From a virus: 64,000 bases of DNA. The position numbers and the translations under genes were made by a program. This document shows positions 1-64,000 of this stretch, piece after piece. The DNA is taken from IMG/VR virus record IMGVR_UViG_3300042907_001596, positions 1 to 64,000 of that record. One strand, given 5' to 3'. The notes under the pieces are model-generated. The model saw only the letters and a list, made by a program, of their open reading frames with translations, was not told where the DNA came from and searched no databases. Positions within the stretch are counted from its first letter, which is position 1. Each line of letters begins with the position of its first letter.

Positions 1-2
1 TC

Positions 3-1409
3 GTCACCGACTCCGACACCTCCAACTCCGCGCTCAACCCCGTCCCCTTCCTCGTCAAGCGGATCAGCACCGGGTACGTCTACCAGGAAGGTTCGGACTA
101 CGAAGTCGTGCTGGACAGCGGCACCGAGGGAACCTCGCAGGCGACCTACCGCATCAAGCGGATCATCGACGGCGACATCGCCGCCGGGGAGGTCGTCCAG
201 GTGTCCTACCGCTACACCGACGACGAGTACTACGCCCCCCAAACCTTCTACGACTACGACGACATCCGCCGGTGGTACGGCGACCCGTTCAACACCAGCG
301 AATACGCCGTCAACGGCGTGGCTAAAGGCAATGTTCTCAGCGAACTGACGCTGGCCGCAAAGTTCGCTTTCCTCAACGGGGCCTACGAGGTGATGACCGT
401 CGCGGTCGACTTCAGTTCCGCCACCACGTCCGTCGCGGCCTACGAAAATGCGCTGGATCTCCTCCAAGACAAAGACAACGTAGCGGTCGTCGTACCGTGC
501 GGCGGCGGCGTGGAGGTTGCCGCGCTGGTCAAAGCCCACATCAAGCAGCAGTCCGAGAACCGCTTTGAGCGGCGGGCCATCATCGGGGTCGACGGCAGCA
601 ACGACACCTTGCGGATCCACAAAGAGCAGCGCCTGCAACTAGCGGCGACGCTGCGCTCCGACGGCAGCGGAGAGCGAGTAGCCCTGGTCAGCCCCGACCG
701 GTTCTCCTACTACAGCCCCGAAGTGAACAAAGAGATCACCGTCGGCGGTCAGTTCATGGCCGCGTCGCTCGCCGGGATGTCCGTCAGGCTGAGCTACGCC
801 CAGCCACTGACTCACAAAGCAGTCACCGGATGGAGGGACGTTCTGACACCCACGAATTACCGCGAGGGCGACAAGAACGACGAGTCCAAAGGCGGCGTCA
901 TGGTGGTGGAAAAGACCCGCAGCCAAAAGATCTGGGTTCGCCATGGCGTCACCGTCGACAACACCGAACTGCTCTACCGGGAGTGGAACATCACCGGCCA
1001 GCAGGACGCCATGGTCTACCGGCTCCGCGACTACCTGGAGAACGCCAACCTCATCGGTCAGCCGATCTACGACTACACCCTGGTCAACGTGAAGGCAGCC
1101 GCTGAAGGTGCCCTCCAGTCGCTGCTGCGCGACGGCTTGATGGTCGACTACACCGGCCTCAAGGCCCGCCAGTTGCTGACCAACCCCGACGTGATTGAGG
1201 TCGGGTTCTCCTGGCTGCCCGCGTTCCCGTTGAACTACATCGTGGTGTCGTTCGCCGTCAGCCTGACGACCGGCAACATCAACAGCCAAGGCGCGACCGC
1301 CAACGGCGGCAACATCGGCAACCTCCAGGCGGGCAACATCACCGCTCCCGCCACCCCGATCTTCAATGACTTCGGCGGTTCGTCCAACACCCTGAACACC
1401 ACACTCTAA
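3..1409 (+). CDS. Tail sheath protein (5' end outside the window)
   Basis: Subunit of the contractile sheath that surrounds the tail tube. The reading frame is already open at the left edge, so the GTG at 108 is internal and the true start lies upstream. The visible ~468 codons have the mixed alpha/beta make-up and C-terminal tube-facing segment of myovirus sheath proteins, and the next gene is a tube-type protein, the usual sheath-tube order. The C-terminal ~40 residues are Asn/Gly/Thr rich. The call rests on overall resemblance and position rather than on a single motif. Confidence 0.82.
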   Translation, partial: VTDSDTSNSALNPVPFLVKRISTGYVYQEGSDYEVVLDSGTEGTSQATYRIKRIIDGDIAAGEVVQVSYRYTDDEYYAPQTFYDYDDIRRWYGDPFNTSEYAVNGVAKGNVLSELTLAAKFAFLNGAYEVMTVAVDFSSATTSVAAYENALDLLQDKDNVAVVVPCGGGVEVAALVKAHIKQQSENRFERRAIIGVDGSNDTLRIHKEQRLQLAATLRSDGSGERVALVSPDRFSYYSPEVNKEITVGGQFMAASLAGMSVRLSYAQPLTHKAVTGWRDVLTPTNYREGDKNDESKGGVMVVEKTRSQKIWVRHGVTVDNTELLYREWNITGQQDAMVYRLRDYLENANLIGQPIYDYTLVNVKAAAEGALQSLLRDGLMVDYTGLKARQLLTNPDVIEVGFSWLPAFPLNYIVVSFAVSLTTGNINSQGATANGGNIGNLQAGNITAPATPIFNDFGGSSNTLNTTL

Positions 1410-1424
1410 GAAAAGGTGACCTAA

Positions 1425-1895
1425 ATGGTAGCGAGCGCAACAAGGGTAGCCGGATCTGGCTTTACCACCATGATGTGGAACGGCCAGCGGCTGGCATACC
1501 TCCAGGTTATGCAGGACACCCCGCCCACCCCGGTGGCGCAGGCCCAGGCCGTCCAGCCTATCGACTCCGAAATCCCGATGGAGATTGTGACCTCCATGGC
1601 GGTCGGCGTCGGCACCCTTCGCGCTACATTTTACGAACTGTGGAACCAAAATGCGTGGAACGCCCTCCCCGGCCTGGAAAACACCCACAACTTGCTGTCG
1701 GTGCTGCGCCAGCAGATCAACCTGGGCAACGTCACCATGCAGAAGGTCATCAAGTCCCCGACCGGCATGATGCGCTCGCGGGTGTACCACAAAGTGGTCA
1801 TCACCGACATTGACGAGGGTGAGAACGTCAATATCGGCAGCATGACGCTGCCGAAGACCCTGACCTTCCAGTACTGCTACAGCACCCCAGCCTGA
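1425..1895 (+). CDS. Tail tube protein
   Basis: 156 aa. It probably polymerises into the inner tube of the contractile tail. The size, its place directly after the sheath (15-bp gap with an AAAAGGTGA ribosome site) and the beta-rich sequence ending in a hydrophobic strand fit gp19-like tube proteins. The ATG at 1425 is well spaced. No catalytic motif is expected or seen. Confidence 0.8.
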   Translation: MVASATRVAGSGFTTMMWNGQRLAYLQVMQDTPPTPVAQAQAVQPIDSEIPMEIVTSMAVGVGTLRATFYELWNQNAWNALPGLENTHNLLSVLRQQINLGNVTMQKVIKSPTGMMRSRVYHKVVITDIDEGENVNIGSMTLPKTLTFQYCYSTPA

Positions 1896-1903
1896 CCTGT
1901 GTA

Positions 1904-1939
1904 AACCCCCCTCCGGTTCCCTGAATAGGTGAAGGGGTT
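1904..1939 (+). terminator. Weak stem-loop after the tail tube gene
   Basis: AACCCC (1904-1909) can pair with GGGGTT (1934-1939) in the 65-bp gap after the tube gene. There is no T tract. It may reduce read-through after the highly expressed sheath and tube genes. The stem is only six pairs, so support is limited. Confidence 0.25.
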
Positions 1940-1960
1940 ACCCGGTTCTAGGAGGGTCTT

Positions 1961-2485
1961 GTGGAGATTCAGCGACAGTCCGACTATTACGGACTCGACC
2001 GGCCAGAACCCCGGCAGGCCCACCTGACGGCCGACCAGATCGCCGCGCTCATCTCCGGCCCGCAGATCACCCCCGGCTTGCTGAACACCCGCACCGCTTG
2101 GCGTGACGGCCAGGAGTGGACGTACGCGCCGGAGAACTTCGTGCCCGAAGACGAAGACGTGTACGAACCCAACGCCGAAGAGCTAGACCTAGAGGACGAG
2201 TTGGAGTCTCGCGAACGCTACGTCCCCGAAGATCTGGTGGAGCGCCGCCGGGAAGGCTTCCGCACCGCTGCCCCGGTGGCTTCCCCAGGCGACCCTTCAG
2301 GTGGCGGGGGAGCCTCAGAGATGGACATGGCCCTCGCCGTCGGCCCAGAGAACGCCCCTAAGAGTGTCGGAGTGGTCGTCCCCAGCTTTGGGGCTGGCGT
2401 CGATATGATGCTCGACTACATCAACGATGAAACCGACGAGCAGTACGGGATTGGATCCGACAACGCCTTTAAGCCCGCAGGCTAA
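1961..2485 (+). CDS. Acidic tail-region protein of unknown function
   Basis: 174 aa, GTG start behind TAGGAGGG. It lies between the tail tube and the frameshifted chaperone pair. The middle third is strongly acidic (runs of Glu/Asp around residues 65-90), followed by a Gly/Pro-rich linker and a C-terminal block rich in small residues. Low complexity and position suggest an assembly factor or minor tail component. No family was recognised. Confidence 0.75.
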   Translation: MEIQRQSDYYGLDRPEPRQAHLTADQIAALISGPQITPGLLNTRTAWRDGQEWTYAPENFVPEDEDVYEPNAEELDLEDELESRERYVPEDLVERRREGFRTAAPVASPGDPSGGGGASEMDMALAVGPENAPKSVGVVVPSFGAGVDMMLDYINDETDEQYGIGSDNAFKPAG

Positions 2486-2518
2486 CCAACCGCTAACGAA
2501 CCTTACGAGGAGGGTTTT

Positions 2519-3058
2519 ATGGCTGGACGACGTACCCCACCGGCACCACCGGAGATCTGGGCAGAAGACGGATCCCAGATCGCCCCGCCGCCGGAGATCT
2601 TCCCAGAAAACGACCGCCAGAAGGTCGAGGAGGTCGTTGCCGTCGAGAAGGTCACCGAACTGACCGAAGAAGAGCGCGGATGGTTCACGTCGCTGCTCAC
2701 CTGCGGCCGACGGCACAAAACCATCACGGTGATGGGCGACCACAAAGTGGCGATCCAAACGCTCAATGCCGACGACGACCTACGCATCGGGCTGTACACC
2801 AAAGTCTACAAAGACAGCGACTCCTACCCCCGCGCCTACCAGATCGCCGTCTGCGCCGCCGGGATCCGCACCGTCAACAACCGGCCGCTGTATCAGCCGA
2901 TCTCCGAAGAGGAGGACGCCCAGGCGGTCTTCATGGAGAAAGTGGAGCGGATGAGCAAGTTCTACCCGGTGGTCATCGCTGAAATCTACCGCTCCATTAT
3001 GGACTTGGACGGTGAGTTCGCGGAGCTAGCCAGGAAACTGGGAAAACTCACCGGCTAG
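2519..3058 (+). CDS. Tail assembly chaperone, short (gpG-like) form
   Basis: 179 aa. By position it is the equivalent of lambda gpG, which binds the tape measure protein during tail assembly. It lies two genes before the tape measure and ends at TAG 3056-3058. Its last codons hold a canonical -1 slippery heptamer followed by a strong stem-loop, so some ribosomes continue into the next frame (see 3040-3090 and 3046-3438). The N-terminus is Pro-rich. The remainder is helical and charged, like tail chaperones of long-tailed actinophages. Start ATG 2519 behind GAGGAGGG. Confidence 0.85.
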   Translation: MAGRRTPPAPPEIWAEDGSQIAPPPEIFPENDRQKVEEVVAVEKVTELTEEERGWFTSLLTCGRRHKTITVMGDHKVAIQTLNADDDLRIGLYTKVYKDSDSYPRAYQIAVCAAGIRTVNNRPLYQPISEEEDAQAVFMEKVERMSKFYPVVIAEIYRSIMDLDGEFAELARKLGKLTG

Positions 3059-3090
3059 ACGCACGAGCGGAGGTTGAAGTGCGTCTAGCC
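3040..3090 (+). other. Programmed -1 ribosomal frameshift signal
   Basis: The heptamer GGGAAAA (3040-3046) is phased exactly G-GGA-AAA in the 2519 frame, the X-XXY-YYZ rule. Six bases downstream begins a perfect 12-bp stem: GGCTAGACGCAC (3053-3064) with GTGCGTCTAGCC (3079-3090), 14-nt loop. The zero-frame TAG stop lies inside the stem. The -1 frame is open from 3046 to 3438. This is the textbook arrangement of slip site, short spacer and stimulatory hairpin for a G/GT tail-chaperone pair. Confidence 0.92.
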
Positions 3091-3438
3091 TACGAACAGG
3101 GACTGCTCAAGCAGCAGAGCTTGAACTTCTACCAAAAGTGGGCGTTGCTCTACTGGATCTATATGGTGCGCCGCGAGCAGATCGAAGACACCGAAGCCAG
3201 GCTGGAGCGGCAAACCTTCAACCTGTTCCCACAACGCTGGAACGAGCTTTACCGCGACCAACTGCTGGCCGGGATGGGGATCGCCAACGACGACGGCGAA
3301 ATCCCCCTGATGGAAGACGACCTGGACGAACTCGACAGGTTCATGGAGAAGCTGGAGCAGCAAAGCACGTTCTCTATGTCCGGCGCTGACACCCCCAACG
3401 ACTTCCACCAAGAAGAGAAGTGGGGAAGCTGGGCATGA
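3046..3438 (+). CDS. Tail assembly chaperone, frameshift extension (gpT-like)
   Basis: Read in the -1 frame after slippage at 3040-3046, giving a fusion of 176 + 130 = 306 aa with the upstream chaperone. The codons between 3046 and the apparent GTG at 3079 have no stop, so that GTG is probably not a real start, and no good ribosome site precedes it. The extension is helical and charged with several aromatic residues. It ends in ATGA overlapping the tape measure start. In long-tailed phages the fused form is made at low frequency and links the chaperone to the tail tube. Confidence 0.85.
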   Translation, partial: THRLDARAEVEVRLAYEQGLLKQQSLNFYQKWALLYWIYMVRREQIEDTEARLERQTFNLFPQRWNELYRDQLLAGMGIANDDGEIPLMEDDLDELDRFMEKLEQQSTFSMSGADTPNDFHQEEKWGSWA

Positions 3439-5762
3439 ACAACGAAGGCTTTGAGGTTGGAGCGGATTATGTTGCCGCCAAAGTCAGCTTCGACATCGAC
3501 TCCACCGGCGTCAACAACCTCAAGGAGTTGTCCGACCAGCTAGAGAAGTACCGCACCGAAGCCGAAGCGGCGGCTCGCGGGTCGAAAGACTTCATCGAAT
3601 ACCTCAAGAACATGGCGACGGTGGCTAACCAAGCCGCCGACGCCCAAAAGAACCTCATCGCCCAACTGAACTTGATGACCGGTCTTCAGCAGACCACGAT
3701 GACCAACCAGGGTTCCCAGGTCAGCCGGGGAGTTCCGCAAGGCTACATCGACCCGTTCTCCGGCATGGGCACCGGGTCGGGACGACTCCCCGCCGGGGCC
3801 GACGGGGGCTATTCCCCCACCATTTTGGGTGCCCAAGGCTACCTGGGCGACATGGCCCAGCAAGATCCCCGGCAGTACCTCAACTGGCAGAACCAGCGCG
3901 GGAATCTGCGCGTCGGGGACGTTCCCGCCCAATCCCCCGGCGATCAGGATCTGGAGCGGATCGCCCGCCGCCACGTCGATCGCGAAGAAGTCCAGAACCG
4001 GCGCAACGCCAAAGGCGACCCCTACTCCAGCCTGTCCGACCGGATTTCCGCCATGTCCACCGGGGCTAACCAACTCGTCAACGAGCTAGCCCCCGGCGGC
4101 GGCGTCCAAGGGCCGATGGGGATGCTCCAGCGCGGACTGGGCAGTCTCAGCGGGATGGCGCGGGCTTCCGGCGCGGTCGGTGCGTTAGGTGCCGTCGCTG
4201 GCCCCGCCGCGCTGGGGTTGGGTGCCGCCGCCGCCGGATACGGCCTCTATCAAGGTGTCGGCGGGGCGATCCAAGGCTACCGCGAGATGGGGCAGACTCG
4301 CGGCGGCGGGTTTGAAGAAGGCGTCGGCTACGAGATGGCCATCCGGTCGATGGCGATGAATCCGTTCATCTCTACTGAGCAGGCCCGCCAGATCATCTCG
4401 CAAGGACTCAGTTCCGGCTACTCCGGCAAAGAGTTCGATACCGTCACCCAGTTCATGGCCAACAACCTCAAAGACATGAATATGTCGGTAGCCGACAGCA
4501 TGGCCGTCTTCAAGAAGAACGTCACCGAAGGGGGGATGACCTCCGAAGGTTTGGGTGCCACCATGGCCGGACTGAAAGCCATGGCCGGACTCCCCGGCAC
4601 CACCATGACCCAAGCCGACATTACGTCCGGCTACGCGGGCGCATCCAGCGCAATGATCGACGCCGGAGTGTCCGGCGCGTCGGCGTCCTCCGCCGCCGCC
4701 GCAGGCACCCAGGTGTTCGCCGGGATCGAAAACCTCAAAGAGGTGGGCAGTCAGCTACAGGCATCGGCGTCGAACAGCGACGTAGCGCAAGGGTACATCC
4801 GGCAGTTCGGCGGCTACGCCAGCGAGTTGGCCGGGGTGGATCCCAGCGGGGTGATGGAAGCGTTAGGCGGCGACAAAGGCACCAACGCCATCTTTAACAC
4901 GTTGGTTCACTTCGCCAAGATGTTCTACAGCCAAGCCGGGGGCAAGAAGAGCAGGGCGGTCAAGCCCTTTCAGATGTTTCTCCAGAGAATGTTCCCCGAC
5001 ATAGAGTGGACGAAGAACAAAACCCAACAGCTTATGACCCAACTCATCCAGAACGGCAACCCTTTCCCCGCCGCTCAGCAGGCTAGCCGCCAGGCCACCA
5101 CCGCAGCCTCCCAGATCAAGGAGCGGGGGAGCATGAACCAAAACTTCACCAGGAAGATCGGTGCGCTGGGGACAATAGGTAGCGCCATCGGTGATACGGC
5201 CGAAGGAATTTTTAACATGCTGCAAGGCAAGACCCAGCCGGATGGCCAGGATGCGTTCGACTATGCGGACACCCGCGCCAACATAGATCGGGTCGATGCC
5301 GCCTCCACTGCTAGCCACATCCCCTTGATGGATGCAATCGTGGCCGACCAGGGAGGCTATCGAAACATCCAGGTCGGCTCCGGCGACAAATGGGCCTCCT
5401 ACAACCCCAACGACCGCAAGCAGCTTGAAGCCTTGCGGGACGGCAAAATGAACTGGCGACACAAAAACGACAACGGCAGCGGCCAGTCCCTGGCCAACAC
5501 CGCCAACGGCCAAGGCGTCAGCGACGGCGGTGCGCCGAATATGTTCAACAACGAAAAGGGTGGCCCCGTCAATATCGGCGTCGGCGGCGTCCTCAAGATT
5601 GAGGTGACCGGCGACTCCAGAGGGATTAGGGTGCCCGACCAAGTCAAGCTCACCGCCAACCAGCAGGCAGCACAGCAAGGCTTTGGCGGCGCTACCCTCA
5701 ACGCTCCCCCGCCGGGAGACACCCCCGGCCTTAACGGCTACAACGACTTGAAGTACCGATGA
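3435..5762 (+). CDS. Tail tape measure protein
   Basis: 775 aa from ATG 3435. It sets tail length and may help DNA passage at infection. The N-terminal 80 residues are predicted coiled coil. There is a long Ala/Gly-rich hydrophobic segment around residues 240-285, then an Ala/Ser/Gly-rich helical body. The chaperone pair directly upstream is diagnostic. I prefer ATG 3435, overlapping the previous stop as ATGA, to the in-frame GTG 3420. At 775 residues it is short for a tape measure, so the tail may be short for a myovirus. Confidence 0.82.
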   Translation: MNNEGFEVGADYVAAKVSFDIDSTGVNNLKELSDQLEKYRTEAEAAARGSKDFIEYLKNMATVANQAADAQKNLIAQLNLMTGLQQTTMTNQGSQVSRGVPQGYIDPFSGMGTGSGRLPAGADGGYSPTILGAQGYLGDMAQQDPRQYLNWQNQRGNLRVGDVPAQSPGDQDLERIARRHVDREEVQNRRNAKGDPYSSLSDRISAMSTGANQLVNELAPGGGVQGPMGMLQRGLGSLSGMARASGAVGALGAVAGPAALGLGAAAAGYGLYQGVGGAIQGYREMGQTRGGGFEEGVGYEMAIRSMAMNPFISTEQARQIISQGLSSGYSGKEFDTVTQFMANNLKDMNMSVADSMAVFKKNVTEGGMTSEGLGATMAGLKAMAGLPGTTMTQADITSGYAGASSAMIDAGVSGASASSAAAAGTQVFAGIENLKEVGSQLQASASNSDVAQGYIRQFGGYASELAGVDPSGVMEALGGDKGTNAIFNTLVHFAKMFYSQAGGKKSRAVKPFQMFLQRMFPDIEWTKNKTQQLMTQLIQNGNPFPAAQQASRQATTAASQIKERGSMNQNFTRKIGALGTIGSAIGDTAEGIFNMLQGKTQPDGQDAFDYADTRANIDRVDAASTASHIPLMDAIVADQGGYRNIQVGSGDKWASYNPNDRKQLEALRDGKMNWRHKNDNGSGQSLANTANGQGVSDGGAPNMFNNEKGGPVNIGVGGVLKIEVTGDSRGIRVPDQVKLTANQQAAQQGFGGATLNAPPPGDTPGLNGYNDLKYR

Positions 5763-6463
5763 CCACCGCCACCGTCGACACCCAACTCGACTCCGCGATG
5801 CAGCGGGGGATCGCCACGCTGTCGTGGGGCAACAAGGTGTTCCGGTTCCGCACCAACCCCAACGAGATCACCTGGAACTACAGCCTCATCACGAAAACCG
5901 ACCAGACTTACGGCGGGCGGGTGGTGCAGATTTTGGGCACCAAGATTGACGACCTCACCGTCAAGGTCGACTGCGGCAACGGCGGCTGGGAATACCTGAT
6001 GAAAGTCGTCACCTTCGTTCGGGATCTGATGGTATCCCAACGCAACGGCCAGCCAGCGACTTTTGAGTACACCACCCGCAACTGGAAGCTGAACGTCTTC
6101 GCCGCCTCCATCCCCTTTGCTGATCAGGTCAGCGCTACCACCCGAGAATTGACCCTGAACTTCAAGGTGCAGCAGGATGTGACCGGAATGATGTCAACCA
6201 ACACCATCTCCTCCGCGTTGCTGGGCCTGACCGCCGGGATCGGCTTCGCCCGCAGCCAATACAATTCGTGGGACGTTCTCCCCGCCAATAACGCCCAAGG
6301 CATGATACCGAACGTCACTGACTTCATCGGGGGAGCCGCGACGCTCGCAGGCAATGCCACCGCGACGCCCGTCGATCTGGGAGGATTGTTGCAGTACTCC
6401 CCCACCAGCGGAGTCGGCAACAGTTTGTTAAACACCCTCAACTTCTTCACCGGCCCGCTGTAG
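5759..6463 (+). CDS. Baseplate/tail-end protein
   Basis: 234 aa, start overlapping the tape measure stop (ATGA). The first ~145 residues look like a beta-rich tail domain. The C-terminal part is Ala/Gly/Asn-rich with a short hydrophobic stretch. It resembles LysM-adjacent or tube-initiator proteins that follow the tape measure in contractile tails, but I see no clear LysM signature. It heads a run of baseplate genes with overlapping ends, so co-expression is likely. Confidence 0.65.
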   Translation: MTTATVDTQLDSAMQRGIATLSWGNKVFRFRTNPNEITWNYSLITKTDQTYGGRVVQILGTKIDDLTVKVDCGNGGWEYLMKVVTFVRDLMVSQRNGQPATFEYTTRNWKLNVFAASIPFADQVSATTRELTLNFKVQQDVTGMMSTNTISSALLGLTAGIGFARSQYNSWDVLPANNAQGMIPNVTDFIGGAATLAGNATATPVDLGGLLQYSPTSGVGNSLLNTLNFFTGPL

Positions 6464-6483
6464 AAAGAGTAGGAGGAACCACC

Positions 6484-6657
6484 GTGTCCCAATACGTCAG
6501 CAATTGCGTCATCTCCGGCCCGATCCGTCTGCCCGACTACACGCCGGATGTTCACTTCAATGGAATGTCGTTCAACTTCCAGATCGGCATGATGTTCCAC
6601 GTTGCCGAAGAAACGCCTCCGATGCCACGGCCCCCGACACCGGTGCATGACCTGTGA
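6484..6657 (+). CDS. Small tail-region protein, 57 aa
   Basis: GTG start with GGAGGAACC five bases upstream. The stop overlaps the next start (GTGA). It fills an otherwise empty gap in a tightly packed operon, which supports it being translated. The N-terminus has aromatic and Asn-rich segments and the C-terminus is a Pro-rich tail. Function unknown. A small baseplate or adaptor component is possible. Confidence 0.7.
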   Translation: MSQYVSNCVISGPIRLPDYTPDVHFNGMSFNFQIGMMFHVAEETPPMPRPPTPVHDL

Positions 6658-7220
6658 GCGAACTCATCCTCAGCAACCCCCGATGCGGAACGCGACGACT
6701 CAAGGTGGTCGCGTTCTCTTCGCCGTTGGTGGGGCAGATGTACGCCGCTCAAACCAGGACAATGGTGCAGTACTTCCCCATCAAAGCCCTACAGCCCGAA
6801 CTGGAACTGGAGGTGGTGTTCAGCAACGAAGCTGAATACCAAGACTTCCAGCGGTACGTTCGCAACATCCAGGTCGACGCACAGAGTTTCGACGCCACCC
6901 CCGGCGTCACCCTGTACTGGCCGCAGCGGTCAATCTACAACTGGACAGGGGTCATCAAAGCCTTCCGCGCCGGTGGGCAGCGCAACAACTTCATGCCCCG
7001 CGCTAAGTTCACCATCGACCTCGTGGACTCTATGCTGTCGTCCAAAACCACGGCATCCTCGTTCGCGTCGGCGTTTGACGAGATTTTTGGCATCAACACC
7101 CCCGGCGGGGTTTTGGGCGGCGGCGTCGGGGAGTCCTTCCTGATCGCACCCAGCGCCGCCGCTAGCGCGGCCCTCCAGTTCGCCCCCGAAATCATCAGCA
7201 TCCTAGGTGGTCTGCAATGA
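6654..7220 (+). CDS. Baseplate/minor tail protein
   Basis: 188 aa, GTG start overlapping the previous stop. An N-terminal beta-rich domain (about residues 1-130) is followed by an Ala/Gly/Ser-rich tail ending in a hydrophobic helix. It appears distantly related in layout to the 5759 protein: both have a beta domain, then a low-complexity Ala/Gly-rich tail mentioning few charges. This suggests paired baseplate subunits. It ends by overlapping the hub gene (ATGA). Confidence 0.62.
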   Translation: MSELILSNPRCGTRRLKVVAFSSPLVGQMYAAQTRTMVQYFPIKALQPELELEVVFSNEAEYQDFQRYVRNIQVDAQSFDATPGVTLYWPQRSIYNWTGVIKAFRAGGQRNNFMPRAKFTIDLVDSMLSSKTTASSFASAFDEIFGINTPGGVLGGGVGESFLIAPSAAASAALQFAPEIISILGGLQ

Positions 7221-10069
7221 CCAACTTTCAGCCCCAGATCGACCCCCAAGCGCCCCCGGCGATCAAAACCCTCATCTACGCGCCGCAAGCCAGGATCTAC
7301 ATCATCCACAACAACGTCCAATACGACGTGTCGGCCGACTTGGTGCGCGGCCAGGTGATTCGCAAAGAGAACAGCGCGTCGTCGCTCGCCTTCACCCTCG
7401 CCAACAAGCCCCTCGTCCCCGGCGGGCAGCCCCGCTACAACGCCGGGGAGGCGTTCGCCTTCAGCCGGATGGATGTCGTCACCCTCTGGCTAAAGCGCAC
7501 TGAGTGGGTGCAGATCTTCACCGGCTTCCTCGACACCATCCCGTACAAGCAGATCTACCCCGGCACCGTCGATTTCCGCGCCACCTGCACCCTCAAGAAG
7601 CTGATGCACACTTGGTGGAACCCGGCGTTGCCGCAAAACGCCAGCCTGCTCGACCAGTTCAGCTTCGGCCAGTCCGTCGGCGGGGACGGGCAGCTTCCCG
7701 TCGACTCCGGCCTGGGAGGGATGCTGCGAAACCTTGTGGTCAAAGTCGGCCAGTGGAATGAGTCGGCCGTCCAGATCCAAAACTTCCCTATCGCCATGAT
7801 GCCCTTCGTGGACGAATACATCGCCCGCACCCTCCCTGAGAATCAGGCGACAGTCAAGGCAATGAAGACCATCATTTTGGGGCAGGATCACAGCACCCCA
7901 CCCAAAGCCATGGCGGGCTATAACAGCACCGCCCCGCTGGGTGCGTGGCCACCGCCGGGTGCCGGTTTGGCGGGGCCGGTGGCAGGGGAAGCCGTGTATC
8001 TTCCGTTCATCGTCGCGGCGTGCGATGCCCGAGGGATGGGGCCGAAAACCGCCGACCTTCAACAGTCCGACGCCCTAACGCAAGCCGGTGTGACCGGGCA
8101 GTCTTCCGGCCAGTACGACGCCCCCGCGTGGGAGATCATCGCCAACCAAGGGCGCAACCAGACAGCCAACGAAAACGCCTCCGACGCCGCCATCCTCGCA
8201 GTGGCCTGCATCCTGGTGGAAACCGGCGGGACGTGGAAGAACTTCGCGAACCCGACAGTTCCCGACTCCATCACCTTCCCCAACGACGGCTACCCGCCCA
8301 ACCCCAACCTCGACTCCGTCGGACTGTTCCAGCAGCGCAATGGTTGGGGCGTTGTCGCCCAGCGGATGAATCCGTACGCCGCCGCCGGAATGTTCTTCGA
8401 CAAGCTCAACGACTTCGGTTGGCGCAACATGAACGAAGGGGCGGCGATCTTCAAAGTGCAGGTCGGTGCCACCCCAGCACTGTACGCCGCCCAGATCCCC
8501 GCTGCGAAAGCGATTGTTCGGACGTTCCGTGAGGCCCAAGCCAAAAGCGCGTCGACCGTAGCCAACGCCGCCACCAGTGCGGTGCCCCTCGTAAGCTCCG
8601 TCGCCGGTTCGGTAACCAACGCGGTCACCACCGCCGTCAACACCGCCGGTGTGGCCTCCCCCTCCAGCACCGGCGCGGCCCCGGTCGGGGCAAACCTGCG
8701 CGTCGGCAAGCCCGTCCCCGACTCCGAAGGGGCGATCAACGCCGCGATGTCGATGATCGCCACCACCCCCTTCAAGTCGGGTGGGAAAACCCCCGGCGTC
8801 GGACTGGACGGCCCCGGCTTGGTGGAGTGGGCTTTCCGGTGCATCGGCAAAGATGTCGGCATCACCGCTTCTGAACAACTCAGCAACCCTCGCGTCGTCC
8901 CGTCGACCCAAGCTCGACGCGGCGACATCATCCAGCTAGCTAGCCACGAACACACCGGCATTTATCTTGGTGCCAATATGTGGATCCAAAACGGCGGGCC
9001 GCTGCGCGGGTCGGTGCAAGTCCTGCCCGAGCCGCTGGAGTCCGTCAAGGCCGTCATGCGGATAGTCGACAACGGTGGGCCGGATCCGACCGCGCCGTTC
9101 ACCGCCCCCATCATGGGGCTGCCGCGAGGAACCCCGGCCGGAACCGGCGACAGTGGATCCAAAGGGGCGCAATCCAACGTGACTGAACCCATCGCCAGGA
9201 ACCTGTTTGCCTATCAGTTTGAGCCGTGGACATACGCCGCCTCCATCGCCTCCTTCTTTACCGGGGAGAAGGCGTTCATCGACTGCCAGCCGCTCATCCA
9301 GATCGTCCAGGCCGTCGCTCGCGCCGGGATGCGAAACTTCGCCAGCGCCCCCAACGGTGACTTCATTGCTTACACCCCCGACGAGTTCGGGATGTTCGGC
9401 AAGCCCGCGATCTTGTCACTAGAAGATGTCGAAATCAAAGACTGCCAGATCGACCTGTCCGACGACCCGCTGGCGACCCACGTCTACGTCGAAGGAAATC
9501 AGACGATGATGGGGCAGACAGACAGCGAACTGGGGTGGCTGATGTCTTCCGGCGTGGCGACTGTGGAGAACTCCGCGCTGTTCAGTCAGCTTCGCAAAAC
9601 CGCGCCGGGAGACATGGAAGGGCTGTCCGGCGACGACATCATGCGCAAGTTCGGCGTGCGCCCCCTCAAGCAGAACTATCAGCTTGCGGGCAACCCGGCC
9701 ATGGAGTTTTTGCTGGCCGTTCAGGTGTTCATGGGCAAATGGTCAGCGATGTATCAGACTTCGATCAGCTTCACTTTCATGCCGGAACTCTTCCCCGGCA
9801 TGCGTGTCCTACTGAACGGCCACAACCTGCAACTGTACTGCTCTGAAGTCGTCCACACTTTCGACTACGAGAATGGCTTCGCCACCCAGGCGAGGCTGTC
9901 GTCGGCAGCAGCAGCCGACGGGGCGAAGGCCGCGACGGGCAGCACCAACCCGCTGTCCTCGTGGCAGTGGCCGATCGACAACTTCCTCGACAACCTCGAC
10001 ATCATGCCGCAAGGCGGCACCGTCAACGGCGCTGGCGGCACCAGCACAGTCACGGTACCGGGAGGCTGA
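7217..10069 (+). CDS. Baseplate hub with lysozyme-like and NlpC/P60-like domains
   Basis: 950 aa. The N-terminal and C-terminal parts are gpD-like hub segments. Between them sits a lysozyme/transglycosylase-like domain (about residues 310-420) with a candidate catalytic Glu335 in a VETGG context and the conserved DSVGLFQQR box (366-374), expected to cut peptidoglycan during penetration. Next is an NlpC/P60-like domain (about 495-620). It keeps RRGDI and HTGIYLG, but the usual D-C-S-G-L-V reads D-G-P-G-L-V, so Gly532 replaces the catalytic Cys. The second domain is probably a binding relic. Coupled by ATGA to the upstream gene. Confidence 0.8.
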   Translation: MTNFQPQIDPQAPPAIKTLIYAPQARIYIIHNNVQYDVSADLVRGQVIRKENSASSLAFTLANKPLVPGGQPRYNAGEAFAFSRMDVVTLWLKRTEWVQIFTGFLDTIPYKQIYPGTVDFRATCTLKKLMHTWWNPALPQNASLLDQFSFGQSVGGDGQLPVDSGLGGMLRNLVVKVGQWNESAVQIQNFPIAMMPFVDEYIARTLPENQATVKAMKTIILGQDHSTPPKAMAGYNSTAPLGAWPPPGAGLAGPVAGEAVYLPFIVAACDARGMGPKTADLQQSDALTQAGVTGQSSGQYDAPAWEIIANQGRNQTANENASDAAILAVACILVETGGTWKNFANPTVPDSITFPNDGYPPNPNLDSVGLFQQRNGWGVVAQRMNPYAAAGMFFDKLNDFGWRNMNEGAAIFKVQVGATPALYAAQIPAAKAIVRTFREAQAKSASTVANAATSAVPLVSSVAGSVTNAVTTAVNTAGVASPSSTGAAPVGANLRVGKPVPDSEGAINAAMSMIATTPFKSGGKTPGVGLDGPGLVEWAFRCIGKDVGITASEQLSNPRVVPSTQARRGDIIQLASHEHTGIYLGANMWIQNGGPLRGSVQVLPEPLESVKAVMRIVDNGGPDPTAPFTAPIMGLPRGTPAGTGDSGSKGAQSNVTEPIARNLFAYQFEPWTYAASIASFFTGEKAFIDCQPLIQIVQAVARAGMRNFASAPNGDFIAYTPDEFGMFGKPAILSLEDVEIKDCQIDLSDDPLATHVYVEGNQTMMGQTDSELGWLMSSGVATVENSALFSQLRKTAPGDMEGLSGDDIMRKFGVRPLKQNYQLAGNPAMEFLLAVQVFMGKWSAMYQTSISFTFMPELFPGMRVLLNGHNLQLYCSEVVHTFDYENGFATQARLSSAAAADGAKAATGSTNPLSSWQWPIDNFLDNLDIMPQGGTVNGAGGTSTVTVPGG

Positions 10070-10070
10070 G

Positions 10071-10766
10071 ATGACTTCACCCGGCTTCTCTAACGCTCCG
10101 ATTCAGGACTTTAACACTCAACCGGTGGCCATCGTGTCCGTCGATGTCGCGAAACGCTCCGCTACCGGCCGCACCAACCGGGGTGCGATGATCCCGATCT
10201 CCACCAACTACCATGTCGGTGCCTGCCAGGTCACCCCCTCCGTCGGGGATCAGTGGCAGGTCGTCTGCATCAGAGGCGAATGGCGTTTAACGTCGCGGCT
10301 GCCGCACCATACCGCCGACCTTTTAGTCAAGCCCGAGCAAGGGCAGACACAGATCGGTGCGGCGGGGCCAACGGAGCTTCACGGATCGGTCGTCAACGTC
10401 AAAGCCCCCTACCTGACCCTCAACGGCACGCCGTACCGCGACAGAGATGGTGCCCTTCAGCGGCAAGAAGACGACGGCACCTGGACGCCGATCACCCCGA
10501 ACATCGCCGCAGTCACCGTCAACCAGATCACCAACGCGACCGCACTGGGGAAGGCGCTGCTGACCGCCAGCGATGTCAACGAAGTGTTGACGATCCTGGG
10601 TTTGGCAATCGCCGGTGCCGGACTGGACGGCGGCACCGCAACAAGCCCCAACACCGACCCGATCGTGTCCGGCGGAACCGTGTCCGGCCCCCGCGTCGGA
10701 GCCGACCTGGATGGCGGCTCGCCGTCCGTGTCGGGAGACATCGTTGCCTCCGGCGGCACACCATGA
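10071..10766 (+). CDS. Baseplate spike/fibre-adaptor protein
   Basis: 231 aa from ATG 10071, just after the hub stop and behind GGGAGG. The N-terminal half looks like an OB-like beta domain such as those of gp5/gpV spike proteins. Around residues 150-180 is a single copy of the LGKALLTA motif that recurs eleven times in the following fibre. The C-terminus is a Gly/Ser/Thr repeat. The shared motif suggests a joint or coiled interface with the fibre. Confidence 0.62.
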   Translation: MTSPGFSNAPIQDFNTQPVAIVSVDVAKRSATGRTNRGAMIPISTNYHVGACQVTPSVGDQWQVVCIRGEWRLTSRLPHHTADLLVKPEQGQTQIGAAGPTELHGSVVNVKAPYLTLNGTPYRDRDGALQRQEDDGTWTPITPNIAAVTVNQITNATALGKALLTASDVNEVLTILGLAIAGAGLDGGTATSPNTDPIVSGGTVSGPRVGADLDGGSPSVSGDIVASGGTP

Positions 10767-10782
10767 GAAGGAATGAAGTGAC

Positions 10783-12978
10783 ATGCTGATTCAGCCACGG
10801 CGGGGCACCGCTGACCAATGGACTTCCGCCAACCCGATCTTGGCCGTCGGGGAGATGGGATATGAAACCGACACTAAAAAGTTCAAGTACGGCGACGGCC
10901 TGACCGCCTGGGCTACCTTGCCGTACGGGATCAGCGCGGCCAACCTGAGCAACGCCACCTCAACCGGCCTTGCCGTCTTGACGGCCAGCAGCGCCGCCGC
11001 AGCGCGTACCGCATTGGGCGTCGGCACCGGCACTTCTGTGCAGGCCGCTGACATTCTGGACTCCACCGCGACCGGCCGCGCCCTGCTGCTGGCCGCGTCG
11101 ACCACTGCGGCTCAGACGGCGCTGGGTGCCACCGCGATCGGCAGGTCGGTGCTGACCTCCGCCGACGCCGCCGCCGTCCGCACGGCGATCAGCGCCGGAA
11201 CCTACTCTAAGCCGGGGACGGGCATCCCATCTACCGACTTCGCTAGCGCCGTCCAGACCAGCTTGGGGCTGGCGAACACCGCACTCCAAGCGGTGGCGTC
11301 CAACCTCATCTCCGACGCCAGCGTTATCGGTAGGTCAATTCTGACCGCCGCCGACGCGGCGGCTGTCCGCAGTGCCATCGGGGCCGGAACCTCTAACGTC
11401 GCGATCGGCACCACCGCCGGAACAGCACTCAGTGGAACGTACGTTCCGACCTCCGCCAGCATCTCCGACTCCACCACGGTGGGACGCGGCCTGCTCACGG
11501 CGGCGACGGCCGAGTCGGCGCGAGCAGTCATCGGAGCCGGAACATCCAACCTGGCGCTGGGGACGACCGCATCCACCGCGCTGGCCGGAAACTATGCGCC
11601 GACCTCGACCAGCATCACCGACGCCACCGCTGTCGGTCGTGGACTGCTGACGGCAGTCGACGCCGCCGCCGCCCGAACACTAATCGGAGCGGGCACCGGC
11701 ACCGGCACCGGCACCATCTCGTCCACCAGCATCTCCGATTCCACCGCCGTCGGCCGATCGCTGTTGACAGCAGCCTCCGCTGCCGCCGCCCTTGCCGCGA
11801 TCGGGGCGGGAACCGGCACCTACTCCAAGCCCGGTACCGGCATCCCTTCCACGGACATGACGACCGCCGTCCAAACCAGTCTGGGCAAAGCCAACACCGC
11901 ATTGCAGACCGTCACGGCAGCCAGCCTCACCGACTCCACCACGGTGGGCAGGGCCGTCCTCGTCGCCGCTGACGCTGCTGCTGCCCGCACCGCCATCGGG
12001 GCGGGCACCTACTCTAAGCCTGGTACCAACATCCCCGCCACCGACCTCGCTACGGCGGTGCAAACCAGCTTAGGTAAAGCCGACAGCGCCATCCAGGCAG
12101 TGTCATCCACAACGATCTCCGACGCCACCGTCGTAGGCAAAGCCCTCATCACCGCCGTCAATGCGGCGACGGCGCTCACGGCGATCGGGGCCGGAACCTA
12201 CTCCAAGCCGACAAACGGCATCCCGGCGACCGACTTCGCGGCGGCGGTGCAAACCAGCTTGGGGTTGGCAAACACCGCACTACAAACGGTGTCCTCCGCC
12301 ACCCTTTCCGATGCGACCGCGATCGGCCGGAGCTTGCTGACGGCCAGCAGCACAGCAGCAGCATTGACGGCGATCGGGGCTGGAACCTACTCCAAGCCCT
12401 CGACGGGAATCCCCTCAACCGACCTGGCGACCTCCGTCCAAACCAGCCTAGGGCTGGCGAACACCGCGTTGCAGACCGCACCGACGATCTCTTCGACCAC
12501 CATTACTGACGCCACCACCGTGGGCAAAGCCCTCATCACGGCGGTCGACGCGGCGACGGCCCGCACCGCGATCGGCGCGGGCACCGGGTCGGGAACCTAC
12601 TCCCGTCCCGCCACCGGCATCCCCTCGACGGATCTTGCCACGGCGATACAGACGAGCCTGACGAAAGCCGACGCCGCCTACACCAGGCCCGCAACGGGCA
12701 TCCCGTCCACCGACCTCACCGCAGCGGTGCAATCCAGCCTGACGCTGGCCAACGCCGCCTACGCCAAGCCGGGTACCGGCATCCCGGCGACCGACCTCGC
12801 AGCGGCAGTGCAGACCAACCTGACGAAAGCCAGTACCGCCCTGCAAGCCATCCCGACCGGCTACGTCGCCGGATCCAGCAACGGCACCGCCACCAACCTC
12901 ACCCTCTGGGTAGGCACCGCTGCGCAGTACACAGCCATCGCCTCTAAGAGCGCAACAACCGTGTATGTGGTGACCTAA
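10783..12978 (+). CDS. Repetitive tail fibre
   Basis: 731 aa. The N-terminal ~50 residues match the phage fibre/hyaluronidase N-terminal module (IQ.RRGTADQW.....L..GE.GYETDT....GDG...W..LPYG), which attaches fibres to the baseplate. The body is built of alternating units: about eleven copies of a VGR.LLTA..AA.ARTAIGAG unit and eight copies of a SKPGTGIPSTDLA.AVQTSL unit. A short C-terminal domain ends at 731. Ala/Thr/Gly content is extreme. Host recognition is the likely role. The ATG follows GAAGGAATGAAG. Confidence 0.85.
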   Translation: MLIQPRRGTADQWTSANPILAVGEMGYETDTKKFKYGDGLTAWATLPYGISAANLSNATSTGLAVLTASSAAAARTALGVGTGTSVQAADILDSTATGRALLLAASTTAAQTALGATAIGRSVLTSADAAAVRTAISAGTYSKPGTGIPSTDFASAVQTSLGLANTALQAVASNLISDASVIGRSILTAADAAAVRSAIGAGTSNVAIGTTAGTALSGTYVPTSASISDSTTVGRGLLTAATAESARAVIGAGTSNLALGTTASTALAGNYAPTSTSITDATAVGRGLLTAVDAAAARTLIGAGTGTGTGTISSTSISDSTAVGRSLLTAASAAAALAAIGAGTGTYSKPGTGIPSTDMTTAVQTSLGKANTALQTVTAASLTDSTTVGRAVLVAADAAAARTAIGAGTYSKPGTNIPATDLATAVQTSLGKADSAIQAVSSTTISDATVVGKALITAVNAATALTAIGAGTYSKPTNGIPATDFAAAVQTSLGLANTALQTVSSATLSDATAIGRSLLTASSTAAALTAIGAGTYSKPSTGIPSTDLATSVQTSLGLANTALQTAPTISSTTITDATTVGKALITAVDAATARTAIGAGTGSGTYSRPATGIPSTDLATAIQTSLTKADAAYTRPATGIPSTDLTAAVQSSLTLANAAYAKPGTGIPATDLAAAVQTNLTKASTALQAIPTGYVAGSSNGTATNLTLWVGTAAQYTAIASKSATTVYVVT
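10959..12852 (+). repeat. Fibre-coding tandem repeats
   Basis: The DNA encodes about eleven LLTA-type and eight KP-type modules, not strictly alternating. Modules near the middle (11390-11700) carry variant linkers in place of the KP unit. Repeats are diverged at the DNA level but conserved in protein, indicating old duplication under selection. They are possible sites of unequal recombination that would change fibre length. Confidence 0.85.
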
Positions 12979-13577
12979 TGCTGTTCACCGGATCCTCCGC
13001 CTCCAAGGTCTACCTGGGGAGCACCGCCGTCAGCGCCGTCTACCTGGGTAGCACGCTCATCTACAAGTCAACCCCCGAACTCACGACCTTCTCCACCGCC
13101 GGGGCGTTCACCTACACCATCCCGACGTGGTGCAACACCCTCGACATCATCTGCTTAGGTGGCGGCGAAGCCGGTGGGGTGGCGTGGCTTCTAGGCACCG
13201 GCTCCGGCGGCAAAGCGGGGGGCTGGGGATCGTCAACGCTGACTCGCGGGTCGAACATCCCCTTCTCTACGGCCACACTGGCGGTGACGGTCGGTGCGGG
13301 CGGCACCGGATCGCAAGGCAACTGGCCTGCTCCCGGTGGTGATGGGCAGGCATCCACGGTCAGCGGGACGTGGGGGACGGTCACCGGGGCAGGCGGGGCA
13401 GGCGGAAACTCCTCCAACTACAACGGCGGCTCCCCCGGCACCGTTACCGTTGCAGGCCAGACCTACAGCGGCGGCGTCTTCCCTGCTGCACCCGGCACCG
13501 GCGGCGGTGGCGGCAACCCACCGGGAGGCCCCGGTGGCGTGGGGGAGCGAGGTCGCGTCTGGATCCGCGCCTACTAG
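12978..13577 (+). CDS. Glycine-rich fibre tip protein
   Basis: 199 aa, TAATG overlap with the fibre gene. An N-terminal motif repeated as KVYLGSTAVS / AVYLGSTLI (residues ~8-30) is followed by a domain with interspersed poly-Gly segments typical of glycine-rich tail adhesins (PII sandwich type). The Gly-rich region spans most of residues 65-190. It is likely the receptor-contacting tip or a fibre chaperone. Translational coupling to the fibre supports a shared structure. Confidence 0.72.
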   Translation: MLFTGSSASKVYLGSTAVSAVYLGSTLIYKSTPELTTFSTAGAFTYTIPTWCNTLDIICLGGGEAGGVAWLLGTGSGGKAGGWGSSTLTRGSNIPFSTATLAVTVGAGGTGSQGNWPAPGGDGQASTVSGTWGTVTGAGGAGGNSSNYNGGSPGTVTVAGQTYSGGVFPAAPGTGGGGGNPPGGPGGVGERGRVWIRAY

Positions 13578-13627
13578 AACCCTGTGGTGGCCCTTTCCTG
13601 GCACGAGAAGGATTAGAGGAGGAAATA

Positions 13628-14044
13628 GTGACGTACAGCCTTGCCGTGGTAGACGGCGATCTTGCCCAGCAGGGAAGTTCACTGGCGATCGTCTACGGCG
13701 TCGACAAGCTCCGGCAAGACCTCACCTTGTGGATGACTGAACGGCGCGGCATCGACCGCTTTCATCCCACAATGGGGACTATCCTGCCCGACTTCATCGG
13801 CTCGCTGATTGTCGAATCGACCAAGACCCTCATCCAAGGGGAAGTCCTAAGAGTTCTCCAGGGCTACCAGGCATACCGACTGTACGAGTTCAAGCGTGCC
13901 CCGCAGAACTTCAGCTACTCCGAAATGCTGTATTCAATCAACGCTATCGACGTGGCACTATCATTTGACACGGTGTACGCCTCCATTAAGGTCAGTGCGC
14001 TCGACGGAACCCCTTCGGCAGTGGCGGTGGCGCAAAGTGTCTAA
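13628..14044 (+). CDS. Baseplate wedge protein, gp25/gpW-like
   Basis: 138 aa from GTG 13628 behind GAGGAGGAAATA. Size and order (immediately before a J-like and an I-like protein) match P2 gpW / T4 gp25, the sheath initiator of contractile baseplates. The family-typical T.E.RG....P..G block appears as TERRGIDRFHPTMGTILPD (residues ~38-56). The start inside the earlier long open frame was chosen for its ribosome site. Confidence 0.82.
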   Translation: MTYSLAVVDGDLAQQGSSLAIVYGVDKLRQDLTLWMTERRGIDRFHPTMGTILPDFIGSLIVESTKTLIQGEVLRVLQGYQAYRLYEFKRAPQNFSYSEMLYSINAIDVALSFDTVYASIKVSALDGTPSAVAVAQSV

Positions 14045-15869
14045 AACTCCCGCCGACATCTCATCGGCCATCCTGGCAACCTTGGCGACGACCGCGCCGG
14101 GACTCTCGTGCGAACTGGGCACCCCCGAACGCAAAATCATCGACGCCTGCTCCGAAGCGATCAGCGCCGCCTACATCGACCAGTATCTCGTCGGCAGCCT
14201 GCTCGACATGGACACCAAGGTGGGCTTGGAGTTAGAGCAATTCGTCGGGATCTTCGGCTTCGGTCGGCTGCAAGGCAGGAGTGCCGTCGGCGTGGTGCGG
14301 ATCAGCATGACCACCCCCAGCACGATCGACACCCAGATTCCTATCGGCACCCAATTCTTCGCCAGGCCGGGAACCTCTGGGGTCAATGGGAACCTGCGTT
14401 TCGCCACTACCGCCCAGGCTGTGCTGCTGGCCGGAACCTACAGCCTCGACATCCCCGTCAGTTGTACCGAATCCGGTACCATCGGCAACCTACCTCCCGA
14501 CTCCATCGTCTCGACCGGCACGATGATCGGATCCTCATCGGTCACCAACCTTGCCGCCATGACCGGCGGCGTCGACACCGAATCTGACGCCGCGCTGCGG
14601 CAACGCTTTAAGGACACGCTGCTGCGCAACGTCTCCGGCACCCGCGACTGGTACCTCTCGCTGTGTCTTCTGAGCAACAGCGTATCCCGCGCTACCGTCG
14701 TCGGGCCGGTGTCGAAGTACTCCACTCAAATCGAAGTCCCTGCCGCCGGTGCCTCCTTGACCGTGCCGGTCGCTGAAGTTAAGTATGTATGGAAAGATTC
14801 CGCCAGCGTCTTCATCAACTTAGGGCAAAAATCCGACCTGCCCGAAGAAGATGAAAGGTTCTACATCCCCGGCTCCGACTTCACCTTATCCAGCGGCACC
14901 ACCACCGCGCCGACCTTCACCCGCACCACCGGAAGCCTGCTCACTGATGGCCAGGTGGTCGACTTAGAGTTCCAATACACCTCCCGGTCGTCGCGCAACG
15001 ACCCGGCCAACAACAAAACCAATAAGGTTGATGTGTTTGTCGACGGCATCGACCCCATGCCGGTAGCCGAGCAGACCGTGCTGGGGCAGACCGGGGTGAG
15101 CACCACCGCGCTGATGACCAACCTCGCCAGCGACACGCTGTACTACAAAAACTTTGAGCGGGTCGGCCCCAGCACCGACCCGGTCGTGGGGAGCCGGTTT
15201 ATGCGGCTAGGCAGCGTGCCGGTGGTGTCATTCCCGTCGGCGCTGACCATCAACGGCAAAGTGTACCGCGAAGGCGACGACTACTATCTGATCCGCAGCA
15301 CCCTCAAAAACGTCCTCAACGAGACGACGCTACTGACCGGATCCCACCGGGAAATCGCCGGTGTGGAGTGGCCAACCGGTAAAGGCCCCAGCCAAGCCAA
15401 CGGCACCCCCATGACCGTCGTCTTCGTCTACAACCGGGTGCCCGAAGTGCTGTACACCACCATCTCCCAAACAAAGCAAATCGCCACCGACGTGCTGGTG
15501 CATCAAGCGGACTACCAGTACATCCAGCCGTGCTTGTCGATCGAATACGACAAGGCATACCAGCGGTCGGTGGTAGACATCGCCATCACCGACAGATTGA
15601 AGAAGTACTTCCAAGGCCAAGGCTTCGGCCAGTCCATCAAGCTGTCCAACATTTGCATGGCCGTACAGCAAGTCATCGGCGTGATCGACGTGAAAGTCAC
15701 GACCTCAGCGGAAGCCACCGCCCGCAACTGGGCGCACTACGGCATCAGGCTGTACAACAACTCCTCCGACACCGTGCCGGACTACATCAAGACTGAAGAC
15801 TTCACGCTGGCAGAGAGCCAGGTGCTGATGTACTACGGGGTGAAGCTGCTACGGAGGGCCACCACCTAA
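14037..15869 (+). CDS. Baseplate J-like protein (wedge, gpJ/gp6 family)
   Basis: 610 aa from GTG 14037, overlapping the gp25-like stop by eight bases. The centre carries family features: the hydrophobic EL/EQF..IFGF.R..G..A.G.VRI segment (~residues 60-85), the I.IGT.F region (~100) and the GVDTESD..LR.R motif (~178-188) of baseplate J proteins. It forms the wedge ring that triggers sheath contraction. Longer than P2 gpJ (~300 aa) because of inserted beta-rich segments after residue 220. Confidence 0.85.
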   Translation: MSKTPADISSAILATLATTAPGLSCELGTPERKIIDACSEAISAAYIDQYLVGSLLDMDTKVGLELEQFVGIFGFGRLQGRSAVGVVRISMTTPSTIDTQIPIGTQFFARPGTSGVNGNLRFATTAQAVLLAGTYSLDIPVSCTESGTIGNLPPDSIVSTGTMIGSSSVTNLAAMTGGVDTESDAALRQRFKDTLLRNVSGTRDWYLSLCLLSNSVSRATVVGPVSKYSTQIEVPAAGASLTVPVAEVKYVWKDSASVFINLGQKSDLPEEDERFYIPGSDFTLSSGTTTAPTFTRTTGSLLTDGQVVDLEFQYTSRSSRNDPANNKTNKVDVFVDGIDPMPVAEQTVLGQTGVSTTALMTNLASDTLYYKNFERVGPSTDPVVGSRFMRLGSVPVVSFPSALTINGKVYREGDDYYLIRSTLKNVLNETTLLTGSHREIAGVEWPTGKGPSQANGTPMTVVFVYNRVPEVLYTTISQTKQIATDVLVHQADYQYIQPCLSIEYDKAYQRSVVDIAITDRLKKYFQGQGFGQSIKLSNICMAVQQVIGVIDVKVTTSAEATARNWAHYGIRLYNNSSDTVPDYIKTEDFTLAESQVLMYYGVKLLRRATT

Positions 15870-17227
15870 TGGCAAGTCAAAATCCGTTCCCACTGATGCC
15901 GCCGATCTCGACGGAACTGCGGCTGGCTCACTTCGATGAGCAGATCTATCGGGGCACCTCCGAAACGCTGCTTTACAAGTATGTCGACGCCATCTGCGGA
16001 ACTACCGGCGTCGGCGCACTGCTCAACGAAGCCTTTTTGGCGCGGCTATCCACGGCGCTGGAAACCATCTACTTCAACGACCTCGACTATATTTTCGGCA
16101 AGATCAGGTTTCTCTCTCGCTCCCCGGCGGAAAGCTACTCCTACAACCCGATGAAAGACATGCTGACCTCCGACCAATGGTCGGAAGTCAAAGTCAAAGA
16201 CACTTGGTACCGGGAGCGGATCCGCAACTTCTTCGTCGGGGCATCACTAGGCGGCACCCCCGAAGGGGTCAAGATGATCGTCCAAGCCGCGCTGGGTGTG
16301 GACTGCACCATCTTGGAGTCGTGGCGTTACATTGACAACTTCGGCCTGACCAACTCGCTGGGGCGGGCCAACGCCCGCAACGAGATCACCATCCGGCCGA
16401 AGGGCAAAGCCTACCTGCTGCCCGAAGAGTGGCGGCTGGTGCGGGATATGCTCGACAAAGTCTGCCCGGTCGAAACGATCGTCACCATCAACATCAACGG
16501 ACTGTCCGACCTCACCCCCGTCCGCATCTCTGCGGCGGCGTCGAACTCTACTTACTACGAAGTCGTCAAGTCGATCAAAGCCACCCCAGTCATCAAGACG
16601 ATCACGTCGGCAGCCGACCTCAACCTCACCTCCTCCGACCTCAACAGCAGCCACTTCTGGCTCTTCGACGCCACCACCGAAGCGCAAGAAGCCCCGTACG
16701 CCGCCTTCAACATCACGTCGGAATACGGCTACTACTACCTCGTCGGCGGCGGGGAAAGAAGCCCGATTGACAACGTCACCTACGGCACCCTCAAAGCTGA
16801 CGGCGAAGTGACGACCGAATCGAACTTTGAGGTACACCAAAACAGCGGAGCCTTCACCGACTGGTACAGCTACGAGCTAGCCGACTGCCCCCAAAACTTC
16901 CCCGGCGGAAAGTTTGGCTTAACCCCCACCAGGCTCCCCGCCCTCAACCCCGACCGCACGCCCTACAAGTTTCCGTGGGCCAGCCAGTTGGCGTTCATTG
17001 AAGAGAAGATCAACGAAATCCTCAAACTGGGCGGTATCGCAGACGCCATCCGCTATCGACTGCCACTGACCGCCTCCCGCAGCCCCAAGACGACCTATTT
17101 CCCCGAGTATGCCGTGGCCTACTCCGCTCCGTCGCAGGAATCAACGGTGTCCACCGGCATCACCACCCGACGACCGGCTACTCTTGCCAGTGACTGGGCC
17201 GACACAAATGCTTATGTGAGCAGGTAA
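15869..17227 (+). CDS. Baseplate wedge protein, gpI-like
   Basis: 452 aa, TAATG overlap with the J-like gene. It stands where P2 gpI lies and begins with the LPP-type short leader and an amphipathic N-terminus. The PHP-like middle contains GTPEGVKMIVQAALG (~residues 128-142), which resembles tail-protein-I segments. The C-terminal half is beta-rich with many aromatics and may hold the fibre attachment. Its stop overlaps the next start. Confidence 0.65.
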   Translation: MASQNPFPLMPPISTELRLAHFDEQIYRGTSETLLYKYVDAICGTTGVGALLNEAFLARLSTALETIYFNDLDYIFGKIRFLSRSPAESYSYNPMKDMLTSDQWSEVKVKDTWYRERIRNFFVGASLGGTPEGVKMIVQAALGVDCTILESWRYIDNFGLTNSLGRANARNEITIRPKGKAYLLPEEWRLVRDMLDKVCPVETIVTININGLSDLTPVRISAAASNSTYYEVVKSIKATPVIKTITSAADLNLTSSDLNSSHFWLFDATTEAQEAPYAAFNITSEYGYYYLVGGGERSPIDNVTYGTLKADGEVTTESNFEVHQNSGAFTDWYSYELADCPQNFPGGKFGLTPTRLPALNPDRTPYKFPWASQLAFIEEKINEILKLGGIADAIRYRLPLTASRSPKTTYFPEYAVAYSAPSQESTVSTGITTRRPATLASDWADTNAYVSR

Positions 17228-20200
17228 TGGCTACCGACGGTATGTTCTACGAGTTCCACATCCCGCTGGGACTCTACGATGCGATCCAAACGCTGCTCCG
17301 TCAGCAGCAGGCATCCCCTAACACCCCGAACGTCATCACCCCACCGACGACGGATCGGCAATGGTTCTCCCAGCCCCGATCGGCCGTCCAGGGCGAAATC
17401 ACCAAGCCCACTTTTTTCCACGCAGTCGGCATCTCGCATCTGTTCAGCCTCTTTGGGGTGGGGATCGCCAACGTCGGCGGCGGAAGCACACTCACCGTCC
17501 CCGGCGTCAACGGCAAAACCTACACCTGGAACGGTGCCCCCGGCACCGACCCCTTCCCGGCGATGGTGGACACCACCTACTGGAACGTCAAGACGGTTCA
17601 ATACTCCGCCTCCGCCTTCCCTTACCTCCAAAGCCTCGCGGCGGGAGCCGAAGCGGTCGTCGCGGCGATCAAAGCCACCCCCGGCAAGTTCGCGTTAGGC
17701 GGCTACGGCTTAGGCGCAGCCGTGATGTCGCGGGTCTGGGACGAAATCCAGTACGGCACCCTCGCCAGCCGCAAAAACGACCTGATCGCCGCAGTCACCT
17801 TCGGCTCGCCCGCCAGAGCGGCATCCCACCTGTGGCCGGGGGCCACCCCGATTGGATCGTGGGATGCCCCGTCCACGACCACCGGCAGCCACGGCGTCTT
17901 CCCGTCGGATCGGCGGATGACCTCCACTCCCGCTGTGTGGTGGGATTTTGCCAACTCCGACGACGTGTTCTCGTCCGTCGGCAACACCACCGCCGGGGCC
18001 AACTTGTCGGCGCTCACCGCCGTGCTCACCCAAACTTTCACCGGCAAAGACCTGCTGGCCTTCATCTCCACCAACCTCCTGAACCTGCCGTGGGACACCA
18101 TCACGTCGGCGGCGTCGACCATCAGCCAAGTCACCGACATCTTAGGATCCGACGGCGGCGGGCACAGCACTTACGCCACATCGCCCCCGACCGGCAATCC
18201 GCAAAATGGTCTGACCAGCTACCAGATCGCTCTCAACTACCTGAACACCGTCGGCAAGGACTACCAGGCCAGCCGCACCTTCGGCAACACCACCGAAGTG
18301 GTGCAAGTCAACTTCAAAATGCCGATGCCGATCAACGACCTGGCGTTCCAAGCCGTGCAGGTGCCCGTCACCATCGAAGCCTGGTACAAAGACCGCTACA
18401 ACAACTGGCGGGCCATGCTGGACGACAACCGAGTCCCCATCAAAGTCAACCTGTCGCGGGCCACCACCGAAAAGTGGTACGCCTACCGCGCCGACGTATC
18501 CCCGATCGTCGCCCAAGCGATCCAACTACGGCTGACGAGGGTCTACGACTCCGGCGTCGGCAACACGGCGTACTGCGTCGGCATCCGCAACCTACTGGCG
18601 AGGCGCAACATCTATTCGCGTCCGGCCGGGATCATGGCTACGACCATCACTGAAGACGCAATGGGCAACGTCGTGGAAACCACCATCAAAGACTGGGATC
18701 CACCCCAAGCGATCGACAACAACCCCGGCACGTTCTGGAAGTCGGCGGCGATGCCCGACCCCGACGCGGTGGCCTACTTGTGCTTGGATGTCCGCGACAG
18801 CGACGGCACCGCCAAGCTCATCGACACGCTCTATCTAGATCCGGTCTACACCGGAAACTCCATGAACCTGTACTACTCCAACGACGACCTCAACAGCACG
18901 CTGCGGCTCTCGCCTATCTCGCTGCGCCCCACGACGGCACCTTCCGGCACGACGTGGAAGATAAATAAAGGCTTGTCCGACATCACCACAGGAACCTCCG
19001 CCTCAACATGGTCGGCCCCTTTCCGAATCGGCCCGCAAGTACGCCGGGACGCTTGGATCGGGATCGAATGGGCACCCAACTTCAGTTCCGCCGCGCCGCC
19101 CGCCAACAACCCGGTACTCTTTGAGGTCACCCCGTCGGGGGCCAAGCCGGGACAGTTCTGGCCCCGCGTCTACTACCAAACCTCCCCGTCGCGGCTCGTG
19201 CTGGAGTTCACTAACGGCACCTCCACCCCCTACCAGTTCGTTGCACCGTTCAGCACGACCTTCGCGGCGGGCACCACCTTGAGGATCGTCGCCGGGTGGG
19301 CATACAACATGCCGGGGGAAGCGGTTGTCGTGTCGGTCTGCAATCAGAACGGCACCGAAATTGCGGCGTTCACGACTTCGTCCGTCGTAGACATCCCCGA
19401 ACTCATCACCTTCGACGGCAAGGTGGGATTCTCCCGGTTCAAAGGTTTATTGACGGCGCACGTCGTCAAGCTGGCGTCGTGGACGGACTCTAGCGGCAAA
19501 GCCGACTTCCAAGCCAACCCGATGTCGTTTGTCGACCCAGAGCCGACCATCCCCGACGCCGACGGACAGATCGGATCCAGCAGCCTGGACAACGCGGTGC
19601 TGTCGTGCGACTGGACGACCCAGCAGTACCCAATCGGCGGCAGCCACACCAGCGCCCACGCCGACCGCAAATGGGTGCCGGTGTGGCGCGATTACGTCAC
19701 CAAAAAGGGGAAGATGTTTTTGCCCCACCAGATCCGAGCGCAATACCTCAAGCTGGAGTTCTCCAAGCTCACGCCCGAGCCGTACCCGATCTACGACACC
19801 GGCATCCAAGTCACCTACGAAACCTTCCCCGTCTCCGTCTACGGCGACTACAAAAGCACGACCACCATCACCAACACCGTTAACCGGCGAGTCCCCGGCC
19901 TGCTGGAAAATGTCGGTGACGCCACCACGCAGTTCGTCGGCAACGCCATCGGCACCATCACCGGGGCGGCGGACGCAATCGGCGGAGCCGTCAACGGTGT
20001 GCTGGGGAAAATCGGCAGCCTTGTGGGGGGAATCTCCAGCGTCAACTGGCTCGACACGACCTCCATTAGGGCGGCAATCGAAGCGCCGTTCACCGCCGTC
20101 GCGCAGCCCATCGTCGCCGCGCTGGGCTACAGCAACCCTATCCAAAGCCTGCCGAACACACTGCTGTCTGCGGTATCGACCGTTAGCAACACTTTCATGT

Positions 20201-22986
20201 CGACATCGAACGCCAGCAACACCCTGACTTCCGTGTCGTCCATCGGGACGGCAGCAATTCAAGCCGCCACCGCCACTTCCGCCGTCACCCCCAGCACGCT
20301 GGCGGCGGCGAGGGCATCCAACCGGCAACTCAGCATCAACCTCCCGGCAAGAACGGTCAACCCGCGACTGCCGCGAGTCAACATCGCTAACACCCTCAAC
20401 AACGCCACCAAAACGCTAACCTCGTCGCTGGCCGGACTGATCAACACCGGATCTCCACTCGTCAGTGCTGGCTCGTCGGCGCTGAGCGTGATCCGGCAAG
20501 AGATGACGAGCAGCCTCGTCCACCGTCGGCCGCTGCTGGATGTCATCACCTTGGCGAAGCAGTCAATAAACACCCTGTTGGGTACCGATGTGCAGCAAGT
20601 CGTGGAGAAAATCATCCCCCCGCCGCTCATTAAAGCAATCGAAAGCGCCTTCTCCCCGTCGACAACGACGACATCAGTTGCTTCCCCCACCCGCCGTCCG
20701 GTGGCGCTACCCCCGTCTAGGGTCAACAACGCCATCCTGCCAACCCAAGGCACCGACAAATGGCTATTCCCCGGCGGCAACCTCACTATGCCTGCGGCCG
20801 TAATGAACGGACTAACCGGCCTAACCCAAACGGTGCTGGGCTACAACACCTCCACCACGACGGCCAGCAGCACCTCCACCACCCGGCGGGTGCGCTTTGA
20901 GACGACGGAAACGCACATCTACCGCAAGCTCGTCGCCAACCGGGATGCCGCGATCGGCTACTTCGCCGGGATCCGCGAGGTCGCCGCTTACAGCACCGCG
21001 TACGTCGACAACGAAGACCCCGTCTCGTTCCACTTCGACCTGTACGACAAGACCCAGTGGGCGTTCAGCAGCAACATCCAAACGCTGTCGGCTACCGGCG
21101 GCGGCTACGCCGGGGTGACCGCCCAGCCGATGCTGTACGCCAACGCCGACATCGACTTCGCCCTCGACCTGGACGCCTGGACGAAGACCGGCGCGTGGAC
21201 GTGGGACAACAGCCAGGACGGCTACACCGGCAACCGGATACAGGCCGCGAAGCTCACCCCCGCCGCTGGGGCGGCTGCCACCATCGTGGCCAGAGACACC
21301 ATCGACGTAACCGCCGGGGATGTCCTGGTGGTGTCCGGCTTCACGAAGTACATCAACGCCAACCTCACCAACGTCGCCACCAACCCCAGCTTTGAGGACA
21401 CCACGCTGCTCGTCGGCAACAACGGCGGGACGTACTCCACCGAGCAGGCCCGCACCGGAACCCGCTCCCTCCGGCTGGTCAGCAACGGCACCGCCCGCTA
21501 CTCGTATATCGCCCCTGACGCCACCACTACCACCACCTTCATCCCATCGGTGGCGGGCGATGTGTGGTATGTCGAAGGGTATGTTTACGGCAAGTCCGGT
21601 GTTGGCGGCAACACCCAGACCACCGGTGGTGCTAACGCCATCCAGATCGGTCTGACCGGGTTCAACTCCGGCGGAGGATTTCTCACCAACGTCGTTACGA
21701 GCATCACCGCCGACGCCTCACGCAAGGGTGTATGGACGAAAATATCGGGATACCTCACCGCTCCGACCAACACCGTTTCCATTGCCCCTTTCGTGCAGAT
21801 CACGTCGGCCGTCACCTCCGGCGACACCTATTACTTCGATGACGTAGTGGTACGCCGCGCCGGGAAGATCACGCTGGATCTGGTGACCTACAACAGCGCC
21901 GGAGTCGCGACCGGGTCGGCCGCACTGACCGCCGTGCCGTCCACCACCGCCGGTGTCCCCGCCACCATCACCAGCCTGACGGACGTATACAAAAACACCG
22001 ACGGGGTGACCTTCACCGAACTGAAAGGCACCTACACCGTCCCCGGCTCCGGCGTGAGCGCGGTCGCGGTGAGATACACCGTCTCCAACGTGGACGGCGG
22101 TTCGGTGTGGGTTGCGGAATCCAAAGTGGTGCCGTCGGACATCGCGAAGCGTCGCGGGACTTTGTACTCTCGCTTCGTTACGACCTCCGACTTCTCCAAG
22201 GTGGTCTGCGACTTCCGCGACACCGGCGCGATGAGGTCGGACGCGATGTGGGCACGGATGGATCCGTTCAACACCGCCATCGACAAGACCAAGTTGACGT
22301 GGTACACGACGCCGTCCACGATGCCGCCGGGGATGTGGGGTGACACCTTCGCGGACTGGGCCGATGAGAACGTCAAGTGGGGTAACGCCGAAGCGACGGT
22401 GGCGATCATCGTGGATCCCAACCGGGTCTACAAAGGCAATCGGGTGCTGCGCTTCATGCGCGGAGCCAGCGCCGGACAGGCTGGGGTCACCGTAGTGCAA
22501 CGCACCAACTACGTCCCCGGCTGCCTCGCCCGCATCAGCGCGGTGTTCTACAAGCCCGAAGCCAACACCAACTCCATCAAGGTGTCGTTGCGCCGGATTA
22601 GTGACGGCGTCTACATTTACGGTGGGGCCATTGACGAAGGCATCATCCCCGACCCCGACATCGGCCGGTGGTACACCTACACCAGTCCGTGGTTTGAGAT
22701 CCCGTCCTCCCTCGACCAGGCGTACACCGTCGGCTTCTACAGCAGCGGCTCCGACGCCGAAGAACTTTACCTGTCGGATCTATACACCGAAACGACCCAC
22801 GTTCGGTACCACATGCAATTGGGCGGCAGCAGTTCTTATTCGTTCGACGTGACCGGCGCGGCGATGACGACCGACGCGATCGTCACCGCAACCAGCCCGG
22901 TCAAAGAGATGGCGATCAACGTAACCGTCCTGTCGGATCGGGTCGCGGCGTTCGGGGCAACCGTCACCCCGGTGTACCTCAAGTAG
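17227..22986 (+). CDS. Giant tail protein with inactive LysB-like domain and carbohydrate-binding-like modules
   Basis: 1,919 aa. Residues ~1-345 resemble the two LysB-like proteins at 25686 and 27398: the same TPGKFAL segment, nucleophile-elbow helix and LNYLN end. The elbow reads G159-Y-G161-L-G163, so Gly161 stands where the catalytic Ser should be. Residues ~350-900 contain beta-sandwich segments with discoidin-like features. Residues ~920-1220 are Ala/Ser/Thr-rich and helical. From ~1365 onward there are repeated CBM-like jelly rolls (for example NPSFED...GTRSLRL). Probably the distal adhesin that binds the mycolate/arabinogalactan envelope without cutting it. Confidence 0.75.
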   Translation: MATDGMFYEFHIPLGLYDAIQTLLRQQQASPNTPNVITPPTTDRQWFSQPRSAVQGEITKPTFFHAVGISHLFSLFGVGIANVGGGSTLTVPGVNGKTYTWNGAPGTDPFPAMVDTTYWNVKTVQYSASAFPYLQSLAAGAEAVVAAIKATPGKFALGGYGLGAAVMSRVWDEIQYGTLASRKNDLIAAVTFGSPARAASHLWPGATPIGSWDAPSTTTGSHGVFPSDRRMTSTPAVWWDFANSDDVFSSVGNTTAGANLSALTAVLTQTFTGKDLLAFISTNLLNLPWDTITSAASTISQVTDILGSDGGGHSTYATSPPTGNPQNGLTSYQIALNYLNTVGKDYQASRTFGNTTEVVQVNFKMPMPINDLAFQAVQVPVTIEAWYKDRYNNWRAMLDDNRVPIKVNLSRATTEKWYAYRADVSPIVAQAIQLRLTRVYDSGVGNTAYCVGIRNLLARRNIYSRPAGIMATTITEDAMGNVVETTIKDWDPPQAIDNNPGTFWKSAAMPDPDAVAYLCLDVRDSDGTAKLIDTLYLDPVYTGNSMNLYYSNDDLNSTLRLSPISLRPTTAPSGTTWKINKGLSDITTGTSASTWSAPFRIGPQVRRDAWIGIEWAPNFSSAAPPANNPVLFEVTPSGAKPGQFWPRVYYQTSPSRLVLEFTNGTSTPYQFVAPFSTTFAAGTTLRIVAGWAYNMPGEAVVVSVCNQNGTEIAAFTTSSVVDIPELITFDGKVGFSRFKGLLTAHVVKLASWTDSSGKADFQANPMSFVDPEPTIPDADGQIGSSSLDNAVLSCDWTTQQYPIGGSHTSAHADRKWVPVWRDYVTKKGKMFLPHQIRAQYLKLEFSKLTPEPYPIYDTGIQVTYETFPVSVYGDYKSTTTITNTVNRRVPGLLENVGDATTQFVGNAIGTITGAADAIGGAVNGVLGKIGSLVGGISSVNWLDTTSIRAAIEAPFTAVAQPIVAALGYSNPIQSLPNTLLSAVSTVSNTFMSTSNASNTLTSVSSIGTAAIQAATATSAVTPSTLAAARASNRQLSINLPARTVNPRLPRVNIANTLNNATKTLTSSLAGLINTGSPLVSAGSSALSVIRQEMTSSLVHRRPLLDVITLAKQSINTLLGTDVQQVVEKIIPPPLIKAIESAFSPSTTTTSVASPTRRPVALPPSRVNNAILPTQGTDKWLFPGGNLTMPAAVMNGLTGLTQTVLGYNTSTTTASSTSTTRRVRFETTETHIYRKLVANRDAAIGYFAGIREVAAYSTAYVDNEDPVSFHFDLYDKTQWAFSSNIQTLSATGGGYAGVTAQPMLYANADIDFALDLDAWTKTGAWTWDNSQDGYTGNRIQAAKLTPAAGAAATIVARDTIDVTAGDVLVVSGFTKYINANLTNVATNPSFEDTTLLVGNNGGTYSTEQARTGTRSLRLVSNGTARYSYIAPDATTTTTFIPSVAGDVWYVEGYVYGKSGVGGNTQTTGGANAIQIGLTGFNSGGGFLTNVVTSITADASRKGVWTKISGYLTAPTNTVSIAPFVQITSAVTSGDTYYFDDVVVRRAGKITLDLVTYNSAGVATGSAALTAVPSTTAGVPATITSLTDVYKNTDGVTFTELKGTYTVPGSGVSAVAVRYTVSNVDGGSVWVAESKVVPSDIAKRRGTLYSRFVTTSDFSKVVCDFRDTGAMRSDAMWARMDPFNTAIDKTKLTWYTTPSTMPPGMWGDTFADWADENVKWGNAEATVAIIVDPNRVYKGNRVLRFMRGASAGQAGVTVVQRTNYVPGCLARISAVFYKPEANTNSIKVSLRRISDGVYIYGGAIDEGIIPDPDIGRWYTYTSPWFEIPSSLDQAYTVGFYSSGSDAEELYLSDLYTETTHVRYHMQLGGSSSYSFDVTGAAMTTDAIVTATSPVKEMAINVTVLSDRVAAFGATVTPVYLK

Positions 22987-23040
22987 GGAATATCTGCCCG
23001 CCTCCCGGCGTTCTTGTAGATGGAGGGGCCAGGTGGCTCC
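22987..23040 (+). promoter_or_regulatory. ECF-sigma-like promoter 1 with leader hairpin
   Basis: GGAATA (22987-22992), 16-bp spacer, CGTT (23009-23012). Downstream GGGGCC (23025-23030) pairs with GGCTCC (23035-23040) around AGGT, then GGGAGGG leads to ATG 23057. One of seven sites with identical spacing. It matches the actinobacterial SigR/SigH layout GGAAT-N18-GTT. It starts right after the long tail operon and would give the next genes their own transcription. Confidence 0.7.
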
Positions 23041-23056
23041 GCCGGGAGGGATCGAC

Positions 23057-23482
23057 ATGGGAAGGTTTGCCAAGCTCGACCTGGGTTGGTTCTGCTGCGA
23101 CGGTTGGCGTTGCGCGGATTGTCACCGGCTCAAAGAAGGATCTGGCGGCGTCTACAGCCTCTGCGTCCTAGGTGTGCTGTGCGGTGCTTGCGAGCACGAA
23201 GTGGAAGCCGGTATCCCGGCCCCGCCCGAACCACCCGCCCCCGAACTGAAGGGCGCAGCTATCGCGCTGGACGCCTACGGACTGGGCATCGTTCGATTCT
23301 ACGGCCCCGACGCCGAAGATCACGCGCTGGCCTTCCTAGCCCGCAAAGATGCTGAAGAGGTGCGGGAACTGCCCATCGACCGGGCCTACGAACGGCTGAT
23401 CGAAGCCCTCTACCCACAATGCGAACACGGCCTGGAACTCGCGCTGTGTGCAGGCCCCGGCCACTACCCGATGGATATGTGA
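23057..23482 (+). CDS. Cysteine-rich (zinc-finger-like) small protein
   Basis: 141 aa from ATG 23057 (GGGAGGG seven bases upstream), preferred to the in-frame GTG 23033, which lies inside the leader hairpin. N-terminal Cys pairs (CC..WRCADC and LCGAC) could bind zinc. The rest is charged, with another C...H...C cluster near the C-terminus. First gene after promoter 1. Stop overlaps the next ATG. Function unknown. Confidence 0.7.
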   Translation: MGRFAKLDLGWFCCDGWRCADCHRLKEGSGGVYSLCVLGVLCGACEHEVEAGIPAPPEPPAPELKGAAIALDAYGLGIVRFYGPDAEDHALAFLARKDAEEVRELPIDRAYERLIEALYPQCEHGLELALCAGPGHYPMDM

Positions 23483-23661
23483 TGAAAGCCTGCCGCGAGT
23501 GCTACCACCTGGCCGACGAGCCGAAGCCGCACAGCATCCTGTGCTCCAAACGGGAGCCGGTGACCTGCTCTCACTGCGGGGCGCAGTTCCGCATCCCCGG
23601 TCAGACGTACGGCTTCAGCCACTGCGACCTTCACGCGGAATACACCCCGCTGCCCGACTAG
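23482..23661 (+). CDS. Zinc-ribbon-like protein, 59 aa
   Basis: Start ATG 23482 overlaps the previous stop (TGATG). Two Cys pairs, CREC near the start and CSHC near residue 32, plus later His/Cys residues fit a compact zinc ribbon. Likely nucleic-acid or protein binding. No closer family recognised. Co-translated with the upstream Cys-rich gene. Confidence 0.68.
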   Translation: MKACRECYHLADEPKPHSILCSKREPVTCSHCGAQFRIPGQTYGFSHCDLHAEYTPLPD

Positions 23662-23687
23662 GGAATGTCCGGCCTCCCCGCTACGTT
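23662..23687 (+). promoter_or_regulatory. ECF-sigma-like promoter 2
   Basis: GGAATG (23662-23667), 16-bp spacer, CGTT (23684-23687), directly after the previous stop. The leader is short (about 12-15 nt) and lacks a hairpin; GGAGGG precedes ATG 23709. Confidence 0.68.
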
Positions 23688-23708
23688 GTAAGTAGTGGAG
23701 GGAGAAAT

Positions 23709-23918
23709 ATGGACAGGATCACTGAGCGCGACGTGGACGACCGTCCGTTCGACCACGACGGCGAACTCGTGACCGCCGAAGAGTGGTGGGAGCACTTCCG
23801 CGCCGAAGCCTGCTGCCGCGACTGGCACCAAGCCGCCGCACTGCTGTGCGGCTGCGGCGGGTCGGGCGCACTACCCAGCGGCATCAGCCGCTTACTGATT
23901 GGAGAGGAGGAGTTATGA
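23709..23918 (+). CDS. Small acidic hypothetical protein, 69 aa
   Basis: ATG 23709 behind GTGGAGGGAG. Acidic N-terminus with several Asp/Glu and Trp residues, then a Cys/Gly-rich segment (CGCGG) near residue 50. First gene of the transcript from promoter 2. The stop overlaps the next start (ATGA). No family recognised. Confidence 0.65.
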   Translation: MDRITERDVDDRPFDHDGELVTAEEWWEHFRAEACCRDWHQAAALLCGCGGSGALPSGISRLLIGEEEL

Positions 23919-24076
23919 CACCGCACGAAGCGGAAAAAATCCGCCGCCGGGATCGCACCCAGCGGGGGCGCTCCCCTGCCCAGCGCACTACGCGCAGCAA
24001 GGACAAAGGCCGCGCCGCCAAACGCCCCGGTAAGGGGGAGCGCAACGCATGGAAGAAAGCCCTCGTCAACGCCTGA
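23915..24076 (+). CDS. Very basic small protein, 53 aa
   Basis: ATG 23915 behind GAGAGGAGGAG, overlapping the previous stop. Over a third of residues are Lys/Arg with no hydrophobic core, which suggests nucleic-acid binding or an unstructured peptide. Its 3' end overlaps the next gene by 28 bases. Confidence 0.62.
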   Translation: MTPHEAEKIRRRDRTQRGRSPAQRTTRSKDKGRAAKRPGKGERNAWKKALVNA

Positions 24077-24264
24077 TCTGGCATCGACGCAAAGGGCTGG
24101 GTGGGCTGTACGCCCGCCTGCCCGACAAACAGTCTTACGACATCACCCTCGCCCCGGTCGACGGCTATTACCTGTCACTGGTGCTGCCCGACGACCGGCG
24201 GATCACGCTGGGTCACTTCGGCAAGCAAGTGGAAGCGAAGCGGTTCGCGGAAGCGAGGGAATAA
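24049..24264 (+). CDS. Hypothetical protein, 71 aa
   Basis: ATG 24049, GGGGGAG ten bases upstream. Basic N-terminus, then alternating hydrophobic strands (ITLAPVDGYYLSLVLPD). Resembles short phage proteins annotated only as hypothetical. The promoter 3 element begins inside its last codons. Confidence 0.62.
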   Translation: MEESPRQRLIWHRRKGLGGLYARLPDKQSYDITLAPVDGYYLSLVLPDDRRITLGHFGKQVEAKRFAEARE

Positions 24265-24283
24265 CCCCGGCACTCCCAGCGTT
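24258..24283 (+). promoter_or_regulatory. ECF-sigma-like promoter 3
   Basis: GGAATA (24258-24263) overlaps the end of the upstream gene. 16-bp spacer, CGTT (24280-24283). No hairpin in the leader; GGAGGGAAGGA leads to ATG 24310. Confidence 0.68.
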
Positions 24284-24309
24284 GGACTAGGTGGAGGGAA
24301 GGAAACAGA

Positions 24310-25626
24310 ATGACTGCCCCAATCATCATCGCCCCGGCCGACGAAGCCGTGGTGCTGCACATCCCCGCCTACCGGCGGGACGACCTCGACCACAAACTGG
24401 CTATCGCCAACCGCCGCTTAGAGCGCGGTGGTGTCGACGGCCGGTTCAGCTACGTCGCGGTGCCCGTTGAGCGCAAGATCCGCAAAGGCGCGATCGAACT
24501 GCCCGACGGCACTTTGTTCGGCGGCACCGAAGTGGTTGAACCCTGGCTGGACATCACGCTCGACGCCCTCAAGATCGGCGGCGGCGACCACACCTTCGTT
24601 GCGGCCCTGGTGGGCGAAGAGGCGGGTTACACCGTCCACTGCGCTCCCGGCCAAAGCCTCGACGGCTGGGTGCGCCCGCCGGTGGACGACATTCACTGCG
24701 ATCACTGCGGCCTGAAGCGCGACCGCCGCCGGATCTACATCGTGCGCGACGACCGGGACGGCAAGCTCCTCCAGGTCGGCCACTCCTGCATTGAGCTTTA
24801 CACCGGCCTCAAGATCAAGGGCCTGTGGGCGCTGGAGTTCGGCAAGGAACTGCGCGGCTGGGCCGACGAAGACACCGGCGGCGGCTTCGGTGACCGCGAC
24901 TACGGTGCGCCGGTCGACAAGGTGCTGGCGCTAGCCTTCGCTTTCGCTGACGAAGGCCGCAGCTACGTCTCCGTCAAAGCGGCGGAAGCCGGGGTGGGTG
25001 ACGCCACCGGCGGTCTGGTGCGGAGCGCACTGTTCTTCCCGCCCCGGCCTCCCCGCTCCGGCGCTAGCCCCCGCGAGCACGCGGCGTACGAAGACTTCCT
25101 CGCAAAGGTGCGCCTGGCTGAGGTCTTCGTCACCGACGCCGCCCTCATCGCCGGGATCCGCGAAGCCGCCGACACCTTAGAGGCGGGCACCGACTACGGC
25201 GACAACATGAAGGTCATCCTCGCCGGGGAGTACGTCTCCGGCCGCAACGTCGGGATCCTCGCCTCGCTGGTCGCGGTCTACGCCCGCGAGAAGGAACTCG
25301 CCGTCAAGCGGGAGCAGGAAGCGAAGTCGCCTCCGGCGAAGGGGTTCCTCGCGGAGGTCAAGGTGCGGGTGCGGGATCTGGAACTGGCCCTGCGGACGGT
25401 GAAGTCCTGGGAAGGCCAGTGGGGCTGGACGACCCTCCTGGTCGGCCGCGCCGCCACCGGGCACACGGTCAAGTGGTTCGCCTCCGGCTCGCTCGACCTG
25501 GAGCCGGGGGACACCCTCTTCCTGAAGGCCGCAACGGTCAAGGCCCACGAGGTCTACGAAGGTGTCGACCAGACGGTCATCACCAGGGGCGTCATCGACC
25601 ACGACAAGATGGGCGCGGTGGTGTAA
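24310..25626 (+). CDS. Zinc-finger plus OB-fold-like protein
   Basis: 438 aa. Around residues 134-165 is C-x2-C...H-x2-C-like spacing (CDHCGLKR... GHSCIELYTG), a probable zinc site. Residues ~345-435 look like an OB fold (alternating strands ending in DQTVITRGVI). Similar two-domain proteins occur in many actinophages without a known role. Single-stranded nucleic-acid binding is a reasonable guess. It has its own ECF-like promoter and a good ribosome site. Confidence 0.72.
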   Translation: MTAPIIIAPADEAVVLHIPAYRRDDLDHKLAIANRRLERGGVDGRFSYVAVPVERKIRKGAIELPDGTLFGGTEVVEPWLDITLDALKIGGGDHTFVAALVGEEAGYTVHCAPGQSLDGWVRPPVDDIHCDHCGLKRDRRRIYIVRDDRDGKLLQVGHSCIELYTGLKIKGLWALEFGKELRGWADEDTGGGFGDRDYGAPVDKVLALAFAFADEGRSYVSVKAAEAGVGDATGGLVRSALFFPPRPPRSGASPREHAAYEDFLAKVRLAEVFVTDAALIAGIREAADTLEAGTDYGDNMKVILAGEYVSGRNVGILASLVAVYAREKELAVKREQEAKSPPAKGFLAEVKVRVRDLELALRTVKSWEGQWGWTTLLVGRAATGHTVKWFASGSLDLEPGDTLFLKAATVKAHEVYEGVDQTVITRGVIDHDKMGAVV

Positions 25627-25640
25627 AACGGCAGAACCCG

Positions 25641-25685
25641 CCAGGGAAAGGGTGAAGTCAACGCCCACCCTGGAGGGTTCTTTTT
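25641..25685 (+). promoter_or_regulatory. Leader stem-loop before the LysB-glycosidase gene
   Basis: CCAGGG (25641-25646) pairs with CCCTGG (25668-25673); an internal GGGTG/CACCC pairing is an alternative. A TTCTTTTT run ends one base before ATG 25686. It could be an intrinsic terminator for the upstream gene or a 5' leader attenuator. GGGAAAGGGTGAAG is shared with the leader at 51145, which argues for a leader role. The upstream TGTAAAAC (25622-25629) is a weak -10 candidate. Confidence 0.45.
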
Positions 25686-27398
25686 ATGCCGCCCGCCTAC
25701 CGGCTTTACACCTTCGGTGGCACCGGAAACCTTAGCGTCGCGCTGGGGAAGACGGCCGTCGACCCCACTTACAGCACGGCGTCCGTCGACTACTCCCAGG
25801 CGGGCTACGGAGCGCAGATCGCCCAAGGAGTAAACCCCCGCCAGGTGGAGTGGGTGCCGGTGGCGTACGCCGCAGCGGCCTACCCGATGAATGTGTCCGT
25901 AGCGACCGCAGTCAACCGCACCGTCTCTATGATCCTCGCCAACCCCGGCAAGATCTTCCTGGCAGGAACCAGCCAGGGTGCGTACGTCACCAGCCAGCTT
26001 TGGCGGGAGTTCACCACCGGCCGTCTGGTGAGCCGCCGTGCCGACCTCGTCCGCATCTACCACTACGGCAACCCGCTGCGCCAAGCCAAGATGTTTCGCG
26101 GCACCCGTAACCCCGGTGGGCACGGCTGCGCCGCAGCGAACCTTCGGCTGACCAACACCGACCCGGCTGTCGTGTGGGAGTTTGCCAACCCCGGCGACCC
26201 GGTGGCAATCCAGTTTGACGACCAAAAGGGCACCTGGGCAGCGAGCTTCTTCGGCATCCTCAACCAGAACGCGACCAGCGTCTCGACGCTGGCGGCGCAG
26301 ATCTCCACGCTGCTCCTCAAACCCAACGCCAACCTATCCACGCTGGTGTCGCTCATCAACGACTTGATCAACAACATGCTCAACCAGACCGGCAAGCACA
26401 ACGCCTACCAGAACTTCTTCCCGTTCGGGGGGACGAAGAGTTCCGTGCAACTGGCGATAGACGACATCGCCACCATCGTCGGCGCACCGTCATCGAAGAC
26501 CCGGCATTACATTGCAATCCCTCCGGCGCTGTCGGTTGACGACCTCACGAAGACCTGCACCGGCATCAAAAACCTCAACATCGGATCGGTGCGGATCCCG
26601 GTGCCGTGGGGGGCAGCGCAGACTTCCGCGACGACCTTCGCGTGGACACCTTTCGACCAAGCCGTCAACGCCGCCCTCACCGCCGGACTGCGGATCCTGC
26701 TGGTGATCGCCCCTACCCGGCCGGAGTGGGCGACCGTCGCTACGTCCAACCTCAGCTTCGGCACCTTTGCCGCTGCTGTTGTGTCCCGCTACCGCCCCGG
26801 CGGCACCGGGGTCATCGCCAGCAACGCCGGGAAGGGTGCGGAGGAGTACCAAGTTTGGGACGAGCCGAACGTCATTGAGAACCTAACGACCGGCGATAAT
26901 CCAACCGCGTCAGGCTACGTCGCTTACCTTCGGGAAGCGTACGTCGCCATCAAGCGAGAGCAGCCAACCGCCACGGTGGTATTCGCCGGACTCCAAGCCT
27001 GCACCACCCAAACAATCGCCGCTGCCCGCCGGGTATCCCGCGCCGCCCTGACAACTTCCGCCAACATCGACCCCGTTACTTTCCTCACCGACTGCTACGC
27101 CGCCGGGGCAAAGCCTTTCTTCGATGTGATGGCCTACCATCCGCTGTCGATGGCGACTCGACAGAAACCTCAACCGCCCGCGCCGAGCGTCAACCTCATC
27201 GCCCAGTCCGACAGCATCAACGCCCTGATGGTGGCGAAGGGCGACGGCACCAAGCCGATGTACTGGACGCAAGTCGGCTACAACACCGCACTGATCACCC
27301 AAACCCAGCAGCAGGCATACCTGGACACGATGCGGTGGCTGGCGCACGAACGCACTTATGTGACCGGCATGGTCGTATCGGGATACCGGGATTTCTGA
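25686..27398 (+). CDS. LysB-like esterase fused to a glycoside-hydrolase-like domain
   Basis: 570 aa. Residues ~1-275 are an alpha/beta-hydrolase of the cutinase/LysB type: elbow GTSQG with Ser96, candidate Asp171 (NPGDP) and His238 (GKHN). LysB cuts the ester between mycolic acid and arabinogalactan in Corynebacteriales. Residues ~285-570 resemble a clan GH-A TIM barrel: WDEPN holds the candidate acid/base Glu393, but the nucleophile strand reads YWTQVG, with Gln529 at the expected Glu. The barrel may be a binding domain. No signal peptide. The stop overlaps the next LysB-like gene. Confidence 0.75.
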   Translation: MPPAYRLYTFGGTGNLSVALGKTAVDPTYSTASVDYSQAGYGAQIAQGVNPRQVEWVPVAYAAAAYPMNVSVATAVNRTVSMILANPGKIFLAGTSQGAYVTSQLWREFTTGRLVSRRADLVRIYHYGNPLRQAKMFRGTRNPGGHGCAAANLRLTNTDPAVVWEFANPGDPVAIQFDDQKGTWAASFFGILNQNATSVSTLAAQISTLLLKPNANLSTLVSLINDLINNMLNQTGKHNAYQNFFPFGGTKSSVQLAIDDIATIVGAPSSKTRHYIAIPPALSVDDLTKTCTGIKNLNIGSVRIPVPWGAAQTSATTFAWTPFDQAVNAALTAGLRILLVIAPTRPEWATVATSNLSFGTFAAAVVSRYRPGGTGVIASNAGKGAEEYQVWDEPNVIENLTTGDNPTASGYVAYLREAYVAIKREQPTATVVFAGLQACTTQTIAAARRVSRAALTTSANIDPVTFLTDCYAAGAKPFFDVMAYHPLSMATRQKPQPPAPSVNLIAQSDSINALMVAKGDGTKPMYWTQVGYNTALITQTQQQAYLDTMRWLAHERTYVTGMVVSGYRDF

Positions 27399-28555
27399 TG
27401 ACACAAAACAGCTACGGACTCTTTGACTCCAACTACGCCGCTAAGAAAGCAGCAGCATCGGTAGCCCGATGGAATGACGGCGTGAAGCGCCACACCCTTT
27501 ACACGGTGTGCGGCACCACCCAAGACGGCTGGGGCATCGTCAACATCCCGTACGAAGCCGAAGCCAAAGCGGCGCTCTACAAGCTGTACTACTCAATCGG
27601 AGGCACCGATCCTCCGCCGGTGGATGGAGAGCGCGGCCCGAACATCAACCTCATCAACACCGATGCCGTCGTCGGGGTGTACGCCGACCCGGCGCTGTTC
27701 AACTGGGTGCCGGTGAGCTACCCGGCGTCGATGCCGACTGGTGCGGGCCTTCTCGACAACGACTGGCAGCCGCAGAACATCTCTTTCCTCGACTCTGTCA
27801 CGCTGGGCGTGAAGGAACTGACCAGCCTAATCTTAGCCACACCGGGAACCTTCGCTCTGGTGGGAATGAGCCAAGGAGCGATGGTCATCACCAAAGTTTT
27901 GCACGCGATGATGACGCCGGGGACGGCGCTGTCAGCGCGGATGGGGGACTGCATCGCCGGGTTGGCATATGGAAATCCGCACCGCAAGCCGGGGGCGTCT
28001 TTCACCGGCGGCACCCACCTCAAGCTCAACGTCGGCGGGGTGAGTTATGTCGGCGGCGGGCTGTTCTCGTCGGCACCTCCCGCCACCACCCCGGCCGCTC
28101 TCGCCCAGAACATGCTGCTAGGAAATGGCAGTGTCACCACCCCCGACTGGTGGTGGGAAATGTGTACACCCAACGACTTCTTTGCCGACTCCCCGATCAC
28201 CACAATCGCCGGTGCGGTGATGGGAGAGATTGCCCGCGTCGCCGTCGGCATCAGGGGCGGCATTGACCCAATGGAGATGATGAGAAACATCGCGGGTGCG
28301 TTCCTCAAGCCGGGTGCGATCACCTGGGATGGATTTGCCTCGCTGCTCCAGACGCTGTCGCAGCCGAAAGTCACTAAGGTCATCACCGACTGGCTGGGGG
28401 CGTTCTCCGCACCGACACCGAACCCGCACATCTTGTACGGGGTGCTCTCGCCGCCGACCCTGCCGACCGGGCTGGGCCTCGCGCCGAAAGCAACGTACCA
28501 CGAAGTCGGCGTCGCTTACATGAACGCACGCGGCAGAGCTATCGCCCCGCGTTAG
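27398..28555 (+). CDS. LysB-like mycolyl-ester hydrolase
   Basis: 385 aa from ATG 27398 (TGATG overlap). Elbow FALVGMSQGAM gives Ser158. Candidate Asp260 (TPNDFF) and His344 (NPHILY), or a later His near residue 369, complete a triad. The N-terminal ~110 residues include a peptidoglycan-binding-like segment starting with YGLFDSNYAAKK. With an intact GxSxG and size near known LysB proteins, this is the best candidate for the phage lysin B. No lysin A was recognised in the window. Confidence 0.8.
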   Translation: MTQNSYGLFDSNYAAKKAAASVARWNDGVKRHTLYTVCGTTQDGWGIVNIPYEAEAKAALYKLYYSIGGTDPPPVDGERGPNINLINTDAVVGVYADPALFNWVPVSYPASMPTGAGLLDNDWQPQNISFLDSVTLGVKELTSLILATPGTFALVGMSQGAMVITKVLHAMMTPGTALSARMGDCIAGLAYGNPHRKPGASFTGGTHLKLNVGGVSYVGGGLFSSAPPATTPAALAQNMLLGNGSVTTPDWWWEMCTPNDFFADSPITTIAGAVMGEIARVAVGIRGGIDPMEMMRNIAGAFLKPGAITWDGFASLLQTLSQPKVTKVITDWLGAFSAPTPNPHILYGVLSPPTLPTGLGLAPKATYHEVGVAYMNARGRAIAPR

Positions 28556-29049
28556 GCTCCGCGAATCACTTCGTTGTAGTTGAAGTCGGTGCCTAGTGCC
28601 ACATGAATAGTGATCGGTGGCCCATCCAGTGCGTGCCGCTCTTCGTTGTACAACAGTGCCCAGCGGGGAATGGTGACTTCCCCCCGAACAAATCTCCTCC
28701 CCAGTTCGGTGAGCCGCCAAAACCCATTGCGCGGATTACCGTCGGCCTTCTCGCCGTCGCGCCCCTCAATCAAGCCCCAATGCTGAGACTTCACAGAGTC
28801 TCCACCTTTATCGCCGGTAAGGCTGGGAGTGTGATGCCAACCGTGAGGGTCTTCCCGATACATCGCCACCATTAGTCGGGCCATCTTGGCGTCGAAGGGA
28901 CGCACCGACATGGCGACATTTTGTCGGCAAGCGGGGCACTCCACCCCAGGATTGGCTTTCAGCCTGCCGGTGCGCCCACGCTTTGTTGGAATTAGCCGGT
29001 CAAGGATCCACCGGCGCACTTCGCCTAACGTCGTTTCGTCAGGGAACAT
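28552..29049 (-). CDS. Minus-strand hypothetical protein, zinc- and winged-helix-like
   Basis: 165 aa, start directly after the helicase stop (TAGATG), so the two form one minus-strand operon. A CPACRQ pair (~residue 38) could be half a zinc site. The C-terminal half (WRLTELGRRFVRGE) resembles the recognition end of a winged helix. It converges with the LysB gene, overlapping it by four bases. Confidence 0.7.
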   Translation of the reverse strand: MFPDETTLGEVRRWILDRLIPTKRGRTGRLKANPGVECPACRQNVAMSVRPFDAKMARLMVAMYREDPHGWHHTPSLTGDKGGDSVKSQHWGLIEGRDGEKADGNPRNGFWRLTELGRRFVRGEVTIPRWALLYNEERHALDGPPITIHVALGTDFNYNEVIRGA

Positions 29050-30948
29050 CTACCCTCCAAAGATCAGAAACTCCAGGTTGTCGTTCTCCGACCGGCTGGA
29101 GGAGTAGGACATCGCCTCCGTCGTACCGAGCGTTACTGATGCCAACTCCCGGCGGTCGTTACATATTCCCCACACCCGCTGCTCGACGGAATCGTCGGTG
29201 ACGTAGACGTACGCCGTCAGCCCGTCCAGGTAACTGTCGGCCCGGTCGATGCGGTTGGAGCGTTGCATCAAGATGTCCCACGAATACGGCGACTCGTAGT
29301 GAATGACGTAGCGGGCTTCGGTCATGTTCAGCCCGAAAGCCCCGGCGTCGGAGGACAGGAACACGGTGATCGCCGGGTCGGACTTGAAGTCCTCCTGGGC
29401 CTGCTGGTTCTCCCCGGCGGTGCGCCCGCCGTGGTGGGTAACGTACTTGATGCCCCGGCTCGTTAGTCCGGCGGCGATCAGATCCAAACTCATCGTCACC
29501 CACTGGGTGAAGATCAGCGTCTTGTCGCCGGAGTCGCGGATCGCCTCCACTTGGTCTAAAACGGCCTCCAGCTTCACGCTGTGCGACGAACTGACGAGGG
29601 TGGGGTGATCCTCTGCCAACTGCTTGCCGAACGGGTCTGTCGTCCATCTGAGGGCTTCGGGGTTGTTGCAGACGTACCGCAGCAGCCGGTAGAACGGCAT
29701 CAGGTTCTCCCCGACCGCCGCCGCCAGCCGTGCTTCCTCCACGATCACGTCGTACAGCCGCCGATCCTCCCGGCTCAACTGCACCGGCACGGTCACGGTT
29801 TGAAGGCCCTTGAAGTTGTCGCGGACGGCCGGGTCGGTTTTGCGCACCGACTGGGTGCGGTCGCACACCCGGTGACGCACCTCGTGCAACCGGGCCAGAT
29901 CCCACTCGTAGAAGGTGACCGGGAAGGTACCGTACCGGGTGGGCATGTTGTGGACTCTGACTTCTGCGGCGTACCGCTCCACGAAGCCCTGCCGGGAACC
30001 CAGCGGATTGTCGCCGGGGCCAGACAGCGCAAACACATCCCGGTACCGCAGGGGGCTGGCCGCGACGACCGACGCCGACATCGGCCACACCGTGGCGTGG
30101 CAGTTGAAGACCAGATCATCGAAGCGGCGGCGGAACGTGTTGGGCTTGTCGTCGGTTAGCAGCTTGGAGGCTTCGTCCGCGATGATCAGCACCCGGCGTC
30201 CGGCGGTCAACTCACTCAGAGCGCCGAAGTCCACGCGGGCCTTCTCGTAGTTCAGGACGTACACGTCGTGTCCGGCGGCGTAGCCTTTCCGGCGCTTCGC
30301 CGGGGTGCCGTCGTTGACGACGGCGTCCAGCCCGGTGGTGGAGGTGATGAATCGGCACAGGTTGGTCTTGAGGGGGCCGAGAGTGAAGGCCAGGATCACA
30401 TCGACAAGACCCCGGTTGACCATCTCTTGGGCACCGGCGGCGGCGAAACAACTCTTGCCCGTCCCGGTGGCCCACCCGACGAAGGTCAGCCGCTCGTCAG
30501 GGCGAGAAGCGTGCGCTCGCTCCAGCGCCCGGTTCAGGGTGAAAGTCTGGTAGGGGTACAGGCTGCCCTCGCCGGGGCAGACGAACCCGGCGATGTCCAG
30601 CGGCTGCTCCCACCGGGCGACCGCCTCAAGGATGGGGGCGCAGGAAGAGCCGAACAGCACCGTCCAGTCATCCTTCTCCAGAAGCTCAACGAAGTCGTGC
30701 AGCAGGAATAGCTCGTTAAGGCACAGATGCCGCGACAGCCACTCGCTGTAGGTGGCGAGGAACGGCGGCGGGTTGACGGTTTGAAACAGCAGGCTGCCGG
30801 GGTAGGAGGGATGCTGCTCAACGACTACCAGGCGATCGGGGTCGACGCCCTCGACCGCTGCGGCGAGGTCATCGGTGATCGGATACACCCCACCAACATA
30901 CCGGATGAGCAGGTGTTTCACTGATGTAGTTGCACTCGTGTCATTCAC
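29050..30948 (-). CDS. SNF2-like superfamily 2 helicase/ATPase
   Basis: 632 aa. Walker A ATGTGKS (~residues 160-166), Walker B variant IIADEAS (~255), motif V-like FLSSDAGAFGLNM and motif VI QRSNRIDRAD (~590) give a complete SF2/SNF2 set. It likely translocates on double-stranded DNA during replication, recombination or transcription. GTG start at 30948, no clear Shine-Dalgarno; a short leader is possible. It opposes the surrounding operons and diverges from 31236. Confidence 0.88.
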   Translation of the reverse strand: MNDTSATTSVKHLLIRYVGGVYPITDDLAAAVEGVDPDRLVVVEQHPSYPGSLLFQTVNPPPFLATYSEWLSRHLCLNELFLLHDFVELLEKDDWTVLFGSSCAPILEAVARWEQPLDIAGFVCPGEGSLYPYQTFTLNRALERAHASRPDERLTFVGWATGTGKSCFAAAGAQEMVNRGLVDVILAFTLGPLKTNLCRFITSTTGLDAVVNDGTPAKRRKGYAAGHDVYVLNYEKARVDFGALSELTAGRRVLIIADEASKLLTDDKPNTFRRRFDDLVFNCHATVWPMSASVVAASPLRYRDVFALSGPGDNPLGSRQGFVERYAAEVRVHNMPTRYGTFPVTFYEWDLARLHEVRHRVCDRTQSVRKTDPAVRDNFKGLQTVTVPVQLSREDRRLYDVIVEEARLAAAVGENLMPFYRLLRYVCNNPEALRWTTDPFGKQLAEDHPTLVSSSHSVKLEAVLDQVEAIRDSGDKTLIFTQWVTMSLDLIAAGLTSRGIKYVTHHGGRTAGENQQAQEDFKSDPAITVFLSSDAGAFGLNMTEARYVIHYESPYSWDILMQRSNRIDRADSYLDGLTAYVYVTDDSVEQRVWGICNDRRELASVTLGTTEAMSYSSSRSENDNLEFLIFGG

Positions 30949-31235
30949 GCGATAGAACTATTTCGCACGGTGCTATCAGGCGAGTCCACCGTAACCAGAC
31001 CGCCCCGGTCACTATCCTGTACCGGCAGGATGTCAAGGCAAAGGCCACGTCTTGGCAATACCGAAACCGCATGTCCTGGTGGACGTGCGGCGATAGGTGT
31101 TTGCCTTCCCTCCGCTTTGTCGTCGTCGTCCGACCGGCGCACTACGCCCTTGCGGGGAGGGGGGCTTTGGGGGGAGGGGAGGGCAAGGCCGTTTTTCGGC
31201 CCTCCTCCAGACGATGCCAGATGAAGGAGAGACAG
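30949..31235. promoter_or_regulatory. Divergent intergenic region with G-rich tract and T-loop hairpin
   Basis: 287 bp between the divergent helicase and 31236 genes, the largest non-coding gap. It holds a small inverted repeat CCGGT/ACCGG (31005-31009/31021-31025) flanking TATCCT, a quadruplex-type run of G4-A-G6-CTTT-G6-A-G4-A-G3 (31154-31183), and GGCCG-TTTTT-CGGCC (31187-31201). Promoters for both directions must lie here. I cannot place them with confidence. Confidence 0.5.
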
Positions 31236-31622
31236 ATGAGAGTGACCGACGAAGAGCTTTGGCTCCAACAGAAAGCCGAACTGTCTGCCGACGACACCGG
31301 GAAAGCCTTCCTGCAATTCCTTGAGGACTGGGTGGGGACAGCCGACCGAGCGATGGATCTACAGCCCGACCTTCCGGCGGCTGATGCTTTCCGCGAATCC
31401 CTCACCCTGGTGGAAGGACGCCAAGGAAGGATTGCGTGCGCGTTCGTCGGCCAGATGATGGTTGTTGCGGTATCCCACTGGGTGCATGGTGAGGTTTTTG
31501 CACAAAACCTTACGGCGATAGAGCGCCGCCTGATGGAAGACACCGTTCTCCTCAAGCTCGCTGAACTGGAAGAGTCCGCCGCCGCGCCGGTGCAGGATAG
31601 CGTTCCTCTTTTACAGGAATGA
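31236..31622 (+). CDS. Hypothetical protein, 128 aa
   Basis: ATG 31236 behind GAAGGAGAGACAG, chosen over upstream in-frame codons that would run through the G-rich leader. Helical with charged N- and C-termini and a hydrophobic middle stretch (~residues 65-85). First rightward gene after the minus-strand operon. No family recognised. Confidence 0.68.
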   Translation: MRVTDEELWLQQKAELSADDTGKAFLQFLEDWVGTADRAMDLQPDLPAADAFRESLTLVEGRQGRIACAFVGQMMVVAVSHWVHGEVFAQNLTAIERRLMEDTVLLKLAELEESAAAPVQDSVPLLQE

Positions 31623-31631
31623 TGTTAGAGT
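31623..31631 (+). promoter_or_regulatory. Extended -10 promoter candidate
   Basis: TGTTAGAGT, an extended -10 (TGnTAnnnT) for a primary sigma factor. It lies 34 bases before ATG 31657, whose ribosome site is GGGAGACACC. No convincing -35 box. Confidence 0.45.
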
Positions 31632-31656
31632 TGATGTGACAGAAGGGAGACACCCC

Positions 31657-31737
31657 ATGAATATCGTTGTCACGTTTTTGGTCGTATTTTTGGTTTCTTT
31701 GTCGGCGTGGCTTCTCGTAGAGGAAAGCCGCCGGTGA
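31657..31737 (+). CDS. Membrane microprotein, 26 aa
   Basis: ATG preceded by AAGGGAGACACCCC, the leader shared by several genes. About 19 consecutive hydrophobic residues (VVTFLVVFLVSLSAWLLV) form one membrane helix followed by a charged EESRR tail. Too small for a known holin. It may modulate the membrane or superinfection. The stop overlaps the next ATG. Confidence 0.6.
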   Translation: MNIVVTFLVVFLVSLSAWLLVEESRR

Positions 31738-31952
31738 TGATGAAGTCCGAAGTGGTCGCGGAGATCCTGTACAAAGCCTATTCTGACGCCGAAAAACGAG
31801 ATCATCACATCTGGCCGGGGGGACAGTCCCCGGTGAACTGGATCCAGCTTCCGTGGGATCAGCGCCAGCAGTGGCGAGCCGCCGCCGAAGCGGCGTTAAG
31901 TTTCTGTAGCCCAGTAGAAGATTGGCACGGAAAAGCACGGTCGTCATCGTGA
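31737..31952 (+). CDS. Hypothetical protein, 71 aa
   Basis: Starts at ATG 31737 inside the previous stop (TGATGATG; ATG 31740 is equally possible). Amphipathic N-terminal helix, Trp-rich centre, Ala-rich helix near the end. Function unknown. Part of a run of seven short overlapping genes up to 32750. Confidence 0.62.
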   Translation: MMKSEVVAEILYKAYSDAEKRDHHIWPGGQSPVNWIQLPWDQRQQWRAAAEAALSFCSPVEDWHGKARSSS

Positions 31953-32062
31953 CGGCCGAAGAGTTAGCGTTGTTCATTCGGGAGATGGTGCGCTCCGGCG
32001 TGCTTTCACCTCCGTGGGTGGAGAGAGCCGAAGATGTACTCGACCGGGTGGAGGGATGGTAA
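31949..32062 (+). CDS. Small protein, 37 aa
   Basis: GTG start overlaps the previous stop (GTGA) and the stop overlaps the next ATG (TAATG). Helical, acidic, no Cys. Supported by tight coupling on both sides rather than by homology. Confidence 0.5.
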   Translation: MTAEELALFIREMVRSGVLSPPWVERAEDVLDRVEGW

Positions 32063-32289
32063 TGGTGGGTAAGCACTCAGCCGCAGCACTGGAGGGTTTC
32101 CGGTCGCTGAATCCGGCGCAAATACTGGAGATCGGTCGGTACTGGGATGCCGTCGACAAAATCAAAGAACACATGCGCGACGACGACAACTTCTGCGGTT
32201 GCGGCGAGTCGTTCGATGACGACCAGGGGTGGGCCGAACATCTCGCCAACAACCTCTTCCCCCACAAAAGCGTGATCCGCAGTGGCTGA
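32062..32289 (+). CDS. Hypothetical protein, 75 aa
   Basis: ATG 32062 behind GGTGGAGGGATGG; ATG 32056 is an alternative two codons earlier. Contains CGCGESFDDDQGWAEHL (~residues 45-61), which resembles a short zinc-binding C-x-C...H motif. Unknown role. Confidence 0.6.
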   Translation: MVGKHSAAALEGFRSLNPAQILEIGRYWDAVDKIKEHMRDDDNFCGCGESFDDDQGWAEHLANNLFPHKSVIRSG

Positions 32290-32536
32290 CCCCGACATTA
32301 TCGACACCCAACTCACGTTGCACTTCGGGGCGACGCTGTCGGTCACCGGCGGCAACGGCTACAACGACTGGATCAAGCCCGCCGCCAGCTACTCCATCAA
32401 GTGGTCTGGAGTGCCCAGCGAGGAGCAGATCCGGCTGGCCACCACCTTCATTCAAACCCAAGTGCTCTCGCCCATTCTGGAAGAGATCATCGTTACCGCC
32501 CAAGACCGGCTGGAAGAAGCACGAAAGGGTCGCTGA
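32282..32536 (+). CDS. Hypothetical protein, 84 aa
   Basis: GTG 32282 overlapping the previous gene by eight bases. N-terminal beta-rich part, C-terminal amphipathic helix with ILEEIIV. The stop overlaps the next microprotein start. Function unknown. Confidence 0.6.
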   Translation: MADPDIIDTQLTLHFGATLSVTGGNGYNDWIKPAASYSIKWSGVPSEEQIRLATTFIQTQVLSPILEEIIVTAQDRLEEARKGR

Positions 32537-32604
32537 TGGAGTTCGTCGTCGTTGCCGTCGTCATTGCCGGGATGCTGCTGCACCACAAGTTCATCCGCAA
32601 ATGA
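32536..32604 (+). CDS. Membrane microprotein, 22 aa
   Basis: ATG overlaps the previous stop (TGATG) and the stop overlaps the next start (ATGA). Residues 3-15 are hydrophobic (FVVVAVVIAGMLL) with a basic C-terminus (HHKFIRK), a single short membrane helix. Second such microprotein in this operon after 31657. Confidence 0.5.
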   Translation: MEFVVVAVVIAGMLLHHKFIRK

Positions 32605-32750
32605 CTACGTCGTACATGCTGTCGCACCCCGACCACAAACCCTTTTTGGTGATTATCCTTCAGGACGACGACGAAGTCATCGCCATCATTCAGGACTTCA
32701 TCGCGTCCTGCGTTGCTGTCGGTTGGTCTGTCGATCCCCAACTGTTATAG
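32601..32750 (+). CDS. Small protein, 49 aa
   Basis: ATG 32601 overlaps the microprotein stop. Hydrophobic strands alternate with a DDDE stretch near residue 20. Last gene of the short-gene run; the next promoter follows within 10 bases. Confidence 0.52.
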   Translation: MTTSYMLSHPDHKPFLVIILQDDDEVIAIIQDFIASCVAVGWSVDPQLL

Positions 32751-32755
32751 CCGTC

Positions 32756-32793
32756 TGTTAGCATGGTTATTGGATGGAGACAATCGCTCCGTC
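32756..32793 (+). promoter_or_regulatory. -10 promoter with 5' leader hairpin
   Basis: TGTTAGCAT (32756-32764), then GATGGAG (32773-32779) pairing with CTCCGTC (32787-32793), one T-G pair. The stem begins eight bases after the -10, near the predicted transcription start. GAAGGAGAC precedes ATG 32818. Confidence 0.5.
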
Positions 32794-32817
32794 TGGAGGA
32801 TCGAAGGAGACGCGATC

Positions 32818-33546
32818 ATGGCAAAAGATCTGGTGGGATTCCCCGACGGAAACGACCCGCTCAACCGGGTATTTCGGGTGGCTCAGGAGAAGGCGCTGCT
32901 GGAACTTGTCGGCAGCAAAGCGGCGGCGCAGAAGTCGGCGCACACCACAGTGGCACAGCGCAAAGATAAGCTGCGCCAGTCTTTGGAGGACTACGACGTA
33001 GACAGGCTGCTGGAACTTCAGCAGAAAATGTCGTCGTTCATCGACATCCTGACCGGCGACAGTATCGCCACCACCAACGGTGGGCGTGTCCTCGACGGCA
33101 CCCGCGCCGCCGACCTGATGAAGCGCTTCCTCGACCAGCGTGACATTGACGAACTGACATCGGTGGTGCGCGACCTCATCAAAGAGACGGTGTACGGGCA
33201 CATCGACGCCCTGCTGGAAGCCAGCGACGTGGAGGATCCTGAAGCCCACAACGGCTCCCTGGAGGTGCCCGAACTGGGCAAGCGGTTTTGCCGGGAAGGT
33301 GCGGGATACAAAGATCCTGAGTTCGACACCGTCCGGCTCAAGGAGCTTCTGGGCGAGCGTGCCGCCGACATCTTCGACACTGAAGAGGTGCCGGAGCAGA
33401 TCATCCCCGCGCACACCGAAGAGGTCTTCTCCATTGAGAAGGCGCTCCGGCTGGGCCAGCGCGACCCTGCCGTGATGGAAATCCTCCGCGACTGCCTCAC
33501 ACCCGGTGCGCTCAAGTCGTCCCGGTTCGTGGTGCGTGACTTATGA
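32818..33546 (+). CDS. Hypothetical helical protein, 242 aa
   Basis: ATG 32818 with GAAGGAGAC upstream; the upstream in-frame ATG 32713 lies in the previous gene. Mostly helical, charged, with possible coiled coil at residues ~30-70. It precedes an HTH protein and the helicase loader, so a replication-linked or regulatory role is possible. No motif recognised. Confidence 0.68.
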   Translation: MAKDLVGFPDGNDPLNRVFRVAQEKALLELVGSKAAAQKSAHTTVAQRKDKLRQSLEDYDVDRLLELQQKMSSFIDILTGDSIATTNGGRVLDGTRAADLMKRFLDQRDIDELTSVVRDLIKETVYGHIDALLEASDVEDPEAHNGSLEVPELGKRFCREGAGYKDPEFDTVRLKELLGERAADIFDTEEVPEQIIPAHTEEVFSIEKALRLGQRDPAVMEILRDCLTPGALKSSRFVVRDL

Positions 33547-33555
33547 GAGGACATT

Positions 33556-34053
33556 GTGGCCGACGACCTGATGGACGGCGTAGACAAGTTTTACTCCACG
33601 GCGGAGGCTGCTGAGTTCTTCGGACGCAGCAATCAGTGGATGTACTACTGCATGCGCAACGGAAGGTTCACCTACGCGCCGGTGTGGCATGTTCGCAGCA
33701 CCAGCGAAAAAGCTGAGTGGCACCGCTATACCCAGCACCCCTTTGAGGAACTGCGGGGCCGATTCACGTCGGTGACTGAACCCGACCTCACTTTAACGGT
33801 GTTGGGCGAGGCCGAACATCACATGGAGTGGCGCAACGAAGCGGGCACGCTGACGTTCAAATACTTTGCGGATCCGATTGAACCGATTCGCATCGGCCTG
33901 ACCAACCGGCGGCGGTTCACCCTCCCGGTGATCCGCGAAATCGCATTGTCGTGCTACCGGCTGGGCAACTTCAAAGAGGACGAACTCAAGACAGTTTTGA
34001 CGCGGATATTTGTCGCAGAGTTTGGCGAGTCGGCCACGGAGATCCCGACCTGA
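33556..34053 (+). CDS. Helix-turn-helix DNA-binding protein
   Basis: 165 aa, GTG start behind GAGAGGACATT. Residues ~12-40 (YSTAEAAEFFGRSNQWMYY) look like an excisionase/MerR-type HTH, in which a wing would follow at GRFTY. The rest has no recognised domain. Upstream of the helicase loader, so it may regulate or assist replication genes. Confidence 0.65.
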   Translation: MADDLMDGVDKFYSTAEAAEFFGRSNQWMYYCMRNGRFTYAPVWHVRSTSEKAEWHRYTQHPFEELRGRFTSVTEPDLTLTVLGEAEHHMEWRNEAGTLTFKYFADPIEPIRIGLTNRRRFTLPVIREIALSCYRLGNFKEDELKTVLTRIFVAEFGESATEIPT

Positions 34054-34058
34054 GCCAG

Positions 34059-34064
34059 TAAAAT
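34059..34064 (+). promoter_or_regulatory. -10 promoter candidate before the helicase loader
   Basis: TAAAAT, 22 bases before TTG 34087. GAAGGAGACACCC lies between. No -35 match and no hairpin. Confidence 0.35.
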
Positions 34065-34086
34065 GCTGTGTCAGAAGGAGACACCC

Positions 34087-34866
34087 TTGACACTCAACAG
34101 CATGCTGCTTTCTGACGCCGAACTGCGTCGGCTGCTGGCAGAACACCCCGAGCTTCGCGCCGACCCCGACGAATACTGCCCGACCTGCGCCAAAGTCGGC
34201 ACCTACCGCTGGCAAGGCCAAGAGTATCTGTGCGATTGCGCCACCCAGCTTCGGCTCTACAAGCGATACTTAGCCAGCGGCATCGGCGTCCCGTATCAGC
34301 GGCTGTCGTGGGTTGACATCGACCCCGAAGTCCTCACCCGGCTCGCCCCGATTATGGAGTTTCTGGAGAACCCTGAGCCGTACATCTCGCGGGGAATCGG
34401 GGTGTGGCTGTGGGGGCCACCGGGCACCGGCAAGACGATGGTGGCCACCCTCATCCTCAAAGACCTGATCGGCAAGGGGCACTACGGATTCTCCGCCTCC
34501 CAAGCCTCCACCGTCGAAGCCTTCACCGCCGGGTGGGGTGGGAACACCGACGAGAAAATGTGGTTCCAAGAGAAGTTTCTGCGCAGCCGGGTGCTGCTGC
34601 TGGATGAACTGCGCCCCGGCACCACCCGCCTGGACGAGTCGACATTCGACCATATTCTGCGCACCCGCGTTCACAACGGACGCCCGACGATCATCACCAC
34701 CAACCTCACCCCCAGCGGGCTGGAGAGTGGCTACGGATCCTCCATCTTGTCGCTGCTGGTGGAGCAGTCCGTCACCGTCAACCTGACCGGCTTCAACTTC
34801 CGCAGCCAAGCGCACGACCGGGTGATGGCGGAGATTCGCGCCAAAGAGACAAGGCCGATCGTATGA
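34087..34866 (+). CDS. DnaC-like AAA+ helicase loader
   Basis: 259 aa. Loads the DnaB-like helicase encoded next. N-terminal Cys pairs (CPTC ... CDC, residues ~35-60) suggest a zinc site. Walker A GPPGTGKT (110-117) and Walker B VLLLDE (~175). I start at TTG 34087: GGAGACACCC stands before it exactly as before ATG 31657 and ATG 59045, while ATG 34063 is inside the promoter. Stop overlaps the helicase start (ATGA). Confidence 0.85.
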   Translation: MTLNSMLLSDAELRRLLAEHPELRADPDEYCPTCAKVGTYRWQGQEYLCDCATQLRLYKRYLASGIGVPYQRLSWVDIDPEVLTRLAPIMEFLENPEPYISRGIGVWLWGPPGTGKTMVATLILKDLIGKGHYGFSASQASTVEAFTAGWGGNTDEKMWFQEKFLRSRVLLLDELRPGTTRLDESTFDHILRTRVHNGRPTIITTNLTPSGLESGYGSSILSLLVEQSVTVNLTGFNFRSQAHDRVMAEIRAKETRPIV

Positions 34867-36104
34867 GTCTGGAACACCGCCTGCTCTCCCACCTGACTGA
34901 CGCCGCAGAGATAGCGCGGGTCTGGGAGATCGGCGTGCGCTCCGAAGTCTTTGAAGAGCCGCTATGCCAGGCCGCGTACAACTTCATCATCGACTACTGG
35001 CTGTACAACCAGATGGACAAAGCACCGACGACGCTGGTGATCGTCACGGAGTTCCCCGGCCTCAAGCTGACCGACGAACTAGATGAGGCAACCTCGTGGT
35101 TGGCCGAGACACTGATGCGCCGCTACGCCACCAACCGGCTCAACGAAATGCTGACCGAAGCCGCCGTCACCGCGCCGGAAGATCCCGTCGGAACCCTCAA
35201 GTCTCTCCAGTCGGCTACTTACGCCGCGACCGAAGTGGTCACCCCCCGGCATAGCCGTTCTGATATGTCGAACATCCACGAGCGCAGGCAACGCTACGGC
35301 GAGCGGGTCGACCACCACGGTCAGGGCATCACGCTAGGGCTGGCCGAACTCGACGCCCACACCAACGGTCTGCTGCCCGGTGAACTGTGCGCCGTCGGGG
35401 CGTTCAGCAAGGTTGGCAAGACGATGTTCCTCGTCAACGCCGCCGTCGCCGCCCGCCGCTCCGGCCGCACCCCGATCATCTTTACGCTGGAGATGAGTTG
35501 CCGGGAGGTGGAGGACAGGATCGACGCGCTGTACTCCGGCGTCTCGTACAACCGGTTCATCCACGGCGAGTTGTCGCCCGACGAGATCGCACTGCTGCAC
35601 CGTAGCCAAGACGAGATGCAGACGCTAGGCCCGCTGTACGTCGAACGCCCCGAACGCGGCGAGCGCACCGTCGCACTGATGGTCAACCGTGCCCGCCAGC
35701 TAGGGGCCGACTACGTCATCATCGACCAACTCAGCTTCATCGACGGGGAGAAGGACAACTATCGGGGCGACCGGCCGTTGACCCAGAAGCACTCCGACAT
35801 CGTGTTCGCGCTGAAAGATGAGATCAGCCGGGAAAGCCGGGGGGCCATCCCTTGCCTGCTGGCCGTCCAGTTCAACCGGGACTCCCTCAACGAGGTCAGC
35901 CTGAAGTCTTTCGCCAACACCTCCGCGATCGAACAGACGGTCGACCTCGCGCTGGGCTTGAGCCGCACCTCCGATATGCGGGCCAACCGGCTGATGCGCC
36001 TCGACGTGCTGGGTGCCCGCCGCTCCGACATTGCCAGCTATTTGCTGCGGTGGGATCTGAGCCACCAAAGTCGGATCAGTGTGGATGAAGAGATCCACGA
36101 CTAG
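34863..36104 (+). CDS. DnaB-like replicative helicase
   Basis: 413 aa. Hexameric 5'-3' helicase at the replication fork. Small N-terminal domain (~1-110), then a RecA-fold C-terminal domain with Walker A GAFSKVGKT (Lys186), FTLEMS (H1a, ~residue 212) and a Walker B VIIDQLSFI (~284). Slightly shorter than bacterial DnaB (~460 aa). It overlaps its loader by four bases, as expected for partners. Confidence 0.88.
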   Translation: MSLEHRLLSHLTDAAEIARVWEIGVRSEVFEEPLCQAAYNFIIDYWLYNQMDKAPTTLVIVTEFPGLKLTDELDEATSWLAETLMRRYATNRLNEMLTEAAVTAPEDPVGTLKSLQSATYAATEVVTPRHSRSDMSNIHERRQRYGERVDHHGQGITLGLAELDAHTNGLLPGELCAVGAFSKVGKTMFLVNAAVAARRSGRTPIIFTLEMSCREVEDRIDALYSGVSYNRFIHGELSPDEIALLHRSQDEMQTLGPLYVERPERGERTVALMVNRARQLGADYVIIDQLSFIDGEKDNYRGDRPLTQKHSDIVFALKDEISRESRGAIPCLLAVQFNRDSLNEVSLKSFANTSAIEQTVDLALGLSRTSDMRANRLMRLDVLGARRSDIASYLLRWDLSHQSRISVDEEIHD

Positions 36105-36129
36105 AAAGGGTGACACCAAGGAGGTGGCG

Positions 36130-36282
36130 ATGAACAAATACTTCGATGCGGAGCTTTACCACGACGACACCTGGGAGGTGTATGACCCAGGCACAGCCAA
36201 AACCATCGCGCTCTTTTACGACAAAGACCTGGCCGAAGACTATATCCGGTGGCTCAACAAGAAGAAGAAGATCCGGTCGTGA
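36130..36282 (+). CDS. Small hypothetical protein, 50 aa
   Basis: ATG 36130 has an ideal AAGGAGGTG site, which decides this start over the in-frame ATG 36079 inside the helicase gene. Aromatic-rich, with a Lys-rich end (LNKKKKIRS). Stop overlaps the next GTG. Confidence 0.68.
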   Translation: MNKYFDAELYHDDTWEVYDPGTAKTIALFYDKDLAEDYIRWLNKKKKIRS

Positions 36283-36554
36283 CTCGCAGAGGAGTCAAGC
36301 TCGCCCCCGCACCCCGCCGCGAACTCCCCATCTACCCTCGTCCCTGCCCCGACGACTGCGGGAAGATGCTGACGAATTGGACGCACGCCTGCTTTCCCGC
36401 CCCTTGGTGGGATCCGCCGGGGCTGCCACCCCGCCCGATGGCCGACCGGTGCGCTGCTCATACGCACTGCTCTTACCGCGACGACGACCCCGGTCGGTGT
36501 TCTCTATGCCACGCCACCCCCACCACCTGCTGCTGCGGGAAGACCGATGAGTGA
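36279..36554 (+). CDS. Cysteine-rich protein, 91 aa
   Basis: GTG overlaps the previous stop. Pro-rich N-terminal half, then Cys clusters CPDDC, C..HTHC, CSLC and CCC, enough for two zinc sites. It lies between helicase and primase. Unknown function. Confidence 0.6.
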   Translation: MTRRGVKLAPAPRRELPIYPRPCPDDCGKMLTNWTHACFPAPWWDPPGLPPRPMADRCAAHTHCSYRDDDPGRCSLCHATPTTCCCGKTDE

Positions 36555-36744
36555 AGACGACACCACCAGGATCATCTGCGCGGCGTGCCGGACAGTACTG
36601 GGGTTCGGCTGCGCCAAAGAGGAGATGACCCGCCTGGCCTACGCTCACCACGAAGTCTGCACCGCATCCAAAGAGGATTACGAGCAGGCGGTGTTCGACC
36701 TGAAGTTCAAGGCTATGGTGAGAGACATGCGGGTCGATGATTAG
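36547..36744 (+). CDS. Small C-x2-C protein, paralogue of 51602
   Basis: 65 aa. CAAC at the N-terminus, LAYAHHEVC in the middle and EDYEQAVFDLKFKAM at the end align with CPAC, LALAHDC and EEQEQAIINVEFAAL of the protein at 51602. The two look like one small zinc-binding family duplicated in this genome. Overlaps neighbours on both sides. Confidence 0.65.
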   Translation: MSEDDTTRIICAACRTVLGFGCAKEEMTRLAYAHHEVCTASKEDYEQAVFDLKFKAMVRDMRVDD

Positions 36745-37789
36745 TCGGCGGATGTATCAGCAGTATCGTCGCCGCCTCGACGGCAGGCTGCTGCTGGAGC
36801 ATTATGGGGCGCAGAACTGTAGTGAGCAGGCAGGGCCGGACGGCACCACCGAGATCATCCACTCCTGCCTCCTCGACCGGGTGGAGCCGCACCACTCCAA
36901 CGGCGACCAGAACCCGTCGGCCTGCTTGAACGTCGACAAAAAGGTGTACGTTTGCTATTCGCTGGGGTGGGGTGGGGATCTGTTCCGGCTCATTCAAAAG
37001 TTGGAGGATGCGCCCAGCCTGGCCGATGTCACCCCGATGGTCGGGTCGATGCTTACTGGATCCACCCAGGACTCCGATGCGGTGGTAGCCGAAATCAACA
37101 GCTACTTCACCCAGCACGCCCACACCGACGCCCCGCTGCCGACCTACTCCGACCGGATCTTGACGCCGTGGATGGTGTCCCACCCTTACCTGCGGGAGGA
37201 GCGGGGAATCAGCCAAGGTGCCCACGAGATGCTGCGGCTGGGATACGACGCCGACGTGAATCGGGTGGTGTTCCCGCACTTCGTCCACGGCGATCTGGTG
37301 GGGTGGCAAACTCGCGCCATTCCGGCGCGGGACGGCTGGCCGGGAACTGACCCCGACTGGCCAAAATACAAATCGTCGTCGGGCTTCCCGAAAGCGGAAA
37401 CGCTGTACGCGATGGATCTGGCTCAGCGCCACCGCCCCGTCGTGGTGGTGGAGTCCCCGATGAGCGTGGCCAAAGCCTACAGCTTGGGGATCACCAACGT
37501 CGTCGCCACCTTTGGGGCGAAGGTCACCGACACTCAACTTCAGCTTCTGCGCGACTACCCCGGCGTCACCGTGTGGTTCGACGGCGACCCGGCGGGGCGC
37601 TCCGGTGAGCGCAAGCTGGTCGACGGGCTGCACACCCACACCGTAGTGTCCGTCGTGGTGCCCGAAGCCGAACGCGACCTGGGCGACTACAACGACGCCG
37701 ACGAGGTCACCAAAGCCATCGCCGGTGCGGTACCGGCTACCATGATGCGGGCCGAATATGCCCGCGCCGAACGGTACGGAAGGAGCTAG
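36737..37789 (+). CDS. DnaG-like primase (Toprim)
   Basis: 350 aa. Synthesises RNA primers for the DnaB-like helicase. The N-terminal ~80 residues have the C/H-x...-C pattern and CYSLGWGGD..R of a primase zinc domain. The Toprim core carries VVVVESPMS (Glu of motif I, ~residue 238) and WFDGDPAG (DxD, ~277-284). Short for DnaG, lacking a C-terminal helicase-binding domain. Start ATG 36737 overlaps the previous stop. Confidence 0.85.
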   Translation: MISRRMYQQYRRRLDGRLLLEHYGAQNCSEQAGPDGTTEIIHSCLLDRVEPHHSNGDQNPSACLNVDKKVYVCYSLGWGGDLFRLIQKLEDAPSLADVTPMVGSMLTGSTQDSDAVVAEINSYFTQHAHTDAPLPTYSDRILTPWMVSHPYLREERGISQGAHEMLRLGYDADVNRVVFPHFVHGDLVGWQTRAIPARDGWPGTDPDWPKYKSSSGFPKAETLYAMDLAQRHRPVVVVESPMSVAKAYSLGITNVVATFGAKVTDTQLQLLRDYPGVTVWFDGDPAGRSGERKLVDGLHTHTVVSVVVPEAERDLGDYNDADEVTKAIAGAVPATMMRAEYARAERYGRS

Positions 37790-37791
37790 CG

Positions 37792-38049
37792 GTGGGAAAA
37801 AGCAAAGTCACCATCCGCACGTTGTCGTCGGGGGAAAAGGTGCATCACTACCCGCCGGACGATGATCACCCCGACGGCCGGATGGTGCTGATCCCACACG
37901 ACGAACTGGCCGACAGCATTATGGAGCAGCAGGACGCCAACGCCGCTACGCTGTCCGACCTTCAGGTCTTCCACCACTCGCTGGTGCGGGAAAAGAACGA
38001 GGCTGAAGCCGCCCACCCCGCAGTGCCGCCGGAGAAGCGGTTCGTCTAA
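37792..38049 (+). CDS. Hypothetical protein, 85 aa
   Basis: GTG 37792 behind GGAAGGAGC. Basic start, His/Asp-rich segment (HHYPPDDDHPDG), then a helical end. Directly after primase. Function unknown. Confidence 0.62.
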   Translation: MGKSKVTIRTLSSGEKVHHYPPDDDHPDGRMVLIPHDELADSIMEQQDANAATLSDLQVFHHSLVREKNEAEAAHPAVPPEKRFV

Positions 38050-38108
38050 TTCTGTACTCATCCCGCGACCACGTTCCTGGGCTGGGTTATCCAAGTTGCA
38101 ACCGCGCT

Positions 38109-38672
38109 TTGGCGAGGATCCCGCCCAACACTAACGACCCCAACGGCTACTACGCCGAGTTGGGTCTTGCGCCGTGGGCCGACCGCGCCGCCATCCACCG
38201 GACGCTGCGCCGCCAGATGCGCCAATACCACCCCGACGGCACCGACCCCGACCCCCACCTTTACAGCCGGTATGCGGAGATCGCGGAGACGCTATTGCAC
38301 CCCGGCCGCAAAGCTGCTTACGACCGGCTGGCCGACGGTCTGCTGCTGGTGGACTCCCGCGTGCGGGAGAAAGCCGACCAGGCCGGAATCCCGATCAACA
38401 CCATCACCGAACCTGTCTCCACAATGGGAACTCACTACGATTGGTTTGCTTCCCGCCCGCGTGTCACTGACGGAAATGTCGCACAGCGCTGGTACCGTTC
38501 TTTCGTAGCGGTAGCCCCGATGTTCAACTACACCAGGGCAATCCGTGTACTGCTACACGACGAAGGGCCTAAGTGGATCGGGGATGCAGGAATGATGGTC
38601 ATCCCCCGCTCTTGGGAGCCGACAAGCGGTAACGCTTTCGCCCTCTTCGCCGTTGTGGTGCCAACGAAATGA
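38109..38672 (+). CDS. J-domain (DnaJ-like) protein
   Basis: 187 aa. Residues ~14-72 form a J domain with His41-Pro42-Asp43 in YHPDG and flanking helices ending AYDRL. J domains stimulate Hsp70 (DnaK) ATPase, so it could recruit host DnaK to phage replication or assembly complexes. The C-terminal ~110 residues are unrecognised and contain no G/F or zinc region. The TTG start lacks a good ribosome site. An upstream non-standard start cannot be excluded because the frame stays open. Confidence 0.8.
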   Translation: MARIPPNTNDPNGYYAELGLAPWADRAAIHRTLRRQMRQYHPDGTDPDPHLYSRYAEIAETLLHPGRKAAYDRLADGLLLVDSRVREKADQAGIPINTITEPVSTMGTHYDWFASRPRVTDGNVAQRWYRSFVAVAPMFNYTRAIRVLLHDEGPKWIGDAGMMVIPRSWEPTSGNAFALFAVVVPTK

Positions 38673-38690
38673 TGACACAAAGGTGATGAC

Positions 38691-39563
38691 ATGGAATCTG
38701 GAATGGAAGCCCTCCGTAGGGCAATCGACGCAGGCAAAGATCGCGGATCCCGCACTTCGCGTCCGGCTGGTGAGTGGGAGAACCGCCTCAGCTACTTCAG
38801 TTGGAAAGCTGACGACGTTAAGGTGCTGCGCTTTCTGACCGATGACATCAAGATCAACTTGTACGCCGAGTTCGTTCTGTCGATCGACGGCAAGAGCCAG
38901 AACTTCCTGGTCGACCCCGACAACAATCTGGTCAAGAAGTACGGCGGCAAAACCCGCGAGCGCTACATCGACCCAAGCTCCCCGCTGATTGAACCCCCGC
39001 TGCGCGAGCGGGCCGCACTGGTGGCGGTGCTGCGCGAAGAGCGGTCACTAGGCGGCGGGCGCACCGAAGTGGTTGATGCCCTCACCGAACGCAGCAGCAA
39101 CAACCAGCAGCTTCCGGCCCGCACCTTCGGCATCGTCCGGCAGGGCTTGCGGAACTTTTGGCAGCAGGTGATGGAGTACGGCAACCGGTACGGCACCTTC
39201 TGCGACCGCGACTACGTCGTCAAGCGGATCGGCGGCGGGCTGGACACTACCTACTCCATCCTGGCGTGCGAGCCGATCGACGCGCTGCGCAAGCTGGAGG
39301 ATGTCCAAGCTCACTACGGTTACGGTAAGCCGTGGAATCCCGCCGACCCCGAACGCTTCCTGTACTGCCCGCAGACCATTGACGAGTGGGTGGAGTATTA
39401 CGGCGGCGAAGACCGGATCAGGCACTTCCTCGTCGGCAACGACGCCCCGGTGTCGTCGTCCACCACGACCACCACCTACACCGACGAGGCCCAGGCCGCA
39501 CCCCCACCGGGGGGCACCGACTTCGCGTCGCTGCGCGACCGCCTGATTCCTCACGCTAAGTAA
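38691..39563 (+). CDS. Possible ssDNA-binding protein
   Basis: 290 aa between primase and polymerase genes. Residues ~28-60 (YFSWKADDVKVLRFLTDD) resemble the start of gp32-like or related phage ssDNA-binding proteins. The C-terminal ~40 residues are a Thr/Ser/Pro-rich linker and a short charged tip. There is no clear acidic SSB tail. The call rests mostly on neighbours. Confidence 0.5.
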   Translation: MESGMEALRRAIDAGKDRGSRTSRPAGEWENRLSYFSWKADDVKVLRFLTDDIKINLYAEFVLSIDGKSQNFLVDPDNNLVKKYGGKTRERYIDPSSPLIEPPLRERAALVAVLREERSLGGGRTEVVDALTERSSNNQQLPARTFGIVRQGLRNFWQQVMEYGNRYGTFCDRDYVVKRIGGGLDTTYSILACEPIDALRKLEDVQAHYGYGKPWNPADPERFLYCPQTIDEWVEYYGGEDRIRHFLVGNDAPVSSSTTTTTYTDEAQAAPPPGGTDFASLRDRLIPHAK

Positions 39564-39570
39564 TCCGCGC

Positions 39571-39600
39571 CGGGGGAGGGCAGGAGAACCCTCCCCCGGT
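39571..39600 (+). terminator. Strong stem-loop before the polymerase gene
   Basis: CCGGGGGAGGG (39571-39581) pairs perfectly with CCCTCCCCCGG (39590-39600), 11 bp, loop CAGGAGAA. No T run follows, as often in GC-rich actinobacteria. Probably a terminator or attenuator separating the ssDNA-binding gene from polymerase. Confidence 0.6.
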
Positions 39601-39623
39601 GCCATACTCCGCGAGGGGCCGAC

Positions 39624-42600
39624 GTGACTCAAGTTAACTTGCATTGCCATTCCGAACATTCCTTTCTCGACGGCTTCGCCTCCGTCTCCTCCATCGCCCG
39701 CCGGGTGCGCGAAGTCGGCTCCGACGCTGTCGCACTGACCGACCACAACGAGGTCAACGGCCACCTGGCCTTCCAGAAGGCGTGCCGGTCAGAAGGCGTC
39801 CACCCCATTCTGGGCATCGAAGCCGACTGGGTCACCGACATCGGCTGGACGCGGGAGAACCTGAAGTACCCGTCGAACCGCAGTCACATCTGCCTACTCG
39901 CCGCCGACAACACCGGGCTGTCTAATCTGTGGGCGCTGGCGTCGATGGCGTACACCGACAAGTACCGCTACCACAAGCCGCTGCTCGACCCCGACTTGAT
40001 GCGCCAATACAGCAAGGGCCTCTACGCCTCCGACGGCTGCATGATCACCCAGTTCTCCCGGTACATCGAAGCCGGGGACGACACCGGTGCCCGCAATCAG
40101 TTGGGGATCCTGGCCGACATTTACCGCGACAACCTATACGTCGAACTGCACACCTGGCAGTTCATCGACGCCGACACCGATGAGAAGCGCCGCCTTAACG
40201 ATCTGATGGGCCAGATCAACCGGGCGAAGGTGCGCTTTGCCACCGAGATGGGGCTGCCGATGGTGGTGGTCAACGATTCCCACCACGCCTACCCCGACGA
40301 CTGGGACAAAAAGGAGTTGGTCTGGGACTTCAACACCCGCAAGAACCCCGACCAGTCGTCGGAGGACTACGGCCAAAAAGCCGACCACCTGATGGGCGGG
40401 GATGAACTGCACCAGTGGATGAGCCGCCACGGTATCTCTGCGGACATAGTCGATGAAGCCATCACCAACGCCGCCGCCATCGCCGCCCGCTGCACCGCTG
40501 AAATCACCCCCACCCTCACCATGCCCCGGCTGACCAAGACCGACGCCGACGACGTGGCGATGCTCATTGACTTCTGCGAGCAAGGCTTCGCCGCCAAAGT
40601 CGTCAACGCCGGAGTCGACCATCCTGAGCAGTACTATGAGCGGCTGGAGGAGGAGCTTCGGCTGGTCATCGACAAGCGATTCTCCGGCTACTTCCTGACG
40701 GTGCGCGATTACGTTCACGCCGCCAAGACCGGGTCGTGGAGTCAGTACGTCTCCGGCGGTCAGAAGCACCCGATGCTCGTCGGCCCCGGCCGTGGCTCCG
40801 CCGGAGGATCCTTGGTGGCTTACCTGCTGGGCATCACCACCATCGACCCGATCCACTACAAGTTACTCTTCAGTAGGTTTCTGTCGGCCAGCCGCAAAGG
40901 CTACCCCGACATCGACTGCGACTTCCCGCAGAGCCTGCGCCCCGGCATCAAAGACTATCTGGCTGCCCGGTACGGAGCCGACCATGTCTGCGCGATCGGC
41001 ACCCTCACCCGCAGCCAGCCCAAAGCGATCCTCAAAGATCTGGGGCGGGCCATGAAGATCCCGATTGCGGACGTGATCGCGATGGGCAAGATCATCGAAG
41101 GTGTCTCCGCGATCCAAGCCGACGACGGCACCGACGACGATGCGTCGTGGGCGGAGATCGTTGAACGCAAAGGTGGGGCGCTAGCGGAGTGGGCACGCAA
41201 ATATCCCATCCTGTTTGAGCGCATCAACGACATGGCCGGGATCGTTCGCCAAGCCGGGGTGCATCCGTCCGGCGTGGTGGTCAGCAACCTGCCGATCTTG
41301 GGGGCGCTGCCGACGCGGGTCAAGAACGCCACCACCGCGACCCAACTCGACATGAACGAGTGCGAAGAACTGGGCGCGGTCAAGCTCGACCTGCTGGGGC
41401 TGCGCCACCTCGACACCCTGATGGTGGCCCGCGACATGGTGTGGGATCGCCACGGCTTCTGGTTGGACTACGTCGGGGTGGACGACCACAACGAGTCGGG
41501 CACCATCAACTTCGGCCCCGATCAGTACGCCGACCCCGACATCTGGGGGCAGATCGACGCGGGCCAGACCGCCGGGATATTCCAGTTGGAGACACCGGAG
41601 TTGACCCGGCTGTCGATGGAGATGAAGCCGCGCAACGAAGTCGATGTGGCGGCGCTGCTGTCGATCGTGCGCCCCGGCGTGAAAGATGCCCACCTCGACA
41701 AAGCCTATCTGCGCCGCCGCCATGGATTGGATCCCGTCGTCTACGACCACCCGGCGATGCAGCCGATCACCGAAGAGACGTACGGGATCTTGGTGTATCA
41801 GGAGCAGATGATGCAGGCGGCACGCGACCTCGCCGGGTTCTCCGCCGACGACGCCGACGATTTGCGCAAGATGCTGGGCAAGAAAAATGCCGCCGCGATC
41901 ACCGCTTGGGAAGGGAAGTTCGTCGCAGGCTGCTTGGGCAACCCGGCGTTCCGCGACCACTTCGCCTCCGAACCGCAAGCCCGCACCGCGATCAGCCACA
42001 TCTGGTCATCTATCAGTGCCGCCGGACGCTACGCCTTCAACAAGTCCCACGCCGTCGGCTACGCCACCATCTCCTGCTGGGAGATCTGGACGAAGCACTA
42101 TTACCCGCAGGAGTACATCGTCGCCCTGATGGCGACCGACTCCGACAACATCAACCGCTACCTGCGAGAGGCCCGAAAGCGGGGCATCGCCGTGCTGCCG
42201 CCGGACATCAACACCTCCGGCCGCAAGTTCACGTTGGGTGATAACGCGATCCGTTATGGTCTGGACACTATCCGTGGCGTCGGCAACTCTGCCGTCTCCG
42301 AAATCCTGGCCCGCCGCCCCTTCGCGAGCTTCGATGACTTCCTGAGTCGGGTACGCACCAATGCGTGCGGAAAAACCCAGATAGAAGCCCTCATCAAGAT
42401 TGGGGCCTTCGACGCCTTCGGGGATCGCACTGCACTGATGACGGCGTACCACGACCGGCGGATCCTCGACAAAATGGCACCGGGCAAGCTCGCCAAGATG
42501 GACGCCGACGAGCAGGTCATCCACGTCGCCACCTGGCGGGCTAAGCACGCCGGGGAAGAGTCCTACGTTAAAGAGTTCGCCGTCCCCGACTTTGCCGACG

Positions 42601-43013
42601 ACGACGTGGTGTACACGATCGAACAAGAACTGGTCGGCAACTACGTCACCATCGACCCGATGATGCGGTACCTGGACGCTTTGGAGGCGACCGGCGCGGT
42701 GCGCTCCCCGGCGGAGATGGAAGAGATCCAGACTGGCGATGACTTCGTCATCGGTGGGCAGTTGACCAAAATCCGCACCCACACCATCCAGAAGGCGGGC
42801 CGGTACAAAGGCAAGACGATGGCGTTCCTCACGGTGTTTTGGAACGAAGAAGAGTTTGAAGTCACCGCATTTCCCGAAGTGTGGCTGGGTGTCAAAACCG
42901 TCCTCAAGGAGGGCAAGCCGGTAGCGTGCCATGTAGTGCGCGACGACCGTGGGGCGCACCTGCGCACCGTAGAACGACTGGATCTGTTGTTCGATGAAAT
43001 GAGGAGCCGCTAG
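39624..43013 (+). CDS. DNA polymerase III alpha subunit (DnaE-like)
   Basis: 1,129 aa. Family C replicative polymerase. N-terminal PHP domain begins LHCHSEHS (His7, His9) and is likely metal-binding. Catalytic PDIDCDF (Asp429, Asp431) and a Gly/Ser-rich GRGSAGG (~residue 390) are present. HhH-like and OB-fold regions fill the C-terminal third. GTG start behind GAGGGGCC. It follows helicase and primase, so this phage encodes most of its own replisome. Overlaps the recA-like start. Confidence 0.92.
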   Translation: MTQVNLHCHSEHSFLDGFASVSSIARRVREVGSDAVALTDHNEVNGHLAFQKACRSEGVHPILGIEADWVTDIGWTRENLKYPSNRSHICLLAADNTGLSNLWALASMAYTDKYRYHKPLLDPDLMRQYSKGLYASDGCMITQFSRYIEAGDDTGARNQLGILADIYRDNLYVELHTWQFIDADTDEKRRLNDLMGQINRAKVRFATEMGLPMVVVNDSHHAYPDDWDKKELVWDFNTRKNPDQSSEDYGQKADHLMGGDELHQWMSRHGISADIVDEAITNAAAIAARCTAEITPTLTMPRLTKTDADDVAMLIDFCEQGFAAKVVNAGVDHPEQYYERLEEELRLVIDKRFSGYFLTVRDYVHAAKTGSWSQYVSGGQKHPMLVGPGRGSAGGSLVAYLLGITTIDPIHYKLLFSRFLSASRKGYPDIDCDFPQSLRPGIKDYLAARYGADHVCAIGTLTRSQPKAILKDLGRAMKIPIADVIAMGKIIEGVSAIQADDGTDDDASWAEIVERKGGALAEWARKYPILFERINDMAGIVRQAGVHPSGVVVSNLPILGALPTRVKNATTATQLDMNECEELGAVKLDLLGLRHLDTLMVARDMVWDRHGFWLDYVGVDDHNESGTINFGPDQYADPDIWGQIDAGQTAGIFQLETPELTRLSMEMKPRNEVDVAALLSIVRPGVKDAHLDKAYLRRRHGLDPVVYDHPAMQPITEETYGILVYQEQMMQAARDLAGFSADDADDLRKMLGKKNAAAITAWEGKFVAGCLGNPAFRDHFASEPQARTAISHIWSSISAAGRYAFNKSHAVGYATISCWEIWTKHYYPQEYIVALMATDSDNINRYLREARKRGIAVLPPDINTSGRKFTLGDNAIRYGLDTIRGVGNSAVSEILARRPFASFDDFLSRVRTNACGKTQIEALIKIGAFDAFGDRTALMTAYHDRRILDKMAPGKLAKMDADEQVIHVATWRAKHAGEESYVKEFAVPDFADDDVVYTIEQELVGNYVTIDPMMRYLDALEATGAVRSPAEMEEIQTGDDFVIGGQLTKIRTHTIQKAGRYKGKTMAFLTVFWNEEEFEVTAFPEVWLGVKTVLKEGKPVACHVVRDDRGAHLRTVERLDLLFDEMRSR

Positions 43014-44104
43014 TGGCCAACCCGAAGCTGACCAAGCTGGTCGGTGACCTCCGCACCAAGTTCGGTGAAGACTCCGTGATGTTCGCCGCCGACATCAAGC
43101 TCAACGCGCCGGTGTCCTCCGGCAGCCTCGCGCTGGACTTCGCGATCGGCCACGGCGGCTTCCCGTCGGATCGGGTCATCGAACTGGCCGGGGAGGAAGG
43201 CTGCGGCAAAACCACCCTCAGCCTGCTGGCCACCACCCGCTTCCTCGACTCCCAGCCCGACCGGGGTGCGCTGATCATGGATCTGGAGCACAAGCTCTCA
43301 CCGGACTGGGTGGCTTCGCTGGTGGGCGAAGAGCGGATGGACAGGATCATCTACATCCAGCCCGACCACATCGAACAGGCCACCAACATCTACCGCCAAG
43401 CCGTCACGTCCGGCCAGATCAGCATCGCCGTCCTCGACAGCATCGGGGGATCCCCGACGGTGCGGCGCAACGACAACGCGGAAGTGGCCTCTTACGGCGG
43501 CAACAGCCAGGGCGTCGGGGAGTTCGCCCGCACCGCTGCGGCGCTGTCCGCGAAATACCGCACCCTCACCATCGGCATCAACCAGACCCGCGCTGACATG
43601 GACGGCTACCACCGGATGCTCACCCCCGGTGGCAAAGCCTGGAAGCACGCGGTGATCCTGCGGATCCAACTCAAGAAGTCGACGCGGGAAACCGTGGAGC
43701 ATGCCGTTAACGGCGAGAAGATCACTATCGGCCATGCCGTCTACGCCAAAGTGGTGAAGAATCAACTCGCCGCCCCCGGCCGCACGGCGATGTGGTGGTT
43801 CTACAACGTGCCGACCGACGATTACGGCTTCGGTGTGGACACACTGGATGAGATCGTTCGGCTGGGCATCCTCACCAGGGTGATTCACCAGACCGGCGGG
43901 TGGTACACCCATCCGGCGCTGCCCGCCGACAAAAAGGGCGACCACAAAGTCAACGGCCTGGCCGGGTTGAAGAAGCTGATCTACGCCGACGAGTCGCTGA
44001 AGCAGACGCTGGTGTCGGAGATCCTGGCCAACCTGGAGGAGCACGCCGCCGAAGTCGCCCCCATCTCCGACCCCGACGCCCCGATCGAAGAGGCGATGGC
44101 ATGA
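43013..44104 (+). CDS. recA: RecA-like recombinase
   Basis: 363 aa, near bacterial RecA length (~350). Walker A GEEGCGKT (~residues 61-68), MDLEH (~93), Walker B-like IAVLDSIGG (~141) and the L2-adjacent INQTRADM segment are visible. Forms filaments on ssDNA for recombination-dependent replication or repair. GTG start overlaps the polymerase stop; stop overlaps the next gene. Confidence 0.9.
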   Translation: MANPKLTKLVGDLRTKFGEDSVMFAADIKLNAPVSSGSLALDFAIGHGGFPSDRVIELAGEEGCGKTTLSLLATTRFLDSQPDRGALIMDLEHKLSPDWVASLVGEERMDRIIYIQPDHIEQATNIYRQAVTSGQISIAVLDSIGGSPTVRRNDNAEVASYGGNSQGVGEFARTAAALSAKYRTLTIGINQTRADMDGYHRMLTPGGKAWKHAVILRIQLKKSTRETVEHAVNGEKITIGHAVYAKVVKNQLAAPGRTAMWWFYNVPTDDYGFGVDTLDEIVRLGILTRVIHQTGGWYTHPALPADKKGDHKVNGLAGLKKLIYADESLKQTLVSEILANLEEHAAEVAPISDPDAPIEEAMA

Positions 44105-44484
44105 AGACCGGGTGGGAAGCCTACGAACATTACATTCAGAAGCTGCTGGGGCTGGACTCCACCGCCGCGTCCGGCGCGAAGTTCCACGACATCGGGGACG
44201 CCGTCGACCGTCGCCATCCCAGCGAGTCGGACTTCCGGCTGCTGGCGGACGCGAAGTTCACCGAAAAGGGTTCCTACTCCATGAACCTGAAGTTCCTCCG
44301 CCAGATGAGCGACAAAGCGGTGGCGCTGGGCAAGCGCTTCATCCTGCCCGTCCGGCTGTGGCCGACCGGGGAAGATTTGCCCCACGACTACGTCGTCATC
44401 GGACTGGATGACTTCGCGGAAATCTTGGAGAAGTCCCGCGCTTGGGACGAACTCGTCGGAAGCAAAGGAATCTCAGTCGAATGA
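44101..44484 (+). CDS. Possible PD-(D/E)XK nuclease or Holliday-junction resolvase
   Basis: 127 aa, ATGA overlap with RecA. Residues ~37-57 (SESDFRLLADAKFTEK) place an Asp, then a D-A-K triad, on predicted strands as in PD-(D/E)XK nucleases. Size and the RecA/Cas4/endonuclease VII neighbourhood suggest a recombination nuclease. The fold assignment is tentative. Confidence 0.5.
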   Translation: MKTGWEAYEHYIQKLLGLDSTAASGAKFHDIGDAVDRRHPSESDFRLLADAKFTEKGSYSMNLKFLRQMSDKAVALGKRFILPVRLWPTGEDLPHDYVVIGLDDFAEILEKSRAWDELVGSKGISVE

Positions 44485-45236
44485 CTACGGCTTACAGCGG
44501 TGTTTTGCGCAGCCTCATCAAGAAGGAGATGCTGCTGCCCTACCTGGAGAACCAGATCCTGTCGGAGACGTGGCCGGATTCCTACACCGTCACCATCGAC
44601 TCCCGGCCGTACTACGGCAAAGGTGATGGCTACTTCCACCCCAGCACCCACCCGCTGATGGGCGAGCGGCTGCTCTACTATATGTTCCACCCCGACCACC
44701 GCGACCAGATGATCCGCGAAAAGTCCTCCCTCAAGCGGGAGGTGACGCTGTCGGTGGGATCCTCCATCCACGCCGTCGTCCAAACCCAGTTCCAGATGGC
44801 GGGGCTGGTGACGCCGGAGAACATCGAAGTCGAATACATCAACACCGACCATCATGTGCGCGGCAAGATCGACTTCATCGTGGATCACCCGACCGGCCAG
44901 ACCATCCCGGTGGAACTCAAGACGATGTCGGCACGGATATTCGGCAAGCAGGACAAGATCAAGCCGGAGTGGGACGCCCAACTGTCGCTGGCACTCGACG
45001 CCGTCGGCCAGGACACCGGAATCTTGCTGTTGCTGGAGGTGGGCTATCCGTACGGCATCAAAGAGTTCATCGTGCCGCGCAACGACACGTTGCTGTCGGA
45101 GATCTACGGCAAGTTCGACCGGGTACGCGAAGCCATCGCCCTGAACACCCCGCCGACGCACTGCTGCGCCCCCGGCTCCTCGACCGTCGCTAGCTGTCCG
45201 GCCCGCTTTGAGTGCTGGATGAAAGATGAGCGGTAA
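44481..45236 (+). CDS. Cas4/RecB-like exonuclease
   Basis: 251 aa. PD-(D/E)XK core: Asp131 in GKIDFIVD and E145-L-K147 in VELKT. A C-terminal cluster CC......SC....EC (~residues 229-247) could, with another Cys, bind an iron-sulphur cluster as in Cas4/AddB. Expected to resect DNA ends to feed RecA. Not linked to CRISPR here. Overlaps both neighbours. Confidence 0.8.
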   Translation: MTTAYSGVLRSLIKKEMLLPYLENQILSETWPDSYTVTIDSRPYYGKGDGYFHPSTHPLMGERLLYYMFHPDHRDQMIREKSSLKREVTLSVGSSIHAVVQTQFQMAGLVTPENIEVEYINTDHHVRGKIDFIVDHPTGQTIPVELKTMSARIFGKQDKIKPEWDAQLSLALDAVGQDTGILLLLEVGYPYGIKEFIVPRNDTLLSEIYGKFDRVREAIALNTPPTHCCAPGSSTVASCPARFECWMKDER

Positions 45237-45663
45237 GCCCTGCAAGGACTGTGTGGCCGACGGGATCACCACCGGCCGTCCGGCTCCTCACCCCGGCCCC
45301 CGGTGCGTCACGCACCACCGGGCCATCAAGAAGGAGCGCAAAAAGCGTGCCCACGCCCGCCGGGTGGACATCTTCTACGGCATCACCGCCGCGCAGTACC
45401 AGATGCTGTACCGCCATCAAGGTGGGACGTGCTACATCTGCCGCAAAGCCACCGGGGCGACCCGCAATCTTGCCGTCGATCACGACCACAACCTCTGCAA
45501 CACCCATCCTGCCGATCGGGGCTGCCCGCAGTGCGTTCGCGGACTGTTGTGCTCAATCTGTAACCGTGTGGTCATCGGCCGCTATGACGAAGACAGTTTG
45601 TTGCGGGCCGTGTCGTATCTGCGACACCCCCCAGCGCGAACGATCCTGCGCCCAGGTTACTAA
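45226..45663 (+). CDS. Recombination endonuclease VII-like protein
   Basis: 145 aa. T4 gp49 family (ββα-metal): CYIC (~residue 66), VDHDHN (~84-89) and RGLLCSICN (~105-113) are the zinc and catalytic motifs. Resolves branched DNA before packaging. An extra N-terminal CKDC...C..H segment adds another metal site. It overlaps the Cas4-like gene by 11 bases. Confidence 0.88.
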   Translation: MSGKPCKDCVADGITTGRPAPHPGPRCVTHHRAIKKERKKRAHARRVDIFYGITAAQYQMLYRHQGGTCYICRKATGATRNLAVDHDHNLCNTHPADRGCPQCVRGLLCSICNRVVIGRYDEDSLLRAVSYLRHPPARTILRPGY

Positions 45664-45669
45664 CAACCG

Positions 45670-45678
45670 TGTTATCTT
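45670..45678 (+). promoter_or_regulatory. Extended -10 promoter candidate
   Basis: TGTTATCTT, 38 bases before ATG 45717. Upstream TAACAA (45661-45666) recurs with the same layout before the -10 at 52459. GGGAGAGG is the ribosome site. Confidence 0.5.
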
Positions 45679-45716
45679 GACGGCAGCAAGATTATTCCCC
45701 AAACTGGGAGAGGTGT

Positions 45717-46424
45717 ATGGGGAACAGACCCCTAGGAGATCTGGCGGAGTCGGTAGCTGAACAGCTAGCGACCGAGAGCTTCGCCCCGCTGACTGAGGAA
45801 ATCCTCACCGAAGAGGACGCCATCGAATCCCAGCGGGCCAGCATCTTCTCTAAGATTCGCTTCTCGTGGCGACCCGAAGACCGTGCCATCCTCGACCGTA
45901 TCCGGCTGGCGTCGGACTCTATGGTGGAGGAAGCCTTCGGGGAAGCCATTTCCACTATCGACCGCTTTTACGAGCAGCTTCGGATACCGGAGACGACGTG
46001 GGTCGACAACCATGAGGTGGTGCGGCGAGGGCCGGACGGCCGGGTGGTGTGGAAGCGGTCGGACGAAGGAAAGATCATCGAACGGTGGGATCAACTCACC
46101 GGGCCGGACATTGAGATGACCATCGCGGATCTGCTCCGGCTCAAAATGCTTATCGCCCCCCAAGTCAACCAACTCCTCAACGAAGCCATCTACGCTAAGC
46201 ACGTTGCGTCCGACGCTTACGACGACGCTTGGGGCACCGTCATCCAAGGCACCCAAGGCGACCGCACTGCCAAAGCCAACCGGCAAAGCCGCCAAGACCG
46301 CTACCACGCCCACTTCCGCTACGTTCTCTACTCCACCGCCAACACTTTGGTGCGCGAAATCGTGGTGTTTATCAACCGGCTCGCAGACATCCGCGAGTGG
46401 CAGATCCGAAGCCAGCCACGGTAG
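45717..46424 (+). CDS. Hypothetical acidic helical protein, 235 aa
   Basis: ATG 45717 behind GGGAGAGG, with its own promoter candidate. Acidic first 45 residues, then long helices and a C-terminal amphipathic region. No enzyme motif. It precedes the sigma-region-4-like protein by four bases and may be its functional partner, but no sigma region 2 is visible. Confidence 0.68.
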   Translation: MGNRPLGDLAESVAEQLATESFAPLTEEILTEEDAIESQRASIFSKIRFSWRPEDRAILDRIRLASDSMVEEAFGEAISTIDRFYEQLRIPETTWVDNHEVVRRGPDGRVVWKRSDEGKIIERWDQLTGPDIEMTIADLLRLKMLIAPQVNQLLNEAIYAKHVASDAYDDAWGTVIQGTQGDRTAKANRQSRQDRYHAHFRYVLYSTANTLVREIVVFINRLADIREWQIRSQPR

Positions 46425-46428
46425 TGCT

Positions 46429-46902
46429 ATGGCCCGCCGCCTCCCCGACGACCCGGTCAAACGCCGCCTCCAACACTTCAAGAGGCTCTACCAACACTTA
46501 GAGCACTGGAAAGTGTTGCTGGAAACCGGCGACATGAGTCACCTCATCACCGTGCCCGAAACCGGTGAGGAAATCTATCTTCTCGACCTGATGGTCGGCA
46601 TCGACTCGCTGCCACCCCGCCAGCGCGAAGCCTTTGAGTTGATCTGCCTACTGGGGTACACCGAAACCGATGCCACCCGCAAAATGTTGCCCCACTCCCG
46701 ATGGTCGACCCCGATACAGCAGTACGCCGATACCGCACTGGCCCGCATGGTGGCCGCATACGACGCCGCCCAAAGCGGCAGCTACACCCACACCGTCTAC
46801 ATCAAAAAAGGGGCCAAGCCTGTCGAGGGAGCTTGCCCCACTTCACCAGGAGAGCACGATGAAGAACGAGATCCCCGAAGCAAAGCTGATGCCCCTACTT
46901 AG
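46429..46902 (+). CDS. Sigma-70 region 4-like regulator
   Basis: 157 aa. Residues ~57-115 start with LPPRQREAFELI, the hallmark opening of sigma region 4, then YTETDATRKM and SRWSTPIQQYADTALARM as the two HTH helices, near ECF-type sigma-4 (sigma70_r4_2). No recognisable region 2, so alone it is not a complete sigma factor. It could be a co-sigma, anti-sigma-like decoy or class-specific activator. The phage also carries seven ECF-type promoters. The C-terminal ~40 residues are Lys/Asp-rich. Confidence 0.6.
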   Translation: MARRLPDDPVKRRLQHFKRLYQHLEHWKVLLETGDMSHLITVPETGEEIYLLDLMVGIDSLPPRQREAFELICLLGYTETDATRKMLPHSRWSTPIQQYADTALARMVAAYDAAQSGSYTHTVYIKKGAKPVEGACPTSPGEHDEERDPRSKADAPT

Positions 46903-47146
46903 CGGAGTCAACTATTCCGTTGAAGACGAAGCCGACCGGCTGCTGGCCGACGGCCGACGCGGCACCACCAAGCTGGCCGACAAGACCGACTACCTGTCTC
47001 CCGAGCAGTTAGCATTGAGGAAGAGCAAAGAGGTGTTGAATCACCACGGCGTTCCCGACTCCCGGCTGTTCAGCGGCATGTATCGCAGAGCCTTTAACCC
47101 AGAGGCAGGACAGCGGCCGGTGCGGCTGCGCTCGCACGACGACTAA
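46859..47146 (+). CDS. Hypothetical protein, 95 aa
   Basis: ATG 46859 behind CCAGGAGAGCAC, overlapping the upstream gene by 44 bases in another frame. Acidic N-terminus, basic end (MYRRAFNPEAGQRPVRLRSH). Function unknown. Confidence 0.62.
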   Translation: MKNEIPEAKLMPLLSGVNYSVEDEADRLLADGRRGTTKLADKTDYLSPEQLALRKSKEVLNHHGVPDSRLFSGMYRRAFNPEAGQRPVRLRSHDD

Positions 47147-47158
47147 AAAGGGGGAGGC

Positions 47159-47851
47159 ATGACCGACGGTCTTGACGATGCCATCGCCGCACAAATCGAC
47201 CAGATGCGGGCCAATGGGGAGCTTGAGGTGCGCCCCGAACCCCGCTGCCGGGTCTGTCGAGACGAACAGTCGCGCCTCCTGGTCAACAAGCTGCTGGCGC
47301 ACGGATTGACGCTGCGCGACATTGAGGATGTCATCAAGCCACTCAACCGCAACCGGCCGCAGCGGGACAGGATCAACCTCAACAACCTCCGCGAACACCG
47401 CCGCCGACACTTCGACATTCAATCCCCGGCTAATGCCGTCTACCGGCGTATCGTTGAGCAGCGTGCCGCAGAAGCCAACATCGACCTGGAGAACGGCGTC
47501 GGCACCGCTGTTACCTACCTGGCCTACCTGGACACCATGATGGCGAAAGGGTTCGCCACCTTGATGGCGGAGGACACTGTGGTGAGCTACCGGGACGGCG
47601 CGGACGCTGGCCGGATGCTCAACGACCTCACCCGCAAGGACGCCGGGGCGACCCAGCAGGCCCAGATGATGGCCGAAATGGACAGGGTCATCTCCGTCGT
47701 TAAAGAGGTTTGCACGCCCGAGCAACTGTCGCTGATGAGCGCGAAGCTCAACGGCACCCCCGACGCGCCCACCCCGGTGGCGGCACGCCGGGTAACGGAG
47801 CCGTTCGACCCGTCTGAAGACCACGACGAGTACGACGAGTTTGAGGACTGA
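47159..47851 (+). CDS. HTH/zinc-like DNA-binding protein
   Basis: 230 aa. CRVC (~residue 26) is followed by an HTH-like stretch (GLTLRDIEDVIKPLN) and a basic R/H segment ending EHRRRHF, a C-x2-C...H-x4-H pattern. The remainder is helical with an acidic C-terminus. Similar layouts occur in small terminase-like and regulator proteins, but no terminase large subunit is near, so I leave it as DNA-binding. Confidence 0.6.
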   Translation: MTDGLDDAIAAQIDQMRANGELEVRPEPRCRVCRDEQSRLLVNKLLAHGLTLRDIEDVIKPLNRNRPQRDRINLNNLREHRRRHFDIQSPANAVYRRIVEQRAAEANIDLENGVGTAVTYLAYLDTMMAKGFATLMAEDTVVSYRDGADAGRMLNDLTRKDAGATQQAQMMAEMDRVISVVKEVCTPEQLSLMSAKLNGTPDAPTPVAARRVTEPFDPSEDHDEYDEFED

Positions 47852-49296
47852 TGCTCCAGATCTCCGAAACGGCCGTCGATATGTTCGGCGTGAGTACCGC
47901 CACCGCCACCCCGTCGGGCACCGACAGTCGGGCAGGAAGCATCTACCAGCCTGCCACCCTCGCCGCCTGCACCCCGGTGTACATCACCTCGCTGGAGTTC
48001 GACACCTACCTGATGGTGTTCTCCCGGCGCTGGCTGGCCGCGACTCAATCCAGCACTCAACCCGGCCACTACACTGACTACACTGCGTCACCGGCACCAG
48101 GGTGGGTGAGCTTCAACGGGACGCACGGAAGTGTCGTCAGCCCCGTCGAAGACATCCCGATGGCGACGGCGCACGACTCCGTTCTCCTCACCGCTGCCTG
48201 CGCCCGACCGCCCTACACTTATCTGCTCAACACCGTTACGTCCGGCTCGTCGGTGACGGCGGTGGTGCAGCACATCATGTTCAACCAGCCGATGAAAACA
48301 CTCAGCGTCCTCAAAGAGGAAACCGTCCCGAACGCCGCGCTGCTCGACTTCCCGGTCGATGTGGTCTACAACCTTCCCAGTGGTGCGGAAATCGTGTTGA
48401 CCCCCGACGTGCTGGCCCGAATCTTCTCCGGTTCGATCTACCAGTGGACGGATCCGGCGATTTTGGATTTGAACCCCGGCGTCGACCTTCCGTCCTCCAC
48501 CCTCATCCAAGTCATCTACGATCTGGATGCTTCTGCCGACACCGCCGCGTTTCAGTCCTACCTGGAGGCGGAGTCCCCATATTGGGACTCCGGCACCTCG
48601 ACCAGCTACACAGGCTTCGGGGTGGGTGCGATCGACGTAGCCACTTCCGTCGCCGCGACATCCGCGTCGATCGGCTTCGTCGGAAAGGGGACGGCCGTCA
48701 ACGCGGCGACCGTCGTCACCCCGGTGCGTTTCGATCGGGGCCTCTACATTTCCGGCCAGAACCTTGTGGTATTCGGGGCGTCGTATTCGGGCAGGGTGTG
48801 CGTTGCCCGCAAGAACTGGGGCCGGATCGGATTCCCGACGACGGCGTGGGAGTACTTCGACGGAGCCGGGTGGAGCTTCGACCTGACCGCTGTGTCGCCA
48901 CTTCAGACGACGACCGGCACCGCCTTGACGACCGCTGGCCCGGTGAGTGTCGCGACGTACGACCGGCAGGTCTTTTTGTCTGCGGTGGTCACCTTCGGGG
49001 ATGACCGCTCCGCCCAGGTGTATCTTCAGAACGCCGTCAGCCAGTGGCAGCCGGTGGGGGATCAGATCTTTTTGGGGTCGGTGGCTGATGACACCTACAC
49101 CGGCGGCACCCTCCAGTTCCAGCCGCAGCTTTCTGCCATCGACTATCTGGTAGATGTGCCCAATGCGGTCGGTGCCATCCCAGTGTGCGTCACCATGGAG
49201 CAGTCGATCACCGAAGAGACGGTCACCGACATCTTCGTGACTTCGTCGGCGCTCGACGTGGCGTGGGGCTTGTGGCAAGTTGACCGCAATTTTTAA
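47851..49296 (+). CDS. Protein with a PstS-like (phosphate-binding-protein) fold
   Basis: 481 aa. Residues ~165-280 closely follow PstS: YNLPSGAEIVLTPDVLARIF, GSIYQWTDPAIL, LNPGVDLPSS and a later GFVGKG. The ligand loop that in PstS reads RSDGSGTT is DLDASADT here (224-231): the Arg and the Gly/Thr that hold phosphate are changed. No signal peptide or lipobox. N- and C-terminal parts are beta-rich and virion-like. It may be a structural or receptor-mimic use of the fold. Stop is 52 bases before the next gene. Confidence 0.65.
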   Translation: MLQISETAVDMFGVSTATATPSGTDSRAGSIYQPATLAACTPVYITSLEFDTYLMVFSRRWLAATQSSTQPGHYTDYTASPAPGWVSFNGTHGSVVSPVEDIPMATAHDSVLLTAACARPPYTYLLNTVTSGSSVTAVVQHIMFNQPMKTLSVLKEETVPNAALLDFPVDVVYNLPSGAEIVLTPDVLARIFSGSIYQWTDPAILDLNPGVDLPSSTLIQVIYDLDASADTAAFQSYLEAESPYWDSGTSTSYTGFGVGAIDVATSVAATSASIGFVGKGTAVNAATVVTPVRFDRGLYISGQNLVVFGASYSGRVCVARKNWGRIGFPTTAWEYFDGAGWSFDLTAVSPLQTTTGTALTTAGPVSVATYDRQVFLSAVVTFGDDRSAQVYLQNAVSQWQPVGDQIFLGSVADDTYTGGTLQFQPQLSAIDYLVDVPNAVGAIPVCVTMEQSITEETVTDIFVTSSALDVAWGLWQVDRNF

Positions 49297-49304
49297 CAAG
49301 TGGG

Positions 49305-49313
49305 TGTTAGACT
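49305..49313 (+). promoter_or_regulatory. Extended -10 promoter candidate
   Basis: TGTTAGACT inside GTGGGTGTTAGACTTT. The same GTGGGTGTTA context occurs at 54959. It lies 35 bases before GTG 49349. TTGACC (49280-49285) is present but ~22 bp upstream of the -10, too far for a normal -35. Confidence 0.48.
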
Positions 49314-49348
49314 TTCTACACAGTCATTACACAACCTAGGGAGCCGCT

Positions 49349-50335
49349 GTGAAGATCGCTGAATTAGAGTCCATCCTCGCTAACCGCCAGGAAGATCGGG
49401 TCGTCGCCAAAGTGGGCGAGATGAGCATCACCGACGATGCCGGAATCCTGTCCATCGGTAGCGACACCTTCCTGATGGACGAAGGGGTGGAGCGCACGCT
49501 GGCGTCCTATCTCAAGATCCCCCCGGCTTACTTGTCGGCGTGCCCTCCCGACTTCAAGGCAACCACGCTGCGCTTCTGGATGGGCGAGCACTCCGACGCC
49601 GACGCCGTAACGGAACTGATCAACGGTGCGGTGGTATCCATTCATTCCCCCGACCAACTGATGATCCCGGTGCGCCAGGTCGTCCAGGTAGCGGAGCGGG
49701 TCTTCAGCCCCGACGCTGAAGTGCGGCACAACTATCTGGATGACGAGCGTGTGCATCTCGACATCACTACATCAGAGCATCAAGTCGATGTGCAGTCCCC
49801 GGTGTACCGCCAAGTTGGGGACATTACCGAAGCGGGCTTGCGCTTCCTGGCCTACCCCACCCAAACCAAAGCCCCCAGCGTGGGGGCTTACCTGGAGCGG
49901 CTGGCCTGCACCAACGGTATGACCACCACGGAGCGGGCCGGACAGATCAGCCTGCGCGGCCGTACCGTCGATGAAGTCATCGAAGAGATGGAGCAGGCTG
50001 CCCGCATGATGCTCAGCACCCTCGACAATCGGTTGGAGCGCTATGCCGCCACCGCCCGCCAGCCCATCCCCGGCTCCCGGCAGGCGTTCGCCCACCAACT
50101 TGCCCGCGAAGCCAACCTGCCCCGGTCGGTGCTGGATTCGGTGATGGAGCTAGTCAACCAGCTTCCCGACAACGCGACGGTCTACGACATCAACCAGGCG
50201 TTCACTTCTGTGGCTAACACCGACGTGAACTACGCCACCCGCATGCGCCTCCAGGCGCTGGGCGGATCCATGGCTTTTGAAGCGGAGCGGATCCTAGCCC
50301 GCTGCGGAACGTGTCAACATCCCTTGGAGGTTTGA
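49349..50335 (+). CDS. DUF932-like protein
   Basis: 328 aa, GTG behind CTAGGGAGCC. LACTNGM (~residue 185) and the general layout resemble DUF932 (plasmid/phage) proteins of unknown biochemical role. The final ~10 residues hold CGTCQH, a possible partial zinc site. It has its own promoter. Stop overlaps the following GTG by one codon spacing. Confidence 0.72.
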   Translation: MKIAELESILANRQEDRVVAKVGEMSITDDAGILSIGSDTFLMDEGVERTLASYLKIPPAYLSACPPDFKATTLRFWMGEHSDADAVTELINGAVVSIHSPDQLMIPVRQVVQVAERVFSPDAEVRHNYLDDERVHLDITTSEHQVDVQSPVYRQVGDITEAGLRFLAYPTQTKAPSVGAYLERLACTNGMTTTERAGQISLRGRTVDEVIEEMEQAARMMLSTLDNRLERYAATARQPIPGSRQAFAHQLAREANLPRSVLDSVMELVNQLPDNATVYDINQAFTSVANTDVNYATRMRLQALGGSMAFEAERILARCGTCQHPLEV

Positions 50336-50515
50336 GTGAAAACTACCCTGACATTGGCGTCCGTCGCCATGAAAAAGGCTTTGGATGCTTACCACCCGAC
50401 ACAAAAAGCCCAACTGATCAACGAGTCCATCGCGTTGAGCTTGGTGTCGATTGCCGAAAATCTCAACAGGCTGGGGCGGCAGCCTCCTCCGAAAGCGAAC
50501 CTAGGTAGCGAGTAA
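50336..50515 (+). CDS. Small protein, 59 aa
   Basis: GTG 50336 immediately after the DUF932 stop, with TTGGAGG upstream. Two amphipathic helices and a Pro-rich end. Coupled to the previous gene. No family recognised. Confidence 0.58.
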   Translation: MKTTLTLASVAMKKALDAYHPTQKAQLINESIALSLVSIAENLNRLGRQPPPKANLGSE

Positions 50516-50582
50516 GAGGTGTAAGCCGACGTGATTCCCGACGTATTCGGGGACGTGCGGCCCCGCCACCCCAGCAACGGGG

Positions 50583-50637
50583 TATAGTTCTCGTGGGCCG
50601 GTGGGCGTATACGGGTGTCTCCTTCCGTCCACCGGCC
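50583..50637 (+). ncRNA. Promoter and 5' hairpin with anti-Shine-Dalgarno loop
   Basis: TATAGT (50583-50588), then GGCCGGTGG (50596-50604) pairing perfectly with CCACCGGCC (50629-50637). The loop contains GGGTGTCTCCTTCC (50613-50626, within 50611-50628), the reverse complement of the Shine-Dalgarno leader at 59031-59044, and 13-14 nt matches before 34087 and 52035. It may be only the 5' leader of 50661, or a trans-acting antisense RNA. Confidence 0.5.
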
Positions 50638-50660
50638 TACCTTCTTGTGAGGAGGGCCAG

Positions 50661-51128
50661 ATGGCCATCGACATGACCAACGCCAATGAGGGCGTCAGCG
50701 ATCTGTACGACAGTGAGCGCAAAGCCATCATCGGGATCCGTGCCCAGATGATGAGCAAATACTCCTTCAAAGCGATCGACTCCTTCAAGGCCGAAGACGA
50801 CATGAAGAACAAGATCTCCCAAGAGATCCGCCAGCGGTGCGCCGAGATCGGCTTCGTCGTAGAGGTGGAGTGGGAGTGGGAGAAGTTCGATGAGAAGACC
50901 GGCGAACTCGTTGACTTCAGCCCCACCGTGTCCTCCAACCCCAACGACCGTGCGATGTACTGGGTGCCCAACGTCGTGGCAACAGGCCGCACCGACAAGA
51001 CCGTCACGGAGTTCGACCACGACCGGCAAAAGCACGAGATTCGCTCCGGCCTGCTCGACGGCAAGGTGGGCGTGATCAACCCCAACACCGGGCAGATCAC
51101 CGAACCGAAGAAGAAGAACATCTACTGA
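50661..51128 (+). CDS. Hypothetical protein, 155 aa
   Basis: ATG 50661 behind GAGGAGGGCC, downstream of the 50583 promoter/hairpin. Helical first half, then a WEWEK acidic/aromatic segment, Lys-rich end. No family recognised. Expression may be affected by the leader hairpin. Confidence 0.65.
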   Translation: MAIDMTNANEGVSDLYDSERKAIIGIRAQMMSKYSFKAIDSFKAEDDMKNKISQEIRQRCAEIGFVVEVEWEWEKFDEKTGELVDFSPTVSSNPNDRAMYWVPNVVATGRTDKTVTEFDHDRQKHEIRSGLLDGKVGVINPNTGQITEPKKKNIY

Positions 51129-51131
51129 AGC

Positions 51132-51187
51132 TGTAAAGTCTCGCGGCCCTGACGGGAAAGGGTGAAGCACCTACCCGCCGGAGGGCC
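51132..51187 (+). promoter_or_regulatory. -10 promoter with long leader stem-loop
   Basis: TGTAAAGT (51132-51139); GGCCCT (51145-51150) pairs with AGGGCC, with inner CGGG/CCCG and GGTG/CACC pairings. The stem starts six bases after the -10. GGAGGGCC serves ATG 51189 and is inside the 3' arm, so the ribosome site may be masked. Shares GGGAAAGGGTGAAG with the leader at 25641. Confidence 0.55.
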
Positions 51188-51188
51188 A

Positions 51189-51356
51189 ATGAGAATCGCC
51201 GCAGTTGTCGCCCTGGTGTTTCTCACCGGCTGCGCTCCCAGCGATGAGCTTGATCAGATCATGGGCCGCACCGACGGCACACCGACGACGAGCACGCAGC
51301 GCATCGACTGTGACTTGATCTTCCCCGCCCCAAGCAAAGACACCCTCGCGCCATGA
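51189..51356 (+). CDS. Phage lipoprotein, 55 aa
   Basis: ATG 51189 chosen because it begins a type II signal: basic start, hydrophobic core and the lipobox LTGC at residues ~12-15. After lipid modification and cleavage a ~40-residue acidic/Thr-rich surface peptide would remain. Phage lipoproteins often block superinfection, but that is an inference. Stop overlaps a membrane microprotein. Confidence 0.72.
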   Translation: MRIAAVVALVFLTGCAPSDELDQIMGRTDGTPTTSTQRIDCDLIFPAPSKDTLAP

Positions 51357-51481
51357 AGTGGGTTGTGGCTGGCTGCGCCGTCGTCTTCGTTGCCGCCTAT
51401 ACGTTCGTGTACACAGCGGTGAAGTCATTGCTGGATGAAGACTGGCAGCCCGACTGGGACTTACTGGAAAGAGAGAGATAA
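51353..51481 (+). CDS. Membrane microprotein, 42 aa
   Basis: ATGA overlap with the lipoprotein. One membrane helix (~residues 4-22, VVAGCAVVFVAAYTFVY) with an acidic cytoplasmic-type tail (DEDWQPDWDLLERER). Probably acts with the lipoprotein. TAATG overlap to the next. Confidence 0.62.
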   Translation: MKWVVAGCAVVFVAAYTFVYTAVKSLLDEDWQPDWDLLERER

Positions 51482-51597
51482 TGACCGACAAGAAGAAACC
51501 ATCCGTCGATTGCCGGGGCGCTGAGTTGTTCCCAATCGGAAACAGCGGCTTCCTGGGCAAGATCATCTCCTTCTTTCTGGGCAGGAAGCGGCGGTAA
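51481..51597 (+). CDS. Small protein, 38 aa
   Basis: ATG inside the previous stop (TAATG). Lys-rich start, then FLGKIISFFLGRKRR at the end, an amphipathic or membrane-surface helix. Unknown. Confidence 0.5.
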   Translation: MTDKKKPSVDCRGAELFPIGNSGFLGKIISFFLGRKRR

Positions 51598-51601
51598 AGC
51601 G

Positions 51602-51841
51602 GTGGGGGAGAATCCGCCGATTCCTCCAGCGGTGATCGCAGACCTGCGGGTGTACAACGTCGTCTGTCCGGCCTGCTTCACCGCGCTGGGGCGGGCGACG
51701 TTCCGCGACTCCGACGCCCTCGCTCTCGCTCACGACTGTCCGGCTTCGCCAGAAGAGCAAGAGCAGGCGATCATCAACGTCGAGTTTGCCGCTCTGACCG
51801 GCGACACCACCGCGTTGCTCGCCCGCAACCAGGACAAATGA
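51602..51841 (+). CDS. Small C-x2-C protein, paralogue of 36547
   Basis: 79 aa, GTG four bases after the previous stop. CPAC, LALAHDC and EEQEQAIINVEFAAL parallel the 36547 protein. Together they suggest a small zinc-binding family kept in two copies. Confidence 0.62.
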   Translation: MGENPPIPPAVIADLRVYNVVCPACFTALGRATFRDSDALALAHDCPASPEEQEQAIINVEFAALTGDTTALLARNQDK

Positions 51842-51984
51842 TGGTTTGCTCCGGCTGCTGCTGCGGCGAATCTCGTTGTGCCCCAGTGTCAACCCCCCAA
51901 TTATCGGCGGAACACGACCTGGGCATACCCTCTCAGCTACCCCCAAATATGGCCTCTAGCAGCGATGATGAGGAAGGCCGCTAA
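51838..51984 (+). CDS. Cysteine-rich microprotein, 48 aa
   Basis: ATG overlaps the previous stop. Begins with CSGCCCGESRC, then a Pro/Ser-rich end and acidic tail. Supported by coupling and by filling the gap before the next promoter. Could be spurious. Confidence 0.42.
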   Translation: MMVCSGCCCGESRCAPVSTPQLSAEHDLGIPSQLPPNMASSSDDEEGR

Positions 51985-51985
51985 G

Positions 51986-52017
51986 TATAATTGAAGGTGA
52001 GGCCACAGAGTGTGGCC
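51986..52017 (+). promoter_or_regulatory. TATAAT promoter with leader hairpin
   Basis: TATAAT (51986-51991), the best -10 in the window. GGCCACA (52001-52007) pairs perfectly with TGTGGCC (52011-52017), loop GAG. GGAAGGAGACACC follows before ATG 52035. Confidence 0.62.
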
Positions 52018-52034
52018 GGAAGGAGACACCTTCG

Positions 52035-52247
52035 ATGTCCAAACCCAAACGGTGCCGCTGCGGTCAGATACTGCAAGGCCGTCAACGTATCCACTGCGCC
52101 CAGTGCTACCTCAAGCGCCACCCCGGCTCCAGCCAGTGCCCCCGCTGCTTCCAGTGGTACATGAGCCACGGCGGCAAGGCGTACGCCTCCATCGTGAAGC
52201 TGCACGCCACCGGCAAGTGCAAGAAGCAGGAGGCGGTGGCGGCATGA
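52035..52247 (+). CDS. Zinc-finger protein, 70 aa
   Basis: ATG 52035 with GGAAGGAGACACC. CRCGQ, CAQC and CPRC pairs give two zinc sites; basic throughout. Likely nucleic-acid binding. Its Shine-Dalgarno leader has a 14-nt match to the 50611 loop. Stop overlaps next ATG. Confidence 0.68.
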   Translation: MSKPKRCRCGQILQGRQRIHCAQCYLKRHPGSSQCPRCFQWYMSHGGKAYASIVKLHATGKCKKQEAVAA

Positions 52248-52426
52248 CCTACGTCGACAGTTCCTGGGCCTTCAAGCGCGGCGACCTCGTGCGCGTCGAT
52301 GACTCCACCCTGGTCGGGGTGGTACTGGAGGTGGCCAACCCCGGCATCGTCCGCGTCCGCTGGGGCACCGATGACTACTCCGGCTGGTACTCCTCCAACG
52401 ACCTCTACCGGGTGAAGCTGAAGTAG
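52244..52426 (+). CDS. Small KOW/SH3-like protein, 60 aa
   Basis: ATGA overlap. Strand pattern FKRGDLVRVDD..LVGVVLEV.NPGIVRVRW resembles a KOW/SH3-like barrel. Possibly binds RNA or protein. Function unknown. Confidence 0.55.
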   Translation: MTYVDSSWAFKRGDLVRVDDSTLVGVVLEVANPGIVRVRWGTDDYSGWYSSNDLYRVKLK

Positions 52427-52458
52427 AGCGTGTCGCACTCCCCCGGTAATAACAAAGC

Positions 52459-52466
52459 TGTAATCT
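52459..52466 (+). promoter_or_regulatory. -10 promoter candidate
   Basis: TGTAATCT with TAACAA just upstream (52449-52454), similar to the 45661-45678 site. 36 bases before GTG 52502; GGAGGAGGG is the ribosome site. Confidence 0.48.
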
Positions 52467-52501
52467 AGGTGGCAGTGCTGGCAGGATAGAGGAGGAGGGC
52501 G

Positions 52502-52912
52502 GTGTCCGACATCGTCAACGCGATCGACGCTCTCATCGAAGAGCAGCTATCGCAGGGGGAGCCGGAGAGAGGCTTCGACGCTGGTGATCCAGACTTCCCC
52601 ACCTGCCCGCACTGCGACCGGGACTGGCATGGGTTCCCATTGACCGAGCGGGTCGCGGCGATGCACCGCCGTGGCTCGTTTGATGAGGGGTACAGCGTCA
52701 AGGCAGACGAATCCCCTGTGTTATGTCCCGGTTCCAACTTCATCGGCCCTATCAAGGCCAGCGCCGTCGCCGTGCAACGACGAGTATCGTGCCTCGACAT
52801 CCTCACCGCCATCCTGGGGGAGATAGAGGATGACGACACCCCTCGCGGCTACTTGGTGTTCGACTACGCCCCACCGTCATCGTGGCTGTGCCGGGAAATC
52901 TCCGACCAGTGA
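52502..52912 (+). CDS. Hypothetical protein with C-x2-C motif, 136 aa
   Basis: GTG 52502. Acidic helical start, CPHCDRDWHG (~residue 36) possible zinc knuckle, beta-rich end. Leads a cluster with two glycosyltransferases. Stop overlaps the next start. Confidence 0.62.
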   Translation: MSDIVNAIDALIEEQLSQGEPERGFDAGDPDFPTCPHCDRDWHGFPLTERVAAMHRRGSFDEGYSVKADESPVLCPGSNFIGPIKASAVAVQRRVSCLDILTAILGEIEDDDTPRGYLVFDYAPPSSWLCREISDQ

Positions 52913-53058
52913 GCTACGGCGAGAAGCGACGATCCGCAGCCTCCTGCCGGTGGCCGGGGTGCGAAGACACCGGGACGGCGCTGGCCCTCGACCACACCGG
53001 CAAGCCGCAATGGTTCTGCCCTAGCCACCACGCCCACCTGAAGGGGAAGAAGCCGTGA
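52909..53058 (+). CDS. Zinc-finger-like protein, 49 aa
   Basis: GTG overlaps the previous stop. C-x4-C ... C-x2-H pattern (CRWPGC ... CPSHH), likely one zinc finger, with a basic end (LKGKKP). Stop overlaps the glycosyltransferase start. Confidence 0.6.
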   Translation: MSYGEKRRSAASCRWPGCEDTGTALALDHTGKPQWFCPSHHAHLKGKKP

Positions 53059-53777
53059 AGTGGAGGAGCAAGCCGACCCCGCCGCCGATCGGGATCGCCG
53101 TCACCACCCTCAACCGGCGACGCCTGCTGAAGCGCACGCTGCGCAAGATCGCCCGCTACACCCCTGCCGGGGTGCCGGTCGTTGTGGTCGATGACGGATC
53201 CGACCGGCCGTACCGCCACGCCGACCACTACAACACTCTCCCGAAAGGGGTGGCCAACGCGAAGAATCACTGCCTTCGCCTGCTGATGGCCAACCCCGCC
53301 GTGGAGCATCTGTTCCTTTTTGATGACGACTGCCACCCGACCCGGCGGGGCTGGTGGAAACCGTATGTCGACTCCCCCGAACAGCACCTGGCGTACCTGC
53401 ACTCCAACCTCGACCCGGCTGCTCACACTGTGGTGTACGACGACGGCCAGATGATCGCCACCGAGCGGGGCACCGCTTGCATGCTCTACTTCACCCGCGC
53501 TGCCATTTATGCCGTCGGCGGCTTCCGGCCCGAATACGGCCGGTGGTCATACGAACACGACGACCTCACCTACCGGCTGATGAACACCGGGGTGACTCGC
53601 TTCCCCTACCAGGGGCTGAAAGACAACCGGGGCATCTGGAATCTGGACGAACACATCCACGGCCGTTCCTCCATCCCTTCCGAAGAGCGCCGTTCGATGC
53701 GTGACGCCAACCGGCTGCTCTTTGAGAAGTATCGGTGGAACACCGACTACGTCCCGTACGACGACAGGAGTGTGTAG
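53055..53777 (+). CDS. Family 2-type glycosyltransferase
   Basis: 240 aa. GT-A fold: VVVVDDGSD (~residues 38-46) for the nucleotide sugar and FDDDCHP (~82-88) as the metal-binding DxD; the ED/EHDD motif (YEHDDLTYR, ~162) is the likely base region. It may modify phage DNA, virion proteins or host wall sugars. Paired with the next glycosyltransferase. Confidence 0.8.
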   Translation: MKWRSKPTPPPIGIAVTTLNRRRLLKRTLRKIARYTPAGVPVVVVDDGSDRPYRHADHYNTLPKGVANAKNHCLRLLMANPAVEHLFLFDDDCHPTRRGWWKPYVDSPEQHLAYLHSNLDPAAHTVVYDDGQMIATERGTACMLYFTRAAIYAVGGFRPEYGRWSYEHDDLTYRLMNTGVTRFPYQGLKDNRGIWNLDEHIHGRSSIPSEERRSMRDANRLLFEKYRWNTDYVPYDDRSV

Positions 53778-53902
53778 TGGCTAAACACCGATGGAAAGGC
53801 GCGGCGAAGCGCAACGCTTACGCCGTGATCCTCACCCCCAAGATGGGCTGGGTGCGGTGCTTTCACTGCGGCCACGAAGACATCCGGTTGATGCCGCTGT
53901 GA
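53777..53902 (+). CDS. Small zinc-knuckle-like protein, 41 aa
   Basis: GTG overlaps the previous TAG; stop overlaps the next GTG. CFHCGH near residue 28 is a half zinc site. Basic N-terminus. Between two glycosyltransferases. Confidence 0.5.
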   Translation: MAKHRWKGAAKRNAYAVILTPKMGWVRCFHCGHEDIRLMPL

Positions 53903-54543
53903 GCGCCACCGTGTGCTTCCCCTGGCGGGCGCAGCCCGACCGCCTCGCCGCCCACGATCGCTGCAAAGCGTACTGGGAAGAGGCGGGCTTCCCGGTGGTT
54001 GAAGCCGACAGCGACCCATCCCGGCCGTTTGTGTGCAACGAAGCCCGCAACAATGCCGCCGCGCTGGCCGACACCGACATCCTGATCATCGCGGACGCCG
54101 ACACCCTGCCCGACCACCTCGACCAGATCACCGCCGCGATCAAACTCATCGAAGACGATCGTGCCGACATCGTGTGGCCGTTCACGCTGTACCGCTACAT
54201 TCCCAACGGTTGGGACTCCGCCTTCTCCGAAGCGGCCATCGTGGGGGAAACCTACCTCAGCCCCGGCGGCATCGTGGTGGCTGGACGCGACCCGTTCTGG
54301 CGGATCGGTGGATACGACCCGCGCTTCATCCCCGGTGCGTCCGGCTTCGATGACACCGCCTTCCTTAAGGCGGCGCAGACCCTCACCAGGGTCACCCGCA
54401 TTTACGGCACCGTCTGGTCGTGGGATCACCCGATGTCGGTGGAGCGCCAGTACGACGAAGACAATCCGAACTATCCGCGCTTCCGGCTGTACGAGTATGC
54501 CGACGGTGACCAGGAGTTGATGGTTGAGGTGGTGCGGCGATGA
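53899..54543 (+). CDS. Glycosyltransferase-like protein
   Basis: 214 aa from GTG 53899. IADADTLP (~residues 56-63) is the DxD motif; the VVAGRDPFWRIGGYDPRFI segment (~125) resembles the GG(Y/F)D acceptor-site motif of galactosyl/GT2 enzymes. Different from its neighbour, so the two may act in sequence. Confidence 0.75.
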   Translation: MSATVCFPWRAQPDRLAAHDRCKAYWEEAGFPVVEADSDPSRPFVCNEARNNAAALADTDILIIADADTLPDHLDQITAAIKLIEDDRADIVWPFTLYRYIPNGWDSAFSEAAIVGETYLSPGGIVVAGRDPFWRIGGYDPRFIPGASGFDDTAFLKAAQTLTRVTRIYGTVWSWDHPMSVERQYDEDNPNYPRFRLYEYADGDQELMVEVVRR

Positions 54544-54743
54544 AGAGTGAGCGCCAATTTTCCGCATTGGATCACTACAATTCCGCTGCTGCCAGCCTCC
54601 AGCAGATCGCGGAAAAGCATGACGAGCCTGACTTCGGCGTGGCCGACGCTGCCCTGCTCCTCAACGTCGCGACCACCCATGCCCTGCTGGGGCTGCTGAA
54701 GCTGGGTATCACCGACGCCCGCTTCGCTGGGCGGATGGAGTGA
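54540..54743 (+). CDS. Hypothetical protein, 67 aa
   Basis: ATGA overlap. Helical, with a hydrophobic Ala/Leu-rich centre (AALLLNVATTHALLGLL) that could be a membrane or packing helix. Function unknown. Confidence 0.58.
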   Translation: MKSERQFSALDHYNSAAASLQQIAEKHDEPDFGVADAALLLNVATTHALLGLLKLGITDARFAGRME

Positions 54744-54744
54744 G

Positions 54745-54954
54745 GTGTTGAGGACTCCCGGCCAGGAGTACACCGCTGAGTGCGATGACACGACTTCGCC
54801 GGAATGTGAACACACCACCAAGATCAGCGCCATCAACGACGCCACCGCGCTGTATCTGCTGAGCCGGAAAGGGTGGCTCACCACGGTGGTGTACGGGGCG
54901 GAAATCCGTAACGAACTGACCTGCCCTGCCTGCGCGTTGCGCCGCAATGATTGA
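54745..54954 (+). CDS. Hypothetical Cys-containing protein, 69 aa
   Basis: GTG 54745 (GTGTTG), weak ribosome site GAGTGAG. C....C.H near residues 13-22 and CPAC near the end may bind zinc. Unknown. Confidence 0.52.
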   Translation: MLRTPGQEYTAECDDTTSPECEHTTKISAINDATALYLLSRKGWLTTVVYGAEIRNELTCPACALRRND

Positions 54955-54958
54955 CAGT

Positions 54959-54980
54959 GTGGGTGTTAAAGTTATCCCAC
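54959..54980 (+). promoter_or_regulatory. -10 promoter flanked by an inverted repeat
   Basis: GTGGG (54959-54963) and CCCAC (54976-54980) flank TGTTAAAGT (54964-54972). The -10 sits inside a possible operator. The same GTGGGTGTTA begins the element at 49301. It lies 31 bases before GTG 55004. Confidence 0.5.
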
Positions 54981-55003
54981 AGCACGAATCCCAGGAGGAC
55001 ACG

Positions 55004-55186
55004 GTGAAGCAAGGGTATTGGGAGACGAGGGCTGCCCAGTTGGTGCAGCAGTCCTCCGACCACTCACCGCTGCTGAACCAATGGATTGAGCGGCTGGGTA
55101 AGTCTCACGACAGCCTCATCCAGTTGTTCATCCATTCCATAGGTGGAGACAATCCAAGTCGACACAACAACTCAAGGGAGCAGTAG
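55004..55186 (+). CDS. Hypothetical protein, 60 aa
   Basis: GTG 55004 behind CCAGGAGGACAC; an upstream ATG 54950 is inside the promoter. Helical, polar. It precedes a holin-like gene. Function unknown. Confidence 0.58.
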   Translation: MKQGYWETRAAQLVQQSSDHSPLLNQWIERLGKSHDSLIQLFIHSIGGDNPSRHNNSREQ

Positions 55187-55354
55187 ATGCTTCAGATCAT
55201 CATAGGAGTCACCCCACTACTCGCCGGGATCTGGCTGCTGTACCGCCACGACGAAGACACCCACATGCTGGCGTTAGGCATCATCGCATCGGTCATCCTG
55301 ATCGGGTGCGTTCTACTGCTCCTGAGCGGGGTAGGAAAGGTTCTGCAACCATGA
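55187..55354 (+). CDS. Two-helix membrane protein, holin-like
   Basis: 55 aa, start just after the previous stop. Two hydrophobic helices (~residues 4-19 and ~28-49) separated by an RHDEDTH loop give a class II holin-like topology. Coupled (ATGA) to the papain-like gene. A holin role is inferred, because no recognised lysin A follows. Confidence 0.6.
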   Translation: MLQIIIGVTPLLAGIWLLYRHDEDTHMLALGIIASVILIGCVLLLLSGVGKVLQP

Positions 55355-56049
55355 CACGCACCTTCGGTCGATTCGTTGAACACGACCCCCGCAGCCGGAT
55401 GTTCGCCGCCCCCACCCCCCCGACGAAGCGGTCGGTGTTGTGGGCGCACCACGGCCCAGTACTGGATCAAGGGGAGATGGGATCCTGCACCGGCAGTGCC
55501 GCCGCGCAACTGATCAACACCGATCTGTTCGCCGCCGTACGCCCGAAGGGATACCTCACCCAAAACGACGCCATCAAGCTGTACGCCAGAGCGACGATGC
55601 TGGACGACGCCCCCGGCACCTTCCCGCCGGACGACACCGGCTCCTCCGGTTTAGCGGTCGCTAAAGCCGGGGTGCAGATGAAGTACTTCGGCGCGTACAA
55701 GCACGCCTTCGGGTTCGACAAGTTCTGCGCCGTCCTGCAAACCAGCCCGCTGCTGGTAGGGACGAATTGGTACACGTCGATGAACAAAACCTCCACCACC
55801 GGGCTGGTGACTGTGCGCGGCCAACTGGAAGGGGGACACCAGTGGCTGGCAATAGGGGTGGACTACGAGCGCCAGCAGATCACCGGCCTCAACAGTTGGG
55901 GGCCGACGTGGGGAAAGAACGGCCGCTTCTTCCTGAGCTTCACCACGATGCGCAGGCTGCTGGCCGAACAAGGCGACGCTGTCGCCCCCACCCCGGCGGT
56001 GAAGCGCACCCTGCTTTCCTTCATCCTGCCGAAAAAGGTGACGCCATGA
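55351..56049 (+). CDS. Papain-like (C1A) cysteine peptidase
   Basis: 232 aa. Complete catalytic set: Gln40 and Cys46 in LDQGEMGSCTG, His163 in GGHQWLAIG, Asn181 in NSWG...WG. No signal peptide or long propeptide. A cytoplasmic protease could process phage proteins, attack host defences or, with the upstream holin-like protein, act outside the membrane. Target unknown. Confidence 0.85.
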   Translation: MTRTFGRFVEHDPRSRMFAAPTPPTKRSVLWAHHGPVLDQGEMGSCTGSAAAQLINTDLFAAVRPKGYLTQNDAIKLYARATMLDDAPGTFPPDDTGSSGLAVAKAGVQMKYFGAYKHAFGFDKFCAVLQTSPLLVGTNWYTSMNKTSTTGLVTVRGQLEGGHQWLAIGVDYERQQITGLNSWGPTWGKNGRFFLSFTTMRRLLAEQGDAVAPTPAVKRTLLSFILPKKVTP

Positions 56050-56447
56050 TCCGCAATGAACTGCTGTCGATGCTGGCCGATGACCGCATCACCATCCCGA
56101 CCGACCGGCTGCTGGAGCTACTGGGGGACATGAACTTCTTCGCGGACTGCCCCCCGCCGGAACTGGTCGCCATGACCGGCGACGACACCATGCGGGAACT
56201 GCTCAGTGCGATGTGGTCGGCCGGATACCGCGACGCCATGAAGGCGGTGATGACGCTAATCCCCAGGACGGAGCCGCAGAGCCGAGCCGAACTGATGGCC
56301 AAGCTCACCGACGCCCTCACGTCGTGGGAGAAGCACCCGAAGTACGGCGACAACGTGCCTCGCGGGGATGTCATCCAGGCTGCCGACGAACTGGCCACCC
56401 TCGCCGCCGAGATGCTGGACAAGCTCAAAGCCCCGATGGGAGAGTGA
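56046..56447 (+). CDS. Hypothetical helical protein, 133 aa
   Basis: ATGA overlap with the protease. Helical with several Met/Leu heptad patterns and a hydrophobic-free surface. Could be a protease adaptor. No family recognised. Confidence 0.62.
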   Translation: MIRNELLSMLADDRITIPTDRLLELLGDMNFFADCPPPELVAMTGDDTMRELLSAMWSAGYRDAMKAVMTLIPRTEPQSRAELMAKLTDALTSWEKHPKYGDNVPRGDVIQAADELATLAAEMLDKLKAPMGE

Positions 56448-56448
56448 G

Positions 56449-56586
56449 ATGGAAGATCGCAAGCCGCAAACCGCTGACCATCTGGTCGACCAGATCCGCA
56501 CCGTAGTCGACCAAGACATCACCGCCCCCAACGAGTGGTACAAGATCATCCTGGCGGTGCGCGACCTCGTCGGGGTGACCCGATGA
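56449..56586 (+). CDS. Small protein, 45 aa
   Basis: ATG one base after the upstream stop, GGGAGAG before it. Helical. Stop overlaps next ATG. Unknown. Confidence 0.52.
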   Translation: MEDRKPQTADHLVDQIRTVVDQDITAPNEWYKIILAVRDLVGVTR

Positions 56587-56846
56587 GCGAGCCGACCTTC
56601 CAGTACGCCGTCGATGTTGATGTCGACCTCGACCTGACGGCGTGCTGCTCGCTGAAGCACATCGTCAACCGCCGCCCATTCTGTAGCCGACCGGCGGAGT
56701 GGATCGTGATGCTTGGCTGCTGCGGCTACCGCAAGCTGGTGTGCAGTCACCACCGCAATGTGTCGGACAGTGTCTTCCCGCTGATGTTCCTCTGTACCCG
56801 CTGCCACGCTCAGTACCCGCCGACGGCGGCGGCGTGGAGGGTGTAG
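56583..56846 (+). CDS. Cysteine-rich protein, 87 aa
   Basis: ATGA overlap. Cys/His pattern CC...CS..C.....CC...CSHH ....CTRCH suggests a treble-clef-type zinc fold. Acidic N-terminus (VDVDVDLD). Confidence 0.6.
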   Translation: MSEPTFQYAVDVDVDLDLTACCSLKHIVNRRPFCSRPAEWIVMLGCCGYRKLVCSHHRNVSDSVFPLMFLCTRCHAQYPPTAAAWRV

Positions 56847-56878
56847 AGGGCGATGACCTCACCACTTTGGAGGTGAGG

Positions 56879-57025
56879 TTGAGCCGGTACATCACCGCCG
56901 ACGGAAAGATGGCGTTCCGCATGGTCACCCCCGACAAATACAACGTGGTGGAGATGCTGGGGCTGCTGGAGGCGGCGAAGTTCACGATCTTCCACGAGAT
57001 GTCCCCGAAGGATGACGATGACTGA
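56879..57025 (+). CDS. Small protein, 48 aa
   Basis: Start uncertain: TTG 56879 has GGAGGTGAG at good spacing; GTG 56873 is in the same frame. Ends in an acidic DDDD. Its end overlaps the next gene. Confidence 0.5.
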   Translation: MSRYITADGKMAFRMVTPDKYNVVEMLGLLEAAKFTIFHEMSPKDDDD

Positions 57026-57368
57026 CCTACGCACCCGTATCGCCGCCGCGTGCAGCGACTACTTCGCCATGCTCCGGCGGGATGACTACGTCGTTGACGG
57101 CGTCAACCCGCAGGAGGTGGCCGACATTGCGCTCCTGGCCGTGGACTTCGACGCCTGGCTGCGCTACGGCATAGAGCAGGGCTGGTGTGGCCCGCCGTGC
57201 TGCGTCCCGCACGACGGCATCGGCATCACCACAGCCGAAGAGGCTGAGTACGACGACGGCGGCGACCCTTGCTACCACGTCCTGCGGCTATACGCCGACG
57301 CCGACACCAAAGCGGCGGTGGAGGACAACCACGCTCCGTCCATCTGGCGGGCCACCAACCTGGCGTAG
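57018..57368 (+). CDS. Hypothetical acidic protein, 116 aa
   Basis: ATG 57018 (GAAGGA six bases upstream; ATG 57012 is too close). Acidic, aromatic, with CGPPCC near residue 56. Its last base is the first G of the promoter 4 element. Function unknown. Confidence 0.6.
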   Translation: MTDLRTRIAAACSDYFAMLRRDDYVVDGVNPQEVADIALLAVDFDAWLRYGIEQGWCGPPCCVPHDGIGITTAEEAEYDDGGDPCYHVLRLYADADTKAAVEDNHAPSIWRATNLA

Positions 57369-57420
57369 GAATATCTCCGGCCTTCCTGGCGTTATAGCTA
57401 GTGGAGGGGCGAAGTGCCCC
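57368..57420 (+). promoter_or_regulatory. ECF-sigma-like promoter 4 with leader hairpin
   Basis: GGAATA (57368-57373), 16 bp, CGTT (57390-57393). GGGGC (57406-57410) pairs with GCCCC (57416-57420). CGGGAAGGA then serves GTG 57437. Confidence 0.72.
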
Positions 57421-57436
57421 GCCGGGAAGGATCACC

Positions 57437-57847
57437 GTGGCTCCAAGCCTCGCGCACATCGACGCCATGTCAGCCAAGGCGAAGGCTGCCTTGCTGCGCC
57501 AAGACGGCGTGGAAGCCCTCAGTGCCCGGTTCATCGACTTCAAGGGTGAACCCGTACTGATCAAGCGCAGCGACGGCGTGACTGTCGTTCACTACAGGGA
57601 ACGCTACGCAGGCCAGTACATCGTCCTGTATGGCGAGAAGGATGGCCGCGTCGGTGTCACCCTCGCCACCTACAAGGTGAAGGTGACCCCCGGCCCCGCC
57701 AAGCCGGAGCGCACCGCCGACGGCGGCGTGATCTTCATGGTCAACTCCCTGTCGGTCGGCGTGAAGCGCATCAAGCGGCTGCCGCCGGGATTCCAAGGTG
57801 CGCTCAACGACGCGCAGCACGACTACGAAAGGGCGATGGAATCGTGA
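57437..57847 (+). CDS. Hypothetical protein, 136 aa
   Basis: GTG 57437 with GGGAAGG; the upstream in-frame ATG 57401 would span the leader hairpin. N-terminal helical, C-terminal beta-rich. First gene after promoter 4. Unknown. Confidence 0.64.
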   Translation: MAPSLAHIDAMSAKAKAALLRQDGVEALSARFIDFKGEPVLIKRSDGVTVVHYRERYAGQYIVLYGEKDGRVGVTLATYKVKVTPGPAKPERTADGGVIFMVNSLSVGVKRIKRLPPGFQGALNDAQHDYERAMES

Positions 57848-58005
57848 GAATCGGAAAAGCGGTCATCGGTAAGTGGGGTCGCATCGGCCTCGTCACCGAC
57901 CTGTACGGCCTGGAAGAGTTCGGCCGGATCTTTGAGTACGCCACCGTCACCTACGCCGAAGGTGACAGCGACGAGTTCCCGGTGGATGGGCTGGAGGTGT
58001 ACTGA
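57844..58005 (+). CDS. Small protein, 53 aa
   Basis: GTGA overlap. Strand pattern VIGKWGRIGLVTDLYG then acidic end suggests a small SH3-like barrel. Unknown. Confidence 0.55.
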   Translation: MRIGKAVIGKWGRIGLVTDLYGLEEFGRIFEYATVTYAEGDSDEFPVDGLEVY

Positions 58006-58307
58006 TGACCAAGCAGAATAGGCACAAGCACACCGGCCGCTACGCCCCGATCTACGAGCGCGGCTACCTAGCCTCGCTGGGCAATACCTACTTCCCCAAG
58101 CGCGACAAGTTCGGGTCGCCAGCGTGGATGGCAAAACTGCACATATACGGCACCACAGCCCCCACCAATCTCAGCGTGGATGACCTCACCCAGCGAATGG
58201 GCAAGCAAGCAGCGCAGGCTTTTGAAGACGGTTGGTTCGATGCCCTAGAGGACAACGTGAGCTACGAGGAGAGCTACGACGAATGTCGAGCAGTGGACAC
58301 CGCATGA
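58005..58307 (+). CDS. Hypothetical protein, 100 aa
   Basis: TGATG overlap. Basic Tyr-rich N-terminus, acidic helical C-terminus. Charge asymmetry suggests a binding protein. No family. Confidence 0.6.
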   Translation: MTKQNRHKHTGRYAPIYERGYLASLGNTYFPKRDKFGSPAWMAKLHIYGTTAPTNLSVDDLTQRMGKQAAQAFEDGWFDALEDNVSYEESYDECRAVDTA

Positions 58308-58561
58308 TGGTGCAACTGGAAGTCCAGTTCAAGACCGCACGGCCAATCGGCCAAGAGGTTGGGATGGAGATGTGGCTTCTTGGCGACTACTTCGTATCGA
58401 CCGGGGCCTGCGCCTACATGCTTCAGGCAAAGGGTGAGGCGGAATCCCTCACCGATGCCGTCGAGGGGCTGGTGGCTCAGATTGGCGAGGTTATTGGATC
58501 CCCCGGTGGCTGGGATGTGGTGGTTACGAAAACCAAGGCAGAGATGGTAGAACAATGCTAG
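58304..58561 (+). CDS. Hypothetical protein, 85 aa
   Basis: ATGA overlap (ATG 58304). Mixed alpha/beta, hydrophobic core visible, no Cys motif. Its end overlaps the XRE regulator gene by seven bases. Confidence 0.58.
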   Translation: MMVQLEVQFKTARPIGQEVGMEMWLLGDYFVSTGACAYMLQAKGEAESLTDAVEGLVAQIGEVIGSPGGWDVVVTKTKAEMVEQC

Positions 58562-58779
58562 GCCGCGCCATCGCCGCTCTGCGGATAGAGCGCGGGATGA
58601 GTCGCAAAGACCTCGTTCGTGCCGCCGGGATCTCCTATCCCTACCTGGCCGAAGTGGAGAAGAGCATCAAGCTGCCCTCGTCGGCCATGCTGGGCAAGCT
58701 GGCTGCGGCACTTCACGTCATGCCCTCCGAACTCTTAGAGCGGGCAGAGCAGATTGCCGCCGACCCCAGGAATGTCTGA
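58555..58779 (+). CDS. XRE/Cro-type HTH regulator
   Basis: 74 aa. Residues ~5-60 are a Cro/CI HTH: RIERGMSRKDLVRAAGIS (helices 1-2) and YLAEVEKSIKLPS (recognition region). DNA-binding transcriptional regulator, probably of nearby promoters. No repressor-type C-terminal domain, so it is a small modulator, not a CI. Confidence 0.85.
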   Translation: MLGRAIAALRIERGMSRKDLVRAAGISYPYLAEVEKSIKLPSSAMLGKLAAALHVMPSELLERAEQIAADPRNV

Positions 58780-58790
58780 AAGGAAACGCC

Positions 58791-58997
58791 ATGATCACCC
58801 TCACCATCACCCACGCCGATGACCGTAAGACCCGGCGGGTCACCGACCATGCCACCGCCGAAGAGGCGCAGGCCGTCCTGGTTGCCTGGGCCGACGGCGA
58901 GAAGATCAGCCCCACCAGCCCAACGACGGGAACGGTCGGGGAACGAGAAGATCGCTCGTTCTGGTATTACTCCATCGCGGAATATCAGAGCGCCTGA
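58791..58997 (+). CDS. Hypothetical protein, 68 aa
   Basis: ATG 58791 behind GAAAGGAAAC. Beta strand start, helix, then Trp-Tyr-Tyr near the end. Promoter 5 overlaps its last codons. Confidence 0.56.
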   Translation: MITLTITHADDRKTRRVTDHATAEEAQAVLVAWADGEKISPTSPTTGTVGEREDRSFWYYSIAEYQSA

Positions 58998-59029
58998 CGG
59001 CGTTGTAACAAGTGGCGGGATCATCCGCC
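58979..59029 (+). promoter_or_regulatory. ECF-sigma-like promoter 5 with leader hairpin
   Basis: GGAATA (58979-58984), 16 bp, CGTT (59001-59004). GGCGGG (59014-59019) pairs with TCCGCC (59024-59029). The leader continues into GGAAGGAGACACCC (59031-59044). Confidence 0.7.
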
Positions 59030-59044
59030 TGGAAGGAGACACCC

Positions 59045-59296
59045 ATGGAGTATCGCGTCGTTGGCCACGAGGTGTGGCTGTTCTACGCCGACGGTGGCGA
59101 GGAACGCTTCGCTGTACTGGAAGGCCCGAACGGTGCTGCGTTGGTAGCACGGCTGCTCAACAAAAACCTGGCTGAGATCGCCGCAGAGAAGTTGTCTGCC
59201 GAACAACTCGCCCTCGACCGCGCCCGCTACGAAGAGATGCGGGCTGAAATCGTGCGGCGCGAACGGCGTGAACGCTATGGGGTGAAGTCGGAATGA
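59045..59296 (+). CDS. Hypothetical protein, 83 aa
   Basis: ATG 59045 with the conserved GGAGACACCC leader, a perfect 14-nt complement to the 50611 loop. Beta-rich start, long charged helix after residue 40. Stop overlaps next ATG. Confidence 0.62.
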   Translation: MEYRVVGHEVWLFYADGGEERFAVLEGPNGAALVARLLNKNLAEIAAEKLSAEQLALDRARYEEMRAEIVRRERRERYGVKSE

Positions 59297-59457
59297 CCTC
59301 CACCATCCCTATCACCCACCTCAAGCCCTACGAGCGGCTGTCCAACGGACGCCTCGTCGTCGCCGTTACGGTCGAGCGCGACACCGTCACTGTGACCCTC
59401 AAGGGCGGCAAGCCCATCGCCTACCCCGCCGACTACGAAGTGGATGTGAGGATATGA
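59293..59457 (+). CDS. Small beta-rich protein, 54 aa
   Basis: ATGA overlap on both sides. Repeated strands (RLVVAVTVERDTVTVTL), possibly a small barrel. Unknown. Confidence 0.55.
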   Translation: MTSTIPITHLKPYERLSNGRLVVAVTVERDTVTVTLKGGKPIAYPADYEVDVRI

Positions 59458-59813
59458 CCAAGCCAATGGGCGTCTGCCCCGCCTGCGAGGGCAGCACCCG
59501 CCGCCCGGTGCCGGAGGCTTCCCGGCGCTACATCAAGCACAACGCCAAGTGGGGCCATTGGGGTACCGCCGGATACCTGCCCCCCGGCCCCGGCCCGTAC
59601 GTCCAAGGACAAGGCTGGGAAGAGGGCGGCACGTTCCCTTGCAACAACTGCGGCGGGCAGACGATGTTCTCCAAAGCCACCGGCGAGGTGCCGCTGCGCC
59701 CCGACGGCACACCGTGCCTGCACGAGTACACCCACAAGACGACCCGCAACTGCTATCACGAATCGACGTGCAAGCACTGCGGCTTCCACTACGCCATCGA
59801 CAGCGGCGACTGA
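59454..59813 (+). CDS. Zinc-binding protein, DnaJ-type Cys repeats
   Basis: 119 aa. CPAC (~residue 8), CNNCGG (~63) and CKHCG (~109) resemble the CxxCxGxG cysteines of DnaJ-like zinc domains, with Gly/Pro-rich linkers. Not linked to the J-domain protein at 38109, but could act in the same chaperone system. Unproven. Confidence 0.6.
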   Translation: MTKPMGVCPACEGSTRRPVPEASRRYIKHNAKWGHWGTAGYLPPGPGPYVQGQGWEEGGTFPCNNCGGQTMFSKATGEVPLRPDGTPCLHEYTHKTTRNCYHESTCKHCGFHYAIDSGD

Positions 59814-59853
59814 CCCAGGTTTAGCAAGGGATGTAACGCAAATGCTAAGAAGA

Positions 59854-59910
59854 CCCGGCAGCAGGCCGGGAACGAGGTTGGCGGGCCAACGCCTCCGTAA
59901 CCAGTCGGAG
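59854..59910 (+). other. Three adjacent small hairpins in a non-coding gap
   Basis: CCCGGC/GCCGGG (59854-59870), GTTGG/CCAAC (59877-59890) and CTCCG/CGGAG (59893-59910) lie side by side in the 190-bp gap before promoter 6. It may be a structured RNA or a terminator of the 59454 operon. No T tract. Confidence 0.4.
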
Positions 59911-59934
59911 TGTTCCCACCCGTCATCCCAGAAC

Positions 59935-59988
59935 GGAATAATCACCCCTGATCTGGCGTTATAGCTAATGGAGGGGCCGGGTGGCCCC
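59935..59988 (+). promoter_or_regulatory. ECF-sigma-like promoter 6 with leader hairpin
   Basis: GGAATA (59935-59940), 16 bp, CGTT (59957-59960). GGGGCC (59973-59978) pairs perfectly with GGCCCC (59983-59988). CGGGAAGGG serves ATG 60005. Confidence 0.7.
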
Positions 59989-60004
59989 GCCGGGAAGGGT
60001 TCTC

Positions 60005-60160
60005 ATGCAGAAGCCATGGCAGCAGATGCACGTTCGCAACGGCGTGCGTTTCCAGCCCAAGTGCCCTTGTGGCTGGCAGGGTCGTCCGGTGGCCGATCGG
60101 GCGAGGGCGGAGCGCGAAGCCGACCGCCACGGCCCCGGTTGCGGTTGGGGTGATGAGTGA
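60005..60160 (+). CDS. Small Cys-containing protein, 51 aa
   Basis: ATG 60005. CPCG and CGWG flank an Arg-rich helix, a possible zinc-binding nucleic-acid contact. Stop overlaps the next ATG (TGATG). Confidence 0.56.
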   Translation: MQKPWQQMHVRNGVRFQPKCPCGWQGRPVADRARAEREADRHGPGCGWGDE

Positions 60161-60384
60161 TGGCTGACCCCAACGCCAAGTACGAAGCGGAGCTTCGGGA
60201 GCAGCTAGCCGAAGCCATCGACTACGTCGCAAAGTCGGCTCTCGCCCTGGAAGAGGCCAAAGGCCACCTGGAGCGCGACCTCGACCGCCTGGAGAAGATC
60301 AAGAGGAAGCTGGACGGCCTCGCCGCCCTGAAGGCCCGAGAGGACGCCTACTGGGCTGAGGTCGACGCCAAGGAAGGAGCCTGA
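60160..60384 (+). CDS. Coiled-coil protein, 74 aa
   Basis: ATG 60160 (GTG 60157 also possible). Nearly whole protein is one charged heptad helix (EAKGHLERDLDRLEKIKRKL). Possibly a scaffold or oligomerisation partner of its neighbour. Confidence 0.6.
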   Translation: MADPNAKYEAELREQLAEAIDYVAKSALALEEAKGHLERDLDRLEKIKRKLDGLAALKAREDAYWAEVDAKEGA

Positions 60385-60385
60385 G

Positions 60386-60778
60386 ATGGCGCGGAAGATG
60401 ACCCGGCACGGCGTCACCGTGGTCGGTGGTGGCGGCTTCTACGTCACACTTGACGGCCGGTTTGAGGTTGTTAAGGTTGACGACTTTGAGACATCCTGCG
60501 ACGAACCGCACCCTGTGAAGCTGCCGCGTGAGAAGTGGTTCATGGACGGCGACTACGACAGCCGTGGCCGGTGGGTCACCAAGCTCAAGAAGGGGTACCG
60601 CTGCGAAGGCGGCGGGACGCACTTCTATGTGGCCTGGCACATCTGGGATCGCCAGAACGGCTGGGACGGCGAGTATGCAGAGGGCACCGGGCCGGGTGAG
60701 TTCGACACCTTCGATGAAGCCATGCGCGACCTGGCCGACATCCTCAAGCGCGAGGCAGCCAAGCACGCGGTGGAATAA
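60386..60778 (+). CDS. Hypothetical protein, 130 aa
   Basis: ATG one base after the upstream stop, GAAGGAGCC before it. Beta-rich, aromatic, ends in a charged helix. Promoter 7 overlaps its final codons. Unknown. Confidence 0.62.
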   Translation: MARKMTRHGVTVVGGGGFYVTLDGRFEVVKVDDFETSCDEPHPVKLPREKWFMDGDYDSRGRWVTKLKKGYRCEGGGTHFYVAWHIWDRQNGWDGEYAEGTGPGEFDTFDEAMRDLADILKREAAKHAVE

Positions 60779-60824
60779 TCCGCCCCGCCTCAGCGTTCTA
60801 CTAGATGGAGGGGGCAACCCTCCA
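60772..60824 (+). promoter_or_regulatory. ECF-sigma-like promoter 7 with leader hairpin
   Basis: GGAATA (60772-60777), 16 bp, CGTT (60794-60797). TGGAGGG (60806-60812) pairs with CCCTCCA (60818-60824), loop GGCAA. AAAGGAG serves ATG 60840. Confidence 0.72.
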
Positions 60825-60839
60825 TGAAAGGAGATTCTG

Positions 60840-61157
60840 ATGCCTGAGCGCGTAAAGGTCGTCGCGGAAGCCCACCACGACGGTCGCAAGACCAAGGGTA
60901 CGGCCGAACTGTTGGTCAGCCCCGGCTACAAGGCTGAGCCTGACTACGGCATCGTGCTGTCGGTGCGCAGCGAGCAGGGCTATGCCCCCGGCGCTCGCGG
61001 CTACTCCCATGGCGGGGTGTCCAAGTTCTCCCCCGCTGAGGCGCGAGAGATCGCCGCCGCCCTACTGGCAGCCGCCGACGAAGTCGAGGCGCTGTCGGGC
61101 CACGACCCCGTCAAGGTGGCACTGAGGAAGCTGGGCGTCTTGAAAGGAGACGAGTAA
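60840..61157 (+). CDS. Hypothetical protein, 105 aa
   Basis: ATG 60840. N-terminal beta strands with a G-Y-rich loop, C-terminal Ala-rich amphipathic helix. Stop overlaps next ATG. No family. Confidence 0.6.
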   Translation: MPERVKVVAEAHHDGRKTKGTAELLVSPGYKAEPDYGIVLSVRSEQGYAPGARGYSHGGVSKFSPAEAREIAAALLAAADEVEALSGHDPVKVALRKLGVLKGDE

Positions 61158-61450
61158 TGACTGACTTCAAGGTAAAGATCCAACTGGATTGGATCGACAC
61201 CGACGACATCCCACAACTGCGCGAGCAGGTAGAAGAGTTCGTCGCGCTGTTCGGCCACGACGGTCTGCACACCGGCGGGATCTCCATCGAAGGTGCGGAA
61301 GGGCCAGCCGACGACGGCACACTCGTGCTGGACTTCGACTGGATCGACCTGGACGACGTGCCGGAACTGCTGGTCGCAATCGAAGACCGCTTGGTGCTGT
61401 CCGGCGATGCCACCGGCACGGTATCCATCGACTCCATAGAGTTCGTCTAG
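61157..61450 (+). CDS. Internally duplicated small protein, 97 aa
   Basis: TAATG overlap. Two halves align: DWIDTDDIPQLREQV (~residues 10-24) and DWIDLDDVPELLVAI (~60-74), each ending in a beta strand and a GTVSI/GGISI strand. A tandem fold, perhaps pseudo-dimeric, very acidic. Function unknown. Confidence 0.66.
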   Translation: MTDFKVKIQLDWIDTDDIPQLREQVEEFVALFGHDGLHTGGISIEGAEGPADDGTLVLDFDWIDLDDVPELLVAIEDRLVLSGDATGTVSIDSIEFV

Positions 61451-61463
61451 GCGTGTCGCCCCG

Positions 61464-61488
61464 TTCTCCCGCACGACCTGCGGGAGAA
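61464..61488 (+). promoter_or_regulatory. Hairpin that covers a ribosome site
   Basis: TTCTCCCGCA (61464-61473) pairs perfectly with TGCGGGAGAA (61479-61488), loop CGACC. The 3' arm contains GGGAG, the likely Shine-Dalgarno for ATG 61496. It could be a translational switch or a terminator of the 60840-61450 pair. Confidence 0.55.
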
Positions 61489-61495
61489 TACGGGC

Positions 61496-61711
61496 ATGTC
61501 TGCCGAACGCATCGTCGTATTGCAAAACAGCATCCGTGCCCGTCAGGTGGAGATCCGCCGGTTGACCGAAGCGAACCGCGAGAACGCCCGCGAACTCAAA
61601 ACGCTGGTCGACATTCCGACGTGGTTGATCTTCATGTCCACCCTGGAGGGCACCCCGGCCGAGTTTGAAGATCCCGACTACCTGGCCAACCTCGACCTCA
61701 AAGCCCGATGA
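61496..61711 (+). CDS. Small helical protein, 71 aa
   Basis: ATG 61496. Charged helix at the start (RQVEIRRLTEANRENARELK), aromatic middle. Stop overlaps the glycosyltransferase start. Possibly regulates that enzyme. Confidence 0.58.
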   Translation: MSAERIVVLQNSIRARQVEIRRLTEANRENARELKTLVDIPTWLIFMSTLEGTPAEFEDPDYLANLDLKAR

Positions 61712-62427
61712 GGAGCCACCTCAACACCCACGGCCCGCACCCGATGGCGCTGAGCACCGTCGCGGTAGTCGCCCACCCGGCGCGTACGTCGATGGCCAAC
61801 GTCGTCGCCTTTGAGTCCGGTGCCGATGCGGTGTGCTGGGACACCGGCGGCATCGGCTGCGAAGCCAACCACATGCAAGCCTGGCGGTGGCTCACCGAAT
61901 CCGCCCAGCCGTGGTCGGTCGTGCTGGAAGACGACGTGGCATTGGTCGGGCAGTTCACCCACCAACTGGGGCAGGTGCTGGCCGCAGCGCCCTCCCCGGT
62001 TGTGTCCCTCTACTTAGGCCGGGGGCACCCACACGGCGGCACCTTCGACTGGCAGAATCGGATCTCCGCGAAGATCACCGCCGACGTGTGCTGGCTGACG
62101 GCCGAGTCGCTGCTGTCGGCGCAAGGCTGCGCGATCCGCACCCACCTCGTCCCCGACATGCTCGCCCTGGTGGAGCCGCTGACGAAGGACGGCATGCCGG
62201 TGGACGAAGCGATCAGCGTGTGGTGCCAAGAGCGCGGGTACCTCGTGGCGCACTGCCGACCCAGCATTGTCGACCACCTGGATCCGCCGCCGCTGATCAC
62301 TAAGCGGGCCGACGGGCAGCCCAGGACGGCCAAAAGAACGGCCTGGCTCTTCGATGGACGGACTTTTTGGGACTCCTCGACTGCTCACCTCACCAACCTG
62401 CGTTCGGCGGCGATACCGGAAGCGTGA
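61708..62427 (+). CDS. Glycosyltransferase family 25-like protein
   Basis: 239 aa. WSVVLEDDV (~residues 69-77) is the LEDD metal motif of GT25; the N-terminal VVAHPARTSM region is the nucleotide-sugar side. Third glycosyltransferase of the window, with a different fold family signature from the two near 53-54 kb. Confidence 0.75.
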   Translation: MRSHLNTHGPHPMALSTVAVVAHPARTSMANVVAFESGADAVCWDTGGIGCEANHMQAWRWLTESAQPWSVVLEDDVALVGQFTHQLGQVLAAAPSPVVSLYLGRGHPHGGTFDWQNRISAKITADVCWLTAESLLSAQGCAIRTHLVPDMLALVEPLTKDGMPVDEAISVWCQERGYLVAHCRPSIVDHLDPPPLITKRADGQPRTAKRTAWLFDGRTFWDSSTAHLTNLRSAAIPEA

Positions 62428-62439
62428 GACACCCGCCGA

Positions 62440-62532
62440 TAAACTGAAGGTTCACAGCCCCGGCTAGCTTGCCAGAGCGAAAAGCGGACGTTGCTGCACT
62501 TACTCCGTTCGCACCCGCCTGCCGGGGCTGTG
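62440..62532 (+). promoter_or_regulatory. -10 promoter and branched 5' leader RNA
   Basis: TAAACT (62440-62445). CACAGCCCCGGC (62453-62464) pairs perfectly with GCCGGGGCTGTG (62521-62532), 12 bp. Inside are GCTT/AAGC and a 7-bp GCGGACG/CGTTCGC (one G-T) hairpin. Arms enclose 56 nt. The outer arms resemble a tRNA acceptor stem, but no proper D or T arm forms on either strand. Confidence 0.55.
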
Positions 62533-62575
62533 TGCATCCCCCCTTCGACCAGGAAGGGGTGGAGGGTATGGGCAG

Positions 62576-64000
62576 ATGACACGGCGGATTCAGCGGCAAC
62601 GGGAGGCGTTTGCCTATCGGGTCGCTGAGGTTGAGGGCTACCCCCGCGACTACAGCTTGACGACGTGGACGCCGGAAGAGGAAGCCCTCGCCGCCGAACT
62701 AGGCGAACGCCTCCAGCAGAAGGGCATCAGCGGCTTCGGTGCCGACACCATGACCCAAGCGTTGCAGGAACTGATCCTGATGCGCCGGGAGCGCGAGGAA
62801 GCACCGTGGTCGGAAGACTACGACAAAGCGTACAACGACTGGGAAGCCGGACACGAAAGCGACAAGCTGGCCCGCCGGATCGCCACGCGGGCGCTGATGG
62901 CGGTAGTCCCGATGAACGCCCCCGACGGCTATGACCCGGCCGACTACGACCCCCACGACCTCTACGCAGGCAATCCCCCGCACGAAGCTCTGCTCTCCCG
63001 CCTGGAGAAGAAGTTCATGGGCTGGTACGAACAGCACGGCCAGGAGCATCTGAACTACGCCGGACGAGGCCCGCTAGGTAACTGGCACCAGATCGAACAG
63101 TTCCTCAAGATGCACTACCCCGAAGCGCACCGGGGGCTGAACACCGGCTTTGAGGGCGCGATGCCGCTGATTGACTACGGCGACCAACCCGGCCGCGACC
63201 GACGCAAGGTCTTCACTGAAGAAAAGCTCAACAACCTCCCTGGATACGCCACCGGGCCGGAGGCAGTGGCTCAGCACGGTTATGACCCCAAAGAGGTCGC
63301 GGCGGGCATGCTGCTTCTGCACAACCGCACTCACGACCACCGGGGCGGGGACATTGAGCAGGCGGGCATCGACCGGCTGTACGACATTGCCCAGAAGCGT
63401 TTTGAGATGCAGCGGGCGTATGAGCAGCGCCAGAAGACGGCGTACTACGGCGATGGCCTCCGCACCAACCCCAACTCCCCCACCGGCCTGCCCCTGCTGG
63501 GAGATCCCACCCCCGAACTGACCGGCGAGGAAAGCCAGGAGCTTTACGACCAGATCTCTCAGGCCGACGTGCTGGGCCGGGTGAACCAAGAGTTCCACGA
63601 CTGGGCGTACGAGAACAACAAAGAAAACCCGTACGACGAAGAAGGCTCCCTTGGCTGGCACGGCGAGGCGCGAGGCCCGATCGGCTACTGGCCGCACGTC
63701 GAAGACTTCCTCAAGGAGAAATATCCGGCAGCCCACCGGGGCTTGTCGTTGGGCATGGAGGACGCTGGGTATCTGCTCGACGTACTTCCGACCGGCAAGG
63801 GGTGGGACAAGCCCAGCGTTAGAGGCAAGGATCCGTACGAGACGGGCATCGACGCTGTCGCCCAGCATGGGTACGACCCGAAGGAGATCGTCGCCGCCCT
63901 CATGCTGCTGCACAACGACACCTCGCTGTTGCGCCGCAACAAGCAGGGCATCCAAGACGAGGATCTAGAGCGGCTGCACGACATCGCCGCCCGTCGCTAC
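62576..64000 (+). CDS. Repeated-domain protein (3' end outside the window)
   Basis: 475 codons visible, no stop before the edge. ATG 62576 with GGTGGAGGG upstream; ATG 62568 stops after three codons. Two ~110-residue copies (about 165-280 and 360-475) share GP(L/I)G.W....FLK..YP.AHRGL, AVAQHGYDPKE and LLLHN followed by RL.DIA. The unit is unknown to me. It begins a new transcription unit. Confidence 0.7.
   Translation, partial: MTRRIQRQREAFAYRVAEVEGYPRDYSLTTWTPEEEALAAELGERLQQKGISGFGADTMTQALQELILMRREREEAPWSEDYDKAYNDWEAGHESDKLARRIATRALMAVVPMNAPDGYDPADYDPHDLYAGNPPHEALLSRLEKKFMGWYEQHGQEHLNYAGRGPLGNWHQIEQFLKMHYPEAHRGLNTGFEGAMPLIDYGDQPGRDRRKVFTEEKLNNLPGYATGPEAVAQHGYDPKEVAAGMLLLHNRTHDHRGGDIEQAGIDRLYDIAQKRFEMQRAYEQRQKTAYYGDGLRTNPNSPTGLPLLGDPTPELTGEESQELYDQISQADVLGRVNQEFHDWAYENNKENPYDEEGSLGWHGEARGPIGYWPHVEDFLKEKYPAAHRGLSLGMEDAGYLLDVLPTGKGWDKPSVRGKDPYETGIDAVAQHGYDPKEIVAALMLLHNDTSLLRRNKQGIQDEDLERLHDIAARRY

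What the first reader, a model, noticed from the sequence alone, without database searches (positions are those of the whole stretch)
17227..18270. LysB fold without its nucleophile inside a giant tail protein
Seen: residues ~1-345 match the two downstream LysB-like proteins in order of motifs, but the elbow GxSxG is G-Y-G-L-G (Gly161). Known: the Ser is essential for cutinase/LysB activity. Inference: an old lysis enzyme copy was recruited as a mycolate- or arabinogalactan-binding adhesin on the virion, giving a direct receptor-type explanation for host range.
Basis: partly seen in the sequence, partly recalled or inferred. Interest (0 to 1): 0.72.

Follow-up and report, generated by a model that had tools for sequence, protein, structure and literature searches.

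The report
Dead enzyme module in phage tail
A protein at the tip of this phage's tail carries a built-in copy of an enzyme fold that normally cuts the waxy coat of mycobacteria and their kin, but here the cutting residues are gone while the rest of the fold is kept, so it probably grips the coat rather than cuts it.

Summary
ORF 17227-22986 is the 'minor tail protein' (phrog_2840) that follows baseplate J and a gpI-like gene in I3/Bxz1-type contractile phages. About 290 aa of it (aa 60-348, not 1-345) are a LysB-like alpha/beta hydrolase, inserted within a CBM32/discoidin-like beta-sandwich. The insertion is absent from 36 of 36 aligned relatives and present in one other virus (L161), which keeps the serine. 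The nucleophile is Gly161 (GYGLG). Loss reaches both oxyanion-hole positions (T to I69, Q to L162) and GNP (GSP); Asp246 and His313 remain, and 35 of 37 other conserved columns are kept. Most members keep Ser; nucleophile loss is seen again in L165 (S to G, H to N). Best reading: a virion-borne mycolate-esterase module that here became a non-cutting binding module. Fold, insertion, clade and residue loss are computed here; binding is inference.

The parts
17227..22986 (+). Large baseplate/minor tail protein, 1919 aa (phrog_2840 family)
   Evidence: phrog_2840 E 0, 4 stretches; 42-49% identity to relatives over aa 351-875
17227..17382 (+). aa 1-52: conserved N-terminus of the family (helix, then R-x-W-F-S-Q-P-R strand), not LysB
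   Evidence: alignment with 7 named phages and 29 IMG/VR loci; helix 14-27, strand 45-47 in model
17404..18270 (+). Inserted LysB-like alpha/beta-hydrolase domain, aa 60-348
17431..17433 (+). Ile69 at the oxyanion-hole position T12 of D29 LysB
   Evidence: T12/Q83 named as oxyanion hole in PMC7022511
17707..17712 (+). Gly161 (GGC) in place of the nucleophile Ser82, and Leu162 in place of oxyanion Gln83
17803..17811 (+). GSP in place of the GNP motif (Ser194)
17962..17964 (+). Asp246, retained catalytic acid position (D166 of D29 LysB)
18163..18165 (+). His313, retained catalytic base position (H240 of D29 LysB)
17353..17367 (+). aa 43-47: first strand of the host beta-sandwich, before the insertion
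   Evidence: VIA-align rows 43..461 against CBM32/discoidin-like folds, Z 8.3-10.3 over 94-113 residues
18292..18612 (+). aa 356-462: rest of the CBM32/F5-8C-like beta-sandwich, after the insertion
   Evidence: Pfam F5_F8_type_C sub-threshold on aa ~488-552 (E 0.015, a later stretch)
15869..17227 (+). Upstream gpI-like virion protein (DUF7297, phrog_2813)
13896..15869 (+). Baseplate J protein (homologs align from aa 48, so the gene start is probably near 14037)
   Evidence: phrog_6 E 6e-64; alignments
25686..27398 (+). LysB-like domain with Ser (GTSQG) fused to a PslG-like glycosidase-type domain
   Evidence: phrog_102 E 5.9e-31; PDB 3hc7 E 0.00093 and PslG E 0.85
27398..28555 (+). LysB-like protein with Ser (GMSQG)
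   Evidence: phrog_102 E 3.3e-31

Best explanation
The domain is a member of a tail- and baseplate-borne LysB-like alpha/beta-hydrolase clade of phages with mycolic-acid hosts. Members probably act as virion esterases that cut ester-linked mycolates at entry. In this phage lineage the module was inserted into a loop of a CBM32-like carbohydrate-binding domain of the baseplate protein, and later lost its nucleophile and oxyanion residues while the fold, Asp and His were kept. It most likely now binds mycolylated envelope glycolipid or arabinogalactan without cutting, helping the baseplate to hold the cell surface. Shown by computation: fold, insertion, clade, residue loss, retention of the rest. 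Inferred: the virion position (by homology and gene order), ancestral esterase activity, present binding role, ligand.
For: Precise insertion between conserved flanks in 36 of 36 aligned relatives lacking it; one relative, L161, with the same insertion site (RQWLSQPRSAVDGG) and Ser. Fold: 3hc7 Z 19.4. Clade 100/99. Selective loss: 4 of 7 active-site columns lost against 2 of 37 other conserved columns, one-sided Fisher 0.0034, while the other ten clade members lose 0-2. Insertion lies in a CBM32/discoidin-like fold. Second tail-type case with Gly elbow and H to N, L165. Envelope lipids as phage receptors: GPLs implicated for I3 (PMC9262239 passages), mycolic acids needed by corynephage CL31 (PMC9671496 passages).
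Against: No binding or virion data exist. Asp and His are still there, which a pure adhesin would not need. Q to L occurs in Ser-bearing L164, and N to S in Ser-bearing L100, so these two losses alone do not prove inactivity. The Fisher test was chosen after seeing the sequence. Only one genome carries this dead form; no near relative was found. Named phages of the family infect without the domain.
Confidence: 0.55

Rival explanations
1. Passenger or spacer: after losing its enzyme function the domain persists only because it does not harm baseplate assembly, or serves as a structural spacer, with no ligand.
For: The family works without it (36 of 36 aligned relatives); nothing shows a ligand.
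Against: 35 of 37 non-active-site conserved columns are kept and the frame is intact over about 290 aa, unlike free decay; GC3 of the insert equals that of the gene (0.845 against 0.832), so it is not a very fresh arrival by that sign.
Confidence: 0.2
2. Still an enzyme: Asp246-His313 activate water or another residue acts as nucleophile, so the domain hydrolyses esters in an unusual way.
For: Asp and His are retained.
Against: Nucleophile and both oxyanion-hole positions are changed; no [GA]x[SCTD]x[GA] elbow elsewhere in a fitting place; Ser is described as absolutely conserved in LysBs (PMC6116114, PMC7022511 passages).
Confidence: 0.1
3. Sequence error or minority variant: the virus population has AGC (Ser) at codon 161 and the contig shows GGC.
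For: One base separates GGC from AGC; a single metagenomic record, no second copy found.
Against: Three further active-site positions in the same domain also differ (I69, L162, S194), which one error cannot explain.
Confidence: 0.06
4. Division of labour: the dead domain is a docking or regulatory partner for the Ser-bearing LysB-like proteins encoded 3-5 kb downstream, which ride on the virion and cut.
For: P0003 and P0004 lie outside the lysis-type clade in the tree, with L164, L166 and stand-alone relatives, and are the only other LysBs in the record.
Against: No sign of interaction; at least one of them is needed for lysis if the record is complete.
Confidence: 0.09

Closest known systems
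D29 LysB (gp12, PDB 3hc7), mycolylarabinogalactan esterase
   Same: Same fold (Z 19.4); Asp and His positions kept; GxP motif kept as GSP
   Different: Ser82, T12 and Q83 replaced by Gly, Ile, Leu; part of a tail protein, not a lysis gene; tree places it outside the lysis clade
phrog_2840 minor tail protein of Bixzunavirus I3, Phrappuccino, Skog, Pupper, Phabba, Rhodococcus phages E3 and Finch
   Same: Same gene order and 42-49% identity over aa 351-875
   Different: None of the 7 examined has the LysB-like insertion
L161 (IMG/VR 3300033067_000130) tail protein
   Same: Same protein, same insertion site, same LysB-like domain (42% identity)
   Different: Elbow GFSMG keeps Ser; a beta-lactamase-type domain (PF00144, E 1.9e-42) sits inside the LysB-like domain with its SxxK reading GITF
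L165 (IMG/VR 3300032893_000011) 775-aa protein
   Same: LysB-like domain with Gly elbow (GHGVG)
   Different: Also His to Asn; carries a PE-PPE domain with GDGLG and DUF7172
Virion-associated lysins such as the TM4 tape-measure lysozyme motif
   Same: Envelope-enzyme module on a tail protein
   Different: Those cut peptidoglycan; here a mycolate-esterase fold lacking its nucleophile (PMC6116114, PMC6116005 passages)

Membership tests
LysB (mycolylarabinogalactan esterase) | alpha/beta-hydrolase fold of the LysB/cutinase type | tested here: met
   3hc7 Z 19.4 over 219 residues; phrog_102 E 8e-27
LysB (mycolylarabinogalactan esterase) | GxSxG elbow with nucleophile Ser | tested here: not met
   GYGLG, Gly161
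LysB (mycolylarabinogalactan esterase) | Catalytic Asp and His | tested here: met
   D246, H313 aligned with D166, H240
[quoted passage not shown]
   I69, L162
LysB (mycolylarabinogalactan esterase) | Groups with lysis LysBs | tested here: not met
   18 lysis rows on one side (98/95), the domain on the other
LysB (mycolylarabinogalactan esterase) | Esterase activity on mycolyl-arabinogalactan | not testable with these tools
   needs protein
phrog_2840 baseplate/minor tail protein | Conserved sequence and gene order after baseplate J and gpI-like gene | tested here: met
phrog_2840 baseplate/minor tail protein | Presence in the virion | not testable with these tools
   inferred from homologs' annotation only
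CBM32 / F5-8C (discoidin) domain for aa 43-47 + 356-462 | Discoidin-like beta-sandwich fold | tested here: met
   VIA Z 8.3-10.3, rmsd 2.0-4.5, 84-113 residues, against several CBM32 and related chains; moderate Z
CBM32 / F5-8C (discoidin) domain for aa 43-47 + 356-462 | Pfam PF00754 above its cut-off | tested here: not met
   sub-threshold only, and on aa 140-204 of the query, outside 356-462

The most novel reading that the evidence does not exclude
Tail proteins of mycolata phages repeatedly take up envelope-cutting serine hydrolases (LysB, PE-PPE, DD-peptidase types) and strip the nucleophile, turning each enzyme's pocket into a receptor-binding site: a general route by which these phages make adhesins for the mycolic-acid envelope, of which this insertion is the clearest case.
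Probability: 0.35. Interest if true: 0.75.

Novelty: new variant of a known kind. Interest (0 to 1): 0.6.

Why it matters
Receptors and receptor-binding parts of mycobacteriophages are little known (PMC9262239 passages). A fold whose ligand is known (mycolate ester of arabinogalactan), found on a baseplate protein with its cutting residues removed but its shape kept, makes a named ligand testable with one purified domain. It also points to an undescribed clade of tail-borne LysB-like domains that could be entry esterases, and to nucleophile loss arising more than once among them.

Tried and rejected
Near-DNA match of 15000-22986 in named phages: none. Close relatives of the 348-aa region in IMG/VR by single protein: none confirmed of 138 stretches. 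PDB by sequence with P0005: none at E up to 1; with the tail-domain profile A1: none at 0.1. GMA5 ORF15, annotated 'putative structural protein', was checked as a possible tail LysB; it is a small stand-alone protein with GYSQG. Alignment A8, meant for a model with its flanks, was misaligned and not used; A14 replaced it after a column check. Relatives of L165 in IMG/VR: only itself. Genome contigs gave one locus, a Dehalococcoidia MAG contig, 30%, Ser present, so no host could be named. Pfam on aa 1370-1559, which looked like a carbohydrate-binding insert: no match.

Rejected: that the match covers aa 1-345 (aa 1-52 belong to the tail family); that the insert derives from the neighbouring LysB genes (window copies are farther than tail copies: 28-31% and 22-29% against 39-46% for tail fusions); simple sequencing error as the whole story.

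Limits of the counts. One search kept the best 80 of 188 LysB loci, so '80 of 80' is of those kept. One search shows 29 of 29 loci; several are the same phages as the 7 (E3, Skog, Pupper, Phabba, Phrappuccino among them), so the 36 are alignments, not 36 distinct viruses. The 16 tail/baseplate domains come from 14 loci in 13 records; L167 and L168 are near copies; 0 of 3018 named records cover 80% of one tail fusion (L159); this does not exclude other fusions in named phages, and 60 of 1334 records were looked at (59 annotated lysin B/endolysin/LysB, 1 structural). In some searches and 122 row L161 was cut to start after its nested domain, so its missing G and T count there as lost though the full protein has T; its true active-site loss is Q to M. 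A test that all 15 tail/baseplate rows form one clade gave p-AU 0.0736: not rejected, not shown. L165 joins the 11-row clade at 85/87 only. One row, L163/L149b, was started at an inner Met.

Two mycobacteriophage cryo-EM papers were searched for enzyme words and gave nothing useful. The phage behind PDB 9d93 was not identified.

Full report
What is there. The window is the first 64,000 bases of a 150,440-base IMG/VR virus record. ORF 17227-22986 encodes 1919 aa. It matches phrog_2840, 'minor tail protein', and follows a baseplate J gene (13896-15869, phrog_6) and a gpI-like gene (15869-17227, DUF7297/phrog_2813). The same order is found in Phrappuccino, Skog, Pupper, Phabba, I3, E3 and Finch. 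No named phage is near at DNA level.

The LysB-like domain is an insertion. Aligned with the seven named relatives, aa 1-52 of the window protein are the family's own N-terminus, ending in R-x-W-F-S-Q-P-R; the family resumes at ...NTTEVVQVNFKMP near aa 355; between them the relatives have only a few residues. All 29 IMG/VR loci found with the tail domain show the same uninterrupted junction.

Fold. With LysB rows as alignment, AlphaFold2 gave mean pLDDT 73.8 and pTM 0.76 for aa 56-350. Foldseek's best PDB match is D29 LysB 3hc7, E 1.1e-7; VIA-align gives Z 19.4, rmsd 4.0, 219 residues, then Rv3802c and cutinases. A second model of aa 1-498, built with tail relatives and close homologs, has mean pLDDT 74.7, pTM 0.59. 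In it strand 155-160 runs into helix 162-176 with Gly161 at the turn, where the nucleophile sits in this fold. In that model aa 43-47 and 356-462 together match CBM32/discoidin-like sandwiches (Z 8.3-10.3 over 84-113 residues). The hydrolase therefore sits in a loop of what looks like a carbohydrate-binding fold. The Z values are moderate, and Pfam's F5/8 type C hit is below its cut-off and elsewhere.

What is lost and what is kept. [quoted passage not shown] The GNP motif is GSP; Asp166 and His240 are Asp246 and His313. Ser is present in 80 of 80 viral LysBs kept from 188, and two reviews' passages call it absolutely conserved. Among columns at least 90% conserved in the other ten members of its clade, the window lost 4 of 7 active-site columns and 2 of 37 others (one-sided Fisher 0.0034); the other members lost 0-2 active-site columns. 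The test was chosen after seeing the sequence. Against over-reading: Q to L is also in Ser-bearing L164 and N to S in Ser-bearing L100. The pattern fits loss of catalysis with the fold maintained better than general decay or a single base error.

Where it comes from. Three relatives of the tail protein carry stand-alone LysB-like genes just upstream of baseplate J: L149 (two), L150 (one gene, two domains), L151. Their best match among window proteins is the inserted domain, not P0003 or P0004. A scan with this set found 14 loci. Several are tail proteins with an N-terminal LysB-like domain followed by Sipho_Gp37/phrog_110 (L158, L159, L164, L166) or other minor-tail families (L156, L157). L161 is the same phrog_2840 protein with the same insertion site and elbow GFSMG. 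The tree puts the window domain in an 11-row clade with L156-L159, L161 and the baseplate genes (100/99), apart from 18 lysis LysBs (98/95); the window's own P0003 and P0004 lie in neither tight group. Two relatives with baseplate copies also have a lysis-type LysB elsewhere (G023 at 95187, G026 at 2156). The simplest order is: virion recruitment of a Ser-bearing module, insertion into the baseplate protein before the split from L161, then nucleophile loss in the window lineage.

Is it a one-off? Of 16 domains at the 14 loci, 15 keep Ser; L165 has GHGVG and Asn at the His column. L165 also has a PE-PPE domain (PF08237, E 5e-17) whose elbow reads GDGLG, and the isolated M. smegmatis phage StAugustine has a protein of the same PE-PPE-DUF7172 make-up with Gly in that place by my alignment, while Nibb gp97 has GFSQG. 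In L161 a DD-peptidase/beta-lactamase-type domain nested in the LysB-like domain reads FRIGGITFSF where the R61 enzyme reads FRVGSVTKSF, so its SxxK is gone. These are few and partly hand-aligned cases, but all are serine hydrolases of envelope chemistry in or near tail genes that lack the nucleophile.

How it most likely works. Shown by computation: fold, place, clade, residue loss. Inferred: the protein is in the baseplate, by homology and gene order; Ser-bearing relatives cut mycolate esters at entry; the window domain keeps a pocket for the same kind of ligand and holds rather than cuts. Support from elsewhere is general: glycopeptidolipids are implicated as I3 receptor, mycolic acids are needed for corynephage CL31. 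Confidence 0.55 in the binding role; the domain's identity is close to certain. Rivals are a passenger or spacer (0.2), unusual catalysis (0.1), docking partner (0.09), sequence artefact (0.06).

Verdict. It is not filed as a LysB, since the nucleophile was tested and not met; it is a LysB-fold pseudoenzyme domain within a phrog_2840 tail protein. No earlier description was found in the searches named under Tried and rejected, which cover open PubMed Central papers only.

Noticed in passing
window 25686-27398: LysB-like domain (GTSQG) fused to a PslG/GH39-like domain (WDEPN; PslG E 0.85). A later YWTQVGYNT may be the nucleophile site with Glu changed to Gln; that reading is recalled, not tested.
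   Followed up: partly
L161:4348-10311: Beta-lactamase/DD-peptidase domain nested inside a LysB-like domain that is itself inserted in the tail protein; its SxxK motif is lost. Best PDB match is 'Tail wing base, gp30' (9d93).
   Followed up: partly
L165:4378-6702 and L171:5830-7494 (StAugustine gp42): PE-PPE plus DUF7172 proteins near tail genes whose PE-PPE elbow has Gly where Ser is expected.
   Followed up: partly
L156, L157, L158, L159, L164, L166, L167: Minor tail proteins of other uncultivated phages with an N-terminal LysB-like domain that keeps Ser: possible virion mycolate esterases.
   Followed up: partly
window 20,000-20,800 and 21,400-21,900 (inside the tail gene): Two further stretches longer than in the relatives, one low-complexity and Ser/Thr-rich, one with NPSFE and YFDDV motifs; Pfam finds nothing in the second.
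   Followed up: partly
window 10783-12978: 731-aa tail fibre-like protein made of about ten repeated units (phrog_5711, 10 stretches).
   Followed up: no
L172: A contig binned as Dehalococcoidia (a MAG) encodes a baseplate-type LysB-like protein with Ser next to large repetitive ORFs; probably a phage contig in the wrong bin.
   Followed up: no

Follow-up and report, generated by a model that had tools for sequence, protein, structure and literature searches.

Repeated candidate promoters of SigH/SigR geometry before accessory genes of a phage contig

Seven copies of a bipartite motif, GGAAT(A/G)-N16-CGTT, lie in the window (positions 1-64,000 of a virus contig of 150,440 nt) and raise the question of whether they are promoters and, if so, which sigma factor reads them. 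All seven are on the plus strand with a spacer of exactly 16 bp, just where the original prediction had placed them (Table 1), and the accompanying claim that chance was an unlikely source is borne out by 100 dinucleotide shuffles of the window, which gave an expectation of 0.18 sites and not once reached seven. The count itself proved understated, given that the whole contig carries 25 exact sites on the plus strand and none on the minus strand, while a reversed-pattern control on the same 150,440 nt returned no match. A profile scan, in which the real sites scored 27-55 and Markov shuffles about 1 at best, added a 26th site, the variant GAAATA-N16-CGTT at contig position 67729. Scanning the window and the contig for spacings other than N16 yielded stray matches at most. 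When only GGAA and CGTT were fixed, positions 5-6 were TA in 24 cases, TG in one and another dinucleotide in one, indicating that the -35 hexamer is no artefact of the search pattern. CGTT accounted for 25 of the 27 occurrences of GGAATR-N16-NGTT, and position 6 of the -35 element was a purine in 25/25 sites. The extended consensus reads GGAATA-N16-CGTT-NTA-NNNRR-TG-GAGGGG, and C-rich bases of the spacer are conserved in part.

Table 1. Candidate promoters in the window and the sigma-like gene of the phage.
Feature	Description	Coordinates	Strand	Details	Predicted target
P1	candidate ECF-type promoter	22987..23027	+	GGAATA, spacer, CGTT, TG, GGAGGGG; immediately 3' of 1919-aa tail gene	g018; start 23033 or, preferred, ATG ~44 nt past GTT
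P2	candidate ECF-type promoter, GGAATG form	23662..23702	+	short leader; GGAGG is the predicted Shine-Dalgarno	g020 (23709-23918)
P3	candidate ECF-type promoter	24258..24298	+	short leader; overlaps g022 end	g023 (24310-25626)
P4	candidate ECF-type promoter	57368..57408	+	long leader with hairpin	g071 (57437-57847)
P5	candidate ECF-type promoter	58979..59019	+	leader hairpin GGCGG/CCGCC, both arms altered relative to GGAGG/CCTCC	g077 (59045-59296)
P6	candidate ECF-type promoter	59935..59975	+	long leader; probable start codon ~44 nt past GTT	
P7	candidate ECF-type promoter	60772..60812	+	hairpin GGAGGG/CCCTCC; stop codon of g081 inside -35	g082 (60840-61157)
g047	sigma region-4-like protein, 157 aa	46429..46902	+	phrog_2931	

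Exploring the placement of the sites, we found four blocks on the contig rather than the two accessory gene blocks first proposed, at about 23-24, 57-68, 78-87 and 105-109 kb and thus well past the window. The blocks hold small accessory genes; no sites were found within the tail genes (before 23 kb), the replication genes (within 24-57 kb), the head, tail and lysis genes (87-104 kb) or the portal and capsid genes (112-150 kb). Among the genes 3' of the sites, homologues of Ku and of L5 gp82 and a PNKP-type phosphatase could be recognised; most others are of unknown role. That the sites stand just before genes, several of them overlapping the end of the previous one, holds across the contig: at 14/25 sites the upstream gene ends with a stop codon inside the -35 hexamer (GGAATAA), and 20/25 sites are no more than 25 nt from a gene end, compared with 6% of the genome. 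Start codons, taken from a simple gene caller made for this analysis, mostly lie about 46-52 or 66-73 nt from the start of the site. Two forms of leader are found downstream. Short leaders place the start codon about 21-26 nt past GTT and use GGAGG itself as the Shine-Dalgarno. In long leaders the start codon is 39-48 nt past GTT, GGAGGGG is paired with a CCCTCC-like arm further 3' and a second, AAGGAG-like Shine-Dalgarno is located 3' of the hairpin. A targeted test on 31 leaders of two phages gave a mean perfect stem of 5.8 bp versus 3.9 bp in shuffled tails (combined p about 5e-13, the leaders being not all independent); folding energy compared with dinucleotide shuffles gave a weak signal (mean z -0.76).

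The same design recurs in other phages. The DnaE protein of the phage is 53% identical to that of Mycobacterium phage Phrappuccino and 45-46% identical to those of the Gordonia phages Pupper and Skog and of Bixzunavirus. A sister phage, represented by the 149.6-kb contig CAIPNE010000714.1 listed under a gammaproteobacterial MAG, has 138 genes in common with it at 62% and carries 22 CGTT sites and a few more in which the first base differs, and an IMG/VR fragment, G001, has 32 genes in common at 52% and carries 14 NGTT sites. Sites stand before orthologous genes in 14/17 cases in the sister phage, versus 23/138 for all shared genes, and in 7/8 cases in G001, versus 11/32; the P3 site is retained before the g023 orthologs of both. 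Between the sister phages the sequence of the spacer differs, whereas -35 and -10 are kept. Among the more distant Bixzunavirus (Bxz1 group), NoodleTree has 16 sites of the form GGAATG-N16-NGTT, and the repeat of this group, GGAATGA...CGTTATAC...AGTG, has the register and core-recognition bases of the phage sites but differs in carrying GGAATG instead of GGAATA and a CA-rich leader where the phage has a hairpin. A representative element of this type was found at 1405 places in 190 phage records, all of them Mycobacterium phages. Three sites were also found in G003 and eight in an unrelated contig, G002. Scanning of Phrappuccino, Pupper and Skog revealed no GGAAT-type sites. Pupper and Skog instead have promoters of the sigma-A type, TTGACA-N17-TATAGT, with 22 and 13 forward matches, respectively, versus fewer than 2 expected. 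Their cassette plan of promoter, 5' hairpin, Shine-Dalgarno and gene is similar to that of the phage, the GC-rich hairpin in the leader, followed by a Shine-Dalgarno, having been read by eye behind the listed sigma-A promoters of Pupper only. In a tree of DnaE, the lineages that carry the motif do not form one group, indicating that the trait was gained twice or lost.

To place the sites among known promoter classes, we compared them with actinobacterial ECF promoters. The SigH consensus of M. tuberculosis is GGAAYR-N17-GTT, with 17 bp in 19/25 consensus-matching promoters, and SigE requires GGAAC, with C at position 5, and favours a pyrimidine at position 6 (PMC4803200, PMC10012870 for SigE; PMC4803200 for SigH), whereas in C. 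glutamicum T at position 5 of the -35 element is exclusively the sigma-H form (PMC10012870). The sigma-H open complex places the -35 element at -34 to -29, with an optimal spacer of 17 bp; T-10 and T-9 are recognised, and the core-recognition base G+2 enters the core pocket (PMC6411747). All 25 sites of the phage have GGAATR and 17 bp to GTT, in agreement with the M. tuberculosis SigH consensus, and also share with SigH promoters the C before GTT and G+2 (PMC4803200, PMC6411747). They are unlike them in that T at position 5 and C before GTT are invariant and in having T+1 and a fixed GGAGGGG start, reading by SigH being a prediction. Streptomyces SigR and Corynebacterium SigH promoters (GGAAT-N18/19-GTT; PMC10012870) resemble the sites in the GGAAT form and in spacing, although the downstream consensus of C. 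glutamicum SigH is GTTgaa while the phage has GTT(R)TA. Placed in the sigma-H register, the base at +2 was G in 25/25 sites here, 22/22 in the sister phage and 12/16, 12/13 and 8/8 in three further phages, and the base at +1 was T in 23/25, 21/22, 16/16, 12/13 and 6/8 sites of the same five phages. Given that the sites had been picked by -35 and -10 alone and not by +1/+2, the nearly invariant TG at these positions gives independent support for a promoter of sigma-H geometry that a bacterial-type RNAP core would read. SigH has a reported G/C preference at -5, and C or G occupies this position in 18/25 sites here, 11/13 in G001, 8/8 in G002, 12/16 in NoodleTree and 7/22 in the sister phage. With T at +1, transcription may in fact begin at one of the purines at -2/-1. 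Judged from their sequence, it is strongly supported that the sites are ECF-type promoters of actinobacterial SigH/SigR geometry. The layout first proposed was that of SigH, SigE and SigR alike; its SigH/SigR part stands on the hexamer, the spacing, T+1G+2 and the purine at position 6, while a SigE promoter is disfavoured by T at position 5 and a purine at position 6 in all sites.

A search of the phage and its near relatives for a region-2 sigma domain (PF04542) gave no match, in a contig that is possibly incomplete and with a method that a divergent sigma may escape. Just one gene of the phage, g047, was found to be sigma-like. Its match to Sigma70_r4_2 is weak (E 1.4e-5 per genome; 20.5 bits, under the curated cut-off), and its predicted model resembles ECF region 4 domains such as 3vep (1.7 A over 58 columns), with Foldseek E above 1. 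The best sequence matches of g047 among solved structures are to the anti-anti-sigma factor PhyR (E 0.04), weak matches that we treat as only a lead. For the conserved gene g046, which adjoins g047, the model was poor (pLDDT 65) and no solved relative was found. No sigma gene tracked the promoter type across the relatives: the g047 family occurs with and without the motif, and Phrappuccino, Pupper and Skog, all of which lack it, carry a copy. Given that no region-2 sigma domain was found and that the g047 family is also present in motif-less relatives, the best candidate for the reader is a host ECF sigma, and we consider it probable that the sites are SigH/SigR-type promoters read by a host SigH-class sigma on host RNA polymerase.

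SigH is normally bound by an anti-sigma factor, and therefore the phage would need means to free it. Infection, by envelope, thiol or DNA stress or through a phage product, would release SigH from its anti-sigma factor, and the freed host SigH would start transcription of the accessory genes independently of sigma-A. The role of the leader would be to protect the mRNA and allow its translation, either with a ribosome at the GGAGG of the very 5' end or with the 5' hairpin GGAGGGG/CCCCTCC standing before the second Shine-Dalgarno. It is conceivable, if unlikely, that the phage has taken the host oxidative-stress sigma as its own accessory-gene sigma and frees it by a phage protein, e.g. a region-4 mimic like g047, in which case the accessory genes would respond to the stress or defence state of the host.

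Reading by a phage sigma or specificity factor, i.e. g047 alone or with an unrecognised partner, convergent on or descended from SigH specificity, is possible but doubtful. The Sigma70_r4_2 match and the ECF-like model of g047 argue for it, as do the annotation of the Phrappuccino copy as a putative RNA polymerase sigma-70 factor and the weakly sigma-like ORF in the unrelated G002, which has the same promoter type. The missing sigma-2 domain argues against it, as do the conservation of g047 in three phages that have no such promoters and the finding that just three genes, all of unknown role, are common to the phage and NoodleTree and missing from the motif-less phages. The T4 MotA middle promoters and the SPO1, T4 gp55 and phiEco32 sigma systems likewise give a gene class its own promoter type; unlike in these systems, no complete phage sigma was found here and the -10 element is not of the sigma-70 type.

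Other host ECF factors of the same recognition class may also be considered, as GGAA and GTT elements are used by several of them, phage adsorption could stress the envelope, and envelope stress is a stimulus of SigE. Reading by SigE or a SigR-like paralogue is nevertheless quite unlikely, in that position 5 is T and position 6 a purine in all sites, as SigH prefers (PMC10012870, PMC4803200). It is very unlikely that the sites are sigma-A promoters with a replaced -35, at which a phage activator on GGAAT recruits the host sigma-A holoenzyme as MotA does in T4. Pupper and Skog do have sigma-A promoters, and in Bixzunavirus CGTT is often followed by TATAC, which is superficially -10-like, but in the sigma-A register, aligned by the correspondence given in PMC6411747, all sites have T rather than A at the flipped base, -11, and -7 is seldom T, being C, G or A in most sites; furthermore, CGTT is invariant, and the base of column 26 needed for TATA is A in only 10/25 sites. 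Strict sigma-A matches (TTGAC/TANNNT) in the contig were not in excess (2 vs 2.6 expected). That the repeats are operator, recombination or RNA leader elements comparable to mycobacteriophage stoperators or start-associated sequences is barely credible: the conserved GGAGGGG and leader hairpin do fall in the predicted RNA and C-rich spacer bases are partly conserved, but two blocks at a rigid 17 bp with the SigH consensus, core-recognition bases and a fixed distance to the start codon are features of promoters, and -35 and -10 are kept in the sister phages despite diverged spacers.

If the sites are indeed read by a host SigH-class sigma, expression of phage genes would be tied to redox stress in the host. 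To our knowledge, no phage has been described with genome-wide arrays of promoters for a host ECF stress sigma. A literature search of partial coverage, with few subscription journals, revealed no earlier account of ECF promoters in these phages. As the 190 Bixzunavirus-type records that carry the same signal come from phages growing on M. smegmatis, the host-SigH idea is readily testable in this species. Furthermore, as the Gordonia relatives combine a similar cassette plan with sigma-A promoters, a phage family seems able to exchange the sigma class that it uses while keeping the cassette plan.

The Ku homologue encoded downstream of one ECF-type promoter (Table) has orthologs in the sister phage and in the related IMG/VR fragment G001, and in both of these a promoter site is found upstream of the gene as well. 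The sister phage contig (CAIPNE010000714.1; L167, L183-L190; 149.6 kb) is catalogued in a MAG named Gammaproteobacteria, a placement that is likely a binning error. Searching the phage contig and the sister contig, each in whole, revealed no tRNA genes, whereas such genes are annotated in the Bixzunavirus relative NoodleTree.

The protein with about four GNAT matches (Table) adjoins another of 1353 aa, in which a DnaJ zinc-finger and a GNAT domain were matched. An int-alpA RNA (Rfam) was matched immediately 5' of g086 (1069 aa), scoring 38 bits against a cut-off of 35.8.

The majority of promoter spacers in the unrelated contig G002 (IMGVR_UViG_3300036790_000048; L033, L122) carry a palindrome, e.g. 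CTGACGGTCGTCAG; these palindromes look like a repressor operator placed inside the ECF promoter.

Table. Positions of features in the phage contig and in G002 (L026, a stretch of the phage contig)
Feature	Position	L026 position	Strand
Ku homologue	contig 80873-81664	17874-18665	
1310-aa protein, about four GNAT acetyltransferase matches	contig 73959-77891	10960-14892	
int-alpA RNA	window 62457-62529		
Weakly sigma-like ORF, 237 aa	G002 41586-42299		-

Follow-up and report, generated by a model that had tools for sequence, protein, structure and literature searches.

A promoter-proximal phage hairpin with a loop complementary to a leader shared by many genes of the same genome: a candidate RNA key to a translation regulon

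A hairpin located 6 nt downstream of a −10-like box in a 64,000-base stretch of viral DNA (the window, bases 1–64,000 of a 150,440-bp virus record, G000) carries in its loop the exact complement of a ribosome-site leader shared by genes of the same record. Loop and leader were found to change together between genomes (G000, a phage record designated G007, and the Gordonia phages Pupper and Skog). The arrangement points to a putative RNA switch over many phage genes at once, and the reading that we consider probable is a phage antisense RNA that would occlude the ribosome sites of the leader regulon, mostly in trans.

The hairpin and the shared leader in G000

The hairpin locus contains the following features.

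50583..50588, + strand: TATAGT, a −10-like box (from the sequence; 6 nt 5′ of the hairpin arm)
50595..50637, + strand: promoter-proximal hairpin, 12–15 pairs, loop 50608–50625 (minimum free energy [MFE] fold and hairpin scan)
50613..50626, + strand: anti-leader GGGTGTCTCCTTCC, complement of the shared leader (no other reverse copy in the record, 150 kb)
50640..50655, + strand: small hairpin in which the Shine-Dalgarno of the downstream gene itself is partly paired (MFE fold; unpaired probabilities partial when a longer segment was folded)
50661..51128, + strand: downstream gene of the phrog_2779 family, function unknown (family match)

As a preliminary description of the window had reported, TATAGT (50583–50588) is present and followed by a hairpin (50595–50637). 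The stem, described there as 9 bp, proved to be longer, with 12 pairs in the MFE fold (50596–50607/50626–50637) and 15, including 2 G-U, by hairpin scan. An MFE of −36.7 kcal/mol was obtained for 50596–50665 (z −3.1). The loop, TATACGGGTGTCTCCTTC, pairs in part within itself (GGG/CC) in the fold, and the locus comprises one hairpin only, as compared to the two C-rich stem-loops of 6C/B11-type sRNA. Rfam 15 contained no family matching at the hairpin, whether the whole window was searched at the gathering score or seven hairpin loci to an E value of 5, ruling out a known RNA family there. A tRNA relic was likewise rejected: Bxz1-type phages carry tRNA genes at this place, yet ARAGORN detected none in the window. 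The baseplate protein of G000 exhibits 49% identity to counterparts from Bxz1-like (cluster C) mycobacteriophages. Elsewhere in the window, at 62457–62529, the int-alpA RNA family (RF02996) was matched at 38 bits (gathering score 35.8).

Four copies of the shared leader within the window are as follows.

31642..31654, + strand: shared leader with 2 mismatches, before a 26-aa ORF at 31657
34073..34085, + strand: shared leader with 1 mismatch, before 34087 (DnaC-like helicase loader)
52018..52030, + strand: shared leader, exact over 13 nt, before 52035 (70-aa protein)
59031..59043, + strand: shared leader, exact over 13 nt, before 59045 (83-aa protein)

The consensus leader, GGAAGGAGACACC, occurs in ∼16 copies before start codons. 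When the whole 150 kb record was searched with ≤2 mismatches, 21 matches were obtained, 20 forward and one reverse, the single reverse match being the hairpin loop. Sixteen forward sites pass a rule demanding a GGAG core and a nearby start codon, a count that varies with the rule and concerns sites chosen by similarity to the consensus. Independent of such selection, ACAC follows AAGGAG at 11 of 39 sites before ORFs of ≥40 aa. The loop contains a sequence exactly complementary to GGAAGGAGACACCC. The 14-nt segment GGGTGTCTCCTTCC (50613–50626) exactly complements 59031–59044 before the gene at 59045, and the remaining matches were also found as previously claimed (52018, 13/14; 34073, 13/14; 31642, a 10-nt run). 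The earlier argument that a chance match is very unlikely was borne out for exact, recurrent matches, but not for a 14-mer scan allowing ≤3 mismatches (13 matches, shuffle mean 8.66). Ten target proteins were scanned, of which three gave matches with an assigned role (DnaC-like loader, Ku, and replication initiation) and seven either had no match or matched families lacking a known function. Upstream of the leaders at 66430, 67506, 67784, 80858, and 105953 (L122, L124) there is a recurring cassette of promoter plus hairpin, TATAGC-TAGTGGAGGGGG..CCCTCC, such that the corresponding leader mRNAs may have their own hairpin at the start.

Loop and leader change together between genomes

A P0001 search of viral_contigs returned no close relatives of G000. 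The baseplate gene and phrog_2779, not the hairpin, served to choose relatives, G007 being selected by its baseplate gene. In G007 a leader, GGAAGGAGACACAC, precedes 16 genes and has the extended form GGAAGGAGACACACAC; 17 forward matches and one reverse match were found, the latter being the loop of a hairpin upstream of the phrog_2779 gene, in the same place as that of G000. The G007 locus has the order TAAGGT, 6 nt, and hairpin (GGCGCCGGG..CCCGGCGCC), with a stem sequence unrelated to the G000 stem. Its loop, GTGTGTGTCTCCTTCC, complements the extended leader of the same genome, including the longer ACACAC.

Pupper and Skog exhibited the same arrangement in a blind scan (below); their leader is of a third type, and the genes flanking the hairpin differ. 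In Pupper, the hairpin (92,268 on) is flanked by a minor tail gene and gene 133; TAATCT precedes it by 7 nt, and the phrog_2779 gene of Pupper is not nearby. Hairpins of the Pupper type are also carried by CherryTomatoes, SCentae, and Skog; the Skog stem differs from that of Pupper by two pairs changed on both sides, while the loop core GTGGATTGGTCTCCTT is kept. Independent drift of loop and leader in relatives, raised in the preliminary description as the result that would speak against pairing, was thus not observed, either in G007 or in Pupper and Skog, which possess another leader and loops matched to it. Two further features of these phages were seen: a second conserved hairpin with a varying stem, TCTGGTGGAG..CTCCTCCAGA, upstream of the phrog_2779 gene in both (L116 1700–1968, L118 1700–1962), and, at Skog 58558 (L269), a leader, CCCAAGGAGACCAATCCCGTGG, whose complementarity to the loop extends further and includes AATCC.

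Blind scan and controls

In the blind scan, hairpins with ≥8 scored pairs and loops of 9–28 nt were collected, and loop 11-mers were sought as complementary leader words before ATG or GTG. The sample consisted of 14 phage records (12 plus 2), of which G005, G002, G003, and G010 are fragments and Anaya was represented by its right half only; G012 (180 kb) was left out. Own-loop 11-mers recurring as own leaders numbered 9 in G000, 10 in G007, 11 in Pupper, and 17 in Skog. The value of 13 for Anaya is trivial, the matching loop being an Anaya leader read on its antisense strand, and all other genomes gave ≤4. Reversed or complemented loops gave ≤3, and loops of one genome compared with leaders of an unrelated one gave ≤4, except for a value of 8 arising by chance between Phrappuccino loops and G003 leaders.

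Loop shuffles (200 each) reached maxima of 4 for G000, 4 for G007, 10 for Skog, and 2 for G023 (a further genome described below, observed value 5), placing the observed values of these four outside the shuffled range. The Pupper value lies inside its own range, since its loop shuffles reached 11. Bases following AAGGAG before starts were ACAC in 8 of 41 sites in G007 and ACCA in 13 of 32 in Pupper and 19 of 38 in Skog, as compared to 3 of 46, 3 of 20, and 2 of 42 for the commonest tetramer in the controls LinStu, Phrappuccino, and G011. These ACAC and ACCA bases lie outside the Shine-Dalgarno core. Leader regulons were also present in G011, G013, and G003, and an antisense hairpin was not found in these records. 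A promoter-proximal hairpin is present at 71271 on the + strand of G013 (L223); its loop, CACTCCCCCCAGG, is C-rich in a way that recalls the loops of 6C and does not match the G013 leader.

Hairpins from motif scans and their promoter-proximal position

The loop core GTGGATTGGTCTCCTT was found in five stretches of the viral contigs (Skog, Pupper, L301, G023, and G024). L301 has the motif without such a hairpin, while G023 and G024 have long hairpins of other sequence. Matches to AAGGAGACCA numbered 13 forward and 2 reverse in G023 (≤1 mismatch); in G024 the gene strand has 13 and the opposite strand 1, of which only ∼4 look leader-like. The wider 14-mer GGATTGGTCTCCTT occurs at at least 121 sites in at least 120 stretches; among the matches listed, 115 have stem scores ≤7 and six have scores ≥11, namely Skog, Pupper, G023, G024, L379 (a low-GC contig, 35% GC), and L405. 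As G023, G024, and L379 were found via the loop motif, their loops are not independent tests, but their stems and promoters are. The L405 hairpin, a strong one at 3847 on the minus strand, has the loop TTTGGATTGGTCTCCTTTG, with three antisense and no sense AAGGAGACCA copies on that strand. GTGTGTCTCCTTCC occurs at at least 126 sites; among the matches listed, only that of G007 has a stem score exceeding 7. The exact 14-mer was present in 112 stretches of viral_contigs, where only L105 and L106 have stem scores ≥12 (12 and 14); these strong hairpins with anti-Shine-Dalgarno loops are accompanied by no recurring leader. In bacterial genomes, none of 11 copies of the shared 17-mer lies in a strong hairpin (stem scores ≤8).

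A TANNNT motif is positioned 4–8 nt 5′ of the stem in six of the seven anti-leader hairpins (the exception being G024). Over strong hairpins in general the same spacing was seen in 10 of 700, five of these being anti-leader hairpins, and in a second count (loops of 3–28 nt) in 14 of 937, again including five anti-leader hairpins. A scan for the sigma-70 consensus detected no −35/−10 pair in the window or in Pupper, and a terminator pattern search identified none after the hairpin within the window.

Pairing and proposed mechanism

Within each genome, predicted loop-leader duplexes had mean energies of −22.8 to −28.5 kcal/mol, as compared to −9.9 to −12.1 for a 16S tail. Duplexes across families were weaker, except for that of the G007 loop with G000 leaders (−26.5). 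Nested co-folding of hairpin and leader gave no gain (−0.9, as compared to −0.8 for shuffled leaders), in a model that cannot hold the stem together with loop-target pairing; a full 13–14 bp duplex may not fit in an 18-nt loop.

In the antisense reading, a phage transcript would begin with the hairpin, whose loop would serve as an antisense "key" to the leader over the ribosome sites of the phage's own gene set, which would comprise genes for many small proteins as well as those for the helicase loader, Ku, and a possible replication initiator. Pairing would span the Shine-Dalgarno and the next 4–6 bases, blocking 30S binding, such that one RNA would lower translation of the whole set; a likely purpose would be to turn off early genes and those for DNA metabolism at a particular time. 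From the arrangement of these sequences, we infer the production of such an RNA, its transcript ends, its action in trans, and the direction and timing of its effect.

Alternative explanations

The loop might instead belong to a cis-acting 5′ UTR element that folds on its own downstream ribosome site as a pseudoknot, with the other matches a by-product. In G023 the leader AAGAAGGAGACCAAC of a DNA polymerase gene begins ∼20 nt past the hairpin, and in L379 GACTGGAGACCAAAATG of a replication initiation gene is directly 3′ of it; cis action is possible in these two because the leader of the next gene faces the loop. However, the downstream gene has no leader in G000, G007, Pupper, or Skog, yet the loop fits leaders elsewhere, and downstream genes vary by lineage (phrog_2779, unknown, DNA polymerase, replication initiation), making cis action unlikely as the general explanation. 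Leaders could also soak up the RNA, or the loop could mimic the 16S 3′ tail, such that ribosomes or the downstream gene would be affected and the leader set would not be repressed. Consistent with mimicry, five loops (G007, Pupper, Skog, G023, and G024) share GGATT before the antisense segment, like the 16S end, which is GGATCACCTCCTT. A 16S mimic would have no need, however, for the observed tracking of leader bases outside the Shine-Dalgarno core (ACACC, ACACAC, ACCA), and titration or mimicry seems quite improbable to us.

Binding of a protein to the motif as DNA, the reverse copy being an operator or an inverted relic of the leader, would likewise cause loop and leader to track each other within a genome, and a DNA-binding role has been proposed for the ESAS of cluster K phages (in the excerpted report, PMC3203893). 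Nevertheless, the reverse copy is enclosed in every lineage by an inverted repeat of changing sequence, the motif holds a fixed position over the ribosome site, and all 11 bacterial copies of the 17-mer have low stem scores. The inverted relic, which the preliminary description had offered as the plain alternative, was specifically disfavored because inspection of sequence contexts revealed no extended inverted similarity beyond 14 nt around any leader; it was rejected, no similarity being visible beyond the motif. A DNA-level site is thus regarded as highly improbable. Hairpins such as those of L105 and L106 demonstrate that an ordinary stabilizing 5′ hairpin can have a Shine-Dalgarno-like complement in its loop in the absence of a recurring leader. 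Coincidence of this kind is nonetheless exceedingly hard to reconcile with four genomes in the blind scan and with the cross-genome and loop-shuffle controls.

Comparison with known systems

In cluster K phages, the SAS is a short ribosome-site leader found before many genes in one orientation and conserved beyond the Shine-Dalgarno core, and the ESAS is a 17-bp inverted repeat that holds a promoter upstream of the SAS (PMC3203893, in excerpt). K1 phages have a single reverse SAS copy reported as unassociated with a gene start, which the excerpted text does not tie to a hairpin (PMC3203893). The G000 leaders resemble SAS in lying near start codons, almost all in one orientation; however, GGAAGGAGACACC does not match the 13-nt SAS consensus GGGATAGGAGCCC at ≤2 mismatches. 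Several of the G000 leaders follow TATAGC-TAGTGGAGGGGG..CCCTCC-like hairpins. All 12 cluster K phages analyzed had 15–21 forward SAS matches (≤2 mismatches), and in six a reverse SAS part, CTCCTATCC, lies in a hairpin loop. This loop match was absent from Amohnition, Unicorn, Marshawn, Keshu, SirPhilip, and KiSi. Stem covariation among the six phages with the match was modest, with two pairs changed on both sides (as high in 133 of 500 shuffles) and a covariation score reached by 22 of 500 shuffles. These observations are a lead, not a proof, that cluster K SAS may have a partner RNA; to our knowledge, no partner has been known for SAS-type conserved leaders since their description in 2011.

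It is possible, if at somewhat below an even chance, that large actinophages and some other tailed phages have an RNA-addressed translation regulon, with the leader as address and the promoter-proximal hairpin as key, the two co-evolving per genome. Universality is opposed by G011, G013, and G003 and by the split within cluster K (6 of 12). No paper on such a phage RNA was found in the open-licence literature searched, which does not show it to be unpublished.

The 6C/B11 sRNA of mycobacteria has loops that face G-rich regions near the ribosome sites of several mRNAs, which it represses (PMC10470900, in part). That RNA is host-encoded with two C-rich loops (PMC10470900), whereas in G000 one phage RNA would face a phage-wide leader; the 6C/B11 targets presumably share no dedicated leader. 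P22 sar and lambda OOP are phage-encoded antisense RNAs directed at phage mRNAs, one target being described for each in the excerpted account (PMC12197685), in contrast to the many distant mRNAs that a single RNA would face here. The T4 RegA protein competes with ribosomes for the initiation regions of ∼30 mRNAs and, in the excerpt of its description, has no strict sequence motif (PMC3014915), while the regulator proposed here would be an RNA with an exact sequence address. If correct, this arrangement would be the RNA equivalent of RegA and would account for SAS-type conservation beyond the Shine-Dalgarno core, with the matching hairpin providing a testable partner and a mechanism by which one small RNA could switch a whole phage gene set. 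Phage development would also gain an RNA layer spanning the genome, and a portable repressor/leader pair would become available for actinobacteria.
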